A stretch of 64,000 nt of DNA from Eutreptiella sp. 'Long Island Sound 2002' (Eukaryota > Euglenozoa > Euglenophyceae > Eutreptiales > Eutreptiaceae): the NCBI GenBank assembly GCA_964036045.1, contig OZ038382.1, positions 76,731,918 through 76,795,917 on the forward strand. The letters run 5' to 3'. Below, one piece after another: positions 1 to 64,000 of the stretch. The translations under genes were made by a program, and so were the position numbers. Within the stretch, counting starts at the first letter, position 1. Each line of letters begins with the position of its first letter. Below the pieces are notes generated by a model. The model saw only the letters and a program-made list of their open reading frames with translations. It was not told where the DNA came from and did no database searches.

Positions 1-986
1 CTTCTTCTTCCAACCGTTCTGCAAGGGCTTCCAGCTTCCCCGGTTGCTCCCCGTGTTCAGGTTATTGGCCACGAAAGCACAAACAGCCACCTCGGCAGGC
101 TCATCGTCGTCGTCATCGTTGTCGAGAGCCTCATCGCCATCGGCTCCCGCTGGGTCCATGGCAGCTTCCCCGCCAGACCCCTCGCCAACGTAGTTGACGT
201 CACGGTCGCCGGGCCTCAACCCACGGGTGTGGTGGAGGTGCCGGTACTTATTGAGTACCTCCTCTCCAACCCACTCCAGGATCCCGTCGCAGCTCATCCG
301 CGCCGGGATGGCCTGCAGACAGATGGTCTGGCCGTTCACATCACACCCATCAAGGCGCCACGTCGCGGTCTTCTCACGATGGCCCGTGACGGTGATGAGG
401 AGGGCGTTCCGCAGGGAGTGCCGTTTCACATCCCGGGCCGGGTTCTTCCTTGTCCAAGCCACCACGTTCGTATGATACTCCTTGGGGAGCATCATCTTGA
501 CCGTGTGGTTGGACTTGGCCCTCTTGGCTTCCTCCTTGGTGACCCTCTTGATCCATGCTTCCGGCAGCATGGAGAGCAGGCGGGCCTTCTCGTCACCCTC
601 ATTCCAGTCCTCCACGTTGCGGCGGAAGAGGGTGTATTGCCCCCGGAAGTCCCGCCAGTCTCGTAGGCGGATCCCCCGACCATGATGCTGAAGCTTGATG
701 GCCTTCCACCGCTTGGCAGCCAGCTGCGGAGCGTCCACCCGCTCCTGCTCATTGAGCCACTTCTTGGCTTCCTTGAGGGTCTTGATTTTCCCCTCCTTGG
801 TCGCCACGAAGTATAGCTCTTGGAGCACCTCTGGCAGGCGGTACCTGAACCGTTTGAAGACATATCTCTCCGCATCTGCGGGATCCATGTCTTCAGTGAC
901 GGTCATCCCCCAATTGTCCAGCTTCTCCAAGAAGCGGTCGAGGTTGAGGGGGTTGCCATCGTAGGTTTTGGGGGCTTGATGTCCTT
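1..986 (-). CDS. Gag capsid-like region of an LTR retrotransposon, runs off left edge
   Basis: One minus-strand frame is open without a stop from about 986 to the window edge (about 328 codons). I translated it by hand. It starts near PKTYDGNPLNLDRFLEKL and continues through tryptophan-rich helical text (AKKWLNEQERVDAPQLAAKRW, then DWRDFRGQYTLFRR). This is the pattern of Ty3/gypsy-type Gag capsid domains, where a short lead resembling F-x-G precedes a Trp- and Leu-rich helical core. Later come an acidic stretch (six Asp or Glu residues around 90-110) and a Lys-rich end. Protease and RT would lie beyond the left edge. The upstream Gag text is in another frame, and the switch falls at a C5A4 run near 965-973. 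Family placement is inference from pattern only. Confidence 0.6.
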
Positions 987-1482
987 CAGGTCTTCCCACA
1001 CGGCGGCATCCGCGGCCTTGGAGACCATGAACGCCGGCCGCGAGGTGGACCGAGGTTCCCATCTGCATCCCCCACGGACTCCCACGGCCGCCACTTCCAT
1101 CTCCTCCACGGTATTCGTGTGGCTACGCCGTGGTTCCTCCATGTACACTGAACCTAGATGTTCACGCCGTACTCCTTTCATGTATGCCTCCTCATCACGG
1201 CGCCGGCGGCCGCGTTCAGCGGCCTCCTGTTGTACACCACGCGGCAGGGGTAATGCCGAATTCATCCAGGTCTTCCTCCCCTCCGCCGACATCCCACTCC
1301 ACGTCCCCTCGGGGGTTCTCATCCCTTAGTCCACCATAACGCCAGCCAGGAATTGGGATTGGCTCCTGGGCTGGTGCGGGGTGTTGGGGGCGTACCGGTG
1401 TCCGCAGTGGAGCACGGCGGTTGTGGTACTCCGCACTGAGCGAGTCATCACGCCACTCGTCACTGCTACTGCCGGGCGGCAC
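975..1482 (-). pseudogene. Middle part of the same Gag-like polyprotein, in two frames
   Basis: Two overlapping minus-strand frames appear to carry the link between the collagen-like region and the capsid-like region. The first (1482 to 1216) reads as an acidic stretch containing GDVEWDVGGGEEDLDEFG. The second (about 1322 to 975) contains ERGRRRRDEEAYMKGVRREH and ends WEDLKDIKPPK, directly before the capsid frame. Neither frame is long enough to stand alone. The succession of overlapping frames with little gap looks like accumulated indels rather than introns. No function can be assigned beyond being a linker of a Gag-like protein. Confidence 0.4.
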
Positions 1483-1589
1483 GCGCTCGTTACGGCGGCC
1501 CGCGATGTGGTGAGAGGGGGCCTGAGAGAGGAGGCACTGGCGCTGGGGCGACTCCTGGGGGCTCCGCCGGGGGCGTGGGCTCTGCCTGG

Positions 1590-2858
1590 ACCTGGTCCAG
1601 GTCCCCAGCCGTCGTCAGACGAGCCGGACTCCAGGGGTGGGTGGTCGCTGCCGATGCTCCCACGGCCTTCCAGCTCGTCCAACCTCTGCTGCAGGCCGTT
1701 GATGACCTTGTTCAGCAGCCTGGTCTCGCCCCTGGCGATGTCCAGCTCCCTCTGGGCGGCGGTGATGACCTTGGCGATCTTGATCATCTCCGTCTTGGCG
1801 ATGTCCAGCTCCTTCTGTGCCCCCGCGTCCACCCTGGCGATGCGGTTCATCTCGCCCTTGCCCGTGTCTACCTCGCGCTCGAGGGACTGGACCCTCCTGC
1901 GCAGGTGGACAATCCACCGCCAGGGGGGATCCGGGTCACTGTTCCCTGGTGGGCCGTCGGGGTCCCCAGAGGGTCCTCCAGGAGGGCCTCCACCAGGCCT
2001 GCCCGGTCCAGGGGGTCCTCCCCTGCCGGGAGGTCCGCCTCCAGGGGGTCCACTTGGTTGGCGTCCTCCAGGGGGTCCTGATGGTCCTCCGCCAAGGGGG
2101 CCCGGTGGGTCTCCGCCGGGTCGCCCCGGTGGGTCCGAGGATGGGGGCTTCTCCGTGTAGCCGAAGTCCATGTCTTCATCCTCGTTCATGTCGCCCCACC
2201 TAGGCGTCTCGGTCTCGCACTCGGTGGATTCCGAGCTCCGGTAGGGGGGAGGGAGATCCTCACTCTCACCCTCCGGCTCCATGGGGACGTCTCCGCCCCC
2301 TCCGCCAGCCACTCCTCGGCGATGTCGGCGGCCTGGTCCATCCCCGTTGCTGGCGGTGAAGAAGGGGTTGGAGTTGTGGGGGTGTCCGCCTGCTGGCCTC
2401 CGCGACCTCTCGGGGGTCTTCCCCTTACCCTTCCTTCGTCGGTAGGCGGTGGGGCCACTGTCCCCACTGCTGCCCGTGTCAACCACCTCCAGATCCAGCG
2501 TCATCTTGGAGGAGGCGTCCCCTTTGAAGAGCTTTCGAAGGGTCTCCACTCGGGATCCTCCCGGGGGGGTCTCGCGCTGGAGCTTGGTCTCCGCCTCCTC
2601 CATTGCGGCGGCCCTGGGTGGTAGCTCGCCTTTCGGCCTCCTCCCGGGCACGGGCAGCCTCGGCTTCCCGAGCCTGCTGCAGCCGAGCCTTCCCAGCTTC
2701 CAGTGCTGCCAGCTCCGCCTCTGTCCTGGCCCTCTCCTCAGCGACCTTCCGTCGCGCGGCCTCGATGGTGTCCTTCCTGGCGGCGTCTGCCTGGGCCTTG
2801 GCCGTTGCTTCGGCGTGGGCACTTTCCTCCGCCTCTTTCTTTGCCCTCTCTTGGGCAA
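1590..2858 (-). pseudogene. Gag-like segment with collagen-like Pro/Gly repeats and coiled coil
   Basis: This minus-strand frame (open from 2858 to 1326, convincing down to about 1590) contains, in order, a charged helical stretch (2600-2480), an acidic Ser/Glu/Asp segment (about 2290-2170), and a Pro/Gly-rich run of PPG and GPP triplets (about 2150-1930). A helical segment follows (about 1915-1670), beginning WRWIVHLRRRVQSLEREVD and containing three spaced repeats of the type KELDIAKTEMIKIAK. The last part (1590-1326) is Arg/Ser/Ala-rich and probably out of frame. Pro/Gly-rich acidic linkers followed by a short coiled coil occur in Gag proteins of some Ty3/gypsy elements. The assignment rests mainly on its position upstream of the capsid-like part. 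Confidence 0.45.
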
Positions 2859-3723
2859 GCCCCTCTTCCAGTGCCTTCACCTCGGCCTCCTTGCGGGCAA
2901 TGGCCTCCTGGGCCAGGTGGGCGCCCTGGGCGGCTGCTGCCACCTCACCCCTGACCCGGGCAGTCGCTGCCTCCTGGGCGGCTGCAGCCGTGAGACCGGC
3001 CGCGATGGCTGCCACGGTCAAGGCGTGGAAGGCCATGCCTCTGCCCCAATCTGCAGCCTCCTCCTGGGCGATGCCGACGGCGCCCTCCACGGCAGCGTTT
3101 TGCTGCGTGGCCCGTTGCCGGGCAACCCGAAGGTTGCAGGGCACCCCACAGGCGCGCTCGCAGACGCGGGCCACGTCCCTCTGGTCGGGAGCGACGCTGC
3201 TGCGGGAGCTGGCCTGGTTGGCCAGTATCCTCCCGCGGTGGGCCGACTCCACGTCGCTGCTGGGGCCTGACTTCCTCAGGTGCAGCGGACGGGGCTTGGC
3301 CTTGGCCTGCTTGGCAACTTCGAGGAAGTAGCCAAGGGTGGTGTGGCCGGGGTGGTGACCGCAACTGGCCCGTTGGGGGCTGGGGGCTGGGGTTCCGCCC
3401 TTGGCGGCTTGGGCGGCTTCGGCGGCCAGGGATTCCTGGTACTCCCGCCATTTCTTGTCCCGCTTCCTGGTACTCGTTGGGGTTCTCGTCCTCCTCAATC
3501 CTGGCCTGTCTGTGCGGGTCCAGACCCTCCAGCGCTTCTGGCGGAAGCGGTAGGCATACCCTTCCACCCGCAGCCAGTCTTCCACTGCCTGCAGGCGGTC
3601 GTCGCCCGAGTGGCACGCGAGGGATGGGTAACCCCGCGGCGGTGAAACGCTTTTGAAGCGTTCCCGTGGGGGGCCTGGCCATGGGATGCTGCGGTGGACA
3701 CGCACAAGCAAGCAGGCAGGCAA
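2479..3723 (-). pseudogene. N-terminal coiled-coil portion of the Gag-like polyprotein
   Basis: A minus-strand frame open from 3723 to 2479. From about 3080 to 2620 it encodes a long Ala/Glu/Lys/Arg heptad-like helix (for example KKEAEESAHAEATAKAQADA), a strong coiled-coil signature. The preceding part (3723-3100) is basic and contains W-rich text (RFRQKRWRVWTRTD) and Cys pairs (CERACGVPC). At about 2620 the reading continues in the neighbouring frame, so at least one frameshift separates this part from the collagen-like part. No retroviral-type signal is diagnostic here. I infer it is the N-terminus because the four minus-strand segments form one ordered series. Confidence 0.4.
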
Positions 3724-6700
3724 AGCACTGCGCTCACAGGGGCATCATCACGCTCGTGTCATGTGACAAAGCGTTTCAGGATCCTTGCCATCCTGAGACA
3801 AGGGAACAAGTATGTACAGCAACACATCGGGATATGTACACATGGGGTTGAGACTGGACTGAGGTAAGGGAATCACAGGACAATAGACACTCAATTCCAA
3901 CTCATATCCCAATCCCAGGTCCGACCCTCTCAGTGGCTGGCGGGGGCGGGGGCTCAAACACAACCCATGCCCTACTCAGTCCGGACCCTGAAACCCTGCC
4001 AATAGGGGAGGGTGTCCCGCCCAGCCTCAGGCGAGTTCCTGGGAACCAAGTGAGTCCAAGGCCGATCAACAGTGGTCCCCTCTGCTCCCTTCACGGCAGG
4101 TCCCAACTCCCCTCTGAGCCATAGAGAAGGCGCCGCCATTATCCCCTAGGAGTTGGTAGCTGAAAATGAGCTGTTTCAGCCCAAACTGATATTAGCTCCG
4201 AAAACTCCTAAATTGACCCCTCGTCTGGACCCGCCAGAGGTAGTGACGAGGCAACTGACCCTATGCCGCTCAAGTACGAAATACCCTGGAGCCGTCACCC
4301 AACCTGGTTCCATCTGAGATCCCGGCATCAGGGCACCACGGGTTCGTCAAATGGGGTCATGATGCCAAAATCACCAAAGCTGGCGTCATACCCACGGACG
4401 ATTCGCCCAGCCAGGGCAAGGCCAATGGCTCACAGGATAGGAGGCAAAACCCCGGACCCATATCTGAGTGCACAATTTGAAATTGAGTCTGGACTTTCCA
4501 CGGGCAGAGAGATATGGGGCCGCCATTTGACCACACGGGGGCTGAAATTGGGGTCCCAAAAGGGGGTCATTTTGGCTGCTCAAAATGAGCCAAAATCGGG
4601 ATGCCCTCAATTGTATATCTCCACGCCGGCTTGGAGATCGGATCAGCCATTCCATACACAATCCACCAGGAGTCCAACTGAGACTCCCATGACCTTGGCC
4701 GCCAAAGATCTCCATGCCACTCGGCCTGATGACAGTCCAAATTGGGTCCACAATTGCCAAAATGGCAAAATCGTCCACACTCACTTTGGGCTAGCACCTT
4801 GACGAAGGTTGCTCCGCTTCGCCCACGTGGTGTGCGAACCATGGTGACGAATATCCATAACACCGATGTCATATATGGTCCATTGGTCCATGCGTCCGGC
4901 GTGCACGAGGGGGCTGAACATGGTGCACGGCGGGCAGAAAATGTGGGAAATTGCTCATGGGTGGGGCAAATGAGGCACATGCCCGGCTTGGACCGGAGTG
5001 TGCCATAGGATTGGTATCAAGTCATATGCGTCCAACGTATCTTTTGGGCTTCGCCCAAACCCCTCTGGTTTTGGGAATGGCAGGGTCGCCAAGTGAGCCC
5101 ATGATTTGGGATCGTCCCAAATCGCCAACATGGCGGCCACGGTATGCCAAGCTGAAAAAGAGTTGTTCGCTGGGTTCAAGATATGTTGGGCACCGAAGTG
5201 GGTACCCCCAAAATATACTTGGGTCATGATGTCAATTGGGCGCAACATTGAGATACACGGTCGCCACTTGACATCATGACGGGCAAAAAACAGCAATATT
5301 GGCGAAAAGACACGCAAAAGTATCCTGAAAACTGCACAAATATATTATAATATCTTCGGCTTGGATTGAGTAATCGACCAATCCTTCTAAACACAATGAC
5401 TCGACACCAATGACCTCCGATTCCACATATGTGCTCCACTTGGGGCGCTTTGGAAGGCCGCGCGCGCTGCCTCCCAAGTGGGCACATGCAAACATGGAAT
5501 ATTGCAAAAAACACACCTTGCTCGCAACGCATCGCTTCGGGAGCGCTCCACAAGCGTCCCTTCACGAAGGTTAGGCTCGCGAGTGTTGGTTCGGAGTACA
5601 ATGAAGAGCTTCGGGCGATATGGGGTCCATTGGCGGGTAAATCTTGGAATGGTGCAGCCGCCAAATGGGCGCGTGATATGACACCAAATATGGCATACAA
5701 CCCTACCCTCGCCTTCTACACCCAACCTAGTGGCCTAGAATCAAAGTGTGCCTATATTCTAGAGTAACTTTGGTCCCTTAACACGCATGCAAGTGCTTTG
5801 GTCGAAAATCGACCTCCCTTCGGAAAGCTGAATTTTAGCATGCACGCAAAATATATTGCCAATATATATATGGAGATCATATATGTACTATCCGGGGAAG
5901 ACAAGTGATATGCCCCGGATGTAGAGGCAAGCAAAGAGGGAGGGAACGCCAACTCAACATACTTCTACACGTACTTGGACGCCAACTACGTGAGATTGCC
6001 CATTTCTTGGAAAACACTCAAAATAAATAACCCTTTGGGCCTATGGAGTTTGGATCCTTTGGCCTCATCCTATGACTATGGGGGGCAAAACCTCATACAC
6101 AGTGCCTATGTTCCTACAGTGCCTATATTCGTCCTTGGGCGCTTGATCGCTCGTAACCCTTGTTATTTCACTTGGGGGTTCAAAGCGCCTTCAGCCGCCC
6201 AGATTCTCTGGGAAAAATCTGGGACGCGATGCGTTTTATCAAGGAAAAATTTGCGGATAACTCGAAGAGTGTTTCAGTCTTAACTTCCAAAAAGATCGTT
6301 TGACAGAATCATCTAATGCAGTGCACGGAACGGGCGACGTCCGGCAGCGATTTCACGACAATTAGAAATTGCGGTAGAAATGAGGTATTTCACCAATTTC
6401 TAACCGCAAATCGACCAAGACAGTAACATTATGGTAATTCCACATTGATTTAAGGGTTAGAAATCGGATTCCAGATTTCGCGGGTTAGAGAACAGGGATA
6501 TCCCGCTGACAGCCGGTGTCAACAGCTTCCGCACGGGTGTGACAGCTCACAGGCCTCCGGGCCATGGGCCATAACGGGTGCGACGGCTCGGAGGGCCTCC
6601 AGGCCATGGGCCATAGGTTCCGGGTACCGCTTCAGTGGTAGCACACACCTTCACCGACCTCTTCATTTACATCTATCTTCGTCTTATTGGTCTTCTTTGC

Positions 6701-7200
6701 ACTCAGTATACTGCTGTCCACCTGGTACTGCGTTGAACAACAGCTCCCAATTGACGTGCAATGTGTGCCGCAGCGCAGCGGCACATCAAACGTTTCATGA
6801 ATTCATGACTTAATTGACTACAATTTACTCTGGCAGCAAGAAAGAAATTTTTATTTGAAGCATAAAACATCACAAGACACCTGTTAAATCGGTGAAAATC
6901 GTGTCTACGACGACTTACCTGACACATGCGACGATTCGCACGATACCCGGCAACTCACCAGCTAACTGCAGTAAAGGCTAGAAAAGATAGAAATGACCAC
7001 GAGTGGGAGTAAAACAATACATCATGAAGTAAGGAAAACCAGAATGCAGTATCCTAAAAGTTTGAATCTCAACCAATCCTACGAAGCATAGAGAACAGAC
7101 TGAAAGGGAGTTTGTGTCACGAAATACATGTCAATCTGCAAGTCATACCCAAATTGTGTAGAGCAAAGGAAGTAAAGTCATTTCAGCAAAGCCCTAAAAG
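3724..7200. other. No recognised gene; A+T-richer DNA between two LTR-element remnants
   Basis: The open frames here are short, lie on both strands and contain no recognisable motif. The left part (3.74-4.26 kb) is where the leader or LTR of the minus-strand Gag element would be expected, but I could not identify LTR ends or a primer-binding site. A small hairpin (TTTGGGA-TCG-TCCCAAA) lies at about 5105-5121. The right part (6.3-7.2 kb) is where the leader of the plus-strand Ty3-like element would lie; again no LTR pair was found. Confidence 0.5.
6533..6615. repeat. Two tandem copies of a ~41-bp repeat
   Basis: Two adjacent imperfect copies start at 6533 and 6574. Each begins ACGGGTGYGACRGCTC and ends GGCCATGGGCCATA. 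Nothing around them suggests a function. Confidence 0.6.
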
Positions 7201-8199
7201 CCCGAACATACGAGAGGAACAACGATTGATAATTTGCAATGTTCTTGGACGTCTTTGACCCCATCAGATACCGGGAAGTTTCCATTCAATACGAGATGCA
7301 GATTAAGTCGCAACATACTTGTCAACTATCAAGTCAACTACACTTCTCATATAAAAGGTGTCCGAAAAGAAGAGTTTTGTGGTGGAACCCAACAAGTATT
7401 TCAAACTTCCCGAAGTGTGCTATGGAGGCACCTCTAAAGCCTAAGAAAGGGATGCTAGGCACCATAGAGTTCATTCTAGGACCGATTCGGGAATGTTTCC
7501 TACCCTAAAAGCCTAGGTGAAGAGACACCTGGGTAGAGGTTCCACCCCTACCTCTGAACGTGGCCAGGGAAAAGGGCTGAAAAGCCCTACTAACGCCAAC
7601 AAAGGTGGTGGTAAGGGGGGGAGGGGGTGACCTGCGTGCCATGAGTGAGGTTATACATGAAGCTGGTGCATCCCCTCTCTTCTACTGTATACCTGTCAAT
7701 GACGAGGGAGGGCCCTGTCATGCCCCTGACTGCGACCATCGCAGTGGTTATGTGCTCAACTGAAAAGACCACGGCACACTAAAGATGAGAAAACAGTGAC
7801 CCATCAGGATCATTTCAGGTGTATCATCACCTGTGGGTATTGTGGCGAACGTTGCCACTACGAGGACCAATGTCACATCAAAAAGCGTTAGAGTGACAAA
7901 CACAAACGGCACGAGGCGGAACGCCACAAAGCCCAAAAACCCACCAGAACTCCCAAGATTGGGGACAAGGGTGGTAAAGAAGGAGGCAAGGGGGGTGGCA
8001 AAGGTGGAACCCGCAACCCCCAGAGGCGCTCATCAGCGCCCGCTACTCCTCCCTCTCCTGACGCTGCTGACCCCAAAAAACGCCCACAGGGGGATAACCC
8101 CTTCGCTAAGGGTCTAACTCCAAGAGGAGGCGACTGGCCTGGATGGCCAAGTCTCCGGTGGCTGCTGGGGCTGATGTGAAATTCCCTGCTGAGGAGTAG
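7201..8199 (+). pseudogene. Gag/nucleocapsid region of a Ty3/gypsy-like element, disrupted
   Basis: The diagnostic feature is a CCHC zinc knuckle, CGYCGERCHYEDQC, at 7832-7873 (C-x2-C-x4-H-x4-C), the nucleocapsid motif of retroelement Gag. A Cys/His cluster (YCIPVNDEGGPCHAPDCDHR) lies upstream at about 7683-7742 in another frame, so a frameshift separates them. An in-frame TAG (7889-7891) directly follows the knuckle. The same frame then continues as a basic Lys/Gly-rich tail (GGKEGGKGGGKGG) to a TGA at about 8175. The segment from about 7239 may be upstream Gag but has no diagnostic motif. Neighbour: the protease frame begins after a TAG at 8197. The gene is broken by at least one frameshift and one or two stops. 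Confidence 0.6.
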
Positions 8200-9639
8200 G
8201 GGGGCGGTTCTGAAGAGGAGGACTTGGTTTTCTGGGTCCTCGAGAAAATCGGAGATTCCGTTCTTCGTGCAGTGCTTGACACCGGCGCAACACTCTCTAT
8301 GGTGGCCCGGCGCCTGCTAAAGACTTTCAAGACAACCAAAACAGTGGACATAAGAGTAGGGGATGGGCGGTCCATCCACTCCCTGGGGGGTGTCCATGTG
8401 TCTAATTGGCTTCGCGCTGAAACTGTGACCGAACACTGCAGAGTGTTCGACAGTGACGCCTTTGACATCGTCATTGGCACCGACTCCCTGCGAAGAAACC
8501 CCCAGGTTAAAATGTTGTCTCTCCAACGCCCCTATTCTCTACACTACGACTTTAACAGTGGCCTCTTCTCCGCACTATTGGAGCTGTGGGGACGAAAAGA
8601 ATCTGAGCTGCGCTACGCAACAAAGACTACGTATCGTACTGAAAACTACCAATTTGCCCATCACATTTTTGAAAATGGACTGGCGGCTCTGCCGGTATCC
8701 TTGGATGAGATCCAGGTTGAATTGTTCGCGAGCCAACACCAGCACATCATGCAGTTGTATTTCTCGAAACATATGAATAACGCTTTCCCTTTCTTCTGGA
8801 AAGCGATGGGCCCAGCGTATGCTAACCCTCCCTTCTCCCTGCTTGCGAAGGTTGTAACAAAAATCGCTTATGAGGTAGGAAGGGTTGTCATGTGTAGCCC
8901 TGACTGGGGTTGTTCAGGTGAACACGCTTACTGGCGCCAGTTGCTGGATCGAATGACTGTGAGAAGAGTGCAACTCCCCGACGATCCCATCTATGTGCTT
9001 GAGGATTCAGACACAGCAATCCAGGACCCTGAATGGGCTAATTTTTTATCCATTGTCAATGGATCCCTCAACCCTGTACCCCTGTGTGATCTGGACCAGG
9101 TACTACTGAAAGACGTCATGGCCAAAAATCGTGGCTTGACCCTTTTTGATCTCGGAAAAAGATCTCCTGAGCACATTTCAGCCACACTTACAGGGTGTGA
9201 ATGCCATGATTGCGATTTGGAACCTGCTGCTGTGAAGGAGGATGCTGACAACCAACTGCCTGGTATCGCCAGCTCTTTTCGCCCTGTTGATCCCAGCTGT
9301 GTAGAACTGAAACACAGTGCCTTCTTGGCTCAGCTGCTGCTGGAGGAGGTAGATCTGGAGTCAACCTCAGAACGAAATTCGACTGCTGGGAAACTTGTGC
9401 TGCACATGCAGCATACTTGCTCAGGTCAACCCGTTGCTCAAAGTCCTGACGCTCCAGCGCGGCCTGCTTCTAATAACATGCCACTGTCAGAGCATAGCGC
9501 TCAGGGACTCCGACGCGTATTGTACCTGACGGCCGAAGGTATTGAGCGCCAGGAATGGCTTCAATACCTCAGACAGACCCCGAAATCCTCCATCTGGTCT
9601 GAGGAGGACGATGAGTCCCACAGGCTACCTGACTCCTGA
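8200..9639 (+). CDS. Retropepsin plus Dam-like methyltransferase-like domain (pol N-terminal part)
   Basis: This frame is intact for about 480 codons. The N-terminal part is a retropepsin-like aspartic protease: catalytic VLDTGATLS with its Asp at 8278-8280, and the downstream strand motif FDIVIGTDSL (about 8461-8490). The protease matures Gag-Pol in LTR elements. A different domain follows (about 8640-8990): VELFASQHQH, then YANPPFSLL with NPPF at 8824-8835, then VVMCSPDWG and a Trp/Leu segment. This order (acidic strand-FA, W, NPPF/Y, PxW-type strand) matches the Dam-like N6-adenine methyltransferase-like domain described in DIRS elements and some phages. The rest (9000-9639) is acidic linker with CECHDCD. 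RT follows in another frame. The protease call is strong; the methyltransferase call is motif-based and activity is unproven. Confidence 0.7.
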   Translation, partial: GGGSEEEDLVFWVLEKIGDSVLRAVLDTGATLSMVARRLLKTFKTTKTVDIRVGDGRSIHSLGGVHVSNWLRAETVTEHCRVFDSDAFDIVIGTDSLRRNPQVKMLSLQRPYSLHYDFNSGLFSALLELWGRKESELRYATKTTYRTENYQFAHHIFENGLAALPVSLDEIQVELFASQHQHIMQLYFSKHMNNAFPFFWKAMGPAYANPPFSLLAKVVTKIAYEVGRVVMCSPDWGCSGEHAYWRQLLDRMTVRRVQLPDDPIYVLEDSDTAIQDPEWANFLSIVNGSLNPVPLCDLDQVLLKDVMAKNRGLTLFDLGKRSPEHISATLTGCECHDCDLEPAAVKEDADNQLPGIASSFRPVDPSCVELKHSAFLAQLLLEEVDLESTSERNSTAGKLVLHMQHTCSGQPVAQSPDAPARPASNNMPLSEHSAQGLRRVLYLTAEGIERQEWLQYLRQTPKSSIWSEEDDESHRLPDS

Positions 9640-10450
9640 GATACCCCGAGTGTAGTCTCTGCACTATGGGCAAAAATGTTCCCCGGAGTGGGATGATAGC
9701 TCAGTACCTGCCGAAACTGCTGATCGGCAGAAAGAGAATGAGCGTGGTAAGAGCAACCTCCATGCGGAGGAGGATTTCCGGCAGAAAATCGAGAATCTGA
9801 ACCTTGACCCCAGACTGTACAAACTGCTCCTGACCTATGAGGAAGTTTTCGGCGCCCTGCCGCCTCCCCTGTCCTGCAAGAAAACTGGTCCAGATGGACC
9901 TGAAACTGAGACCTGAGTTACGGAAGATGCGAGTGAGACGTTGTCCCTATCCCGCTCCTCAGGAACAGGTTGAGGAAATCGAGCGCCAGATCCAGGAATG
10001 CATTGATGCTGGCCTCGTTGAAGATTATGAGAAGGGGGACTATCTGCATAACTGCAGTCTCTACTTCCTGGCTGCTAAACCCGGATCGTCTGCCCTGACT
10101 ATGGTGAGGTCAACAAGAAAACCCAAAATCACTCGGGGAGTCTTCCCAACATGAGAAACACCCTGGAGCGTATTGCCAAATGCCAGCACAAAACCAAAAC
10201 CGACAAACGCAGTGGTTTCTGGCAGGTTGACCTAACCGCCGCACGTCAGGAACTGCTGGCCTTTATAACCCCTAAGGGTCCCGCCTTTTGGGCTAGCCAA
10301 CGCCCTGGCTCTCCTCGAGAAACTGATGAACAAAATGTTGTACATACTGAGGCGCAGACCTCTTGTACAGAAGTTGATTTTCCCGAGGTGCAGAAGTGGG
10401 GGCCCACATCCACACCAATACCCAAGAGGACCACGTCCTTCTCCTCTGCA
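9640..10450 (+). pseudogene. Ty3/gypsy-like reverse transcriptase, N-terminal half, internally deleted
   Basis: The reading frame changes several times, but familiar RT text is visible. From 9837-10150 it includes PAPQEQVEEIERQIQECIDA, the usual helix leading into the RT fingers, and then YFLAAKP. From 10151 it continues NMRNTLERIAKC and GFWQVDLTA (the motif A region, with D in the Q-x-D position). A C-terminal palm piece is visible around 10395-10450 as AHIHTNTQEDHVLLL. The YxDD-type motif C should sit just before that piece and is missing, apparently through a deletion. This RT cannot be functional. The RT-like text stops near 10,450, where unrelated sequence begins. Confidence 0.65.
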
Positions 10451-10940
10451 AAAGCCGGTGCCCACGGGGCCGGGACACCGTGTTGTGCCAGTATCCACCG
10501 GAGGCAGGTGTTGCGGGCCATTTGCACTTCTTTTCTCTGTATGGCTGCCCCTTCGCAAACCTTGGTTTGGTGGTTGTGTGTTACCCTGTGTAGGAGGTGT
10601 CCTGCGTGTATGGCATAGGCTGTGTCGACTAGGGCGCCTGTATTGTCCCCGTAGTAGCGCCAGTGGGCCATCATGGCCTGCTTGGGGAAGGACGTGGGCC
10701 AGCCTCCGTGTTGCGCCCATGCCTTTGTCACTTGCTGTCGAGCGTGGCATATTTTTTCGACTTCCCGTGGTCAGGATCCCAATGGTTCGCCCATGGTTCA
10801 CCACTCCATGGCGACCGGGTCCCCAATCTGAGGGGCTGTAGCTGTAGCCAACGCAGACTACACCCTGTTTTGCACCTCAACGGCAGCAATTGTGCACAAA
10901 AAAAAGACGCGCAATTTCCTCCTGTTTCCATCTGAAAACT
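10450..10940 (-). other. Foreign segment inside the Ty3-like element, possible minus-strand RNase H fragment
   Basis: Plus-strand RT homology ends abruptly here. The minus strand has open text from about 10930 to 10450 including YYGDNTGALVDTAYA and RWILAQHGVPAPW. These loosely resemble the D-N and R-W-x-L-x-x-H-G elements of retroelement RNase H domains. The match is weak and could be chance. What is clear is a rearrangement junction: RT palm on the plus strand directly abuts a segment with its best coding signal on the other strand. Confidence 0.25.
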
Positions 10941-10944
10941 GAGT

Positions 10945-11277
10945 TTTCGAGATCCGAGGAATCTCCAAAAGCCTTTTTGAGGCTATCTGCAGAATGCAAG
11001 TAGTGAGAGGTATCAAAAAAACTATTGGTTTAGCATGGTAAGTGCGCCCGGCCTCGCGCACTCAATTGTGTAGAATGTGTATTTCCTAATGGTCCCGAAC
11101 AAAAAGTATTCCATGCCAAACTAGGCTCTGATGTCTCAATGGGTGCCTCATGTTGTACCGTTCGGGTCATGTTAGCATCAGGAGTGGTCAATCAATGGAT
11201 TCCTTGTTCACGCCATGCACTAAGTAATTTGCAATGAATTTCAAAAGCGGGCTGCCCTCAGTTGGCCGTAAACACGC
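10945..11277 (+). repeat. Partial copy of the tandem unit that follows
   Basis: The text at about 10960-11030 (CCAAAAGCCTTTTTGAGGCT, then a stretch ending in a run of A) is a diverged copy of sequences near 11450-11520, 12725-12790 and 13870-13930 in the tandem units. No coding signal was found. Confidence 0.55.
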
Positions 11278-11757
11278 GTTTTCCAGTTGATTTAGCAACA
11301 TATGAGGTGCCCAGCCTCCTATCTTCCGGGGTGTATAACAGTTTTTCAGAAGCGCTGGGTCACAAGATGTATGAAACAAGGTGACCTACAGGAGGAGTGT
11401 CTAATCGCTACTCTTAAGCTCACTGTTTTCAGAGGATTCCAAAAAGAAGGAATGTCAAAAAGCCTTTTTGAGTCTATCGGCAGAATGCAAGTAGTAAGGG
11501 GTATCAAAAAAAAATACTTTTTCATCATGTTGAGAGCGCGAGCCCTTGCGCATGAAGTGTTAAGTCGTGCAACACTTTGACCCATATCGAATCTTGCAGT
11601 TTTGCTCTTGCTCCATTCCTGCTTCATGCCACTTGCGATGTCAAAAGCTCATCTCCAATAGGCCTGAAAATCTCAATCCAGGTATATGAGTGCCCGAGGA
11701 CTTGAGCACTCAACCTCCTATAATAATTATTCTTTCATGTAGACATGTACCGGTTGT

Positions 11758-12237
11758 GTGAACAGCACCCATGTGAGTGTTTTTATTGTTTGGCTGGAAA
11801 ACCATCTCCGAATCAAACCTGAAAAATGCGAGTTCATGAAGGAGGAGATGGAGTACCTGGGTTTCGATGTGGCGTATGGCTGGTGGAAACCAGCCGCATC
11901 TAAGATGCAGCCCCAACAGGACATGCAGATTCGCAATGACCCTAAGAAGGGTCTACACAATGTACTTATTTTTGGTGGCGCCTGTAACTTCTAAAGGCGA
12001 CACATCCACAACTTTACCTACTCTTCTGCCCTTCTTACTGACCTAATCAGGAAAACTACTCCCTGGCGGTGGACCGCCAGAGAGGGAGAGTGTTTCAAGG
12101 AGTTGGAGAAGAAAATTGCCCCCTCCAGCTGCCTGGGGGTACCTCGCCCTAAGGCTGAAATGGTCCTGAACACTGATGCCAGTGATGTAAGGGGGCAGGA
12201 ACAATTTACGAATGGCAAGAGCTTCACCCCGCTGAAC
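11758..12237 (+). pseudogene. RT palm/RNase H-start fragment, copy 1
   Basis: The frame reads KPEKCEFMKEEMEYLGFDV, which is the RT palm-thumb segment after the YxDD motif in Ty3/gypsy elements. It continues through a stop near 11992 to RRHIHNFTYSSALLTDLI and TPWRWTAREGECFKELEKKI. The start of the RNase H domain, VLNTDASDV (about 12163-12190), carries the first catalytic Asp. There is no fingers domain or YxDD upstream in this unit, and RNase H is cut short at about 12240. It is a dead fragment. Confidence 0.75.
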
Positions 12238-12884
12238 TAACTCATTGTTAGGCGGCCCAAACAGGTACGCTTTTGTACCGCTCTTTTTGGAAAAAAAAAC
12301 CGAGAAATGATGTGGGCTTTTTCAGTGAATTACCCTGTTTTTTTTACCCTGATTTTTCATGCCTGTTCTTTCAGTCAAAAGAGGTACCTTTCTCCTGTCG
12401 TTGCAACAAACGAGGCTCCTTTGTGCTGGTGCGTACGATGGTATCTCAAAAACGAAGGACAATCCACTGTGTGTCGCACCTTGTGTCGGTTATTACGCCC
12501 CTTTTTCTGCAACAGATTGCACCAGAAGCAAATACACGGAACATTCGCATAAGGGTTTTCCAGTTGATTTAGCAACATATGAGGTGCCCAGCCTCCTATC
12601 TTCCGCGCTGTATAACAGTTTTTCAGAAGCGCTGGATCACAAGATGTATGAAACAAGGTGACCTACAGGAGGAGTGTCTAATCGCTACTCTTAGGCTCAC
12701 TGTTTTGACAGGATTCTAAAAAGAAGGAATGTCAAAAAGCTTTTTTGAGTCTATCGGCAGAATGCAAGTAGTAAGGGGTATAAAAAAAAACTACTCTTTC
12801 ATCATGTTGAGAGCGCGAGCCCTCGCGCACTGAGTGTTCCGTCGTGCAAGACTTTGACCAATATCGAATCTTGCAGTTTTGCTT

Positions 12885-13340
12885 TTGCTTTTTATTGTTT
12901 GGCTGGAAAACCATCTCCGAATCAAACCTGAAAAATGCGAGTTCATGAAGGAGGAGATGGAGTACCTGGGTTTCGATGTGGCGTATGGCTGGTGGAAACC
13001 AGCCGCATCTAAGATGCAGCCCCAACAGGACATGCAGATTCGCCATGACCCTAAGAAGGGTCTACACAACGTACTTAGTTTTGGTGGCGCCTGTAACTTC
13101 TATAGGCAACACATCCACAATTTTACCTACTCTTCTGCCCTTCTCACTGACCTAATCAGGAAAACTACTCCCTGGCGGTGGACCGCCAGAGAGGGAGAGT
13201 GTTTCGAGGAGTTGAAGAAGAAAATTGCCCCCTCCAGCTGCCTGGGGGTACCTCGCTCTAAGGCGAAATGGTCCTGAACACTGAAGCCAGTGATGTAAGG
13301 GGGCAGGAACAATTTACGAATGGCAAGAGCTTAACTCTGC
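12885..13340 (+). pseudogene. RT palm/RNase H-start fragment, copy 2
   Basis: Same segment as the fragment in unit 1, reading KPEKCEFMKEEMEYLGFDV through HIHNFTYSSALLTDLI without the internal stop. It loses frame near 13260 (GVPRSKAKWS then stop) where copy 1 still reads into VLNTDAS. The expected Asp codon at the RNase H start reads GAA here (TEASDV in the shifted frame). Confidence 0.75.
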
Positions 13341-14179
13341 TGAACTTACTCATCCCTAGGCGTCCCAAACAGGGACGCTTTTGTACCGCTCTTTTTAAAT
13401 AAAAACACCGAGAAATGATGTGGGCTTTTTCAGTGAATTACCCTGTTCTTTTTACCCTGATTTTTCATGCCTGTTCTTTCAGTTAAAAGAGGTACCTTTC
13501 TCCTGTCGTTGCAACAAACGAGGCTCCTTTGTGCTGGTGCGTACGATGGTATCTCAAAAACGAAGGACAATCCACTGTGTGTCGCACCTTGTGTCGGTTA
13601 TTACGCCCCTTTTTCTGCAACAGATTGTGAGGCCTCGCAATGCAAGGATTCGATTTCATTTGTTTTACCAGAAGCAAATACACGGAACATTCGCATAAGG
13701 GTTTTCCAGTTGATTTAGCAACATATGAGGTGCCCAGCCTCCTATCTTCCGCGCTGTATAACAGTTTTTCAGAAGCGCTGGATCACAAGATGTATGAAAC
13801 AAGGTGACCTACAGGAGGAGTGTCTAATCGCTACTCTTAAGCTCACTGTTTTGACAGGATTCTAAAAAGAAGGAATGTCAAAAAGCCTTTTTGAGTCTAT
13901 CGGCAGAATGCAAGTAGTAAGGGGTATAAAAAAAGGTACTCTTTCATCATGTTGAGAGCGCGAGCCCTCGCGCACTGAGTGTTCTGTTGTGCAAGACTTT
14001 GACCAATATCGAATCTTGCAGTTTTGCTTTTGCTCCATTCCTGCTTCATGCCACTTGCGATGTCAAAAGCTCATCTCAAATAGGCCTGAAAATCTGAATC
14101 CAGGTATATGAGTGCCCGAGGACTTGAGCACTCAACCTCCTATAATAATTATTCTTTCATGTAGACATGTACCGGTTGT

Positions 14180-14660
14180 GTGAACAGCACCGATGTGAGT
14201 GTTTTTATTGTTTGGCTGGAAAACCATCTCCGAATCAAACTTGAAAAACGCGAGTTCATGAAGGAGGAGATGGAGTACTTGGGTTTTGATGTGGCGTATG
14301 GCTGGTGCAAACCAGCTGCATCTAAGATGCAGCCCCAACAGGACATGCAGATTCGCCATGACCCTAAGAAGGGTCTACACAACGTACTTAGTTTTGGTGG
14401 CGCCTGTAACTTCTATAGGCGACACATCCACAATTTTACCTACTCTTCTGCCCTTCTCACTGACCTAATCAGGAAAACTACTCCCTGGCGGTGGACCGCC
14501 AGAGAGGGAGAGTGTTTCGAGGAGTTGAAGAAGAAAACTGCCCCCTCCAGCTGCCTGGGGGTACCTCGCTCTAAGGCGAAATGGTCCTGAACACTGATGC
14601 CAGTGATGTAAGGGGACAGGAACGATTTACGAATGGCAAGAGCTTAACTCTGCTGAACTT
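14180..14660 (+). pseudogene. RT palm/RNase H-start fragment, copy 3
   Basis: Third copy of the segment. It shares the frame break near 14580 with copy 2 and reads VLNTDASDV in the shifted frame from 14584. Small changes set it apart (KLEKREFMKEE instead of KPEKCEFMKEE). Like the others it has no upstream RT core. Confidence 0.75.
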
Positions 14661-15041
14661 ACTCATCCCTAGGCGTCCCAAACAGGGACGCTTTTGTACC
14701 GCTCTTTTTAAAAAAAAACACCGAGAAATGATGTGGGCTTTTTCAGTGAATTACCCTGTTCTTTTTACCCTGATTTTTCATGCCTGTTTTTTCAGTTAAA
14801 AGAGGTACCTTTTTCCTGTCGTTGCAACAAACGAGGCTCCTTTTCGCTGGTGCGTACGATGGTATCTCAAAAACGAAGGACAATCCACTGTGTGTCGCAC
14901 CTTGTGTCGGTTATTACGCCCTTTTTTCTGCAACAGATTGTGAGGCCTCGCAATGCAAGGATTCGATTTCATTTGTTTTACCAGAAGCAAATAAACGGAA
15001 AATTCGCATAAGGGTAATTACGACAAATAACATTCATTTTC

Positions 15042-15061
15042 GAATGCGAGGCCTCGCATTC
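15042..15061. repeat. Perfect 20-bp palindrome
   Basis: GAATGCGAGGCCTCGCATTC is its own reverse complement. It sits between the last tandem unit and the insertion point of copy A. A related half-site (GAGGCCTCGCAATGC) lies within tandem units two and three. Confidence 0.9.
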
Positions 15062-15084
15062 AATTTCGAACTATGCGCAAAAAG

Positions 15085-15101
15085 TATAGTTTCAGGAATC
15101 G
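15085..15101. repeat. Left target-site duplication of retrotransposed copy A
   Basis: TATAGTTTCAGGAATCG here matches TATATTTTCAGGAATCG at 25186-25202 in 16 of 17 positions. It sits exactly at the left edge of the G+C-rich element copy. A long direct flanking repeat of this kind is typical of target-primed reverse transcription. Confidence 0.85.
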
Positions 15102-16611
15102 CAGCTCCGCGCCATAACCCGATACGACCCGCCGGGAGGGACCTCGGTGGACGATTTCCTCCACCACATGCTCCGGCTGGGGGACTTCGCATGGGAGCTT
15201 CGCAACCACCGGCTGGAGCAACTCCTCCGCGAGCCCCAGAGGGCGGCGGCCCGGGCGCACCGTTGGCTCACTGCGGCGGAGGGCAACCACCCTCCCCCTC
15301 CCCCGCGCCCTGACAAGGACTTCGTAGCCTCCCTCCGTGTTGTGAATGGCACTCTGGAGTGCCCGCCCCAAGAGAGCCCCCACCCGTACCAGGACCTGCC
15401 GGGGGGGTTCTCGAGGCACCTACAAGACGCCCTCTTCCCACCGTGGATCATCGGGCGCGGCTCCATGACTGCATGGGAGGCGCGCATCGTGGGGGAGGAG
15501 TGGGCGCGGGAGTGGAGCCGGTGGAGCGCCGCCACGCGCGCCCCGGAGACCCCTGCGCAACGATACGCCGCCATCCTGCTCCGGTGGTGGGGGCCGGACA
15601 TCCGGCCGAGACCTACCATGATCCGCGGGGCGGGGCCTGACCACCCGTGGGACGCGGCGACGGGGGGATGGCTGCAAGCGGCCCCGGGGCCGCAAACGGG
15701 ATGGACTGGGGACGTGTCCTCACTCGTCAGGACAACGTGCTCGGGGCTACGGGGATACGCACGTGGGGACACGCTGCGGCCACTGTCTGGTGGCACCCCC
15801 CAGAGGACGGGGCCACCCAACTCACCGTGGCGCACTTCAAAGCTTGGGGGCCGGTATACGACGACGCCCTGTCCCGGCTGGGCGACACCCAGGGGCCCTT
15901 GCTCCTCATGCTCCCCACCGGCATTGCAGCCGCGCTGCGCCAGGAGCTGGACGGCTGCGAAGGGCTGCGAGTGGGGTGGGAGGCAGTCGCGGACGGCACC
16001 CTGCTGGCCCTCCTCCACAGAGACACCGCGAACGGGTGCCAATGGGATGCGCTGACGCCCCACCTCACCGGGCGCCATGTGTACATGGCGAGCCCCCCCC
16101 AGGGGCACCCCCGCCCGGCGTCGGACGACCTCATCGCCGCCTTCCACGACCGCGGGATCCTCCGGGACGACACGTGACAGGAGGTCCAGCGGAAGACGCT
16201 TGGCAAGGACTACCGGCGCCGCGTCCGCGCCTGCCTGCTCGAGATCCGGGACCCCCTCCGACAGAGGTGGGACGACCTCTGGCTCCGTCATCTCGACCCT
16301 TGGTCGCCGCCCTCCCATCTCCCACATACCTGCCGACTCTGCGGAGAATGTGACACGGTGTCCTCTGCAGCGTCGACAGGCGCCAACAGGTGCGCGCGGT
16401 GCGCCCAGGTAGCCGCGTGCCCCTGGCCCGAACCTCCCGCAGGCCCGCGCAGGCGCACAGAGGAGGAGGCCTTGCGCCGGCGCATCGAGGGGGCACACAC
16501 CCCCTCGCACGAACAAGCGGGCCCCGCGGGCGCTGCCCTTCTGTGGATCCACGTGCACCTGCGGGACCCCACATCCGTTGCGCACCTGTCGCACGTGTTC
16601 GCCCCCTAACC
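15102..16611 (+). pseudogene. ORF2 C-terminal region (copy A), with CxxC-CxxC zinc domain
   Basis: About 500 codons that match 43,322-44,462 plus 52,158-52,570 in element G. Text in order: TSVDDFLHHMLRLGDFAWEL, LSRLGDTQGPLLLMLPTGIA, ASDDLIAAFHDRGILRDD, and a C-terminal CRLCGECDT ... NRCARCAQVAACPW zinc-binding-like domain. It ends HVFAP-stop at about 16609. Frame changes occur at about 15,715 (frame of 15147 to frame of 15647). A TGA in the QEVQRKTLG context (about 16,175) replaces a Trp codon in G. The two copies differ largely at third positions and conservatively, which argues that this was real coding sequence. I recognise no enzyme family; a nucleic-acid-binding or nuclease accessory domain is only a guess. 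Confidence 0.65.
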
Positions 16612-16639
16612 CCCACCCGCCGCCGCCCTTTGCAGAGCC

Positions 16640-17882
16640 CGCAGCACCATGCCACGCCGACGGGGGGATGGGCCGGGGCACACCAGGGCCCGCCGCAGAG
16701 CGCAGAAGGCGGCCGTCCAGGGGCCTGGTGGCGGACGCGGTGGCGGAGGCACACGAAGCGCACGCTGCCGCACGGTGTGACCTGGAGGACAGTGCGAGGG
16801 CTTTCGTCAACGAGACTGCCCTCCCGGCCGTCCGCGCCCTGAACGGAGCGGGGGCCCCTATGCTGCTCTCGGCAATGCACCGGATCGTGAACGCCGTCCG
16901 GCGAGGGGCTCATCAGCCCGGAGGCGGCCCTCTACGGGCACTGGATGGAGTGGCGCGAGTCCAATCGGTCGGGCCGGCCCCTGTCCATGGGGGACACCCT
17001 GCGGCTGACGGGAGCAGGGTCTGCCATGTCCCTCCGCAGTAGCGCCCCAGCCCTGCTGCACGCCCTCAAGACGCGCTACCCCGGGGACGCGGCCCCGTAC
17101 TTGAACCAGGCGCGGGCCACGTACCCGGGAGGAGTGTCCGAGCTGGATGCGGCGCTCCACCTTCTACACCCGCCGGAAGAGGACCTGGAGGTGGGCGAGG
17201 TCACGGTGTTCGTGGAAGGCGCGGACGAGGCGTCCGCCCGCCCCCGGCCGACCAACCCGGTGTACGACGGCACCAGGCCTACCCCCCCGTACGCCGTCGT
17301 CTACGAGGCGTTCCCCAGGGAGCCCACTTGGTGCCCCGCCCCCCTGCCGGAGACGCACGCGCCCCGCAGCTGGGCTAACCCAGACCTGTCCCCCCCCCTC
17401 TCCAGGACCAGGGGTGCCCACCACAGGGGGCAGGTCCTCTGGCAGGAGTGCCTGGCACCCCCCTGCTCCTCCTCGTCGTCGCGACCCGCGGGGACCCGGG
17501 GCGGATCCTGGGGATCACCCCCACCCACCTCTATGGGGCAACACCTGTACCCCGCCCCCCCCTCACGGCGCCCGCGGCGCGGGACAGAGTACACACCTTC
17601 CTGCGAACACAGGAGGTCACCGCCGTTACGGGGGTCCACCTGGTGCGGCTGCCCCTGACACCGCTCGACGACCCCCGGGGGCCCAGGGCCCTGGGCCCCG
17701 CCCCGGACTGGGAGCTGTGGCGCGACGCGTGGGCCGCGTGGCTCCCCCGCCTCCGCTCCCAATGCCGGTGGATGGCCGCAGGCCCCCGGCCCTGCGGGGC
17801 TGACGCCACAGCCGGCCCCCCACGCCCTTCCCCCCTCATTCCCGCAGAGCACCACACGGCACTGCCCACGGCACGGCACTGA
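16640..17882 (+). pseudogene. ORF3 (copy A), conserved protein of unknown function
   Basis: Coding text begins near RGLVADAVAEAHEAHAAARC (about 16,720) and continues ALPAVRALNGAGAPMLLSAM. The frame shifts near 16,905 to YGHWMEWRESNRSGRPLSMG and LLHALKTRYPGDAAPYLNQA, then shifts again near 17,435 to TPLLLLVVATRGDPGRILGI and DWELWRDAWAAWLPRL, ending at a TGA at about 17,880. Element G carries the same order with about 75-80% identity by eye. No catalytic motif is visible. It sits between ORF2 and ORF4 with very short gaps, so it is probably a third product of the same transcript. Confidence 0.55.
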
Positions 17883-17923
17883 TGCACCAGGAGGTAGTGG
17901 GAAGGGCGCGCCTGCCACCACGC

Positions 17924-19604
17924 ATGCCTACCAGGGTAACAGTGATGGCAGACTCCGATGGGTCCCCCCAGCGGGACGACCGCCACCACCGCCGGTCCCG
18001 CTCCCGCTCCCCCGTCTCCTCCCCGGAGTGGACGGGGGAGACCCTCGCGGAGCGCGAGGAGCGGAGGCTGGCGGAGGCGGCGGTGCTGGTCGGGCCGCCG
18101 CCGCCGGCCCGGGAGCCTGGGCAAAGACGACCGCCCCCGCCGCCCAAGCAGCCAGCCCCGCCGCCCCGCCCCGCCCAGACGAGCAGGAAGCAGAGACCGC
18201 AGCGGGCCACGCCGCGGCCCCGACCGAGGCCCCCGGCACGCCGCCGACACGGGGGGCAGCCCCGGCGCAGGAACCAGGCGCATTGCCGAGGCCTGCCGCA
18301 GCTGCAGAGGAGAGCAAGAAGGGCGCGCGAGGGGTTGCGACCGCACGGGCCACGGGCGCCTCGTCGGCGGCCGCCGCGGCAGCGAAGGAGAGCGGGGAGG
18401 GCGCGCGAGGGGCTGCGGCCGCGACCCCGGCGGGCCGCGACACCACCTCGGCCGGCCGCGCCACGACCTCCAGCACGCCGCGAACGCGAGGGGACGGACC
18501 CCGCACGGGCCGCGGGCGCCTCGCCGGCGGCCGCCGCGGCAGCAGAGGAGAACGAGGAGGGCGTGCGCGGGGTTGCGACCGCGGCCAAGGGCGCCTCATC
18601 GGCGGCCGCCACGGCAGCGAAGGAGAGCGAGGAGGGCGCGCGAGGGGCTGTGGCTGTGATCCCGGCGGGCCGCGACACCGCCTCGGCCGGCCACGCCGCG
18701 GCCCCCAACACGCCGCGCAAGCGGGAGAAAAACCCCGCACGGGCCGCGGACGCCTCGCCGGCGGATGCCGCAGCAGCAGCAGTGGGCAGGGAGAGCGCGA
18801 AGTACCGCGCCCACGCCAACCCCACCCACACCCACACCAGCCCCCCCAAGCCGTTCCCCCCCAAGCCCTTCCTCCCGGGGCGGGAGCGGCACGTCCGCCC
18901 CCCGACGCGCGAGCGCTCGCCGCGTCACGCTGCCGCAGCTGCAAAGGCAGCGGGACGCCCGGCGAGTGGTCCAGGAAGGGCGCAGCAGCGGGGGGGAGCA
19001 GAGCGCAGGCAGCGGACGGCGCGACTCGGGGCAGGGGGCCGGGAAGGGGCCAGGGCACGGGAAGGGCGCGCAGGGGCGCGGGCAGGGAGCCCAGGTGCAG
19101 GGGGCAGGGCGAGGGGAGGTGGGAGAGCGAGCGGGCCAGGGCGTGGGGGACGGGAAGCGGGACCCGCGACACGGGCAGGGGGCTGGAAAGGGGCCCAAGG
19201 GCAAGGGCAAGGGCGCCGCGGGCCCCAAGGGACAGGCAGGACGGGGCAAGGGAGCCCAGGGGGGAGGACAGGGCGAAGGGAGGGGGGCAGAGGGCGGGGC
19301 GCCCCCGCAGCTGGACGTGCAGCCGGTGAGGTGCATCCCCCCCGGCATCCAACAGATGCCGGCACACCACACCCACCACCACCACCACCACCACCACCAC
19401 CACCTCTACAACATCGACCCCGACGCCGGCGAGCTCGTCCCCCCCCAACCCCCACGACACCAGCACCATCAAGCCCCCCCCGCGCCGAGGGCAGAGCCGG
19501 CGCGGATGGCCTCGGCGGACGGGGGACGGGGCGCGGCATCGGCGCCGCAGGCGCAGGGGCAGCGAGGGGGGCCGGCACGGGGGGCGGAGGAGGGCCGGGC
19601 ATGA
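17924..19604 (+). pseudogene. ORF4 (copy A, first duplication unit): SR-, RGG- and His-rich gag-like protein
   Basis: ATG at 17924 opens MPTRVTVMADSDGSPQRDD followed by HHRRSRSRSPVSS, an Arg/Ser-dipeptide segment, then ETLAEREERRLAEAA. The middle (18,150-18,760) is Ala/Arg-rich and made of repeated blocks. In the frame of 18765 it continues LPQLQRQRDARRVVQEG, then a Gly/Gln/Lys/Arg-rich low-complexity stretch (QGRGQGAQVQGAGRGEVG). A tract of ten consecutive His (within about 19,360-19,405) and LYNIDPDAGELVPPQPP follow. The reading ends at a TGA (19,602) where the second unit has TGG. SR, RGG and His tracts suggest RNA binding or phase-separating packaging, like a Gag analogue. That function is inference. 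Frameshifts occur in the repetitive middle. Confidence 0.55.
18300..18770 (+). repeat. Internal short tandem blocks in the ORF4 middle region (copy A only)
   Basis: Repeated blocks containing GAGAGCGAGGAGGGCGCGCG and GGCGGCCGCCGCGGCAGC-like text recur every roughly 100-150 bp. Element G has a much shorter middle region, so this is an expansion private to copy A. Confidence 0.6.
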
Positions 19605-20024
19605 GACCGGGACTGGGGCGCGGTCCCGGACCCTCTGGGGGAGGAGACCCTCCCCCTGGTGGGGGAGGTGTAAGGGTGGTTGTGCTGGGCCAACCAGGAG
19701 ACCTCCAGGAGGTCGAGGAACCGGCCCTTCGATGCCGTGCTCCTCCGAAGGAACGGAGGAAACCGAGAGGTACCCCCGGGGGGGTGGGCAGCCCCAGAGG
19801 ACCATGAGAGGGTCCTCAGGTCAGTGATCCGGGCAGCGTGGCCCGACAGGGAGCCGACGTGGCCGGCCTTCCTGGAGGGGGGAGCGGTGCTCCGCATCAC
19901 GGATGCGGACGCCAACAACTGGCTCCCCCGGGCTTTGCGCAGCGCCCTCGCCCACTGGCGCTACCGCCGCCACAACCCGCCGCCGCCGCAGCCCCAGCCC
20001 CCACACAAGCGGCGGCGCAGGTGA
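19605..20024 (+). pseudogene. ORF4 C-terminal domain, first unit (separated by stops)
   Basis: Continuation of ORF4 after the stop. Two in-frame stops (TGA at about 19,602 and TAA at about 19,670) correspond to TGG and TAC in the second unit. The remainder reads RNRPFDAVLLRRNGGNREV, VLRITDADANNWLPRALRSA and a basic proline-rich tail ending PHKRRRR. The same domain is present in unit two and in element G, so it is a conserved C-terminal domain of ORF4. Confidence 0.6.
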
Positions 20025-21846
20025 AGGCCCAGACAGCGGGTACGGGAGAGTTGGGGGGGGGGGGCTGGGCCCCCCGGCCCACGCCCCCCCCATAGTACGG
20101 CACGACGCAAGAGGGCGCGCCACCTCCCGCGGGAGGGAGTGCGGAGACAACGAGCGCGGGGGGGAACCTGCTGCCCCGCAGCCCGCTAACCACTGACCGC
20201 TAACCCTCACGGCCACCCCCGGCCGGCCGGCGCCGCGCGACAACGGCCGGGGGATGAGGGGCCCCAGCGAGGGCCTGCGCGAGAATCTGGCTCTCGGTAG
20301 AGGGGGGCGGGGGAAGGGCGCGACCCCCCGGCCGATGGCTGGCCCCCGGGGCCAGGACTGCCATGCCGCCCCCCCCCCCCGGCCGACAGGAGGCACCGCC
20401 AGGGGACCAAAGGGCCCCCCCAACCCCCCCCCCCCCTCCCACACAGGCCCGAGAGCGGGCGGGGGGGCGGCCCCCCCACCCCCCCCCCGCGCCCACCTCA
20501 GCTGGGGAGCCACAGGCGCGGCCCTCCGCCCCCCCAGGCCCGGGGGGGCGCCCCCCCCCTCAGGAGGAACGGCGACGCGGTAAGGGCAACGGCGGCTGGA
20601 CCTGCTCCCGCGAACCCACACCGGCGTGCAGGAACAACGCGCACAAGGGAACAGGAAGGAGGCCGCTCCCCACATGACCCTCCCGTAACCACAGCCCACT
20701 CCGAGGTGACAGAGGGGGGATCAGGTCAGCTGGGGCCCCCGGAGGAGCGGTCCACGGGCCGCCCCTCACCCCCCCCCCACCCCGGGGCGGCACTTTAGCC
20801 CGGACCGCACGCGCGCGCCAGAAGGGAGCGCGCCGGCGACACGGAGAGGGCCAGAAAGGAGTACCGCAGGCCGCCGCCCGGAACGAGAGCAGGGAGGCCG
20901 GGGCGCGACACCCCCCCCCCCCCCGCCCCCCCACCAGCCCGCCAGCCGCGGGGGCCCCGGCCCCCACCCCCCGAGGCAGGGGGGATGGGCCCCCCCCGCC
21001 CGAGAGGGGGGCCGGAGTGTGACCCGCCCCCCCGCCCCAGCCGCCGGCTCACATGGGGGCCGCGAAGAACAAGCGGGCCCACGCCTGCGCACCGGGACGC
21101 TGCACAGATCGTACCCAGAGAAGCCGGGTGAGCACGAACCGGAGTGGTATGGGGGGCCACGCCCCCCATGGACAGCACAACGCCAGTGACGCCCGCTTTG
21201 TTGCCTGCCCCGGGAAGGCAGAGGGACGGAAAGAGGCAGAGCGACCCCCCGCCCTACAGGCCCCGCCCCGGCCGCACAGCCGGAGGAAACGGCGCACCCC
21301 CCCCCCCCAGCCGGCCCCCCAGCATAAGAACGCCATGGACCCGCCCCGTGGCGCGCAGCCCCCACAGGGACAGAGCGGGGCCCCCACACCCGCACGCCCG
21401 CGCCCACAACGCGGACCCCGACAGCCCAGCCAGTGGACGGGCAGTCGGGGGAGGAGGAGCGCAAGACCCCAGACGCCCCACGCAACGGTCGAAGGCACCC
21501 CCCCGGGGACGCCCTGCCGCCGCCCCCACAACCCCAAGCCAAGTAGGGGGGAACCGGGACCGGACCGCCCCCCCCCAAGCACGCCAGACGGAGCAAGGGA
21601 CCGGGGCAGGACACGCGGAGGGGCACGGACCACGTGGAACGGCCCTACCAGCGCCCAGTGCCGGGACCACACGAGATGCGCGCGCCACACCACCCAGCGG
21701 GGGGGGGAGCGGAAACCGCGAGAGCGCAAGCGCACACACACGAAAGGGACACGCGGGGACTACCGGAAGGGCAAACGGACCGAGCGCGCGGAACGCACAG
21801 ACCGCATGGAATGGCGTACCGGCGAGCGAGGGTAAGGGACACCCGG
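20025..21846 (+). other. 3' UTR-like noncoding sequence, first unit
   Basis: Extremely G+C-rich DNA with many homopolymer runs of C and G (for example around 20,085, 20,425, 20,910 and 21,000). The long open frames on both strands here follow from low stop-codon density and show no conserved domain. It is repeated in the second unit and partly shared with element G's 3' UTR. Confidence 0.6.
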
Positions 21847-21848
21847 AA

Positions 21849-22827
21849 GGGGCCAGGGCACGGGAAGGGCGCGCAGGGGCGCGGGCAGGGAGCCCAGGTG
21901 CAGGGGGCAGGGCGAGGGGAGGTGGGAGAGCGAGCGGGCCAGGGCGTGGGGGACGGGAGGCGGGACCCGCGACACGGGCAGGGGGCTTGAAAGGGGCCCA
22001 AGGGCAAAGGCAAGGGCGCCGCGGGCCCCAAGGGACAGGCGGGACAGGGCATGGGAGCCCAGGGGGGAGGACAGGGCGAAGGGAGGGGGGCAGAGGGCGG
22101 GGCGCCCCCGCAGCCGGACGTGCAGCCGGTGAGGTGCATCCCCCCCGGCATCCAACAGATGTCGGCACACCACACCCACCACCACCACCACCACCACCAC
22201 CACCACCTCTACAACATCGACCCCGACGCCGGCGAGCTCGTCCCCCCCCAACCCCCACGACACCAGCACCATCAAGCCCCCCCCGCGCCGAGGGCGGAGC
22301 CGGCGCGGATGGCCTCGGTGGACGGGGGACGGGGCGCGGCATCGGCGCCGCAGGCGCAGGGGCAGCGAGGGGGGCCGGCACGGGGGGCGGAGGAGGGCCG
22401 GCCATGGGACCGGGACTGGGGCGCGCTCCTGGACCCTCTGGGGGAGGAGACCCTCCCCCTGGTTGGGGGGCTGTACGGGTGGTTGTGCTGGGCCAACCAG
22501 GGGACCTCGAGGAGGTCGAGAAACCGGCCCTTCGATGCCGTGCTCCTCCGAAGGAACGGAGGAAACCGAGAGGTACCCCCGGGGGGGTGGGCAGCCCCAG
22601 AGGACCATGAGAGGGTCCTCGGGTCAGTGATCCGGGCAGCGTGGCGCGACAGGGAGCCGACGTGGCCGGCCTTCCTGGAGGGGGGAGCGGTGCTCCGCAT
22701 CACGGATGCGGACGCCAACAACTGGCTCCCCCGGGCTTTGCGCAGCGCCCTCGCCCACTGGCGCTACCGCCGCCACAACCCGCCGCCGCCGCAGCCCCAG
22801 CCCCCACACAAGCGGCGGCGCAGGTGA
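21849..22827 (+). pseudogene. ORF4 C-terminal half, second duplication unit (uninterrupted)
   Basis: The frame open at 22051-22827 reads from the Gly/Gln-rich stretch through the poly-His tract and LYNIDPDAGELVPP. It continues into RPWDRDWGALLDPLG, LVGGLYGWLCWANQG, LRITDADANNWLPRALRSA and the basic tail, ending with a TGA at 22,825-22,827. It lacks the N-terminal SR part because of the duplication breakpoint. It is the best source for the true C-terminal sequence of ORF4 in this family, since unit one has two stops. A conserved core shared with element G is ITDA(D/E)ANNWLPRALR. Confidence 0.6.
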
Positions 22828-24642
22828 AGGCCCAGACGGCGGGTACGGGAGAGTTGGGGGGGGGGGGGCTGGGCCCCCCGGCCCACGCCCCCCCCACGGT
22901 ACGGCACGACGCAAGAGGGTGCGCCACCTCCCGCGGGAGGGAGTGCGGAGACAACGAGCGCGGGGGGGAACCTGCTGCCCCGCAGCCCGCTAACCACTGA
23001 CCGCTAACCCTCACGGCCACCCCCGGCCGGCCGGCGCCGCGCGACAACGGCCGGGGGATGAGGGGCCCCAGCGAGGGCCCGCGCGAGAATCCGGCTCTCG
23101 GTAGAGGGGGGCGGGGGAAGGGCGCGACCCCCCGGCCGATGGCTGGCCCCCGGGGCCAGGACTGCCATGCCCCCCCCCCCCGGCCGACAGGAGGCATCGC
23201 CAGGGGACCAAAGGCCCCCCCCCACTCCCCCCCCCACCCTCCCACACAGGCCCGAGAGCGGGCGGGGGGGCGGCCCCCCCAACCCCCCCCCGCGCTCACC
23301 TCAGCTGGGGAGCCACAGGCGCGGCCCTCCGCCCCCCCAGGGCCGGGGGGGCGCCCCCCCCCTCAGGAGGAACGGCGACGCGGTAAGGGCAACGGCGGCT
23401 GGACCTGCTCCCGCGAACCCACACCGGCGTGCAGGAGCAACGCGCACAACGGAACAGGAAGGAGGCCGCGCCCTACATGACCCTCCCGTAACCACAGCCC
23501 GCTTCGAGGTGACAGAGGGGGGGTTCAGGTCAGCTGGGGCCCCCGGGGGAGCGGTCCACGGGCCGCCCCTCACCCCCCCCCACCCCGGGGCGGCACTTTA
23601 GCCCGGACCGCCCGCCGGAAGGGAGCGCGCCGGCGACACGGAGAGGGCCAGAAAGGAGTACCGCAGGCCGCCGCCCGGAACGAGAGCAGGGAGGCTGCGG
23701 CGCGACACCCCCCCCCCCCGCCCCCCCACCAGCCCGCCAGCCGCGGGGGCCCCGGCCCCCACCCCCCGAGGCAGGGGGGATGGGCCCCCCCCGCCCGAGA
23801 GGGGAGCCGGAGTGTGACACGCCCCCCCGCCCCAGCCGCCGGCTCACATGGGGGCGACGAAGAACAAGCGGGCCCACGCCTGCGCACCGGGTCGCCGCAC
23901 AGATCGTACCCAGAGAAGCCGGGTGAGCACGAACCGGAGTGGTATGGGGGGCCACGCCCCCCATGGACAGCACAACGCCAGTGACGCCCGCTTTGTTGCC
24001 TGCCCAGGGAAGGCAGAGGGACGGAAAGAGGCAGAGCGACCCCCCGCCCTACAGGCCCCGCCCCGGCCGCACAGCCGGAGGAAACGGCGCACGCCCCCCC
24101 CCCCCGTTCGCCCCCCAGCATAAGAACGCCATGGACCCGCCCCGTGGCGCGCAGCCCCCACAGGGACAGAGCAGGGCCCCCACACCCGCACGCCCGCGCC
24201 CACCACGCGGACCCCCACAGCCCACCCAGTGGACGGGCAGTCGGGGGAGGAGGAGCGCAAGACCCCAGACGCCCCACGCAACGGTCGAAGGCACCCCCCC
24301 GGGGACGCCCTGCCGCCGCCGCCACAACCCCAAGCCAAGTAGGGGGGAACCGGGACCGGACCGCCCCCCCCCAAGCACGCCAGACGGAGCAAGGGACCGG
24401 GGCAGGACACGCGGAGGGGCACGGACCACGTGGAACGGCCCTACCAGCGCCCAGTGCCGGGACCACGCGAGATGCGCGCGCCACACCACCAAGCGGGGTG
24501 GGGAGCGGACACCGCGAGAGCGCAAGCGCACACACACGAAAGGGACACGCGGGGACTACGGGAAGGGCAACCGGACCGAGCGCGCGGAACGCACAGACCG
24601 CATGGAATGGCGTACCGGCGAGCGAGGGTAAGGGACACCCGG
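22828..24642 (+). other. 3' UTR-like noncoding sequence, second unit
   Basis: Near-identical repeat of 20,025-21,846, with small length changes in homopolymer runs. No gene seen. Confidence 0.6.
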
Positions 24643-25164
24643 ACAGGACGACCTGCCACACGCAGCGCGAAACACGCGGGGCGGGGAGGGGGAAACGAAA
24701 GAAACACATGACGCCAGGAGCCGGCCCGAACCCCCCCGAACCGGCCGCGAGCGCCGCGCACACAAAGAAAGGGGCACTGCGCCCGCAAAGGCAGTAGTGG
24801 CGCACAGCGCCACGCCCCAACCCCTAGGCTAGGCAGCCTCCGCGCCAGCCCAAGGGGGTCCCACTGGCGACAAGCCAGTAGCACGGGCCCGGCGGCGCCG
24901 GCGCCCCGGGCGACCACGCATTAGGGGGGCGACGCAGTGGGTAAGCGCCCGCAGCCACGGCTGCGAATTGATGCACTGACCGGGGAGTGGCGAAACGGGG
25001 ACGCCGGGGAAGGACGGGGCTCCGAGCTCTGTGAACCCGGGGGACTCCGCCACCAGGCAGGAGGTGCGTCTTGGAGGGCCCCCCACTAGGACCCGGTGGG
25101 GAGGATATCACCTGGCCCGACCAGGTGGCCCCCCGGGGCCGAGAGGCGTCTAGTACCCGCAAAA
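24643..25164 (+). other. Conserved terminal 3' UTR of the non-LTR element (copy A)
   Basis: This ~520-bp segment matches 57,890-58,423 of element G closely, far better than the more variable upstream 3' UTR. It includes GACGCAGTGGGTAAGCGC at 24,931-24,948, which resembles a tRNA gene A box and D arm. A short hairpin (GCAGCC...GGCTGC) follows. Conservation next to the tail suggests it is the RNA end recognised by the element's RT, which is inference. Confidence 0.6.
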
Positions 25165-25185
25165 TCAAACCTCAAACCTCAAACC
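25165..25185 (+). repeat. (TCAAACC)x3 3' tail of copy A
   Basis: Three perfect heptamers immediately precede the right target duplication. Element G has the same tail. Short-repeat tails instead of poly(A) are known in several LINE clades. Confidence 0.9.
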
Positions 25186-25202
25186 TATATTTTCAGGAAT
25201 CG
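25186..25202. repeat. Right target-site duplication of copy A
   Basis: TATATTTTCAGGAATCG, the partner of 15085-15101 with one mismatch. Confidence 0.85.
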
Positions 25203-26525
25203 AAGTGCCAGGCCTCGCAATAATGTAACAGAAAACAATAAAATGGACGGATCCACCAACTACACAGCATGTGCATTCCCTTGATGCGGCGCTGCTGCAT
25301 GGGTGCACATACAGGTCCCACCAGGATCTCCAGTTCTCATACTGTGGTCACCGCTGGCTTCACTGCCCAACAGCTATGGTGGGCGATTTGCAACCGGGTA
25401 CCGCAGATCTGATCAGCAAGAGAAATGTGGGACAAGTTGACCGTTACCAGCAACCGAAAAAGCGCACGCGCGGCGCATTTGCGCGCAAAGATCGCTATGC
25501 GCGTGTCGCGTGTGCAGCAATTTGCTGGCAAGAAGCTTCATTTAACTGTAGCGTTGAAGGACCCTGTCCTTTTCGGAATTGTATAATAAAATGCACATTT
25601 TTGATTTATTGAGATGATTGTTCATGCCACGTAACATTGTGCATCGAGCGAAGAGGGAGCCAGAACGGACTGTCAGGCGATTGCCAGCTTTCTGTGCGAT
25701 GGAACACGGGTTTACCACTGCTGAATCACTATGGGCAGCCGTTAAAAAGAACAAGAGTGGAGCTTGTTTCGTTTTTATTTTGCGCGCTTGCTGCGACTGA
25801 ACCGGAAACCACGGCACTCACTACGGAGGTTGAAAAGCAGAACAGAGAGCCGAGCCGCCAACCACTTCAAGGAGGAGTTCTTCAACTTATACAAAATCTT
25901 CTGCTTGCAATGCATTCCCCAGCACCTGGACGAGGTCACCCCGGGTTTTGCCTCTATTGGTCGGCAGAACATGCGCCGGTTGCGCAGAACAGGACTGCTG
26001 CGGCTGCACGAGGAAACCATGAAAGAACGGTCTGCGGGAAGAATGCTTGAGACATGCCGATGGACCGAGAACCGGCAGGTTTGCGTCTGGATGGACAATT
26101 GTTACATTAAGCATTATGTAACGCATTCAACAATCCAGAATTGGTCGCAAAATTGCACAGCCTTTTGTGTCGTTGAGATTCAGTGCAGGTTGCCGTATTT
26201 CAGAGGACACCCAACCATAGATGTGCTCATCGGTAGCATCGGCACTGTGGCTGCAGCGCTTGTCAGAATGAAACGGAGCTTTCATGGGATCGTGACAGAC
26301 CTGGACCTGCTTGCCGACAGACCTGCAGCAATACCGAGCATCAGGGCGCCGCTTAACATCGTGCGAGATCCACTACCAATCCTGGTTGGAAGCCGCTGCT
26401 GCTGAGTACCCATCAGGTATCCTCGTACAAGGGCCTCGTTGAGGCGTTGGACTACATTGCATCGCTGTCAAACCACACGCACCCCATTGTGCCCGTCCCC
26501 GCTGATGAGAACATACAACAATGTT
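25203..26525 (+). pseudogene. Uncharacterised repeat-borne gene 'P', left copy
   Basis: From about 25,764 one plus frame reads through RESRAANHFKEEF-like text, FASIGRQNMRRLRRTGLLRL, VCVWMDNCYIKHYVTH and LPYFRGHPTIDVLIGSIG to about 26,405, then shifts frame (LLSTHQVSSYKGLVEALDYI) and ends near 26,525. A second copy at 58,450-59,484 has ~88-90% nucleotide identity by eye and reads further. Upstream (25,203-25,760) only short frames exist (one of 113 codons at 25,271), perhaps broken upstream coding. I do not recognise the family. The W-(M/I)-D-N motif and repeat status suggest a transposase-like protein, but that is weak. Confidence 0.45.
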
Positions 26526-28230
26526 AAAGGTATGCCAAAGGTATGCCTGTACATGCATGCCGCCGCAAGCACAACAAGGCCACCACCGCCGCGGAAAACC
26601 AAAATGGTATATCCCATGAAGGGACCGAAAGGAACACAAAACAAACAAAGGTATGAAGTACGCGCGAAGGGGGCCACACACAACCAAGGGGAAGCACAAC
26701 ACCCACAAAAGTATGTTAAATGCCGCGCTACGCCACGCAACGAACAAGGGGAAAGCACAACGAAAAAGGTCTACCCCGAGATGTGCCCACAAGCCCACCC
26801 CTGCACGCCCGCTTGCATAGGGAGCAAAAGGGAGCGAAAGATATGCCCGTACCTGCATGCCGCCACAAGCGCAACAAGGCCACCACCGCCGAGCAAAAAC
26901 AAACTGGTATGGAGGGACACGAAGGAAGCAAGAAGGAGGAGAAGGACGCACGAAGGGAACCACACACAGCCAAGAGGAAGAACAACACGCACAATCACAA
27001 AAAAATAAAGAACGAACGTGCCGCGCAACGAGAAAAGCACAACGCCCAAAGCCCAAAACCACGCCAACCAAGAGGTGAAGCCGGGAACACAAGCCCACCC
27101 CCGCATGCCCGCTTGCTTAGGGAGCAAAAGGTATGACGCCGCACACAAAACAAATAGTAGGCGAGGAGGGAGCCACACACCGCCACCAAGGGCGCAAGTA
27201 TGTTACATGCAACGCACGAAAGCAACCAAAAGGGTGCAGCCGAGAGCCATGCCCACGCTGGCAAAAGGAGAAGAAAAGTATGCCCACACGCACACGGGTG
27301 ACCCAAGCCCAACCCCTCACGCCGCGCAAACAGGGAACGAAGGGCATGCCTGTAGCGACAAGCCGCCGCAGGCACAACACGACCGCCACCGCCACGGACG
27401 CGCAACATGGTATGAAGGGACAAGAAGGGTGCAGAACGCGCGCACACACATCAGAACAAGCGCAAGTATGATACATGCCGCGCTACGCCACGCAAGGAAG
27501 AGCGCAACGATAACCACGTCAACATAGGTGTGTGATGAACCAAAGGGTGTAGTAGAGAAAACATGCCAGTCCCCGCACACCCGCGTGCATAGGGAGCACA
27601 AGGGAGCAGCAAACCACACAAGACATGGGTAAGGAGGGAGCCACACGCCACCACCAAGAGCGCCCACGCGCCAACACAAGTGCAAGTATGTTAACCGCCA
27701 CGCCGCAGCACACAAACGGAAAAGACAACGAACAAAGGTAACCAAAATGGTGTGTAGAGCCGTGCCCGCCCCCACACGCCCGCACAGGAAGACACCGCGT
27801 GCCGTGGCCCGCATACTGTGCCCTGCCGCTGCCCGAAAGCCCACACCCACACCCTTCCTCTGTCTCACAGGACCGAGCAGGAGAGAAAGAAGAGGACTCG
27901 TGAAGCGGGACCAAGGAGGTAGGCAAGGAGAAAGACCAAGACAAACACCGGGGCGGAGGCAGGAGAAAAGTACAAGCCAGGGAGGAGGGCGGGCTAGCGG
28001 AGAGTAGAGGAAAGGGTAAAGAGCACCGCAACAACAGAAGAAAGAGGAGGGTAGCCAGCAGACGAGCGCGGGACGCGCGAGGAGAGAGGGACACGGCAAG
28101 CACACGACGGGCACAACACCACAACACAGGACCAGAGAGGGGGGCACCAGAGGGGCAGACGAAGAACAACACCATGCACCACAGCACGAACCGCACCGCC
28201 ACGCACCCGCCAGCGCACAAACACCGCACA
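26526..28230 (+). repeat. Diverged ~300-bp tandem repeats, outer 5' region of element G
   Basis: A unit containing CATGCCGCC(G/A)CAAGC...AACAAGGCCACCACCGCC recurs at about 26,555 and 26,857 and in weaker form at about 27,355. A second landmark (CACAAGCCCACCCC then CCCGCTTGC) recurs at 26,790 and 27,090 and, diverged, at about 27,570. Frequent GGTATG hexamers mark the units. No coding signal. It differs in sequence from the following ~420-bp array and may be a second monomer type. Confidence 0.6.
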
Positions 28231-28239
28231 GGCACCACA

Positions 28240-31200
28240 CATGCCACACACACCGACACCGGCGCCCACAGCACGTGGATGGCGGACCCCCGCAGCCCAC
28301 CCAGAGGGCGGGCAGCAAGGGAAGAAGGAGCGCCAGAACCCAGACGCCCCTCGCAAGGGTGGAAGGCCAACCCCCCGGGGACGGCCTCCCACCACCCCTG
28401 CGGCCCGCAGCCCCCAACAGGGCATGCAAGCCAAGGGGACAGTGCTGGGCCCCCCCACCCGCACACCCGCACCCACAGCACGTGGGTAGCGGACCCCGAC
28501 AGCCCCCCCGAGGGCGGGCAGCCGGGGGAGGGCGAGCGCCTGAACTCAGACGCCCCTGACAGCGGCGGAAGGCACCCTCCCCAGGGACGCCCTTCCGCCA
28601 CCCCCACAGCGCGCAACGACAGCTCAAAAGAGCGCACACTGTGGGGCTGGCCCACACCAACCACACCCGGGACACACGGGCCGCAGAACCCCGGCTACCC
28701 GCCCCAAAGGGCGGGCGGCCGGGGGAGGGACAGCGCCTGACACCAGACGCCCCTCCCCACGGTGGAAGGCCAGCCCCCCCGGGGAGGGCCCCCACCATTC
28801 CTGCTGGGCCTCCACACCCGCACACCTCCGAGCAAAGCACGTGGGCGGCGGACCCCAACAGCCCGCCAGGAGGGCGGGCAGTTGGGGGAGGGCGAGCGCC
28901 TGAACTGAGACGCCCCTCAAAACGGCGGAAGGCACCCCCCCCGGGGACGCCCTTCCTCCACCCCCACAGTGCGCAACGACAGCTCACTAGAGCGCACGCT
29001 GTGGGGCTGGTGTTTGGTCCCCTGGCCCACACCAACCGCATCCAGGACACACGGGCCACGGAACCCCGGCTACCCGCCCCATAGGGGGGGCGGCCGGGGG
29101 AGGGACAGCGCCTGACACCAGACGCCCCTCACCACAGTGGAAGGCCAACCCACCCCCGGGGACCGCCCCCCAGCACCCCTGCTGACCCCCACAACCGCAC
29201 ACCCTCACCCACAGCACGCGGGCGGTGGACCCCGACAGCCCGCCCGGAAGGCGGGCAGCCGGGGGAGGGGGAGCGCCTGAACTCAGACGCCCCTCACAAC
29301 GGCAGGAGGCATCCCCCCCAGGGACGGCCCCCCACCAGCCCTGCGTTACGCAGCCCCCCACAGGGTATGCAAACCAAGGGGACAGTGCTGGCCCCCCACA
29401 CCCGCACATCCGCACCCACAGCACGTGGGTGGCGGGACCGATCAGCCTGCCCGGAGGGCGGGCCGCCAAGAAGGGGGAGCGCCTGATCTCAGACGCCCCT
29501 CACAGCGGCAGAAGGCATCCCCCCCGGGAACGCCCTTCCGCCACCCCCACAGCGCGCAAAGACGGCTCACAAGAGCACACGCTGTGGGGCCGGTGCTGGG
29601 TCCCCACGGCCACACCAACCGCACCCGGGACACACGGGCCGCGGAACCCCAGCTACCCGCCCCAAAGGGCAGACGGCCAGGGGAGGGACAGCGCCTGACT
29701 CCAGACGCCCCTCACAACAATGGAAGGCCAGCCCCCCCCCCCTCGGGGACAGCCCCCAACCACCCCCGGAGTACACAGCCCCCCACAAGATATGCAAACC
29801 AAAGGGGACAGTGCTGGGCCCCCACACCCGCACACCCGCACCTACAGCACATGGCTGGTGGACCCCGACAGCCCGCCTGGAGGGCGGGCAGCCGGGGAAG
29901 GGGGAGCGCCTGAACTCAGACGCCCCTCACAACGGCAAAAGGCACCCCCCCCGGGGACGCCCTCCCGCCACCCCCACAGCGCGCGACAACAGCTCGCAAG
30001 GGCGCACGCTGTGGGGCCGGTGATGGGTCCCCACGCCGACATTAACCGCACCCAGGACACATGGGCCGCGGAACCCCGGCAGCCGGTCCCAAGGGACGGG
30101 CGGCCGGGGGAGGGACAGCGCCTGACACCAGACGCCCTTTGCAACGGTGGGGGGCCATCCCCCCCGGGGCCAGCCTCCGACCACCCCCGCGGCAAGCAGC
30201 TCCCCGCAGAGCACGCAAGCCAAGGGGACAGTGCTGGGCCCCAACACCCGCACACCCACGCCCACAGCACGTGGGTAGCGGACCCCAACAGCCCGCCCTG
30301 AGGGCCGGCAGCCGGGGGAGGAGGAGCGCCTGAACTCAGACGCCCCTCACAACGGCGAAAGGCACCCCCTCCGGGGACGCCCTTCTGCCTCCCCCACAGC
30401 ACGCAACGACGGCTCACAAGGGCGCACGCTGTGGGGTTGGTGCTGGGTCCCCACGCCCACACCAACCGCACCCGGGACCTACGGGTCACGGAACCCCGGC
30501 CGCGCGCCTCAAAGGGCGGGTGGCTCGGGGAGGGACAGTTCCTGACACCAGACGCCCCTTACAACGGTGGAAGGCCAGCCCCCCCCCGGGGACGGCCCCC
30601 CCCTACCCCCGCGCTATGCAGCCACTCACAGGGCATGCAAACCAAGGGGACGGTGCTGGGCCCCCACAGCCGCACACCCACACCCACAGCACGTGGGTGG
30701 CGGACCCCGACGGCCCGCCCAGAGGGCGTGCAGCCAGGGGAGGAGGAGCGCCTGAACTCAGACGCCCCTCACAACGGCGGAGGATACCCCCCCCCGGGGA
30801 CGCCTTTCCGCCACCCCCACAGCGCGCAACGACGGCTAGCAAGGGCGCACCCTGTGGGGCCGGTGCTGTGTCTCCACGCCCACACAAACCGCAGCCGGGA
30901 CACACGGGCCGCGGCACCCCGGCAGTCCGCCCCAAAGGACGGGCGGCTGAGGGAGGGACAGCGCCTGACACCAGACACCCCTCGCAACAGTGGGAGGCCA
31001 ACCCCCCCGGGGATGGACCCCCACCACCCCCGCAGCACGCAGCTCCCCGCAGAGCACGCATGGCAAGGGGACAGTGCTGGGTCCCCACACCTGCACACCC
31101 GCACCCACAGCACGTGGGCAGCGGACCCCGACAGCCCGCCCAGAGGGCGTACAGCCGGGGGAGGAGGATCGCCCGAACCTAGACGCCCCTCACAACGGCG

Positions 31201-32990
31201 AAAGGCTACCCCCCCGGGGACGCCCCTCCGCTACCCCCACAGCACGCAATGACGTCTCGCAAGGGCACACGGTGTGGGGCCGGTGCTGGTCCCCACGCCA
31301 ACACCAACTGCACCCGAGACACACGGGTCGCGGAACCCCGGCGGCCCGCCCCAAAGGGCGGGCGGCCGGGGGAGGGACAGCGCCTGACACCAGACGCTAC
31401 TCACAACGGTGACAGGCCACCCCCCCCCGGGGATGGCCCCCCACCAGCCCCGCCGTACGCAGCCCCTCACAGGGCGTGCAAAGCAAGGGGGCGGTGCTGG
31501 GCCCCGACACCCGCACACCTGCACCCACAGCAGGTGGGTGGCCAACCCCGGCAGCCCGCCCAGAGGGCGGGCAGCCGGGAGGAGGGAAGCGCCTGAATCC
31601 AGACCTGCCTCGCAACGCCCTTCCGCCACCCCCACAGCGCGCAAGGGCGGGTTGCAAGGGCACACGCTGTGGGGCCGGTGCTGGGTCCCCACGCCCACGC
31701 CAACCGCACCCTGGACACACGGGTCCCGGAACCCCGGCCGCCCGCCCCAAAGGGCGGGCGGCTGGAGGAGGGACAGCGCCTTACACCAGACGCCCCTCAG
31801 AACAGTGGAGGGCCAGCCCCCCCGGGGACGGCACCCCACCACGCAGGACATGCAAGCCAAGGGGACAGTGCTGGGCCTCCACAGGCACACACCTGCGCCC
31901 ACAGCGCGTGGGTGGCAGACCACGACAGCCCGCCCAGAGGGCGGGCAGCCTGAGGAGGGAAAGCGCCTGAACTCAGACGCCCGCCCCTCACAACGGCAAA
32001 GGGCATCCCCCCCGGGGACGCCCTCCCGCCATCCCGACAGCGCGCAGCAACGACTCGCAACAGCGCTCGCTGAGGGGCCAATGCTGGGTCCCCTTGCCCA
32101 CACCAACCACAACCGGGATACATGGGTTGCGGAGCCCCGGCTGCCCACCCCACAAGGCGGGCGGCTGGGGGAGGGATAGCGCCTGACACCAGACACCCCT
32201 CACAACGGTGGAGTGCCACCCCTCCCCGGGGACGGCCCCCCACCACCCTCGCGGCGCGGGGCCCCCCACGGGGCGCGCAAGTCACGGGCACAGTGCTGGG
32301 CCCTCGCACCTGCACAGCCGCGCCCACAGCTGGGCAGCCGGGGAGGACGAGCGCTCGAATCCGGGGGCCCCTCACAGCGGCGATGAATACCTTGGGTCCC
32401 CAAGCCCACACCAACTGCACAAGGGTCACACGGGTCGCGGAACCCTGGCCGCCCACCCCTCAAAAGGCGAGCGGACGGGGGAGGGACAGCGCCTGACGCC
32501 AGACGCCCCTCACAACGGTGGAAGGCCACCTTCCCCGAGGGACTGCCCCCCACCACCCCAACGGCACACAGCCCCCCGCGGGACATGCAAGCCAAGGGGA
32601 CAGTGCTGGGCCCCCACACACAGCACGTGGGTAGCGGGCTGGGGGAGGGACAGCGCCTGAATCCACACGCCCCTCGCAACGGCACAAGACATCCCCCCGG
32701 GGGCGCCCTCCAGCCACCCCCACAGCACATAACGACAGCTCGCAGGGGCACATGCATGCTGAGGGGCCGGTGCCGGATCCCCACGCCCACGACAACCGCA
32801 CCCGGGAAGAGGGGGCCCCAGAGCCCTGGCCCCACGCCTCAAGGGACAGGCAACGGTGGACGGCCACCCCCCAGGGGCGGCCTCCCATCACTCCAGCGGC
32901 ACGCAGCCCCCCGCAGGGCTTGGAAGCCAAGGGGACAGACACTGGGCCCCCATGCCCGCGCACCCGCGCCCGCAACACGCGGATGGCGGA
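28240..32990 (+). repeat. Array of about ten ~420-bp G+C-rich monomers upstream of ORF1
   Basis: The landmark GCGCACGCTGTGGGGC recurs (with variation) at about 28,630, 28,990, 29,574, 30,003, 30,422, 30,843, 31,264, 31,660 and 32,062, with a degraded copy near 32,752. Spacing clusters at 396-429 bp. Each unit also contains two variants of GAGCGCCTGAACTCAGACGC or GCGCCTGACACCAGACGC, and CAAGCCAAGGGGACAGTGCT. Long open frames on both strands are by-products of G+C content and repeat length. By analogy with mouse L1, whose 5' UTR monomers act as promoter units, this array may drive transcription of element G. Confidence 0.8.
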
Positions 32991-33247
32991 CCCCGACAGC
33001 CCGCCCAAAGGACGGGCAGCCGGGTACAGGAGAGCGCCCGACCTCAGACGCCCCTCGCAACAGCACAGGGTCGCCCGTGCCACACGGACAACAGGGGGAG
33101 CGCATAACGCCCACAAGAGCAGGCAAACGCCGGGCCACGGTGCCAACCTTCGAGCTCCCCTCCCAGGCCCCGCTGCACCCACAGCACGTGCACCAGCCGC
33201 GGGAAATCCACACACCATCCCCTGCTCTTAGGCACAGCGACACAACA

Positions 33248-34310
33248 ATGGCGGAGCCTGTGGCCCCACGCAAAACACGCCCCCGGTCTCCGACGCTGGA
33301 CGCGGCACACGAGGTCATCCAGGCGCTGGTACTCAGAGGCGGGGACGAGAACCCCTCCAGGAGCACGCTGATTCGCACTCCGACCTGGAGATAATTCCAG
33401 GGCCCCCCGCCGGCAGCGTGCCCACAGAACCCAGGCTGCCGGCGGGCAGCGTGCCCATCCTCTGCCGCGCGTGGAAACCGGGCCACTGCACCGGAGAAGA
33501 CTGGTGCCCCAGGCAACACCTCCGACCCGGCCCCGATAACGGAGCACTGCCCACGGTGGGGCACGCAGCCACGTGCGCCGTCCTGCGCTACGGGGTGGCG
33601 CAGGGCTGGATCCTGGATAAGACGACGCGCGGCAGCGTGAACATCCAGGAGGCCGTCGACCGGGTCGCCCACACGGGCCACAGGGAAGTGGCCCTGCACA
33701 CCTGGGTCCGTCGCGGCAAACCGGCAGAAGGGATCCTCGTGGAAACCACGGGAACGGTGCTGGTCCTCGCGGCAGACATGGTCCGAGGGGTGCTCCACGC
33801 ATCCCGCGTGCGGCGCGCGCGCCCACAGTGGACCATCCAGGTGTACGCCCCTCCACGGGCGTGGCCCTTCTCCACATGGGCAGTGTACGCCGTCATGTGG
33901 CACCTGGCACCGGAGGACGCCCCCACATCCACGCCTGGCCAGCCGACCAGTATTTCCCCTGGCGCGGACCCCAGGGCGGCCTCCCAGTGGCGCCCGCGGC
34001 CAAGGGGTTCAGCCTTGCGGCAACCCTCCAGCGGCACCCTGACAACAGGGCGCGCCACTTCCTACAGACGGGGGTGGTCCCGGCCGCCACGCCGGACTCC
34101 GAATGGCGGTGGGACACGGGGGGTGGACAGCCGCTGCCAGACCCGTGGATCCTCCTGCTGTGGTACTTGCACACGGGCACCCTGGCTCATGCTGCCCAAG
34201 CCGTCAAGGGGGCCTTCCCACAGCCACAACCCCCCGGCGTGGCCCTGCTCGACAGCCTGCTGGCGGGGGCGGCCTGGATACGGTGGTGAGAGGAGGACTG
34301 GCGCCTGAGC
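33248..34310 (+). pseudogene. ORF1 of element G, N-terminal part
   Basis: The most likely start is the ATG at 33248 just after the array: MAEPVAPRKTRPRSPTLDAA. The frame changes near 33,350 to DLEIIPGPPAGSVP, and reads AATCAVLRYGVAQGWILD, VNIQEAVDRVAHTGHREVAL and MVRGVLHASRVRRARPQWTI. Around 33,920 it shifts again to ADQYFPWRGPQGGLPVAP and DPWILLLWYLHTGTLAHAAQ, ending TGA at 34,287-34,289. No known domain is recognised in this part. The basic start and the position right after the monomer array support an ORF1 role. Confidence 0.5.
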
Positions 34311-34326
34311 CCCGATTTTCCCCCTG

Positions 34327-36633
34327 GTGCAGGGCCAGGCGCTACTTCACGCCGAGGGCATGGGGACCCTGGAGTGGGGGGCGAATATATCCGACACGGT
34401 GTGCAGGTGGATCACCGTGGCCGCCCCGCAACCCATGCGATCGCCGCCGGCGTGCCACCGCCTTCTACGGGCGATCCCCCCCTTGGCCCCCCGCGGCGCC
34501 CTCACAAGGGAAGTGTGGAGGGCCATGCTGAGCCACCCTAGGGAGTGGATGACGAACCCGGGTGCAGGGTACCCGCCGGGGCCGGTACTCGAGCAGCTCA
34601 CTGCCCCCACTGCTGGGGTCCGCCACAACTTGCACAGGGCGTCAGCCCTTACGGAACAGCTCATTGACGAAGTGCTGGACCTGGCGCCGGAACCGCGGCG
34701 GTTGCTCTACCCGCAGACCCACAACCCACCTGCGGGCACGTGAAATCGCCTCGGCCGCCTATCGCTGCAGCGCCGCGTCGAGGCCGCACAGCCAGGAGGC
34801 TTCGTTGAACAGTGGTTAGCACTCCACAATCCGTCCACCGCACAGGGCCACTGGTACCTGCCCCAACTCCTCTGCCTCCCCCGGACAACCCGGGAGCACC
34901 GCCGGCAGAAGCCATACGACACGCAACCGGAGCGCCTGGGCGTACAGAGCTTCCCGCAGCCGGCCCCAGCCGCCCTCCCGCCGGGGCAGGGCCCGGAGGC
35001 GCTGCAGCAGGGCCCCCCGCTGGACGTGGTCACCACGGTGCAGCAAAGGGGAAGCGACAACGCGGACGGGGCCGAGCAGGACCGCACGAACTGCGGGGTG
35101 GTGGCCTGGACGGCGGCCTGCAGGCACCTTGCCCGGGACACCGCAGGACTTAGGCAGTACAGGCCAGCGGACCGCACAACATTGGCGCCCACGGTCGCGG
35201 CCGTCACCATGGGACCCCTGGCGGCGTGGCCTGCGCAACTGCTGCCCCACGTCTCCTGCCGGGACACGCGGCCCCGCCAGCTGGCCGCAACGCACACGCC
35301 GACAGCACCCCTCACGGCGCAGCAGCTGTACGTCGTCGCGGCGGCACTACTGGCGGACGACGGGGAGAGCTTTGTGCACCACCACGGCCCGGCGCAGATT
35401 GCGGGGAGCATACAAGGGCCGCAGCGCGACGCGTGCCTTCCGTGGCACGCCACACTCCGCGAGCGCGCCCACGTCAGGGACGCAGGTGGCAGCACACAAC
35501 CTCCCGGACCTCAGCAGGGGGAAGCACTGGTACTACAGAGGGCGGGCTACCGGGCCATCCTTCACGGCCACGCCGGAGGGTACCGATCGCATATCTTGAC
35601 CGGGGGCCCCTGGACCCTCTGGCACGGCACCGCCAGACAGAAGGCATTCCCAGCCCAAGTTGACTGGCAGCAGGAGCCCGACCAGGCCTACTATATGAGG
35701 GCAGACTCCTGGCCGCTAGCAGTCCTGCTACACACCATCAGTGCCCACAGCAAGTGGCAGGAACCGGGATGGACCAACCCACCCACGCTGGTCTGGAGCC
35801 CCGACCAGGAGGAGCATCTACGGGCCGCATGGCAAGGAGACGCCGTCAGGGCCACGGACGTCCCGGACCTCCACGCGGGGCGAATCACGCACGCCCGCCC
35901 GGCGGCCACCCTCGCGGTAGCCCAACGGGGACAGCAGAATCCGCGGTGTGTAGTCTGCATGTTCAGCCTGGCGGACGCGCAAATCGCCGTCTGCAACCCC
36001 GAGCGCCTGCCGGGGCCGGAGGCCGTGATCAGCGCGGCGGACTGCACACGCATGATTGTCAAGGTTCTGCGCGTGGGCGAGCACCACGCCCTCCTGCTCC
36101 AAGTCCCTCTGAGGGACAATGGCAAGGCAGCAAAGCCGGGGGTGTGGCCGGCAGCGGCGCTCCCTGCCCACCTGGAGCTCCAGCTGGCGGTCTCAACCAC
36201 GGTATACCACTGGCTACAGGCCTTCCAGGACCTGCAATCGAGGGGCAAGCCCGACCGCCAAATCGGCGCCACGCATTGGCAAGAGTGGCTGCAGGCGGAC
36301 GCGCAGCGCGACGCCGTCCAGGGTCTCGGACCCGCGCCTGCAACAGGAGCCCTCGACGCATCGGCCCCGGGCCGCGCGCTGGCGCCACATACGGTTCTGC
36401 TGGCCAATCTGCCCTTTGACCCGGCGCCAGAGAGCGCCATCCGAAAGTCGGTGCCGCTTCCCCGGGCATGGGGGGCCACGGAGCCCACGAAATGCCCCCT
36501 ATGTGCTGACAAGTACTACACAAGTGGGGCGATGCTGAAGCACGTGGCGTGGCACGCGGTGCACGCCGCCGCCCCGGTGGAAGACAAGGAGGCGACCTCC
36601 CACATCCTCCAGGGGAGGGCAAGGATGCCCTGA
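34327..36633 (+). pseudogene. ORF1 of element G, C-terminal part: Ulp1/C48-like peptidase domain and C2H2 finger
   Basis: One frame is open from 34,327 to 36,633 except for a single TGA at 34,741-34,743. The peptidase-like part spans about 34,630-35,170: LTEQLIDEVLDLAP (like the N-terminal motif of Ulp1 domains), then GHWYLPQLL with the candidate catalytic His at 34,849-34,851. An Asp follows 23 residues later (YDT), and then EQDRTNCGVVAW with the candidate Cys at 35,092-35,094, 81 residues after the His. The order H-W-x-L, D, Q-x(3)-N-C-G-V is that of C48 (SUMO-protease-like) cysteine peptidases. A ~450-residue unassigned region follows. The protein ends with a classic C2H2 finger, CPLCADKYYTSGAMLKHVAWH (first Cys at 36,493). 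C48-like or OTU peptidases are known in a few LINE and Helitron proteins. Confidence 0.6.
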
Positions 36634-36790
36634 TGGCATGCCCCATACGCCCAGCGCCCCCCGCCCCAGGTGGCCGGCCGCGTGGCGGCCCCAGAGGACG
36701 AGGAGGAGGCGCCCGGGGCAGCCTCCGAGGCTGGCGGTGCTGCCCAACAGGGGTCCCTCCCCGCTACAGTTCAGCCAGTGGCCTCTTCCG
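36634..36790 (+). other. Short G+C-rich segment after ORF1, possible ORF2 leader
   Basis: The segment contains an ATG at about 36,632 overlapping the ORF1 stop. One frame reads acidic/Ala text (APEDEEEAPGAASEAGGAAQ), another Arg/Gly text. It is cut at about 36,790 by A+T-rich DNA. It may be the beginning of ORF2, separated from the APE domain by the insertion. Confidence 0.3.
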
Positions 36791-38030
36791 AATTTGTAAG
36801 TTAATTGATTACAGCTGTTTTTGAACCATCTGCTGAAGGTACAACACACAGCGATGACAATCTTTCTGTTGCTTCACCAGTTAATATTTATCAGCAACCC
36901 GCTGAAGTGCAACAACCCACTGCGTGCTTGGGAAGAAGTGATGGCAGCACAGGCATTTCCTGCATCCATTAGTTGTTGCTGTTATGCTGACATGCAGTGG
37001 TTTTGCATGTGCAAGACTCATTTTGCATACTACGATTCGTTGATGGTAGTTAGGCGGTACGGTGCAGCCAGTTGTCTGCTGTGCATATGTCAGTAAACTG
37101 ATTGCTGCTTTTTTTGAACCCTCAACTGAAGGTACAGCACACAGCAATGATTTGAAGTTCGAATGTGCATCGTGCAGCTGTGCAGATTGCTGTGCAGCTC
37201 TGCAGCTGTGTAGGTGGTACGGTGCAGCCAGTTGTCTGCTCTGCATATGTCAGTAAACTGATTACAGCTGTTCTTGAACCCTGAACTGGAGGTACAGCAC
37301 ACAGCAATAATTTGAAGCTCGAATGTGCATCGTGCAGCTGTGCAGATTGCTGTGCAGCTCTGCAGCTGTGCGGAATATCTTTTGTGCTGCCAATGGTGTA
37401 TGTTTTGTCAACCAATGTTTGCACTATTGGAGGTGGTAAGATAGCAAAGACACTGTGTCCACTGTTGCCTCTGTTGTTTGTGCACGTTGTGTTGATTTTG
37501 CAAAATTTGAAGTAATAAAACGCATGCGAGGCAGAGACTGCAAGGAGATCAGTTTTGGTCAGAGTTTAGGGCGGCGTACAAGGTTCACGACAGTTGGTAG
37601 GTGCAGTGATCGGTTGCTAGACATTGGGTGAAGCAAATGATTGGGCATTTGTATGATTTTTGTAGTGAAATGATGGTTATGGAAGGTTGGGGTATTGACG
37701 AGCATATCACATTATAACTGCATGGTGCAAGACAAAAAGCACAAGGACAATGTGAATCGTGTGTAGATCAGGGTCAATCTATGTTGTCTACATACATTGC
37801 AATGGTTTCCATTTTGTATTGTGTTGGACAAGTAAGTAATTCATTCCTCCACACAAATTGAGTTTTTCTTTTGCATCTTGGCACTCAAAATGAGCCATGC
37901 GTCAGCTCATATTGTGAATGATAGGCAAAAACCACAAGGTCTCCAAAACAAGCTTAATACACAACAAAGATGTGTCAATTTTGTCAACCATTTGGATAGA
38001 ATCCGGGTTTTGGCCACTTTGTGCCCGGTA
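36790..38030. other. A+T-rich insertion between ORF1 and ORF2 of element G
   Basis: Base composition drops abruptly at about 36,790 and rises again at about 38,030. Nothing inside resembles the element. There is no coding motif, and no clear terminal repeat or target duplication could be found, so the ends are approximate. It contains a short tandem repeat (37,040-37,370). Confidence 0.55.
37040..37370. repeat. 160-bp tandem repeat, about two copies
   Basis: GGTGCAGCCAGTTGTCTGCT occurs at 37,061 and 37,221, with the following CATATGTCAGTAAACTGATT and GGTACAGCACACAGCAAT-type text repeated at the same spacing. A diverged partial copy lies near 36,800-36,860. Confidence 0.85.
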
Positions 38031-38124
38031 AAATCAAAGGTGACTGGCCCCGCTGGCCCCCCTGTGGGCCCCACTGGGAGCGGGCTCCCCAAACCCCATG
38101 GCCTTGGCACACCCAGGAGATCTG

Positions 38125-39029
38125 GATGCTCCAGCGGACCCGGCGGCGATGCCGATACGGGACAGCAGACTCCAGGAGGACGCGGCGGGCGATGCCCTGT
38201 GGCTGCTCTCCTGGAACCTGCCCAACGGCCTCGTCCCGCCAGACCGGTCCCTCCGGGACACGCTCTGACGGCGCCAGGGGCCTGCGGCCTGTACCGACAA
38301 GGAGCACCTCGTCACCGGTATGCTACTCAACGAGGGGGACTTCGCCATCATGCTCCAGGAAACAGGGATCGCCAGCCGGGCACAGGAGACGCACGTGGCC
38401 GCGGTGCTCCGGGACAAGGGGTAAACCCCGTTCTTCAGCAGTTGGCTGGCAGAGACAGGGGCCACCTCCACCTCGAGAGGGGGAGGCTTCCTCACCGCCG
38501 TCAGCAGCAAGTACATGGCCGAGCACAAGATGCTCAGTTTCACAGAAATCGTCCCCGGGAAGGCCGCGGCCCTGGAGATCCGCACGGACGGGGTGGCCTC
38601 ACCCTCATCAACGTCCACGGACCGCAGGCAGGCTGCTCCCCATGGGCGGGGCGAGCGGCCTTCTCGGCGGACATACAAATGTATGCCACGGCGCGCAGCC
38701 TCGCTGGGAGACACCTGGTGGTCATCGCCAGCGATACCAACGTCTACATGGATGCCACCACCAACCAGGCCACGGAGCACTTCTGAGCGGGCTGGGAGGC
38801 CTGCGGCTTCCGAAGGGCCACAGCAGGCGGCGCTGAGGACATGACCCCGACGCTCCACCCGTCTAGGCATTGGCTGGACACCTTCCTGGTCAACCAGCCC
38901 CTCCTGCCGTGGTCCCTGCAGGAGAGCGTCTGGGCCCGCGGCATGGCACAGCCCCGAGTGAACGGCTAGGCCCACCTCCCGGGCCGCCTGGCCCTGCCGG
39001 GCCTCCTCAACGCGGCAGCGCACGCGGCG
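38125..39029 (+). pseudogene. ORF2 of element G: APE-type endonuclease domain, with stops
   Basis: The apurinic-endonuclease-like (EEP) motifs are in order: ALWLLSWNLPNG (Asn motif), IMLQETGIAS (catalytic Glu), GGGFLTAVSSKY, LTLINVHGPQAG, VIASDTNVYMD (the D-x-N motif) and a final VNG-stop-AHLPG in place of the usual S-D-H. This domain nicks target DNA in APE-class LINEs. It is interrupted by TGA (38,266), TAA (38,422), a frameshift near 38,595, TGA (38,784) and TAG (38,967), the last hitting the S-D-H motif itself. It cannot produce an active nuclease. Confidence 0.75.
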
Positions 39030-41508
39030 ATGCCCGCCTCCTACAGCCACACGGAGGGCCGCCTCCTCCCGTACGACCCCGAGGCCGCGCCCGTCCAACG
39101 CTGCCTATGGGCAGCAGTCACCGCCGCGCAGGGCGAGCCCTCCCTAGCGCCTTGGCTGGGCCCCGCAGAGCAGCACGCCTACGGGTCCATGCCCGCGGCT
39201 GCTGTGGACAAGGTGTTGGAACACCTCCACGCGGCGCATGACGCCCTTGCGTGCGTGGTGGGGCGCCGGCAGCCGTCCCCGGCGGGGTCAGGCCGGGCGT
39301 GGGGGGACCCCCCTGAGAGCGGGAAACGGCTCCAGCCGGCGACCCTCTGCTACGACGCCCTGGCAGCATGCGCGCCAGCGGCGTACCAGGCAAACACGGC
39401 ACAGCATGGCATCCAATCTGAGGCAGCGCTCCGGCTCACGGAGGAACTGCGAGGTGCATCGCCTGGATTCCGCCCGGCCACGCAGGGCCAACTACAGGAG
39501 GAGCTCGAGAGGCAAGCAGCCGCCCTCAAAGAGGACATCTGCCACCTGCGCGCGCTCCTGGCAGCCGACCGCAAGCGCGCCATAAAAGACTTCGGGCGCC
39601 GCCACACCAAGGACATCGCCCAGCGAAGGAAAGCTGTGCGAGGGGCCATAGAAGTAGAGGCCCCGGGCCTGTCGGGGCTCTGGAAAGTGCGGGTCTCCAA
39701 CACCCGAACGCTCCTCAGGGAGGCCCACGACGTGATGTTCGCGGTTCGCGCCTTCTGGCAGGAACTGTACGACAAACGCCCGGTGGACCTCCCCGGTTCC
39801 CAGGGGGTCCTCGACCGCCACGTGTCCCGGGTCCCTGAGGGGGCCAGGGCCTGGGTCCAGCAGTACCCCATGCAGGACCTGCAGTCCGCGTTGGACAAGG
39901 CTGATGGCAAGGCCCCAGGGTTGAAACCACGTGGAGGCCTGCCTCATCAAGGCCCTCACAGCACCCGTCCAGTGGCTCCTGGTCCACTCCTACCTGGCCA
40001 TCCTCCGCGGCACCCCAGCGCCAATGCACTGGAGGGACGCGCACATCTGGCTCAGCCCCAAGGTGCAGGGCTCCGCGAGACTGGATGACTACCGGCCCAT
40101 AGCCCTAGGCCAACTAAACATGAAGCTGCTGAGGGACCCCCTTACCCAGCGCATCACGGAGGTGCTCACACGGCTTGACGTGGTCAGCGACTGGCAGCAA
40201 GAGGCCCTCCCCTGCTCCAACACCGGCCCTCCCCTGTTCATGGTGCAGCAGCAGCTCCGCCGAGGAAGGCCCAACTACGTCTTCTTCTTAGACGCCCGCA
40301 AGGCCTTCAACACCGCCCCGCACGGCGCCCTCCACCTCATCCTGCGCCACCCCTCCGTGCTGCCGGAGGTCATTGACCTCCTGCTCTTCCTCCACACATG
40401 CGCGAGGCTGCGCATCGTCACCGCGCACGGGCTGACGCAGCCCATCCACATGCTGCGCGGCGTCCGGCAGGGCAACCTCGAAAGCCCCCTGCTGTACGCG
40501 CTCTTCGTGGAGCCCCTGCTAAGGGCCCAGGGGCACCGCCTGCGTCCGCCCAGAGAGGCCGATCGGGGAATCATTCAGGCCTACATCAACGACCTGCTAG
40601 TAGTGGCCCACACGCTGCAGCACTTCGTCGAAGGCGTGGAGGCGGTGGCCGCGTACCTAGAGATGATGAGCATGGAGCTCAACCCCCGCAAGTGCGCCAT
40701 GGCCACCACAGAGGGGGTCCCAGGCCTGCAGCTGCGCCTCTGCCCCCACCTGGAAAACCCGTCACACTGGGTGCCGGCAGCGGATTCCGTCCCCTACCTG
40801 GGACTCCAGCTGCAGCCGGACGGGGAGTTCTCCCTGCAGCGCAAACACCGCCTGCGCCTGGCAGCGGTGCACCACTGGTGCTTCAACACCCTCGCACCGC
40901 CGAAGGCGGTGCAGGACGTCATCCTGGCAACCCTAGGAGGAGTGACGCAATACGTCGCCCCCTTTATCGCCAACGACTCCGTCACTGCGTGCCACGTGGA
41001 CAACATCAGGGTCCAGGTCGCGAGTGACAGGGCGCGGTACGCCTTCGACGCCTCGCGGGACACCCTGCAGGATGACTGGACCCTGGGCCTTACGCGGGTG
41101 CCAACGCGATGCCAGCAGGCAGCTGTTACCCTCGTGGGCACACTCGTCCACCAGCGCTCACCCTATGTGCGCGCCGAGGTCACCAGGATGTTGTGGGAAA
41201 TAGCCGGTGCACACAGCATATGCCCGGAGGTACACTACCCCGTCCCGGAGTTCGCAACCCTGGCAGAGGGCAACTGGGTCCACCGCATACCCCGGGCCCT
41301 GGCCGCCCTGGGAGTGGTGCTCTACAACTCCATCGCGTGCCCCAGGGCAGCCCACGTCCAACTACAGTCCCCGCCGGGCCAGATCGTCACGCTGCGCACC
41401 GCCAAGCTGCGGCACCACGACACGTGCCGTCTGACGGTGCCACACAGGACGCCGTGGCATGGGCACCACGGGCAGCACCACCCCTTCCCCGACAACGACG
41501 ACCCGTGA
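39030..41508 (+). pseudogene. ORF2 of element G: reverse transcriptase
   Basis: A helical linker (LQEELERQAAALKED, to about 39,920) leads into RT, with one frameshift near 39,925. RT motifs: DDYRPIALGQLNMKLL, motif A FFLDARKAFNT (Asp at 40,291), motif B GVRQGNLESPLLYALF (about 40,458), and motif C AYINDLLVV at 40,582-40,593. Motif C should be (Y/F)xDD; the first Asp is Asn (AAC at 40,588), which should abolish polymerisation. The thumb region continues to ALGVVLYNSIACPRAAHVQL and a TGA at 41,506. Spacing and the 'DYRPI' and 'GVRQG' motifs identify the non-LTR class. Confidence 0.85.
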
Positions 41509-41511
41509 CCC

Positions 41512-43080
41512 GCAGCAGTGCGGGAATGCCTCAATCAGTGCGCGGATGAACACCTCCGGTACTGCCGACGCGAGGAGGATCCCGAGGACCACCCCTGGGT
41601 GGCGCGATGCTTTGGTTCACCTTTTCCACACAACCGGCACGCGGAACCCCCGCCTGAGGCTCGTCCACCCCACGAGCGCTAAGTAGGACGCCCACAATGG
41701 CCCACGGGTGACCACGGACGGCCTGCACCTCCACGTTGGGGGCCACGCGCCGTCAGGGCAGTCTGTCTGCCCCCACACAGGGGGCGGCATATCACCCAAC
41801 GGCGGCCCTCCTGTACTTCCTCTGCGACGTACTCGCGGACGGTGAGCACCAGGAACCTGACGCAGATGTGGCGTGGCCCGAGCCTCTGTGCCAACGGCCC
41901 CACGCGCCGACGCCGGTATGGTCGGTGACTACGATTGGTGGCCACGGACGACCAGTGCGCCAGAGCGACGGAACAAGCGCAACTCCTGGCCGAGTGGGTG
42001 ATAGTGCAGGTGGGGGTGGGCCAGCCCAGACTGCGTGGACTCCCCCGTGGCACCGCCCTGCTGGTAGCTACGGGGGTGCCGCATCACCCACACATGGCGG
42101 TGCACGCCCTGGAGGACCAGCCGGAGGACACAAAACACCTGGTGGTGCACCAGCGCGGAGGCCCGGCGTGGCTCAGGGAGCACGTGACGGAGCTCCGGTC
42201 CTGGGCGAGCACGATCGCTGGGGCAGAGGTCTGACTGCACGACCACCCGGCGGTCCGCCCCGGCGACACCAGGGTGCTGAGCGTGAACCAACTGACCCCA
42301 AGCCAGCCCGACGTCCGATGGCACTCTGCCGACCTTGACGCAGGCTGGCTCAGCCCCACCGGGTACTACTGGATCCCAAAGGCCTGGGGCCACACCTCCT
42401 CCAATGCGTCGGGGGGCGGGCCCTGCAGGAACACCACCAGGGTCGCCCCCGTCGCCGACCTCACCCGCACGTGGGCGGTGGCCATCTCGGGCACAGTGCC
42501 CGACAGGGAGGGGGTGGCCGCCTCCCTCCCGCTGCATTACGGCGTCCCCAGGCCATGGGTCCACACAGTGGACGCCGAGGTCAACCTCCACCTCCTGCTG
42601 CACGCGGATCGCGAGCGGGCCAAGGGGGTCCCCGCGGGCGCGTTGAAGGTAGTCAACCAGATGCCCCTGCGATGGCTCCGGGATGGCCTGCATGCGCGAG
42701 GGCAACATACCGAGCACCCATTTTGGTATACCCGAGCCTCCTCCCACCACAGCGACGCCTTACTGGACAAGGCGGACCGGGCGTCGTCCCAGGACACCGT
42801 CCTACAGAACACGCCTCCGGACCCCAGCCACGCCGAGCTCATAGTCGCCGATCATGACGGCCACCTCGACCTACGGCCCCCCACAATGCAGATATTCAGC
42901 ACGGGCGCGCAGCGGGCGCAAATGGACCATGCGCTGACGCACCGGGCGCACACACCCCTCGGCGCGGCGCACGCTGCGGCCTATGTCCACGCCCGGGACC
43001 TCAGCGCGACGGCCACAAACCACCGGGCGCTGCGAGCCAGGGACGGCCACACGCCGGTGCAGCGCAGGCTCCGCATCTGA
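41512..43080 (+). pseudogene. ORF2 of element G: linker and RNase H-like domain
   Basis: In the frame of 41935-43080, interrupted by one TGA at 42,232, the region 42,300-42,800 resembles a LINE RNase H domain. It has RTWAVAISGTVP (strands after the first Asp), HTVDAEVNLHLLLHA (the E-x-x-L helix), and HPFWYTRASSHHSDALLDKA (like the H-x-G-x-x-x-N-E-x-A-D terminal motif). The first catalytic Asp may be in VRWHSADLDAG. Upstream (41,512-42,230) is linker. The stop at 43,078 falls where the frame should run on into the Cys/His segment. The call is motif-based, and the catalytic residues are only partly identifiable. Confidence 0.5.
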
Positions 43081-44462
43081 AAGGAGCAGCTCTCCGACGT
43101 TGCCATCCTCCCGCACCGGTGTCTCCTCTTCGGCGGCCCGGAAGAGACCCTGGTGCACATGCACGTGGGATGCACCCACTCGCGGCTCCTTTGGCCCCAC
43201 TACTGCCAGGCAGTGCAAGAGGCGGCCCGCCACCACCCGCCCGGGGACGAGGCTCTATGACTGGCCTCATGGCGCTCCGCGGGCGCCGCATGGATTGGAA
43301 TATTCTGCTCTGGGGTGGTACCCACGGCGGCAGAAGCGCAACTCCGCGCCATAGCCCGCTACGAATCGCCTGGGGGGGACCTCCATAGACGATTTCCTCC
43401 TACACGTGCTCCGGCTGGCAGACTTCGCGTGGGAACTCCGCAATCACCAGCTGGAGCAACTCCTCTACGTGCCTCTAAGCGCCGCGGCCCAGGTGCACCG
43501 GTGGCTCACCACCCCAGAGGCCAGCTGCCCCCCCCTCCCCCGCGCCCCGACAGGGATTTTGTGGTCTCCCTCCGCGTCGTGAAAGGCACCCTGGAGTGCC
43601 CACCGCAAGAGCACCCCCACCCGTACCGGGACCTACCGGGGGGTTTCTCAAAGCACCTGCAAGACGCCCTGTTCCCACCATGGAACATCAGGTGAGGCTC
43701 CATGACCGGGTGGGAGGCCCGTATAGTGTGCGCAGAGTTGGCGCAAGAACGGGGATGGTGGTGCGCAGCCATGCGCGCACCAGAGACGCCCACGCAGCAG
43801 TACGCCGCCATCTCGCTTGAGGGGTGGGAAGGGCACACCCGGCCACGACGCACCATGATCTGCAAAGCGGGCCCCGACCACCTGTGGGACGCGGCGGCGG
43901 AGGAATGGCTGCAGGCGGCCCTGGAGCCACACGTGGGCTGGGACGGGGACGTGTCCTCGCTCATCCGAGCGCCAATCCCCCCCCGCATCGCCCTCCAGAC
44001 CGCCAACATGCTCCAAGCCACGGAGATACACACGTGGGAACGCGAGGTGGCTGCTCCCGGAGGACAGAGCCGCCCGGCTCACTGTGGCGCACTTCAAAAA
44101 TGGGGGTCCTGTGTACAACGACGCCCTGTCCCGGCCGGGCGACATTCCAGGGCCCCTGCTTCTCATGCTCCCAAACGACCTTGCAGCTGCGCTACGCCGG
44201 GAGCTAGACAGCTGCGAGGGACTGCAGGTGGGGTTGGGGGTAGTCGCGGACGGCAGCCTACTAGCCCTCCTCCACCGGGGCACTGCAGATGATTGTCAAT
44301 AGGGCGCTCTGGTACGCCACCTCGCCAGGCGCCACACGTACATGGCAACCCCCCCCTCGGGGGCACCCCCGCCCGGAATGGGATGACCTCATCGCCGCCT
44401 TCCACGATCACGGGATCCTCCCTGACGACACATGGCAGGAGGTCCGGCAGAAGACGCTCGGC
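43081..44462 (+). pseudogene. ORF2 of element G: Cys/His motif and C-terminal region up to the hAT insertion
   Basis: Begins LPHRCLLFGGPEETLVHMHV followed by GC. It resembles the C-x2-C-x(7-8)-H-x4-C finger that follows RNase H in many LINEs, with the second Cys replaced by Phe (TTC for TGC or TGT). From 43,322 it aligns with copy A. Text includes LRLADFAWELRNHQLEQLL, LSRPGDIPGPLLLMLPND and DDTWQEVRQKTLG, which retains Trp (TGG) where copy A has TGA. Frameshifts occur near 43,380, 43,540 and 44,060. The reading is cut at 44,462 by the hAT and resumes at 52,158. Confidence 0.6.
44455..44462. repeat. Left 8-bp target-site duplication of the hAT element
   Basis: CGCTCGGC is repeated exactly at 52,158-52,165. 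Eight base pairs is the characteristic hAT target duplication length. Confidence 0.9.
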
Positions 44463-44849
44463 TAGTGTTTGGAATGAGACTTTTTTTGCCCAAATGAGAT
44501 GAGCGATTTTTTTTCCTCGTTTTAATAAACTTTTTGTTTTTTTCGTTTCATATGAAATGAGCGATTTTTGTTTCTCGTTTCATTTTTTTCGATATGTCTT
44601 GACATAGTTGATGTGACCAGAAAATAACGAGGCATTGTTGATGTTATCTCCAGGCGGCAATGAGTGCACTTCCTACGATGAATGGTACCCATTGAATAAA
44701 CATTTAGGCCAAGACCGCCTTCAAAGAACCTTATCACGTACAACAAACCATCGTTAACACCATTTGTATCATGGTTTGCTTTAGTATTCATTATATGATA
44801 TTCAGTTGGAGGCTTCCGCATTTCTAAATGCCAATGCTACTCATTGGTG

Positions 44850-45150
44850 AAATGCTTTTGCCACTATGGCATTCAACAAACCTTATCGTCAATAACAACC
44901 CTTTAGCTCAATGCTTTGCTTTACTCTTTACCATGTTGTATCAAGCCGGGGCCTTGTGCATTTTTCAAAACCTATGTTACCCACCGATAATGTGTTTTTG
45001 CAAAACAAGCTCTTCAAGAAATGTTTTGAAATACACCATGCCACACTATGTGAAACAAGCCATGGTTTCAATGCTATGTCATTGCTAACCCTAACCCTAA
45101 TATCATGCACAAAAACAATGTTTTCACACATTGACCATGTGCCCATTTGT
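44850..45150 (+). repeat. Segment duplicated on both sides of the minisatellite (left copy)
   Basis: CCCTAATATCATGCACAAAA followed by ACAATG near 45,095-45,120 is repeated near 48,040-48,070, with further similarity upstream (TTCAACAAACC, CAATGCTTTGC) at 44,873-44,925 and 47,957-47,985. The pair brackets the 65-bp array. The right copy adjoins the transposase stop. Confidence 0.65.
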
Positions 45151-45814
45151 CTTTGTTAGTCTCTTGGCCTTGTGACCGTTTGAAACCCTATGCTTGCCAT
45201 TCAAATTGTGTTTTCTTAGGTAGGTAGGTAGGTATCTTCGGGAGCTCGGGATGCCTCCTTTGACATTGCACCAGGAAGGTCTTACCAAGGGGACGTCTTG
45301 TCCCTCCCACTGCCCTATGTCAGGTGCCTCTTGAGCTGCTCCGACATGTACTTTGGGAGGCATTGTCGCGGCCACCCGGTCCATGTGTCCCGGGTGAGAG
45401 GGTGTCCCCACATGTGTCCATGGGTAGAGCCACTTGCCCCCTCCTTTGGGCGGCAGCTCTCGGGCTGCCCAGCCCTCTGGAGTATCTCTCACCACAAGGG
45501 GTAATGCTCCCAATAGTCTACGGTACGACCGCCTCACCCTTGTGGCTTGAGTTGCGGGGTCACTCTGCTTGGCAGGCGACCCCCTCCTGGACTGTGTACC
45601 GGCTCGCCTGTCACCGGTTGCTTCCATGGCTCCGGGTGACGTTTGCCATGGTCCCCGATGCATCCCGGCCGGGCTCGGACCAGTTGCCTTGGAGTACGGC
45701 TCCTGCCACTGGCCCGGTGGGTCGGCTGGGTCGCTCCAGTGCGTCCCACCCGTGGGGTGTTGGTTCTTTCCTGTCCCTCGGCCGCCCTACGTGTGTGCAG
45801 TGTCCTGCGCCGCT

Positions 45815-47800
45815 TGGCTCCTGTTCACCGCTGTGCCCGCGCGGTTTGTTGTGTTGCGTCTGCGGTGTCCTGGGCCACTTGCCTCCTGTTCGACGGTGTG
45901 CTCGCTCGGTGTGTTGTGTTGCGTGTGCGGTGTCCTGGGCCACTTGGCTCCGGTTCACCGGTGCGCCCGCTGGGTGTGTTGTGTTGCGTGTGCGTTGTCC
46001 CGGGCCACTTAGCTCCTGTTCACCGGTGCGCCCGCTCGGTGTGTCGTGTTACGTGTGCGGTGTCCTGGGCCACTTGGCTCCTGTTCTCCGGTGCGCCCGC
46101 TGGGTGTGTTGTAGTGTGTGCGGAGTCCCGGGCCACTTGGCTCCTGTTCACCGGTACGCCTGCTCGGTGTGTTGCTTAGCGTGTGCGGTGTCCTGGGCCA
46201 CCTGGCCTCCTTTTCCACCGGTGCGCCCGCTCTGTGGGTTGTGATGCGTGTGCCGTGTCCCGGGCCACTTAGCTCCTGTTCACCAGTGTGCCCGCTCGGT
46301 GTGTTGCTTTGCGTGTGCGGTGTCCTGGGCCACCTGGCTCCTGTTCACCAGTGCACCCGCTCGGTGCGTTGTGTTGTGTGTGCGGTGTCCTGGGCCACTT
46401 GGCTCCTGTTCACCTGTGTGCCTGCTCGGTGTGTTGCTTCGCGTGTGCGGCGTAATGGGCCCCTTGGCTCCTGTTCACCGGTGTGCCCACGCCGTGTGTT
46501 GTTTTGCGTGTGCGATGTCCTGGGCCACTTGACTCCTGTTCACTGGTGTGCCCGCTCGGTGTGTTGTGTTGCGTGTACGGTGTCCTGGGCCACTTGGCTC
46601 CTGTTCACCGGTGCGCCCGCTCCGTCCTTTGCTTTGCCTGTGCGGTGTGCCGGGCCACTTGGCTCCTGATCACCGGTGCGCCCGCTCGGTGTGTTGTTTT
46701 GCGTGTGCGGTGTCCTGGGTGACTTGGCTCCTGTTCACCGGTGCGCCCGCTCCGTCCGTTGCTTTGCTCGTGCGGTGTTTCGGGCCACTTGGCTCCTGAT
46801 CACCGGTGCTCCCGCTCTGTGTGTTGGTTTGCGTGTGCGGTGTCCTGGGCCACCTGGCTCCTGTTCACCGGTGTGCTCGCTCAATGTGTTGTGTTGCTTG
46901 TGCGGTGTCCTGGGCCACTTGGCTCCTGTTCACCGGTGCGCCCGCTCGGGGGGTCTGTTGCGTGTACGGTGTCCTGGGCCACTTGGCTTCTGTTCACCAG
47001 TGCGCCCGCTCCATCCTTTGCTTTGCTTGTGCGGTGTCCCGGGCCACTTGGCTCCCGTTCACCGGTGCGCCCCCTCCGTGTGTTGTTTTGCGTGTGCGGT
47101 GTCCCGGGCCACTTGGTTCCTGTTCACTGGTGCGCCCGCTCCGTCCTTTGCTTTTCTTGTGCGGTGTCCCGGGCCACTTGGCTCCTGTTCACCGGTGCGC
47201 CCGCTCGGTGTGTTGTTTTGCGTGTGCGGTGTCCTGGGCCACCTGGCTCCTGTTCACTGGTGTGCTCGCCCGGTGTGTTGTGTTGCGTGTGAGGTGTCCT
47301 GGACCACTTGGCTCCTGTTCACCGGTGTGCCCGCTCGGTGTGTTGTGTTGCGTGTACGGTGTTCTGGGCAGTTTGGCTCCTGTTCACCGGTGCGCCCGCT
47401 CCGTCCCTTGCTTTGCTTGTGCGGTGTCCTGGGCCACCTGGCTCCTGTTCACTGGTGTGCTCGCTCGGTGTGTTGTGTTGCGTATGAGGTGTCCTGGGCC
47501 ACTTGGCTCCTGTTCACTGGTGTGCCCGCTCGGTGTGTTGTGTTGCGTGTACGGTGTTCTGGGCCACTTGGCTCCTGTTCACCGGTGCGCCCGCTCCGTC
47601 CCTTGCTTTGTCTGTGCGGTGTCCTGGGCCACCTGGCTCCTGTTCACCGGTGCGCCCGCTTGGTGTGTTGTTTTGCGTGTGCGGTGTCCTGGGCCACCTG
47701 GCTCCTGTTCACCGGTGTGCTCGCTCGGTGCGTTGTGTTGTGTGTACGGTGTCCTGGGCCGCTTGGCTCTTGTACACCGGTGTGCTCGCTCTGTGTGTTG
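45815..47800 (+). repeat. 65-bp minisatellite, about 30 copies, inside the hAT
   Basis: The landmark CACTTGGCTCCTGTTCACCG recurs at exact 65-bp spacing, for example at 46,591, 46,656, 46,721 and 46,786. Because 65 is not a multiple of three and the unit lacks stops in any plus frame, all three plus frames stay open for up to ~400 codons and encode the same Cys/Pro-rich peptides in rotation. These open frames are therefore not evidence for a gene. Units differ by scattered substitutions. The array is noncoding within the transposon as far as I can tell. Confidence 0.92.
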
Positions 47801-47934
47801 TGCTTTTGGTTGCGCGTGTGGTGTTGCGTGGGCGGGGCGTCGCTGCGGGGCGCTCACCCGTCAATTCGGACGGCGGCTGTCCGTAGCCGGTAGGGGCTGG
47901 GTACCCTCCGGGCGCGTTTTCTTAATTATGTCTT

Positions 47935-48095
47935 TTAACAAACATTTTCAAATTCAACAAACCGTTCCTCCAATGCTTTGCCTTGGAATCGACAATGTTG
48001 CCTTTCACACCATGTACCCTAAGCCATTACTAACCATATCCCTAATATCATGCACAAAAAACAATGCTTTCGTACATTGACAATGTACCCACTAG
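47935..48095 (+). repeat. Segment duplicated on both sides of the minisatellite (right copy)
   Basis: Partner of 44,850-45,150. It overlaps the end of the transposase reading on the other strand (stop near 48,019). Confidence 0.6.
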
Positions 48096-51000
48096 TCCTC
48101 CTCACTCTCCTCATCAGAGGCCTCTTCCTCTTCCTCCGTGCTCTTTTTCTATTTAAAAACTTAGAATATTGGTCCTCTAGTGGACCAAAATCGGGAAAAT
48201 ATTGCATGTTGCTTCTTACAAAAATCAGAAGCTCAACATGCTCCGGGGTTCGCCTTGCGCGTCTTCTTGTGACGAGGTGAGAACATCCACTAAATGTCCT
48301 TTCCGATGATGCGGATGTTGCCGCCGGCGCAACCGCCTTTGATGGTCGTGCCAAAAAGAAATGGTACCAAAGATACCATGCGCGAGAGTTTGATAACTAC
48401 TCAAATTGGTAGTTCGGATATATGTCAAGTATGCATCTTTCTCATTTTGCACTTGATGGTCCGGTACACCATCGACCATGTTACCAAAATTATTGAAAGC
48501 TCGATCAATGACGCCTTCCATTTTCTTCAACAGAGGCTCTTCATCCACTTCCAACTCCAAGGCCTCCACTTTCTCCTCCTTCTCCCTTGCTGTGACTAAT
48601 ATTTCAGCAACTTCCATACTTTTGCGGAATACTTCGGCGGCATAACCCACATTTTCTTCTCTGATTAGATCTGCCAAATGCAAGGCCATCGATGGGTCCA
48701 ATTGTAGGGCGAGGAGGGTACTGTCAGGCGGGAGATCGCCGAATCTGTCTTCCAGCTGAGTTTTGAGCAGCTGGATGCATTGGGCGATCCTTTCTGGCAC
48801 CTGCGCATCAGGGCAGACACAGTGGCGACAGCGCATTTGAGGTTTTCTTTTGGGCCTTCTGAGCACGATTATGACTGCGGGTGTGTTTTTGTCTTACAAA
48901 TTTGTGTTCTGCAACGCAGTAGCTTTCAAATGAGCCCCATAATGTCGAATTCTTGACTGGCGTCGGTCAAGGGCTGTTAAGGGATCGGCACACTTTCTGT
49001 TCACCACCACTTCAGACAGTTCCGTAAAGTGCAGCAACAATCATACCAATGACAGTGGGACGCGTTCTTGAGCACCATTACGGTGAACATGGACAAATCC
49101 AGAAGAGACGTCGCGGCTCAGCTGAGTAATCAAGACATGCGCAACGTTGCTTGTCAGATAAGATTCGCCCTCCAAAAAATATGTGGCTTCAGCGAACGGC
49201 TGCGAAACACCAATCAGAAACCTCAGAACACAAATTTCGGATGCTGTAGGGAGTAGCTGTTGATATTCTTCCGCCATGGAGTCGTCATTGAAAACCTCAC
49301 GTAGTGTTTGAATATGCGCTAACACGCTCTTCGCCATCATAAATGTCGCATTCCATTGCGTTGGCACGTTCTGCCCAAATGAATGTGTGTAGGAGATCGA
49401 ACTTCAGACAAGAGCGCAAGCGCTTTGTGCCTACTTGACGCTCTGCCGGCATGTCGCAGTGAGCGAATGGAGGAGCACATGATTGATCGTTCGACGGGAG
49501 AACGAGAAAAAAAGAGTGAGTACACCAACAATCAATGCAAGAGAGAGCGAAAAGCAGTGCGTCTGAACCATGCGATGAAGGTGTGAATGCACAACCCTGC
49601 CAAACTCGAAATCCAACAAGAGCGCTAGCGCTTTTTTCCTAGTCAATGCGCTGCATGTCGCAGTGAGCGAATGGAGGAGCGAAAGACCGATCGATCAATG
49701 GGAGAAGGAGAAAACAGGAGGGAGTACACGAGCCAGCACCGCAAGAGAGAGCGAAAACCACTGCGTCCGAACCACGCGCCCTCAAGCAATGCAAAGAAGG
49801 CGATTGAACGATTGAACACTCGAGTAACTGACCTGCTTCAGTGAGAAATTGGAGGTGCCATGCTTGTGTGCTGCCTGCGTCAGTTTGCGGTGCACTTTGG
49901 TGGAGTTGTTAACATATGCAACGAGTTTCTTACATTTTGCAATCACTGCCACCACAGTGTTGATAGGATCGTCGTCTGCTGGATTTCCTGCATTTCCAAT
50001 GCCATATTGGACGTACCGTTGTAGGGTATGGGCGTACCAACCTCTGAAGTTGAGGTCCATCAACCCAACTGCCTTTTTCATATTTGCGGCATTGTCGGGT
50101 GTAATCACACTAATGTCGTCACTGCTCAAGTCCTTTCTGCGTAGCACAGCCCCAAGCCAGCTGGCTATTGCTACTCCTGTGTGGCTGTCCTCAGAAAACA
50201 CGTTCACATCCAAAAGTACATGGACAAAGTGCAGATCTCCAGTGAAGAAGGACGCGTTTACGGCTCCATAGGCATTATGCTGAACTGTGGAGGTCCACAA
50301 ATCAGTTTGTAACGCGATAGCAGGTTGTCCCCATTTCTCCTTTGCTTCAAACAGCATTTGCTGTAACTTCTTCTCCATCATTGCTTTGGCGACTGATAGA
50401 ATCTTTCTGACCGTCCCTCGACAGGCTGGTGTATAACCAGCACAGAGACCACCCACAAAGGCACGCAGTGTGGCGCTCTCAACTGTAGGTGCAATTGTTG
50501 CAAGAGCAGACACTACCCATTTGGTAAGATGATAGTGATGAACCAGGCTCCTGGCAAAGGGCATGTTATACTGCAAGGAACCCTGTGCATCCTGTACCAC
50601 TTTGTGCCGAGGTGAGTACATTGCGAGTTGCACCCAAAGGCTGTAATGTTTGGGATTCATGTGTGAAAACAGTGCACTAGTTGATGTAGCATGGTTGGTG
50701 ACTTTCTGCCCACACACACGACAGCTGAAGAGGCCTGGATTCAACTTCAGAAAGTGATCGTACACTCTTGATCTCTGCTCTGCAGGTCTGAGGCAAAGCA
50801 AACACTGCGCTGGTGTCTGAGGAGTTGCTGGTGTACTTGAAGAAGATGCCGTGTCCTGCGATCCCTGTAGACTCTGAGAAAGGTGACTATCACGACGGGC
50901 TTGTTCAGCCGCAGTGATAAGCTTACAATTGTCCCCAGCATACCCTTTGAACTGTGTCTCACTGATTGCATATGTCCGCAGTTCCCCAGTGTTCTCCTTG

Positions 51001-51398
51001 ACCTGCATCTGAAAAGCGCCTGGTGGATGCTTGCCTTTAGGCCATTGGTAGTTTGGGTCCCCGGAAACAATCTCTGCTTCCCATTTTTTTTTGCGATCAT
51101 AACCACTGAGTCCAGACCAGAAAATGCGAGGAACCTGGAATGTAACCCCAATATTGTCCACTTTGTCCACCAGCAGGATGTGTTGCTGCATTTCTGTCAG
51201 TGAAAAATGCAGAATCATGAAGAATCTTACATTGAAACGTTGCAAGAAACAATTCAAACGTGTACTGATTTGTTTTTTTTTGCAATGTGAAGTGCTGTTG
51301 TGGCAGACGGAAAAATGTCGCTTTTTGTAAAACAAATGTCGCTTTTCGTGCTGGCAGTGATGTGTTGGCAGTGCACATGCTTCACCTCTGGTGAGCAT
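48019..51398 (-). CDS. hAT transposase, three exons, one late frameshift
   Basis: Exon 1 runs from an ATG at 51,398 (or a later one, about 51,190) to 49,833. It has a BED-type finger (CRVCGQK ... LFSHMNPKH), TDLWTSTVQHNAYGAV with the first catalytic Asp, ISVITPDNAANMKKAV with the second, and WYAHTLQRYVQ. Intron 1 (49,371-49,832) starts GTCAGT and ends TTGGGCAG. Exon 2 (49,370-49,047) starts NVPTQWNATFMM, the conserved hAT R-W region (here Q-W). Intron 2 (48,801-49,046) starts GTATGA and ends GCGCAG. Exon 3 (from 48,800) reads VPERIAQCIQLL and LALQLDPSMAL (third acidic region). Both introns are phase 0. Near 48,350 the frame shifts to ATSASSERTFSGCSHLVT, the C-terminal dimerisation motif, ending about 48,019. 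It catalyses cut-and-paste transposition. Apart from the shift it looks complete. Confidence 0.88.
49371..49832 (-). other. Intron 1 of the hAT transposase, with internal ~200-bp duplication
   Basis: The intron keeps the exon frame (phase 0 on both sides). Inside, AAGAGAGAGCGAAAA...CACTGCGTC/CAGTGCGTC-type text is repeated at about 49,540 and 49,742, and GTCGCAGTGAGCGAATGGAG at about 49,453 and 49,659. Confidence 0.75.
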
Positions 51399-51481
51399 GC
51401 TGCCACTGAGATTTGTAGGGAGATTTTCCCAAAAACGTTACGGAGAATTTGCCGTGGAATATTTCATTTATGTATTGTTTT

Positions 51482-51975
51482 GGCTGTTCTGCAATGGTTA
51501 GCGTAATTTTGCCACAAAACAAAATGTCGCTTTTGTTACAATATCATTCAGCATGCAATAACAACAACCATCCAAAAGCCTCTAGAAAATCCAAGAATGC
51601 AAATACCCAAACACCATAATGTCAAAAACAAGGAGTGCTGGAGGTGGCTGTTCTGCAATGGTGAGCGTAGTTTTGCCGCAAAAAAAAAGGCGCTTTTGTT
51701 ACAATATCATTCAGCAGGCAATAACAACAACCATCCAAAAGCCTCTAGGAAATACAAGAATGCAAATACCCAAACACCATAATGTCAAAAACAAGGAGTG
51801 CTGGTGATGGCTGTTCTGCAATGGTTAGCGTAGTTTTGCCGCAAAAACAAATGTCGCTTTTGTTACAATATCATTCAGCACGCAATAACAACAACCATCC
51901 AAAAGCCTCTAGGAAATACAAGAATGCAAATATCCAAACACCAAAATGTCAAAAACAAGGAGTGCTTGAGGGAGC
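51482..51975. repeat. Three tandem ~163-bp repeats upstream of the transposase
   Basis: GGCTGTTCTGCAATGG(T/A)-type landmarks lie at 51,482, 51,646 and 51,809. Each unit continues through GTTACAATATCATTCAGCA and CATCCAAAAGCCTCTAG. They are in the 5' region of the transposase gene, so a promoter or binding-site role is possible but unsupported. Confidence 0.85.
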
Positions 51976-52157
51976 GAATTGTTGAGCCTGAAGCATCGCA
52001 GTGTCATCGATTTGGATGCCAGTTTCATATTTTCTCGAAAGACATGGTGTTTCTCATGAAATGAAATATTTTTTTGTTCTTGTTTCATATGAAATGAGCG
52101 ATTATTTTGTCTCGTTTCACTTTTTTCGAGAATATTTTTTTTTCATACCAAACTCTA

Positions 52158-52165
52158 CGCTCGGC
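52158..52165. repeat. Right 8-bp target-site duplication of the hAT element
   Basis: CGCTCGGC, identical to 44,455-44,462. Confidence 0.9.
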
Positions 52166-52570
52166 AGGGACTACCAGCGCCGCGTCCGCGCCCGCCTGCT
52201 AGAGCTCCGGGACCCCCTTCGCCAGCGGTGGGAGGACCTCTGGCTCCATCGTCTCGGCTCCTGGTCGCCGCACTCCCACCTCCCGCACACCTGCCACCTC
52301 TGCGGAGACCGCGATACGGTATCCTCCGCAGCACCGACGGGGACCAACAGGTGCACGCAGTGCTCCCAGGTGGCCGCATGCCCCTGGCCCGAACGACCAA
52401 CGGGCCCGCGCAGACGCACCGAAGAGGAGGCGCTGCACCGACGTATCGGGGGGGCACCCACCCCCTCACACGGCCACGCGGGCCCTGCGGGCGCTGCCCT
52501 CCTTCGGATCCACGTGCACCTGCGGGACCCCACGTCCGTTGCGCACTTGTTGCACGTGTTCGCGCCCTGA
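52158..52570 (+). pseudogene. ORF2 of element G: C-terminal zinc domain, after the hAT
   Basis: Resumes RDYQRRVRARLLELRDPL and reads LPHTCHLCGDRDTVSSAAP, NRCTQCSQVAACPWPE, then RIHVHLRDPTSVAHLLHVFA with a TGA at 52,568. Two CxxC pairs separated by about 20 residues form a zinc-ribbon-like unit. Copy A matches at 16,200-16,611 with mostly conservative or silent differences, and both copies stop at the same place. This defines the C-terminus of ORF2 in this family. Confidence 0.65.
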
Positions 52571-52619
52571 CCCCCACCCGCCGCCACGCTTTGCAGAGCC
52601 CGCAGCACGGGGGAACAGG

Positions 52620-53792
52620 CCGCAGCACACCAGTGCCTGCCGCCGCGCGCAAAAGGGAGCCGTCCGGGGCCTGGTGGCAGACACGGTGACGGAGGCGCAC
52701 AAGGCACAGGCTGCCGCCTAACACAACCCGGCGGGCAGTGCGAGGGCTTTCCTCAGCGAGGCCGCCATCCCGGCCGTCCGCGCCCTGAACGGAGCGGGGG
52801 CCCCTAAGCTGCTCACGAGGATGCACTGGATCGTGAACGCTGTCCAGCACGGGCTCATAAGCCCTGAGGCAGCCCTCTACGGGCACTGGATGGAGTGGCG
52901 CACGTCCAACCGGTCAGGCCGGCCCCTGTCAATGGGAAACACCCTACGGCTGACGGGCGCAGGGTCTACCATGTCCCTCCACAGCAGCGCCCCAGCCCTG
53001 CTGCACTCCCTCAAGACGCGCTGCCCCGGGGACGCGGCCCCGTACATGAACCAGGCGCAGACCACATACCCAGGAAGGGTGTCCAAATCGGATGCGGCGC
53101 TCCAACTTTTGCATCCGCCGGAGGAGGACCTGGAGGTGGGCGGAAGAACGGTGTTCGTAGAAAGCGCGGGCGAGGCGTCCACCCCCCCCCGTACGCCGTC
53201 GCGTGCGAGGCATTCCCCAGAGAGCCAGCATGGTGCCCCGCCCTCCCGCCGGCGACGCACGCAGCCCGCGGCTGGGGCAGCCCGCACCTGTTCCCCCCCT
53301 CCCCAGAACTGGGGGTGCCCACCACAGGGGCAGATCCTCCAGCAAGAGCGCCCGGTCACCCCCCTGCTCCTCCTCGTCGTCACGACCCGCGGGGACCCGG
53401 AGCCGGTCCTGGGGATCACCCCTAACCACCTGTACGGGGCAGGGCCCATGCCCCGCCCCCCCCTCCCGGCGCCTGCAGTGCGGGACGGGGTACACGCCTT
53501 CACGCGAACACAGGAGGTCACCGCCGTCACGGAAGTCCACCTGGTGCGGCTCCCCTCAGCGCCACCCGACGACCCCCTGGGGCCCAGCGCCCTGAGCCCT
53601 GCCCCAGACTGGGAACTGTGGCGCGACGTGTGGGCCGCATGGCTCACCCACCTCCTGCCCCAATGCCGATGGATGACCACCAGCCCCCGCCCGCGCGGGG
53701 CCGACGCCACCGCCAGCCCCCCCTCCCAGTTCACCCCTCCCCCCCGCGGAACACTGCACGGCACCGCCCACGGCACACCAGAGATGCACTAG
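52620..53792 (+). pseudogene. ORF3 of element G, conserved protein of unknown function
   Basis: Text starts RGLVADTVTEAHKAQAAA (then a TAA at about 52,719) and continues ARAFLSEAAIPAVRALNGAG. From 52,821 the frame is open to 53,792: MHWIVNAVQHGLISPEAALY, MEWRTSNRSGRPLSMGNTLR, LLHPPEEDLEVGGRTVFVES, VTPLLLLVVTTRGDPEPVLG and DWELWRDVWAAWLTHLL. A local frame change affects about 53,190-53,330. The order matches copy A ORF3 throughout. No catalytic motif or membrane segment is evident, and the VTPLLLLVVTTRG strand is too short for a membrane helix. Position between ORF2 and ORF4 suggests an accessory product. Confidence 0.6.
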
Positions 53793-53825
53793 GAAGTAGT
53801 GGACAAGACACGCCTGCCGCCACGC

Positions 53826-55657
53826 ATGCCTACCAGGATAACAGTGATGTCGGACTCCGATGGCTCTCCCCAGCGGGACGACCGGCACCACCGCCGGTCC
53901 CGCTCCCGCTCCCCCGTCTCCCCGGGGTACGCGGGAGAGACCCTCGCGGAGCGCGAGGAGCGGCGGCTGGCAGAGGCAGCGTTGCCGGTCCGGCCGCTGG
54001 CTGGGCAGCCCCGGGCGGCCCCTCGCCGACCTGAGCCGTCGACCCAGGAGCCAGCGCCGATCGAGGTGACCACCCCCGCCGCCCAGTACGCGAACCCTGC
54101 CGCTCTGCCCCCGGAGGGGACCCCAGGCGCGCAGAGAGCTGAGACCGCGGACCAAGCAGGCCACACCACGGCCCCGACCGACCACGCCGCGGCCCCCGGC
54201 ACGCCGCCAGCGCGGGGAGTAGCCCCAGTGGGGGCCCTGAGCGCCTCGACGGGAGCCGCCGCAGCCGCAGCGGGGGGCAGGGAGGGCGGAAGTACCGCGC
54301 CCACACCAATCCCAGCGGCACCCACACCAGCCCACACAATCCGTACCCCATCAAGGCTGCCTTCACTAAGGGGAGGCAGCGGCCTGTCCGCCCCCCGTTG
54401 CCCGAGCGTACGCCGCCAGGCATCATGCTGCTGCAGCTGCAGCGGCAGCAGGACACCCGGCGCGTGATTTTGGAGGGGGGGGGGGTGCGCAGACGGGGCA
54501 GGGTGCCAGCCACGGGAGCGCGGAACGAGGAACGGGAGGCGACAGGGAGAGTGCCCAAGGCCACGCGCAGGGGACAGACCTGGGCGCACGCGGCAAGGAG
54601 CGAGGGCGAAGTCGTGGGTAAGGCGCCGAAGCCAGCGGCAGCGGAGAGGGGCAGAGCACGGGCAGCGGGCAGGAACGGGGAAAGGGCAAGGGCACGGGAA
54701 AGACCCGCAGGGACGGGAGCAGGGCGCCCCGGCGGGCGGCCAAGGAGCGCATGGAGGGGAGCGGGCTGCGGTCGACGAACCGGGGCGCAGCTAGGGACTG
54801 GGGCACGGGCACGGGAAGGATACGGGCACCAGGGGTGCAGGCAAGGGCGTAGGCAAGCAGGCCGGGAAGGAACCCCAGGGCAAGGGGGGGAAGGGCAGCG
54901 TAGACCCCCGGGGACAGGCAGGGCGGGGCACGGGAGTCATCTGGGGGGGGCAGGGCGGAGGACGACGGACGGGGAGGCGGGGCACCCCTGCAGCTGGACG
55001 TTCAGCCGGTGTGGTGCTTTCTCCCCGGCATCCAACAAAAGCCGGCGCACCACACCCACCTCTACAACATCGACCCTGATGCGGGGGACCTCATCCCCCC
55101 CCGACCCCCCAGACGCCAACACCAGCCGGCCTCGCCCGTGGCGCCGGAGCTGAGGGGAGAGCCGGCGCGGATGGCTGCTGCCCCGGCGGCGGGGGGACGG
55201 GGCGCGGCGCTGGCGCTGCAGGCACGGGCGCCGCAGGGGGAGCCGGCGCGGGGGGAAGGGGGGGCCCGGTCCTGGGACCGGGACTGGGACGGGGTCCCGG
55301 ACCCCCTTGGGAGCGAGGGCCTCCCCCTTGTGCTGGAGGTGCAAGAGCCTGCTCAGGGACCACCAGGGGGATGAGGAACCGGCCCTTCGATTTCGTGCTT
55401 CTATGGAGGGAGGGGGGTGGGCGATCCCGGAGGACCACGGGAGGGTCCTCTGGGATGTGATTTCGGCGGCGTGGCCCGACAGGGAGCTGACGTGGCCAAC
55501 GTTCCTGGAGGGGGGGGCGCTGCTCCGCATCACGGATGCGGAGGCCAACAACTGGCTCCCCCGGGCTCTGCGCACCGACCTCACCCACTGGCGCTACCGC
55601 CTGCGGAACCCACCGCCGCCTCAGCCCCAGCCCCCCCGCAAGCGGGGACGCAGGTAA
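53826..55657 (+). pseudogene. ORF4 of element G: SR-rich N-terminus, low-complexity middle, conserved C-terminal domain
   Basis: ATG at 53,826 begins MPTRITVMSDSDGSPQRDDR followed by HHRRSRSRSPVS and ETLAEREERRLAEAA. A frameshift near 54,410 leads to MLLQLQRQQDTRRVILEGGG and a Gly/Arg/Ala-rich region. Near 55,020 the frame of 55009-55374 gives PGIQQKPAHHTHLYNIDPDA (only three His, against a long His tract in copy A). After another shift near 55,340 it reads LLRITDAEANNWLPRALRTD and the tail PPRKRGRR with a TAA at 55,655. The conserved blocks interleaved with variable low-complexity DNA indicate a real protein. RNA binding through SR/RGG segments and a basic tail is inference. Confidence 0.55.
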
Positions 55658-58423
55658 CAGCCGTGCCCCGCCGTCCCAGGCGAGGAGCGCTGGAGAAGGA
55701 CAAGTGCCGCCCCACACCCCCCCAACTGGGCAGGGCTCCCCGGCAGAAGGCGCACCGCCCAACCTCCCCACCGTAGGGCGCGGCGGGGCCCTGCAGCCCG
55801 CTAACCCCTAACTGCTTACCCGAGCTGCCACCCCCGGCACCCGCCTGCCCCCCCCTCCCCCCAGCCGGCGAACCGACACAACGCGGTGAGGCCGCGGCAC
55901 GACAGCCTGGCGCCCGGAGGATGGGGGTGGGGCAGGAGACAAATGCACCCCCCCTGTCAGCGGCTGGCCCCCCGGGACTGAGACCACCAGGCCGCCGCAG
56001 AGCGAAGCCAGGGGACCGGGGAGGGGCCCCGGGAACCCCCCCCCCTCTTCCTCCTGTCCCCCCCCGTCCGCGGACAGCCGGAGGCACACCAGGGGGCGGC
56101 AGCCCTGCACCCCCCCCTGAGAGGGCCGCGGCACCCAGGGGGGGAGGCCACGACCGCGAGGAGCTCTGCTGCGCGCCGAGTGCCGCCAGTCGGCCGCCCG
56201 CTCACTGCCGCAGCGCCCGCAGCAGGCCGGCAGCCCTGCGCCGGCGCTCAAGGGCGCCCCGTAGACCGCGGCGGGACGGCGGCGCCCAGGAAAGCAGAAT
56301 GAAGGGGGCGGCGGGGGAACAGACCGCGGCCGAGCCCCCGGGAGGGGGCGAGGCACCTGCCCCCCCCCCCCCCGCCAGGCTGACCCACCGACGGCTGGCC
56401 AGGCCGCGCCTGGGGCCCCGGGCGGCCCAACGGCCCCGGCTGAACAAGTGTACCCGAAGGGAATGCGCCGGCGACGGAGGAAGGCTGATCTGGGGAACGC
56501 AGGCCGCCGCCCCGGAGAAGGGAGGTGGGGAACCACGGCGCGACCCCCCCTCCCCTCTCCCCCCACCCTCTCCCCGGCCGGTGGGCCACGGGGGCACCGG
56601 CCCTCCACCCCCCCTGGGCAGAGGGGACGTCCCTTCTCCCCCCAAAGGAACCGCGACGCCCGGGGGGGGGGACACAGCTGATCCTGCACGCCACGCGCCC
56701 CCACGCCCCCGGCCGCCTGCTCCCACGGGGGCCACGACAGGCGAGCGGACCCGCGCCGGCGCACGGGTCACACCCGGGGACAACAAGGGTGCACAAACCG
56801 GAGCGGTATGGGGGCCACGCCCTCCATACCCAGAGCGACGCAAATGGCACCCGCTCTGTTGCCTGCCCAGGGAAGGCAGCGGAACGGACCGAGGTAAGGC
56901 GATCCCCCGCCCCGCTAGGCCCCCCTGCCACACCTCTGGGGAGGGCGGCACATAGCCCCCCCCCCCCCCCCCCCTGCCAGACTGACCCGCCGACAGCAGG
57001 CCGCGCCCGGCGCCCGGGGCTACCACACAACCCCGGCCGAACAAGCATACGTGGGGGCAATGAGCCGGCGAAAAAAGGGGGTCCGGGCCGGGGGCCACGG
57101 GCTGGCCCCCTAGGAAAGGGAGAAGGGGAACCACAGCGCGACCCCCCCTTCCCCTCTCCCCCCACCCCCAGTATCCGGCCTGCGGGCCACAGGAGCGCCG
57201 GCCTCCCACCCCCCCCAAGCCAGGGGGGGCGTCCCCCCCTCCCCCAGGAGGACCGCAGCGCCGAGGGGGAAGGCCGTAGCAGGGCCCGAACGCCACGCGC
57301 CTCCACGCCCGGACGACGTGCTCCGACGGGGACCGCAACAGGCGCACAAACCCGAGCCGGCGCACAACGAAGCCACACGGTCCATGCCCGGGGGCGACAC
57401 CCGAACAAGAACCGGAGCAGTATGCAGGCAACGCCCTCCATGGCTGGAGCGATGCCGATGACACACGCTTTGTTTCCTGCCCAAGGAGGGCAGAGGGACG
57501 GACCGAGGCAAGGCAGACAGGCCGCCCCCCCCCCTCCCCCCCCGCCCCGGCCGCGCAGGCCCGCCCTAAGGGAGGCACACAACCCAGCGTTGGGCAGGGG
57601 GGGAATGGGACCGGGCCGCCCCCCCCCCAAAAAAAACAAGCCAAACGGAGCACGGGACAGAGGCAGGAGACACGGAGGGGCACGGACCGCGTGGAACGGC
57701 CCTACCGGCGCCCAGCACCGGGACCGCGCGAGTTGCGCGCGCCGAGCCGACCCAGCGGGGGGGACGCGGGCGCCGTGGGAGCGCGAGCACACACACACAC
57801 ACAAAGAACACGCGGGGAATACCAGAAGGGCAACCGGACCAAGCCCGCGGAACGCACAGACCACATGGAATGACGTACCAGCCAGCGAGGATAAGGGACA
57901 TCCGGACATGACGACCCGCCACACACAGCGCGGAGACCGCGGGGCGGGGGGGGGAAGCGGGGAAGACACAAAGCCCGGCAACGGCACCAACCCCCCCGAA
58001 CCGGCCGCGAGCGCCGCGCACACACGACCAGGGCTCTGCACCCGCCAAGGCAGTAGTGGCACACCGCGCCACGCACCAACCCAACAGCTAGGCAGCCTCC
58101 GCGCCAGCCCCCGGGGGTCCCACTGGCGACAAGCCAGCAGCGCGGGCCCGGCGGCGCCGACACCCCGGGCGACCACACATTAGGGGGGCGACGCAGTGGG
58201 TAAGCGCCTGCAGCCACGGCTGCTAAGTGAGGCACTGACCGGGGAGTGGCGAAATGGGGAAGCCGGGGAGGGACGGGGCTCCAAGCCGTGTGAACCCGGG
58301 GGACTCCCCCACCAGGCAGAAGGTGTGTCATGAAGGGCCCCCCACTAGGACCCGCTGGGGAGGATATCACCTGGCCCAACCAGGTGGCCCCCCGGAGCCA
58401 AAAGGCGTTCAGTACCCGCAAAA
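55658..58423 (+). other. 3' UTR of element G
   Basis: G+C-rich with many C and G homopolymers. Long open frames on both strands contain no conserved domain. The last ~530 bp (57,890-58,423) match copy A closely, including the A-box-like GACGCAGTGGGTAAGCGC at 58,190-58,207. Confidence 0.6.
56350..57570 (+). repeat. ~600-bp tandem duplication in the 3' UTR of element G
   Basis: Landmarks recur at a spacing of about 600-613 bp: CCAGGCTGACCCACCGACGG/CCAGACTGACCCGCCGACAG at 56,372 and 56,976, and CTGCCCAGGGAAGGCAGCGG/CTGCCCAAGGAGGGCAGAGG at 56,868 and 57,478. Copy A has only one counterpart of the second landmark per 2.8-kb unit. Confidence 0.75.
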
Positions 58424-58449
58424 TCAAACCTCAAACCTCAAACCTCAAA
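58424..58449 (+). repeat. (TCAAACC)x3 + TCAAA 3' tail of element G
   Basis: Same heptamer as in copy A. The flank continues ATTTTGCACTTGCGATGCAT, which is gene P sequence, so element G ends inside a gene P copy. Confidence 0.88.
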
Positions 58450-59484
58450 ATTTTGCACTTGCGATGCATACCCCAGCACAAGGACGAGGACGCCCCGGGT
58501 TTTGCCTCTATTGGTCGGCAGAACAGGCGCCGGTTGCGCAGAATAGGACTGCTGCGGCCGCACGAGGAAACCATGAAGGAAAGGTCTGCGGGAAAGATGC
58601 TTGAGACATGGCGATGGATGGAGAACCGGGGGGTTTGCGTCTGGATCGACAATTGTCACATTAAGCATTATGGAACGCATCCAACGATCCAGGATCGGTC
58701 GCATGATTGCACAGCCCTTTGTGTCGTTGAGATTCCGTGCAGGTTGCCGTATTTCAGAGGACACCAAACCATAGATGTCCTCATCGGTAGCATCGGCAGT
58801 GTGGCTGCAGCGCTTGTCAGAACAAATCGGAGCGTTCATGGGATTGTGACAGACCTGGGCCTGCCTGCCGACAGACCTGCAGCAATACCCAGCATCAGGG
58901 CGCCGCTTAACATTGTGCGAGATCCACTACCAAATCCTGGTTCGAAGCCGCTGCTGCTGAGTACGCATCAGGTATCCTCGTACAAGGGCCTGGTTGAGGT
59001 GTTGGACTACATTGCATCGCTGTCAAGCCACACGCACCCCATTCAGCCCATCTTCGCTGATGAGAAGATACACAAAGGATGCCTCACGTTGCTGTACTCG
59101 GACAGAACGCAGTGGTGGAACTGGCACGAAAAACTGAAAAGGACTCCGGTCTTGTACGGCTGCTGGCATCCCTACAAATTCCTTGTGACCAACTTATGGC
59201 GCCGCTTCCATTCGCTGTTTGTGTACTTCGGCTTTGGCCGCTTAGGAGTGGGAAAAACAGTAGGGTCGTACCCGTAGCTCAGAGTCATGGAAAAGAATAT
59301 TGCCGGCATCCTCAAGTGTGCGCCACATTTCCTGCGGCAGTTGCGCAGGAAAGCGAACAGGTTACAGGCTGTTACCGATCATGGTGGGACGGCGATCGAT
59401 CGACTGAAGAGTGAAGTATGTAAAGCAATGTTGAACCTTCTGCAGAACTGGTGTCGGCTTATCCTCTACTGTGGATGTCTGTGA
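58450..59484 (+). pseudogene. Uncharacterised repeat-borne gene 'P', right copy (longer)
   Basis: The plus frame reads FASIGRQNRRRLRRIGLLRP, ETWRWMENRGVCVWIDNCHI, LPYFRGHQTIDVLIGSIGSV, LLSTHQVSSYKGLVEVLDYI, LLYSDRTQWWNWHEKL and VLYGCWHPYKFLVTNLWRRF. A TAG at 59,275 interrupts, and the same frame continues MEKNIAGILKCAPHFLRQLR to 59,484. The 5' end is missing because element G's tail abuts it. The left copy (25.76-26.53 kb) overlaps its first ~620 bp. The motifs W-I-D-N, Y-S-D-R and G-C-W-H-P-Y are shared or distinctive, but I cannot name the family. A transposase-like function is possible. Confidence 0.5.
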
Positions 59485-61540
59485 GACAATGCAACTTTTC
59501 TCGATGGCACCCTGGAACTGCCATCGACGCCCAAAATGTTTTGGGACTCGTGTTCGTGCTTTTGATTGAGCTCGGGGAGGGTGCAGCTGAGCCTGTTGTG
59601 TATGTGAGGACCATTGAAGCGGTACCGTGGGGCCTCGCGGAGCGTGAGCCCTTCGACCCTTGAGACTCACAGGACACTGCGCTGAACTTGTTTCTTTGAT
59701 CTCTGCCTTGCACTGATTTTCCCTTTCTTACACCACTGTTTTGTCTGCCATTTTGCTATCACAGCTTGTCTTGGCCTTGCTTTGCTTGACGTGAGAAAAA
59801 CAAGATGCTGATCCCTTGGTATTTCTGCATACTTTGCCGCCGCACTCTTGGTCCTGCTGTGCTTTCACGTGAGAAAAGCTGAAAACCTTACGAGCTTTTT
59901 GACCCACAGGTTGATTTTGATAATAAAATATCCTGCTGCTCGTTGCATGCAAACACACAAAACTCTTTGATCGTCCAAGCCTTGCTGGCACCCAATGGCA
60001 AACGCAGCGCACCAAATCCACAGGAGGTCTAACCTGTATCGAGGGTTTCTTTCAGTGAATTCATCATAGGCTGAGACCTTCCTTGCTGTACCACGTACAG
60101 TTTTCAGCTTCCACGATGCTGAGCGCCATAGGCCAGTAGCCCCAGGCCCTCAACGAGGGCGCTCTTGCCACGATGCTAAGCTCTTGCCACGGTGTATTTC
60201 ACGACCTTTAGCCCTCAATGAGGGCGTTGCTAGCGTGCAAGATGCCCTGGCATGCTGCCCCAGGACAAGGGATGCGGCGTTCGAGCCAGTGTCGGCATAC
60301 AAATAATTCTGAGAACCTTGGACGGTCCTCCCATATGACACAAACCCGAACGTCAACGACAAACAGATTCCGTAACAAACAGAGTTAACATACACGACGC
60401 AAATCGCATATATTATGCTACAGAATTTAACTATATAAAAAATAGATGCCAAAAAAAAACACGTAACGGCAGCTATCGGCCGCCTTCAGTCACTGTCCTG
60501 ATGCAAAATTGCGTCGTTTGCGTGGACTTCGCGCTATGCGCCAGAAGCCTTCGCGACGCTAAGCTCTGCTACAAAAGTGCAAACGCAGGGATCGTTACGG
60601 ATTCTGCTTCACGCCCCTCCTAAGAGCTTAGCCAGGTTGTCGGCTGCGAAGACAGGCTTCTCCAGCATTACTTGGCGACTCTCGCTGAGACCTCGAGGGT
60701 TGAACGAAGGCCTGCATCGACGTTGTCCCCTCCGACGCATCATGGCCTCCGTGCAGCACAAATGCTGGCCTTGCACACCTTTCTTCACCACGCGCTGTAA
60801 CTGTGGACCATGGTCGGGAGCACCCATACTGTGTACACGCTGGCACGGAAAGTGTACCCCTCGAAGGATTCGGGAATCTTCGGTTTTGTTGTCCACTCCA
60901 CACGCGGCTGCTTGCGGCACATGATCAGACATGTCGCCAACCCGTGGGACGCCGTTCCCGTATTGACCCTTGCATGACGGGCTGGTTTGATGTTGGCCGG
61001 CTTGCGTGTGGTCTGTTTAAGTTTGCGTCGTGGTTGCCGGTGCATGGGTGTGTTAGCCGCCTTATGGTCAGCTTGTTCATGTTTGGGTCTTCTCTGCTGC
61101 TGCCGGCGCTGTCGCGTCCTAGGCTGTCCTGTGGACGACGTGTGCGCAGTGGGCTCCTTGGTGCGAAGGTCCGCGTGCGCGCAGCCCGTTATGGTGAGAC
61201 GTTGTGGTCCTGGGGTTGGGGGTTCGAAGTAGGTCGTTGTGGTCGGTTGGTCGGTTGTTTAATGGTAGATTTTTGGCGTTGCGGTGCGTTCGTGGGCATG
61301 GTTGCCGGCGGGCGTGGCGCATCATGGTGTTGCCAACCCATGGGGCGCCGTTCCTGTGTCGACCCTTGCATGCCTGGCGGGTTTGGTGTTGGCCCGCTTG
61401 CTTGCGGTCTTTTCACTGTTGGGTCGTGTTTTCTGCAGTTAGTTTTGTCGGTACCGGGTTGTATCAGCCGCCTTATGGTCGGCTTGTGCGTCGTGGGGTC
61501 AATTGCACTGCAGCCCGCGCCGGTGTAGCCGGATGTCCGC
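59485..61540. other. No recognised gene
   Basis: Short unconvincing frames on both strands. 59,451-59,663 could be a shifted continuation of gene P but has no motif. Around 60,140-60,290 there are paired GCCCTCAA(C/T)GAGGGCG blocks (60,149 and 60,214). A direct repeat lies at 60,930-61,500. Confidence 0.5.
60930..61500 (+). repeat. Direct repeat of ~170 bp, two diverged copies ~392 bp apart
   Basis: GCCAACCCGTGGGACGCCGT at about 60,934 matches GCCAACCCATGGGGCGCCGT at about 61,333. The similarity continues through GACCCTTGCATG and GCCGCCTTATGGTC(A/G)GCTTG. The 241-codon frame spanning both copies has internal peptide repeats only because of this and is not a supported gene. Confidence 0.7.
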
Positions 61541-61648
61541 TCCTGGAGTTTTGTGCCCTCCATTGGGAGTATTGCCCCGCCCTGGCTCTGGGTCAGGACG
61601 TTTACTAAAACGCTGTTTATACAGCGATCGCTGTCCGCATTAGAGCGT

Positions 61649-61722
61649 TCCATTGTACCCTGGTGGGCAAGCATGTGTGCTCTCGGGAGGGAGTCCCGGG
61701 TTCCAACTCCACTACCCCCACA
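61649..61722 (+). ncRNA. tRNA-like Pol III promoter segment in inverted-repeat arm 1 (SINE-like)
   Basis: An A-box-like TACCCTGGTGGGCAAGC (61,656-61,672) is followed 42 bp later by a B-box-like GGTTCCAACTCC (61,698-61,709). The spacing is that of a tRNA gene. The cloverleaf arms do not pair properly, so it is a tRNA-derived repeat and not a tRNA gene. Confidence 0.45.
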
Positions 61723-63324
61723 TTTTTTGAAAACGTTTTCGTCCGCACGCTGGCGACTTTTGACGAATCCCCCATCGAAGGGACACCATTCACGGTACAT
61801 TACACTGTTTTTCAAGGGTACCTACAGTGTGATAGGCTTCCATGAGCTGATGGGAGTGTCATGGGCTAGTTGAATGCATTCTCTGAGGTACCTTTGGGGA
61901 ACTTTGAGCCTTGTTCCATGTTCCTACTAGCTTGATCAATTAGTAGTCCAGGGGGGAGTAACAAAACGTCACTACCATGTCTTTCTTGGGGGAGTTGATC
62001 CAGGCCAAGCCCCCCCCCTTACAGCGTTTGGCTGATGTTGAGACTAACGTAATCATTTTTATCACTCTTGCCAAGCTTAAAATATACTTTCCAAAGTAAC
62101 TAGGGTTATAACCCTAGCCCCCCATGAAGTTCATCCCTACAACTCTAGTGCGCAGAGGTATCTTCATCCATGGAGGTAATACCGAAATACAGTAGGTACT
62201 TCCTGCCTAAGGCCTTGTAGGTTAAGCCTAGGGGTCCCCCACCTCAGGACCTCTATACTCAATGTTTCTACCACTTTCTACCACTGATTCTTAATTCAGT
62301 TGCTCTGCCATGTTGGCCAAGCCATACCCTGTGTCTGGCCCAACTCCTCTGCCCCAAATCTCTAACCAACTCCATTTAGAAAGATGTCCTCCAATTATGC
62401 CCTATAGATTTCATTGAAAATCCTGCAAGGTTTTCCTCGGAGAAAAACAGGTTCACAACACGTAGTAGAGCAAGAGAACAATAGGATCGTGTCAATGATT
62501 AGTTTGTGAAATCCAGAGTATCACAGAAGGGCTGCAGATAGACAAAGCAGGTATAAACACAAAGATGCAATCACAAATGGATAATACAAAAGATTTTATA
62601 TGAAGCCTGGACTGACTCTAGCCTCCAAGATAGCATCAGGCACTTCATGTGCACTCTCTTGGGTGAGGTGGTGCTGGTTAGAAATGTGGGGCATAGGTGT
62701 CAGGCCAACACAGAAAATGAATTGGCCAAGAACTGAATTCAGAAACAGTTAAAACGTAGAACCACAATAAGTGGTAGAAACAATTGAGTATAGGGGTCTT
62801 GGGGTGGGAGACCACTAGGCTTAACCTCCAAGGCCTAAAGCATGAAATGCCTAGTTTATTTCGGTATATCCTCCATGAAGGAAGGTACCTCCACTCAGTT
62901 GAGTGGTAGGGGTGAACATCATGGGGGGCTAGGGTTATAACCCTAGTTACTTTGAGAAAGTGTGCTTTAGGCTTCAAAAGAGAGATAAAAATACTTAAGT
63001 TAGTCTTAGCATCAACAAAAAGGTTTTAAGGGGGGCTTGGCCTGGATCAGGCCCCCCAAGAAAGACATGGCAGTGACATTTTCTTACTCCCCCCTGGAGT
63101 ACTAGTTAGCTAAGCGAGTAGGACCAAGGAAAAAGGCTCAAATATTCCCACAATTACCTCAGAAAATGCATTAAACGTACCAGAAACATCCTCATTAGCT
63201 CATAGAAGCCTATCACACTGTAGGTACCCTCGAAACACAGTGTAATGTACCGTCAAGGATGTCCCTCCGATGGGGCATTCCTCAAACGTCGCCAGCGTGC
63301 AACGAAAGCTTTTGGTAACAATTT

Positions 63325-63395
63325 GGGGGTAGTGGGGTTTGAACCCAGGACTCCCTCCGTAGAGCACATATGCTTGCCCACTAGGGTACAGTCGA
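63325..63395 (-). ncRNA. tRNA-like Pol III promoter segment in inverted-repeat arm 2 (SINE-like)
   Basis: On the minus strand TACCCTAGTGGGCAAGC (63,372-63,388) precedes GGTTCAAACCCC (about 63,334-63,345), a near-consensus B box at tRNA spacing. It is the counterpart of the arm 1 segment and supports a tRNA-derived SINE head in this repeat family. Confidence 0.5.
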
Positions 63396-63507
63396 ACGCG
63401 CTAATGCGGACGGCCATCGGTGCATAAACAGCGTTTTAGTAAACGTCCTGACCAAGGGCAGGGGCGGAGCAATACTCCGAATGGAGGACACAAATCTCCA
63501 GGAGCTG

Positions 63508-64000
63508 AGAAACATAGAAAATGTAACCAACAGGGGCTGATTCCTGCGGTTTAGCAAAAGATGTAGCGATTTAACAAGTCAAATCGCTAAAAATTGACGA
63601 AATCACGCGAGAAATCGTCATTTTTACACCAAAACTCAAAGTCGCAGACAAGTGCAACGGAAGCGGACTTCAAAAACAAGGTTGTCCAAGCGTAAACGGT
63701 TTTTGAATAAAAAGGTATGAGCCGTAGTTTTCAAGATTCTAAAGGAAATTTTTGCACAGTTGCATCAAAATGTTTATAAACGTTAGGGAAAAGTATTCAA
63801 ACTCAACCCACACCACAGAGCAGGTGGACAACCCACCTCTCAGGTATGCCAGTGTCATCTCACACGCATGCATTGCGTTCGTGTTGTTTGCTTCGTTAAA
63901 ACGTTAGAGTTGTCAAAGCTGTGTTTGTTTGGGGTTCCGGTGCTCCTCTCCCTTGCTCTGCACAGGTCAAAACAGGAATGAAAGGTATGCGAATCGAATG
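63508..64000. other. No recognised gene
   Basis: A+T-rich sequence without motif, repeat landmark or credible open frame. Confidence 0.5.

Follow-up and report, generated by a model that had tools for sequence, protein, structure and literature searches.

A recently active APE-type LINE family of about 22.8 kb in Eutreptiella, with a probably selected third ORF after the reverse transcriptase

The block at 26,518-58,449 of the window (the whole 64,000-nucleotide stretch of Eutreptiella sp. DNA that was analysed) is a real element with collinear young copies elsewhere in the genome, and not a composite. It is an APE-type LINE, with an N-terminal APE and a LINE-type RT in one ORF, and its family has been recently active, as seen from many near-identical copies. 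We consider it very likely that the family is one of autonomous APE-type non-LTR retrotransposons (LINEs) of ~22.8 kb with a selected third ORF after the RT; this judgement covers the element and the selected ORF3, and leaves aside the readthrough step and the role of ORF3. The window copy (copy B) is decayed, and the family has thousands of insertions in one 2.28-Gb genome. The features of the window are listed below, where c1 and c2 are young copies elsewhere in the genome.

15,096-25,186, + strand: copy A, partial, running from the ORF2 end through the tail; a 2.8-kb stretch inside it is duplicated in tandem (84-92% identical to c2 by block)
25,892-26,517, + strand: 5' copy of the ~627-bp flank duplication around B (91% identical to 58,446-59,072)
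26,518-28,243, + strand: 5' leader of B, before the monomers (resembles the c1 leader in short matches; start placed where the flank duplication ends)
28,244-33,065, + strand: 5' monomer array, ~210/420-bp units (TRF and self-comparison; TRF on c1 and c2)
33,248-36,790, end approximate, + strand: ORF1, decayed (81.6% DNA identity between B 33,190-36,756 and c2 10,492-14,083; dN/dS)
36,791-38,030, ends approximate (within 36,757-38,045), no strand: younger insertion 1 in B (only 47 bases here in c2)
38,167-38,169, + strand: ORF1/ORF2 stop place (AGA in B; TGA in c1 and c2)
38,170-44,465, + strand: ORF2, first part, with APE, RT and zinc motif (84.8% DNA identity to c2; Pfam on c2 ORF2; dN/dS)
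44,466-52,156, no strand: younger insertion 2 in B, 7.7 kb (absent from copy A and c2)
52,157-52,570, + strand: ORF2 C-terminus, final Cys-rich segment (substitution periodicity; junction alignment)
52,571-55,655, + strand: ORF3, decayed and split in B (one frame in c1, c2 and the scored copies; SR-rich, RG-rich and His-rich stretches)
55,656-58,423, + strand: 3' UTR (start of the c2 3' UTR read as codons: dN/dS 0.72-1.14, A versus c2)
58,424-58,449, + strand: (TCAAACC)n tail
58,450-59,072, + strand: 3' copy of the flank duplication around B (inside an ORF without a Pfam match)

Copies of the element in the genome

A sequence-only reading of the window had described a giant multi-ORF non-LTR retrotransposon with this part order, a heptamer tail, two younger insertions and a further copy A, and had proposed a search of the host assembly; all of these descriptions hold, and the search returned the collinear c1 and c2 and many more copies. 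The young copies consist of a 5' leader, a ~212-bp monomer array, ORF1, ORF2, ORF3, a 3' UTR and a TCAAACC tail, i.e., the part order of B without its two insertions. The full-length copy c1 measures 22,762 bp, and the length of the element is nearer 22.8 kb than the ~20 kb first estimated; c2 is 5'-truncated at 18.7 kb. The two are collinear, with identities of 93.6-99.2% by block and 98.3% over the longest block (13.0 kb), and TRF finds tandem 5' units in both (212 bp in c1). One reading frame is common to ORF1 (1,231 aa in c1 and c2), ORF2 (2,231 codons) and ORF3 (1,103-1,119 codons). The c2 sequence runs unbroken across both insertion places of B, and copy A is empty at the second, where the inserted DNA has a ~9-bp target duplication, inverted ends AGTGTTTGGAATGA / AGAGTTTGGTATGA and an internal 65-bp x 31 repeat. 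Besides B, the TCAAACC tail is present in c1, c2 and A and at six more 3' ends.

Pattern searches of the genome returned 5,441 3' ends when at most one mismatch was allowed and, with a degenerate pattern for the RT motif, 1,636 matches; the reversed control patterns of both gave 0 matches genome-wide. In 82 scored places the RT piece is stop-free in 81, and the ORF2 frame has exactly 2,231 codons in 47. ORF3 is present within 6 bp of its expected place in 18 of 20 RT copies tested, and the ORF1/ORF2 junction in 16 of 20 ORF3 copies tested; RT-ORF3 linkage was seen directly in 8 of 40 among the matches listed. The sequence-only reading had held that absence of ORF3 from other copies, or its joining to different RTs, would mark the block as a chance composite of separate neighbouring elements. 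Only the nested insertions of the window itself speak for such a composite, which is refuted by the two linkage counts and by the order and spacing repeated in c1 and c2, and its probability is negligible.

Domains of ORF2, candidate domains of ORF1, and tests for selection

The ORF2 of c2 matches the APE profile (PF03372, 1.8e-9) over positions 1-225 of 225 and the RT profile (RVT_1, 1.3e-22) in Pfam. The best PDB matches of the RT are an R2-type RT (8gh6; 4.9e-17) and L1 (1.3e-12), and the RT motif reads YIDDL in c1 and c2 and YINDL in B. A weakly matching zinc motif lies 3' of the RT and is followed by ~560 aa. The APE and RT named in the sequence-only reading were recovered by Pfam. As a correction to that reading, the ORF2 frame crosses the insertion at 44,466-52,156 to a TGA stop at 52,568-52,570 (TAA in c1, c2 and A). 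Its RNase H and C48-like labels found no profile support: ORF2 has no profile or PDB match to RNase H, a D..E..H..D-like pattern being seen by eye only, and ORF1 has no Pfam or PDB match to a C48 (Ulp1-like) peptidase, with a possible Ulp1-like motif by eye whose HW and NCG are kept in B. The C-terminal region of ORF2 has no profile match to a restriction-like endonuclease, and the APE is the only endonuclease found. A C2H2 finger in ORF1 fits in its spacing by eye and scores below the Pfam cut-off (E of 0.15 in B and 0.19 in a c2 fragment). Predicted structures of part of ORF1 and of the ORF2 C-terminus were unusable (mean pLDDT of 28.5 and 32.4, respectively), and a scan of IMG/VR with the RT gave no pattern match.

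The GC content here is 70-76%, and c2 has an open antisense frame of 778 aa; long open frames alone therefore say little at this GC content, and selection tests were needed. The dN/dS values are 0.30 for ORF1 (1,159 codons), 0.25 for ORF2 (2,209 codons) and 0.47 for the first half of ORF3 between B and c2; 0.21, 0.15 and 0.50 for ORF1, ORF2 and ORF3 between c1 and c2; and 0.26 for the ORF2 tail and 0.51 for ORF3 between A and c2. Shifted-frame controls gave 0.81-2.45 (0.81 and 1.37 for ORF3 of c1 versus c2). In the second half of ORF3 of B versus c2, the middle gives 0.70 (controls 0.91 and 1.11) and the end 0.62 (controls 1.01 and 0.70). The selection signal of ORF3 is weaker than those of ORF1 and ORF2.

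The sequence-only reading had divided this region into two extra conserved ORFs, ORF3 and ORF4, and had suggested that their intactness and a dN/dS below 1 be checked. Intact copies have one extra ORF: it is a single frame in c1 (1,103 codons) and c2, it is stop-free in 35 of 41 scored places and has 1,115-1,119 codons in all 41, and the split in B is decay. These places favour intact copies because they are the best-scoring 41 of 239,153 candidates. ORF3 has no profile match, and its PDB matches are weak and mostly to the His-rich stretch; judging from its composition, ORF3p is likely to bind RNA or factors of nuclear RNA processing.

A related second family keeps the ORF1-ORF2 layout, the RTs of the two families being about half identical, and 62 of the 150 places scored for it have an ORF2 frame of exactly 2,234 codons. 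In the single copy followed for 3.6 kb 3' of ORF2, no ORF3 match occurs there, so the extra ORF looks like a trait of the 22.8-kb family and not of the wider group. ORF3 could be a passenger, a piece of captured DNA carried along by a two-ORF LINE and dispensable for transposition. The apparent spread of the second family without ORF3 agrees with this, as does dN/dS, which is roughly two- to threefold higher in ORF3 than in ORF2. On the other hand, dN/dS is about 0.5 in three comparisons and the length and openness of the frame are kept among the best-scoring copies, and we regard a passenger as unlikely.

The ORF1/ORF2 junction and a possible route of expression

TGA stands at the junction in c1 and c2; among other copies covering this place, it occurs in all 16 young ones and in 12 of 14 older ones. 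The APE profile starts at codon 13 after the in-frame UGA and the first Met of ORF2 is codon 51; no in-frame AUG precedes the APE domain, and around the UGA of c2 no AUG occurs in any frame from -20 to +151. We infer from this arrangement that ORF2 is reached by UGA readthrough or by restart at a non-AUG codon. Readthrough appears slightly favoured, with about an even chance. Termination at the UGA with restart at a non-AUG codon beyond it is nearly as credible: restart was observed for SART1 and proposed for L1, according to the excerpted text of PMC5972666, and an AUGA overlap occurs in five of seven second-family copies read. However, that AUGA is out of frame with the APE, and ORF1 and ORF2 are in a common frame in both families (ORF1-UGA-APE in 7 of 7 second-family copies read), which readthrough needs and restart does not. 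The common frame and the missing start codon would also suit a host that decodes UGA as an amino acid or splices it out, making ORF1-ORF2 one gene; yet UGA also closes ORF3 in c1 and c2, and B has it at the end of ORF2 where c1, c2 and A have UAA, which fits UGA as a stop. We consider a single gene improbable. A specially conserved readthrough context 3' of the UGA was considered and rejected, as the bases that follow are no more conserved than the rest: TGA plus 12 nt has 10 mismatches in 225 (4.4%, versus 6.8% on average), and in conservation the 18-base window that begins with TGA ranks 150 of 436. The fold downstream is only mildly stable (z of -1.8, equalled by 10 of 200 shuffles), and this, like the AGA of B, counts against readthrough.

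Under readthrough or restart, a transcript from the monomer array would be translated into ORF1p, and ribosomes passing the UGA or restarting directly after it would yield a small amount of the large APE-RT protein, perhaps fused to ORF1p. ORF3p would arise by restart at its own AUG, which lies 39 nt 3' of the ORF2 stop, and may help to package, export or protect the unusually long transcript. Insertion would proceed by target-primed reverse transcription, with copying begun inside the TCAAACC tail through short matches at the nick. More tentatively, at somewhat under an even chance, the two families may belong to a group of giant APE-type LINEs not described before, which would make ORF1 and the endonuclease-RT as a single polyprotein by reading through a UGA that both families have kept; one of them would have acquired a third, selected protein after the RT that enables a 22.8-kb RNA to be handled and fully copied. 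If true, the element would be among the longest LINEs known. A recently active 22.8-kb family with a selected post-RT ORF offers a test of the RNA length that target-primed reverse transcription copies in full and of what an extra protein adds; the two families, with and apparently without ORF3, form a natural contrast, and the common UGA, in a setting where the APE has no AUG, means that expression of a LINE RT by readthrough can be put to a direct test.

Comparison with known elements, and target sites

A typical LINE is several kb in length and has no more than two ORFs; no description of this element appears among the records listed by literature searches. It resembles APE-type LINEs (L1 and the I-group clades I, Ingi, R1, Loa, Tad1 and others) in the APE and RT of ORF2, the zinc motif after the RT (a weak match here), the 3' repeat tail, short target duplications and 5' truncation. 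It differs from them in being 22.8 kb long, in having three ORFs that share one frame, in the 1.1-kaa ORF that follows the RT ORF, and in an ORF2 of 2,231 codons that lacks an AUG and continues for ~560 aa beyond the zinc motif. Mouse L1 has tandem ~210-bp 5' monomers before ORF1, to which the array here is likened in layout only, without sequence comparison. Dualen/RandI elements encode an APE and a restriction-like endonuclease; the APE and a long ORF2 with an extra C-terminal region are shared with them, whereas here only the APE was found and an extra ORF3 is present. Terminons have a Penelope-like RT and are telomeric, in contrast to this APE-LINE with a TCAAACC tail. They are giant rotifer retroelements in the excerpted text of PMC5718144, and are similar in being giant with ORFs besides the RT. 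In excerpts of PMC4640811, RNase H is reported for the I group and named for Dualen/RandI, and nematode members of NeSL/Utopia carry an N-terminal Ulp1-like protease. RNase H was not confirmed here by profile or PDB search, and the likeness to NeSL/Utopia is the possible Ulp1-like motif seen by eye in ORF1; the endonuclease encoded by Utopia and its relatives is restriction-like, whereas the element here has an APE.

The LINE hallmarks found are the 3' repeat tail, 5' truncation and target duplications. The flank duplication of c1 (773 bp, 99.87% identical) is target sequence and not an LTR. Together with that of B (627 bp), it raised the suspicion that long target duplications (600-800 bp) are the rule, which was ruled out by flank matches of 9-17 bp in five of the six young copies with both ends found (eight were examined, the 5' end not being found in two; the 9-bp match is by eye, and the 13-bp match has E 0.26 and sits 10 bases ahead of the element). 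Neither the Rfam nor the tRNA scan of the window gave a match. Short sequence matches between target and tail are seen in young copies. The observed/expected CpG ratio in the flanks is mostly 0.6-0.9.

Copies and anatomy of the element

The genome searched comprises 2.28 Gb in 2,205 contigs, with the window at C5:76731918-76795917. The best 82 of 14,207 candidates found with the RT piece of the window (39,925-41,505) were scored; they are the window itself and 81 places at 87% amino acid identity, and the ORF2 frame is open for exactly 2,231 codons in 47 of the 82. Two young copies, c1 (contig C1, L034-L036) and c2 (contig C2, L031-L033), were chosen from these places and each read as a 30-kb stretch. 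They are collinear, with 98.3% identity across 13.0 kb and 93.6-99.2% in the remaining collinear blocks. Both share the order of parts of the decayed window element (copy B) and are free of its two insertions, which bears out the sequence-only reading of these parts as one giant LINE. The partial copy A (window 15,096-25,186) consists of blocks 84-92% identical to c2, and identity is 93% in the 6-kb alignment used for dN/dS. A degenerate RT-motif pattern has 1,636 genome matches and the 3' end (at most one mismatch) has 5,441, with none for either reversed control. Twenty of the RT-motif places were read: five match c2 at 98-100% identity along the piece, and the other 15 (41-93%, several frames broken) are older copies of this lineage.

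Features of c1, with c2 where it differs (positions within the respective stretch)
4,547-27,308: whole element, 22,762 bp
about 2 kb: leader, preceding the monomers
18.5 units of 212 bp: monomers
10,550-14,242: ORF1, 1,231 amino acids, then UGA
14,246-20,938: ORF2, 2,231 codons, then UAA
20,942-24,250: ORF3, 1,103 codons (1,117 in c2)
about 3 kb (4 kb in c2): 3' UTR
3' terminus: (TCAAACC)n

The three ORFs lie in one common frame, and the first AUG of ORF3 is codon 14. The 5' truncation of c2 falls inside the monomer array, and two other copies reach about 20 bp further upstream at the 5' end than c1. ORF2 matches Exo_endo_phos (E 1.8e-9, residues 13-269) and RVT_1 (E 1.3e-22), and zf-RVT under the curated cut-off (0.058 in a long piece, 0.00086 in a fragment). 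ORF1 and ORF3 of c2 match no Pfam or NCBIfam family up to E 1. By eye, we take ORF1 to hold candidates for a CCCH finger, an LND..HW..NCG series and a C2H2 finger, and ORF2 a candidate degenerate RNase H-like pattern.

The open-licence papers compared, including PMC4640811, PMC5718144, PMC5972666, PMC7998251, PMC11252322 and PMC6338049, yielded no description of the element, which may be undescribed.

Selection on the reading frames and linkage of ORF3

Selection was tested because a GC content of 70-76% makes long open frames likely by chance; the antisense strand also has them. dN/dS was calculated by NG86 with shifted frames as controls. Between B and c2 it is 0.30 in ORF1 (1,159 codons), 0.25 in ORF2 (2,209 codons) and 0.47 in the first half of ORF3 (543 codons), against 0.93-1.57 in shifted frames. 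The values for c1 against c2 are 0.21, 0.15 and 0.50, respectively (shifted 0.81-2.45, and down to 0.75 in stretches of ORF3). Between A and c2, the ORF2 tail gives 0.26 (shifted 1.71, 1.69), ORF3 gives 0.51 over 1,058 codons (shifted 1.04, 0.86), and the start of the 3' UTR taken as codons gives 0.72-1.14. ORF3, past the RT, has ratios below 1, as have ORF1 and ORF2; in B the signal weakens along the latter half of ORF3, at 0.70 (shifted 0.91, 1.11) and 0.62 (shifted 1.01, 0.70).

The best 41 of 239,153 candidates in a genome-wide ORF3 search were scored (97-100% across the full query), and 35 are stop-free; since scored places are the best ones, the ORF3 counts are biased to intact copies. 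With c2's own row set aside, 40 ORF3 matches remain; eight of them have a partner among the 81 RT matches, at a spacing of 4,941 bp in seven and 5,140 bp in one. For 20 of the 32 unpaired copies the expected ORF1/ORF2 junction was retrieved; it is present in 16, at most 2 bp from its expected place, and four gave no match. In the reverse direction, 20 RT copies were tested for ORF3, and 18 have it: the alignment starts exactly at 4,941 bp in 13 and within 6 bp of that in five, while two gave no match. Had the block been a chance composite, ORF3 would be absent or joined to different RTs; instead, the two are linked in both directions within this family (family 1).

The ORF1/ORF2 junction in two LINE families

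The APE profile begins at codon 13 past the ORF1 UGA, and c2 has no AUG in any frame from -20 to +151. Both c1 and c2 have the UGA, as does each of the 16 other young copies (of 20 fetched) that cover the junction. Among older copies, 14 of 20 fetched cover it, with 12 UGA, one UAA and one UGG; B has AGA. The bases flanking the UGA show no unusual conservation.

c1 sits antisense inside a LINE of a second kind; the RT pieces of that LINE and those of c2 have 46-48% identity. Family 2 denotes matches of this RT, with which alone the comparison to c2 was made. The best 150 of 13,025 places were scored; self excepted, they are 70-83% identical to the query, and the frame is exactly 2,234 codons in 62 of the 150. 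It is a second abundant young LINE family (loci L034:2976-3533 (-), L130, L131 and L132-L139).

The family 2 copy at C5:76.27M has an ORF1 relative (29.7% over 91 amino acids, E 8e-5 against a short stretch). The UGA that closes it is in frame with ORF2, and the APE motif SWN starts at the twelfth codon. Six more copies have the same junction, with UGA in 7/7. A comparison with ORF3 gave nothing at E up to 1 in the 3.6 kb past ORF2 of the C5:76.27M copy; two more copies, each sampled over 200 bp, are 99% identical to that region. As the UGA junction occurs in both families and ORF3 has no match in the family 2 sequence covered, ORF1-UGA-ORF2 is the common layout; ORF3 looks like a gain of family 1 (or else family 2 has lost it).

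Target duplications and other features of the window

Target duplications were sought in eight young copies, and both ends were found in six. The lengths of the flank matches are 9 (by eye), 13 (with 10 filler bases besides), 14, 16, 17 and 773 bp; the 17-bp match overlaps tail and element and may in fact be shorter. The 773-bp match belongs to c1, a nearly full-length young copy (99.87% identity; L034:3774-4546 and L036 from 7309), and duplicates ORF2 codons 340-538 of the target LINE; the other five span 9-17 bp. The long duplication may stem from a second nick far from the first or from a different path of repair. B is flanked by a 627-bp duplication (91%; window 25892-26517 and 58446-59072), which lies in an ORF (58,294-59,274) without a Pfam match and may be an older case of the same long target duplication. 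In c1, c2 and B, tail and target have a few bases in common where they join, consistent with priming inside the heptamer repeat.

The insertion at window 44466-52156 has a target duplication of about 9 bp, a Mutator-like size, and short inverted ends, and contains 31 x 65-bp repeats and a 551-amino-acid antisense frame without a Pfam match. Tandem repeats of about 1.1-1.3 kb (11278-15015; 94-98% identity) adjoin copy A upstream, and a 2.8-kb tandem duplication (19039-24643; 96.9%) lies inside it. A 479-amino-acid frame at 8200-9636 (+) has weak similarity to Dam N6-adenine methyltransferase (E 0.0022) and to a retroviral-type aspartyl protease (E 0.0034); neither match reaches the cut-off.
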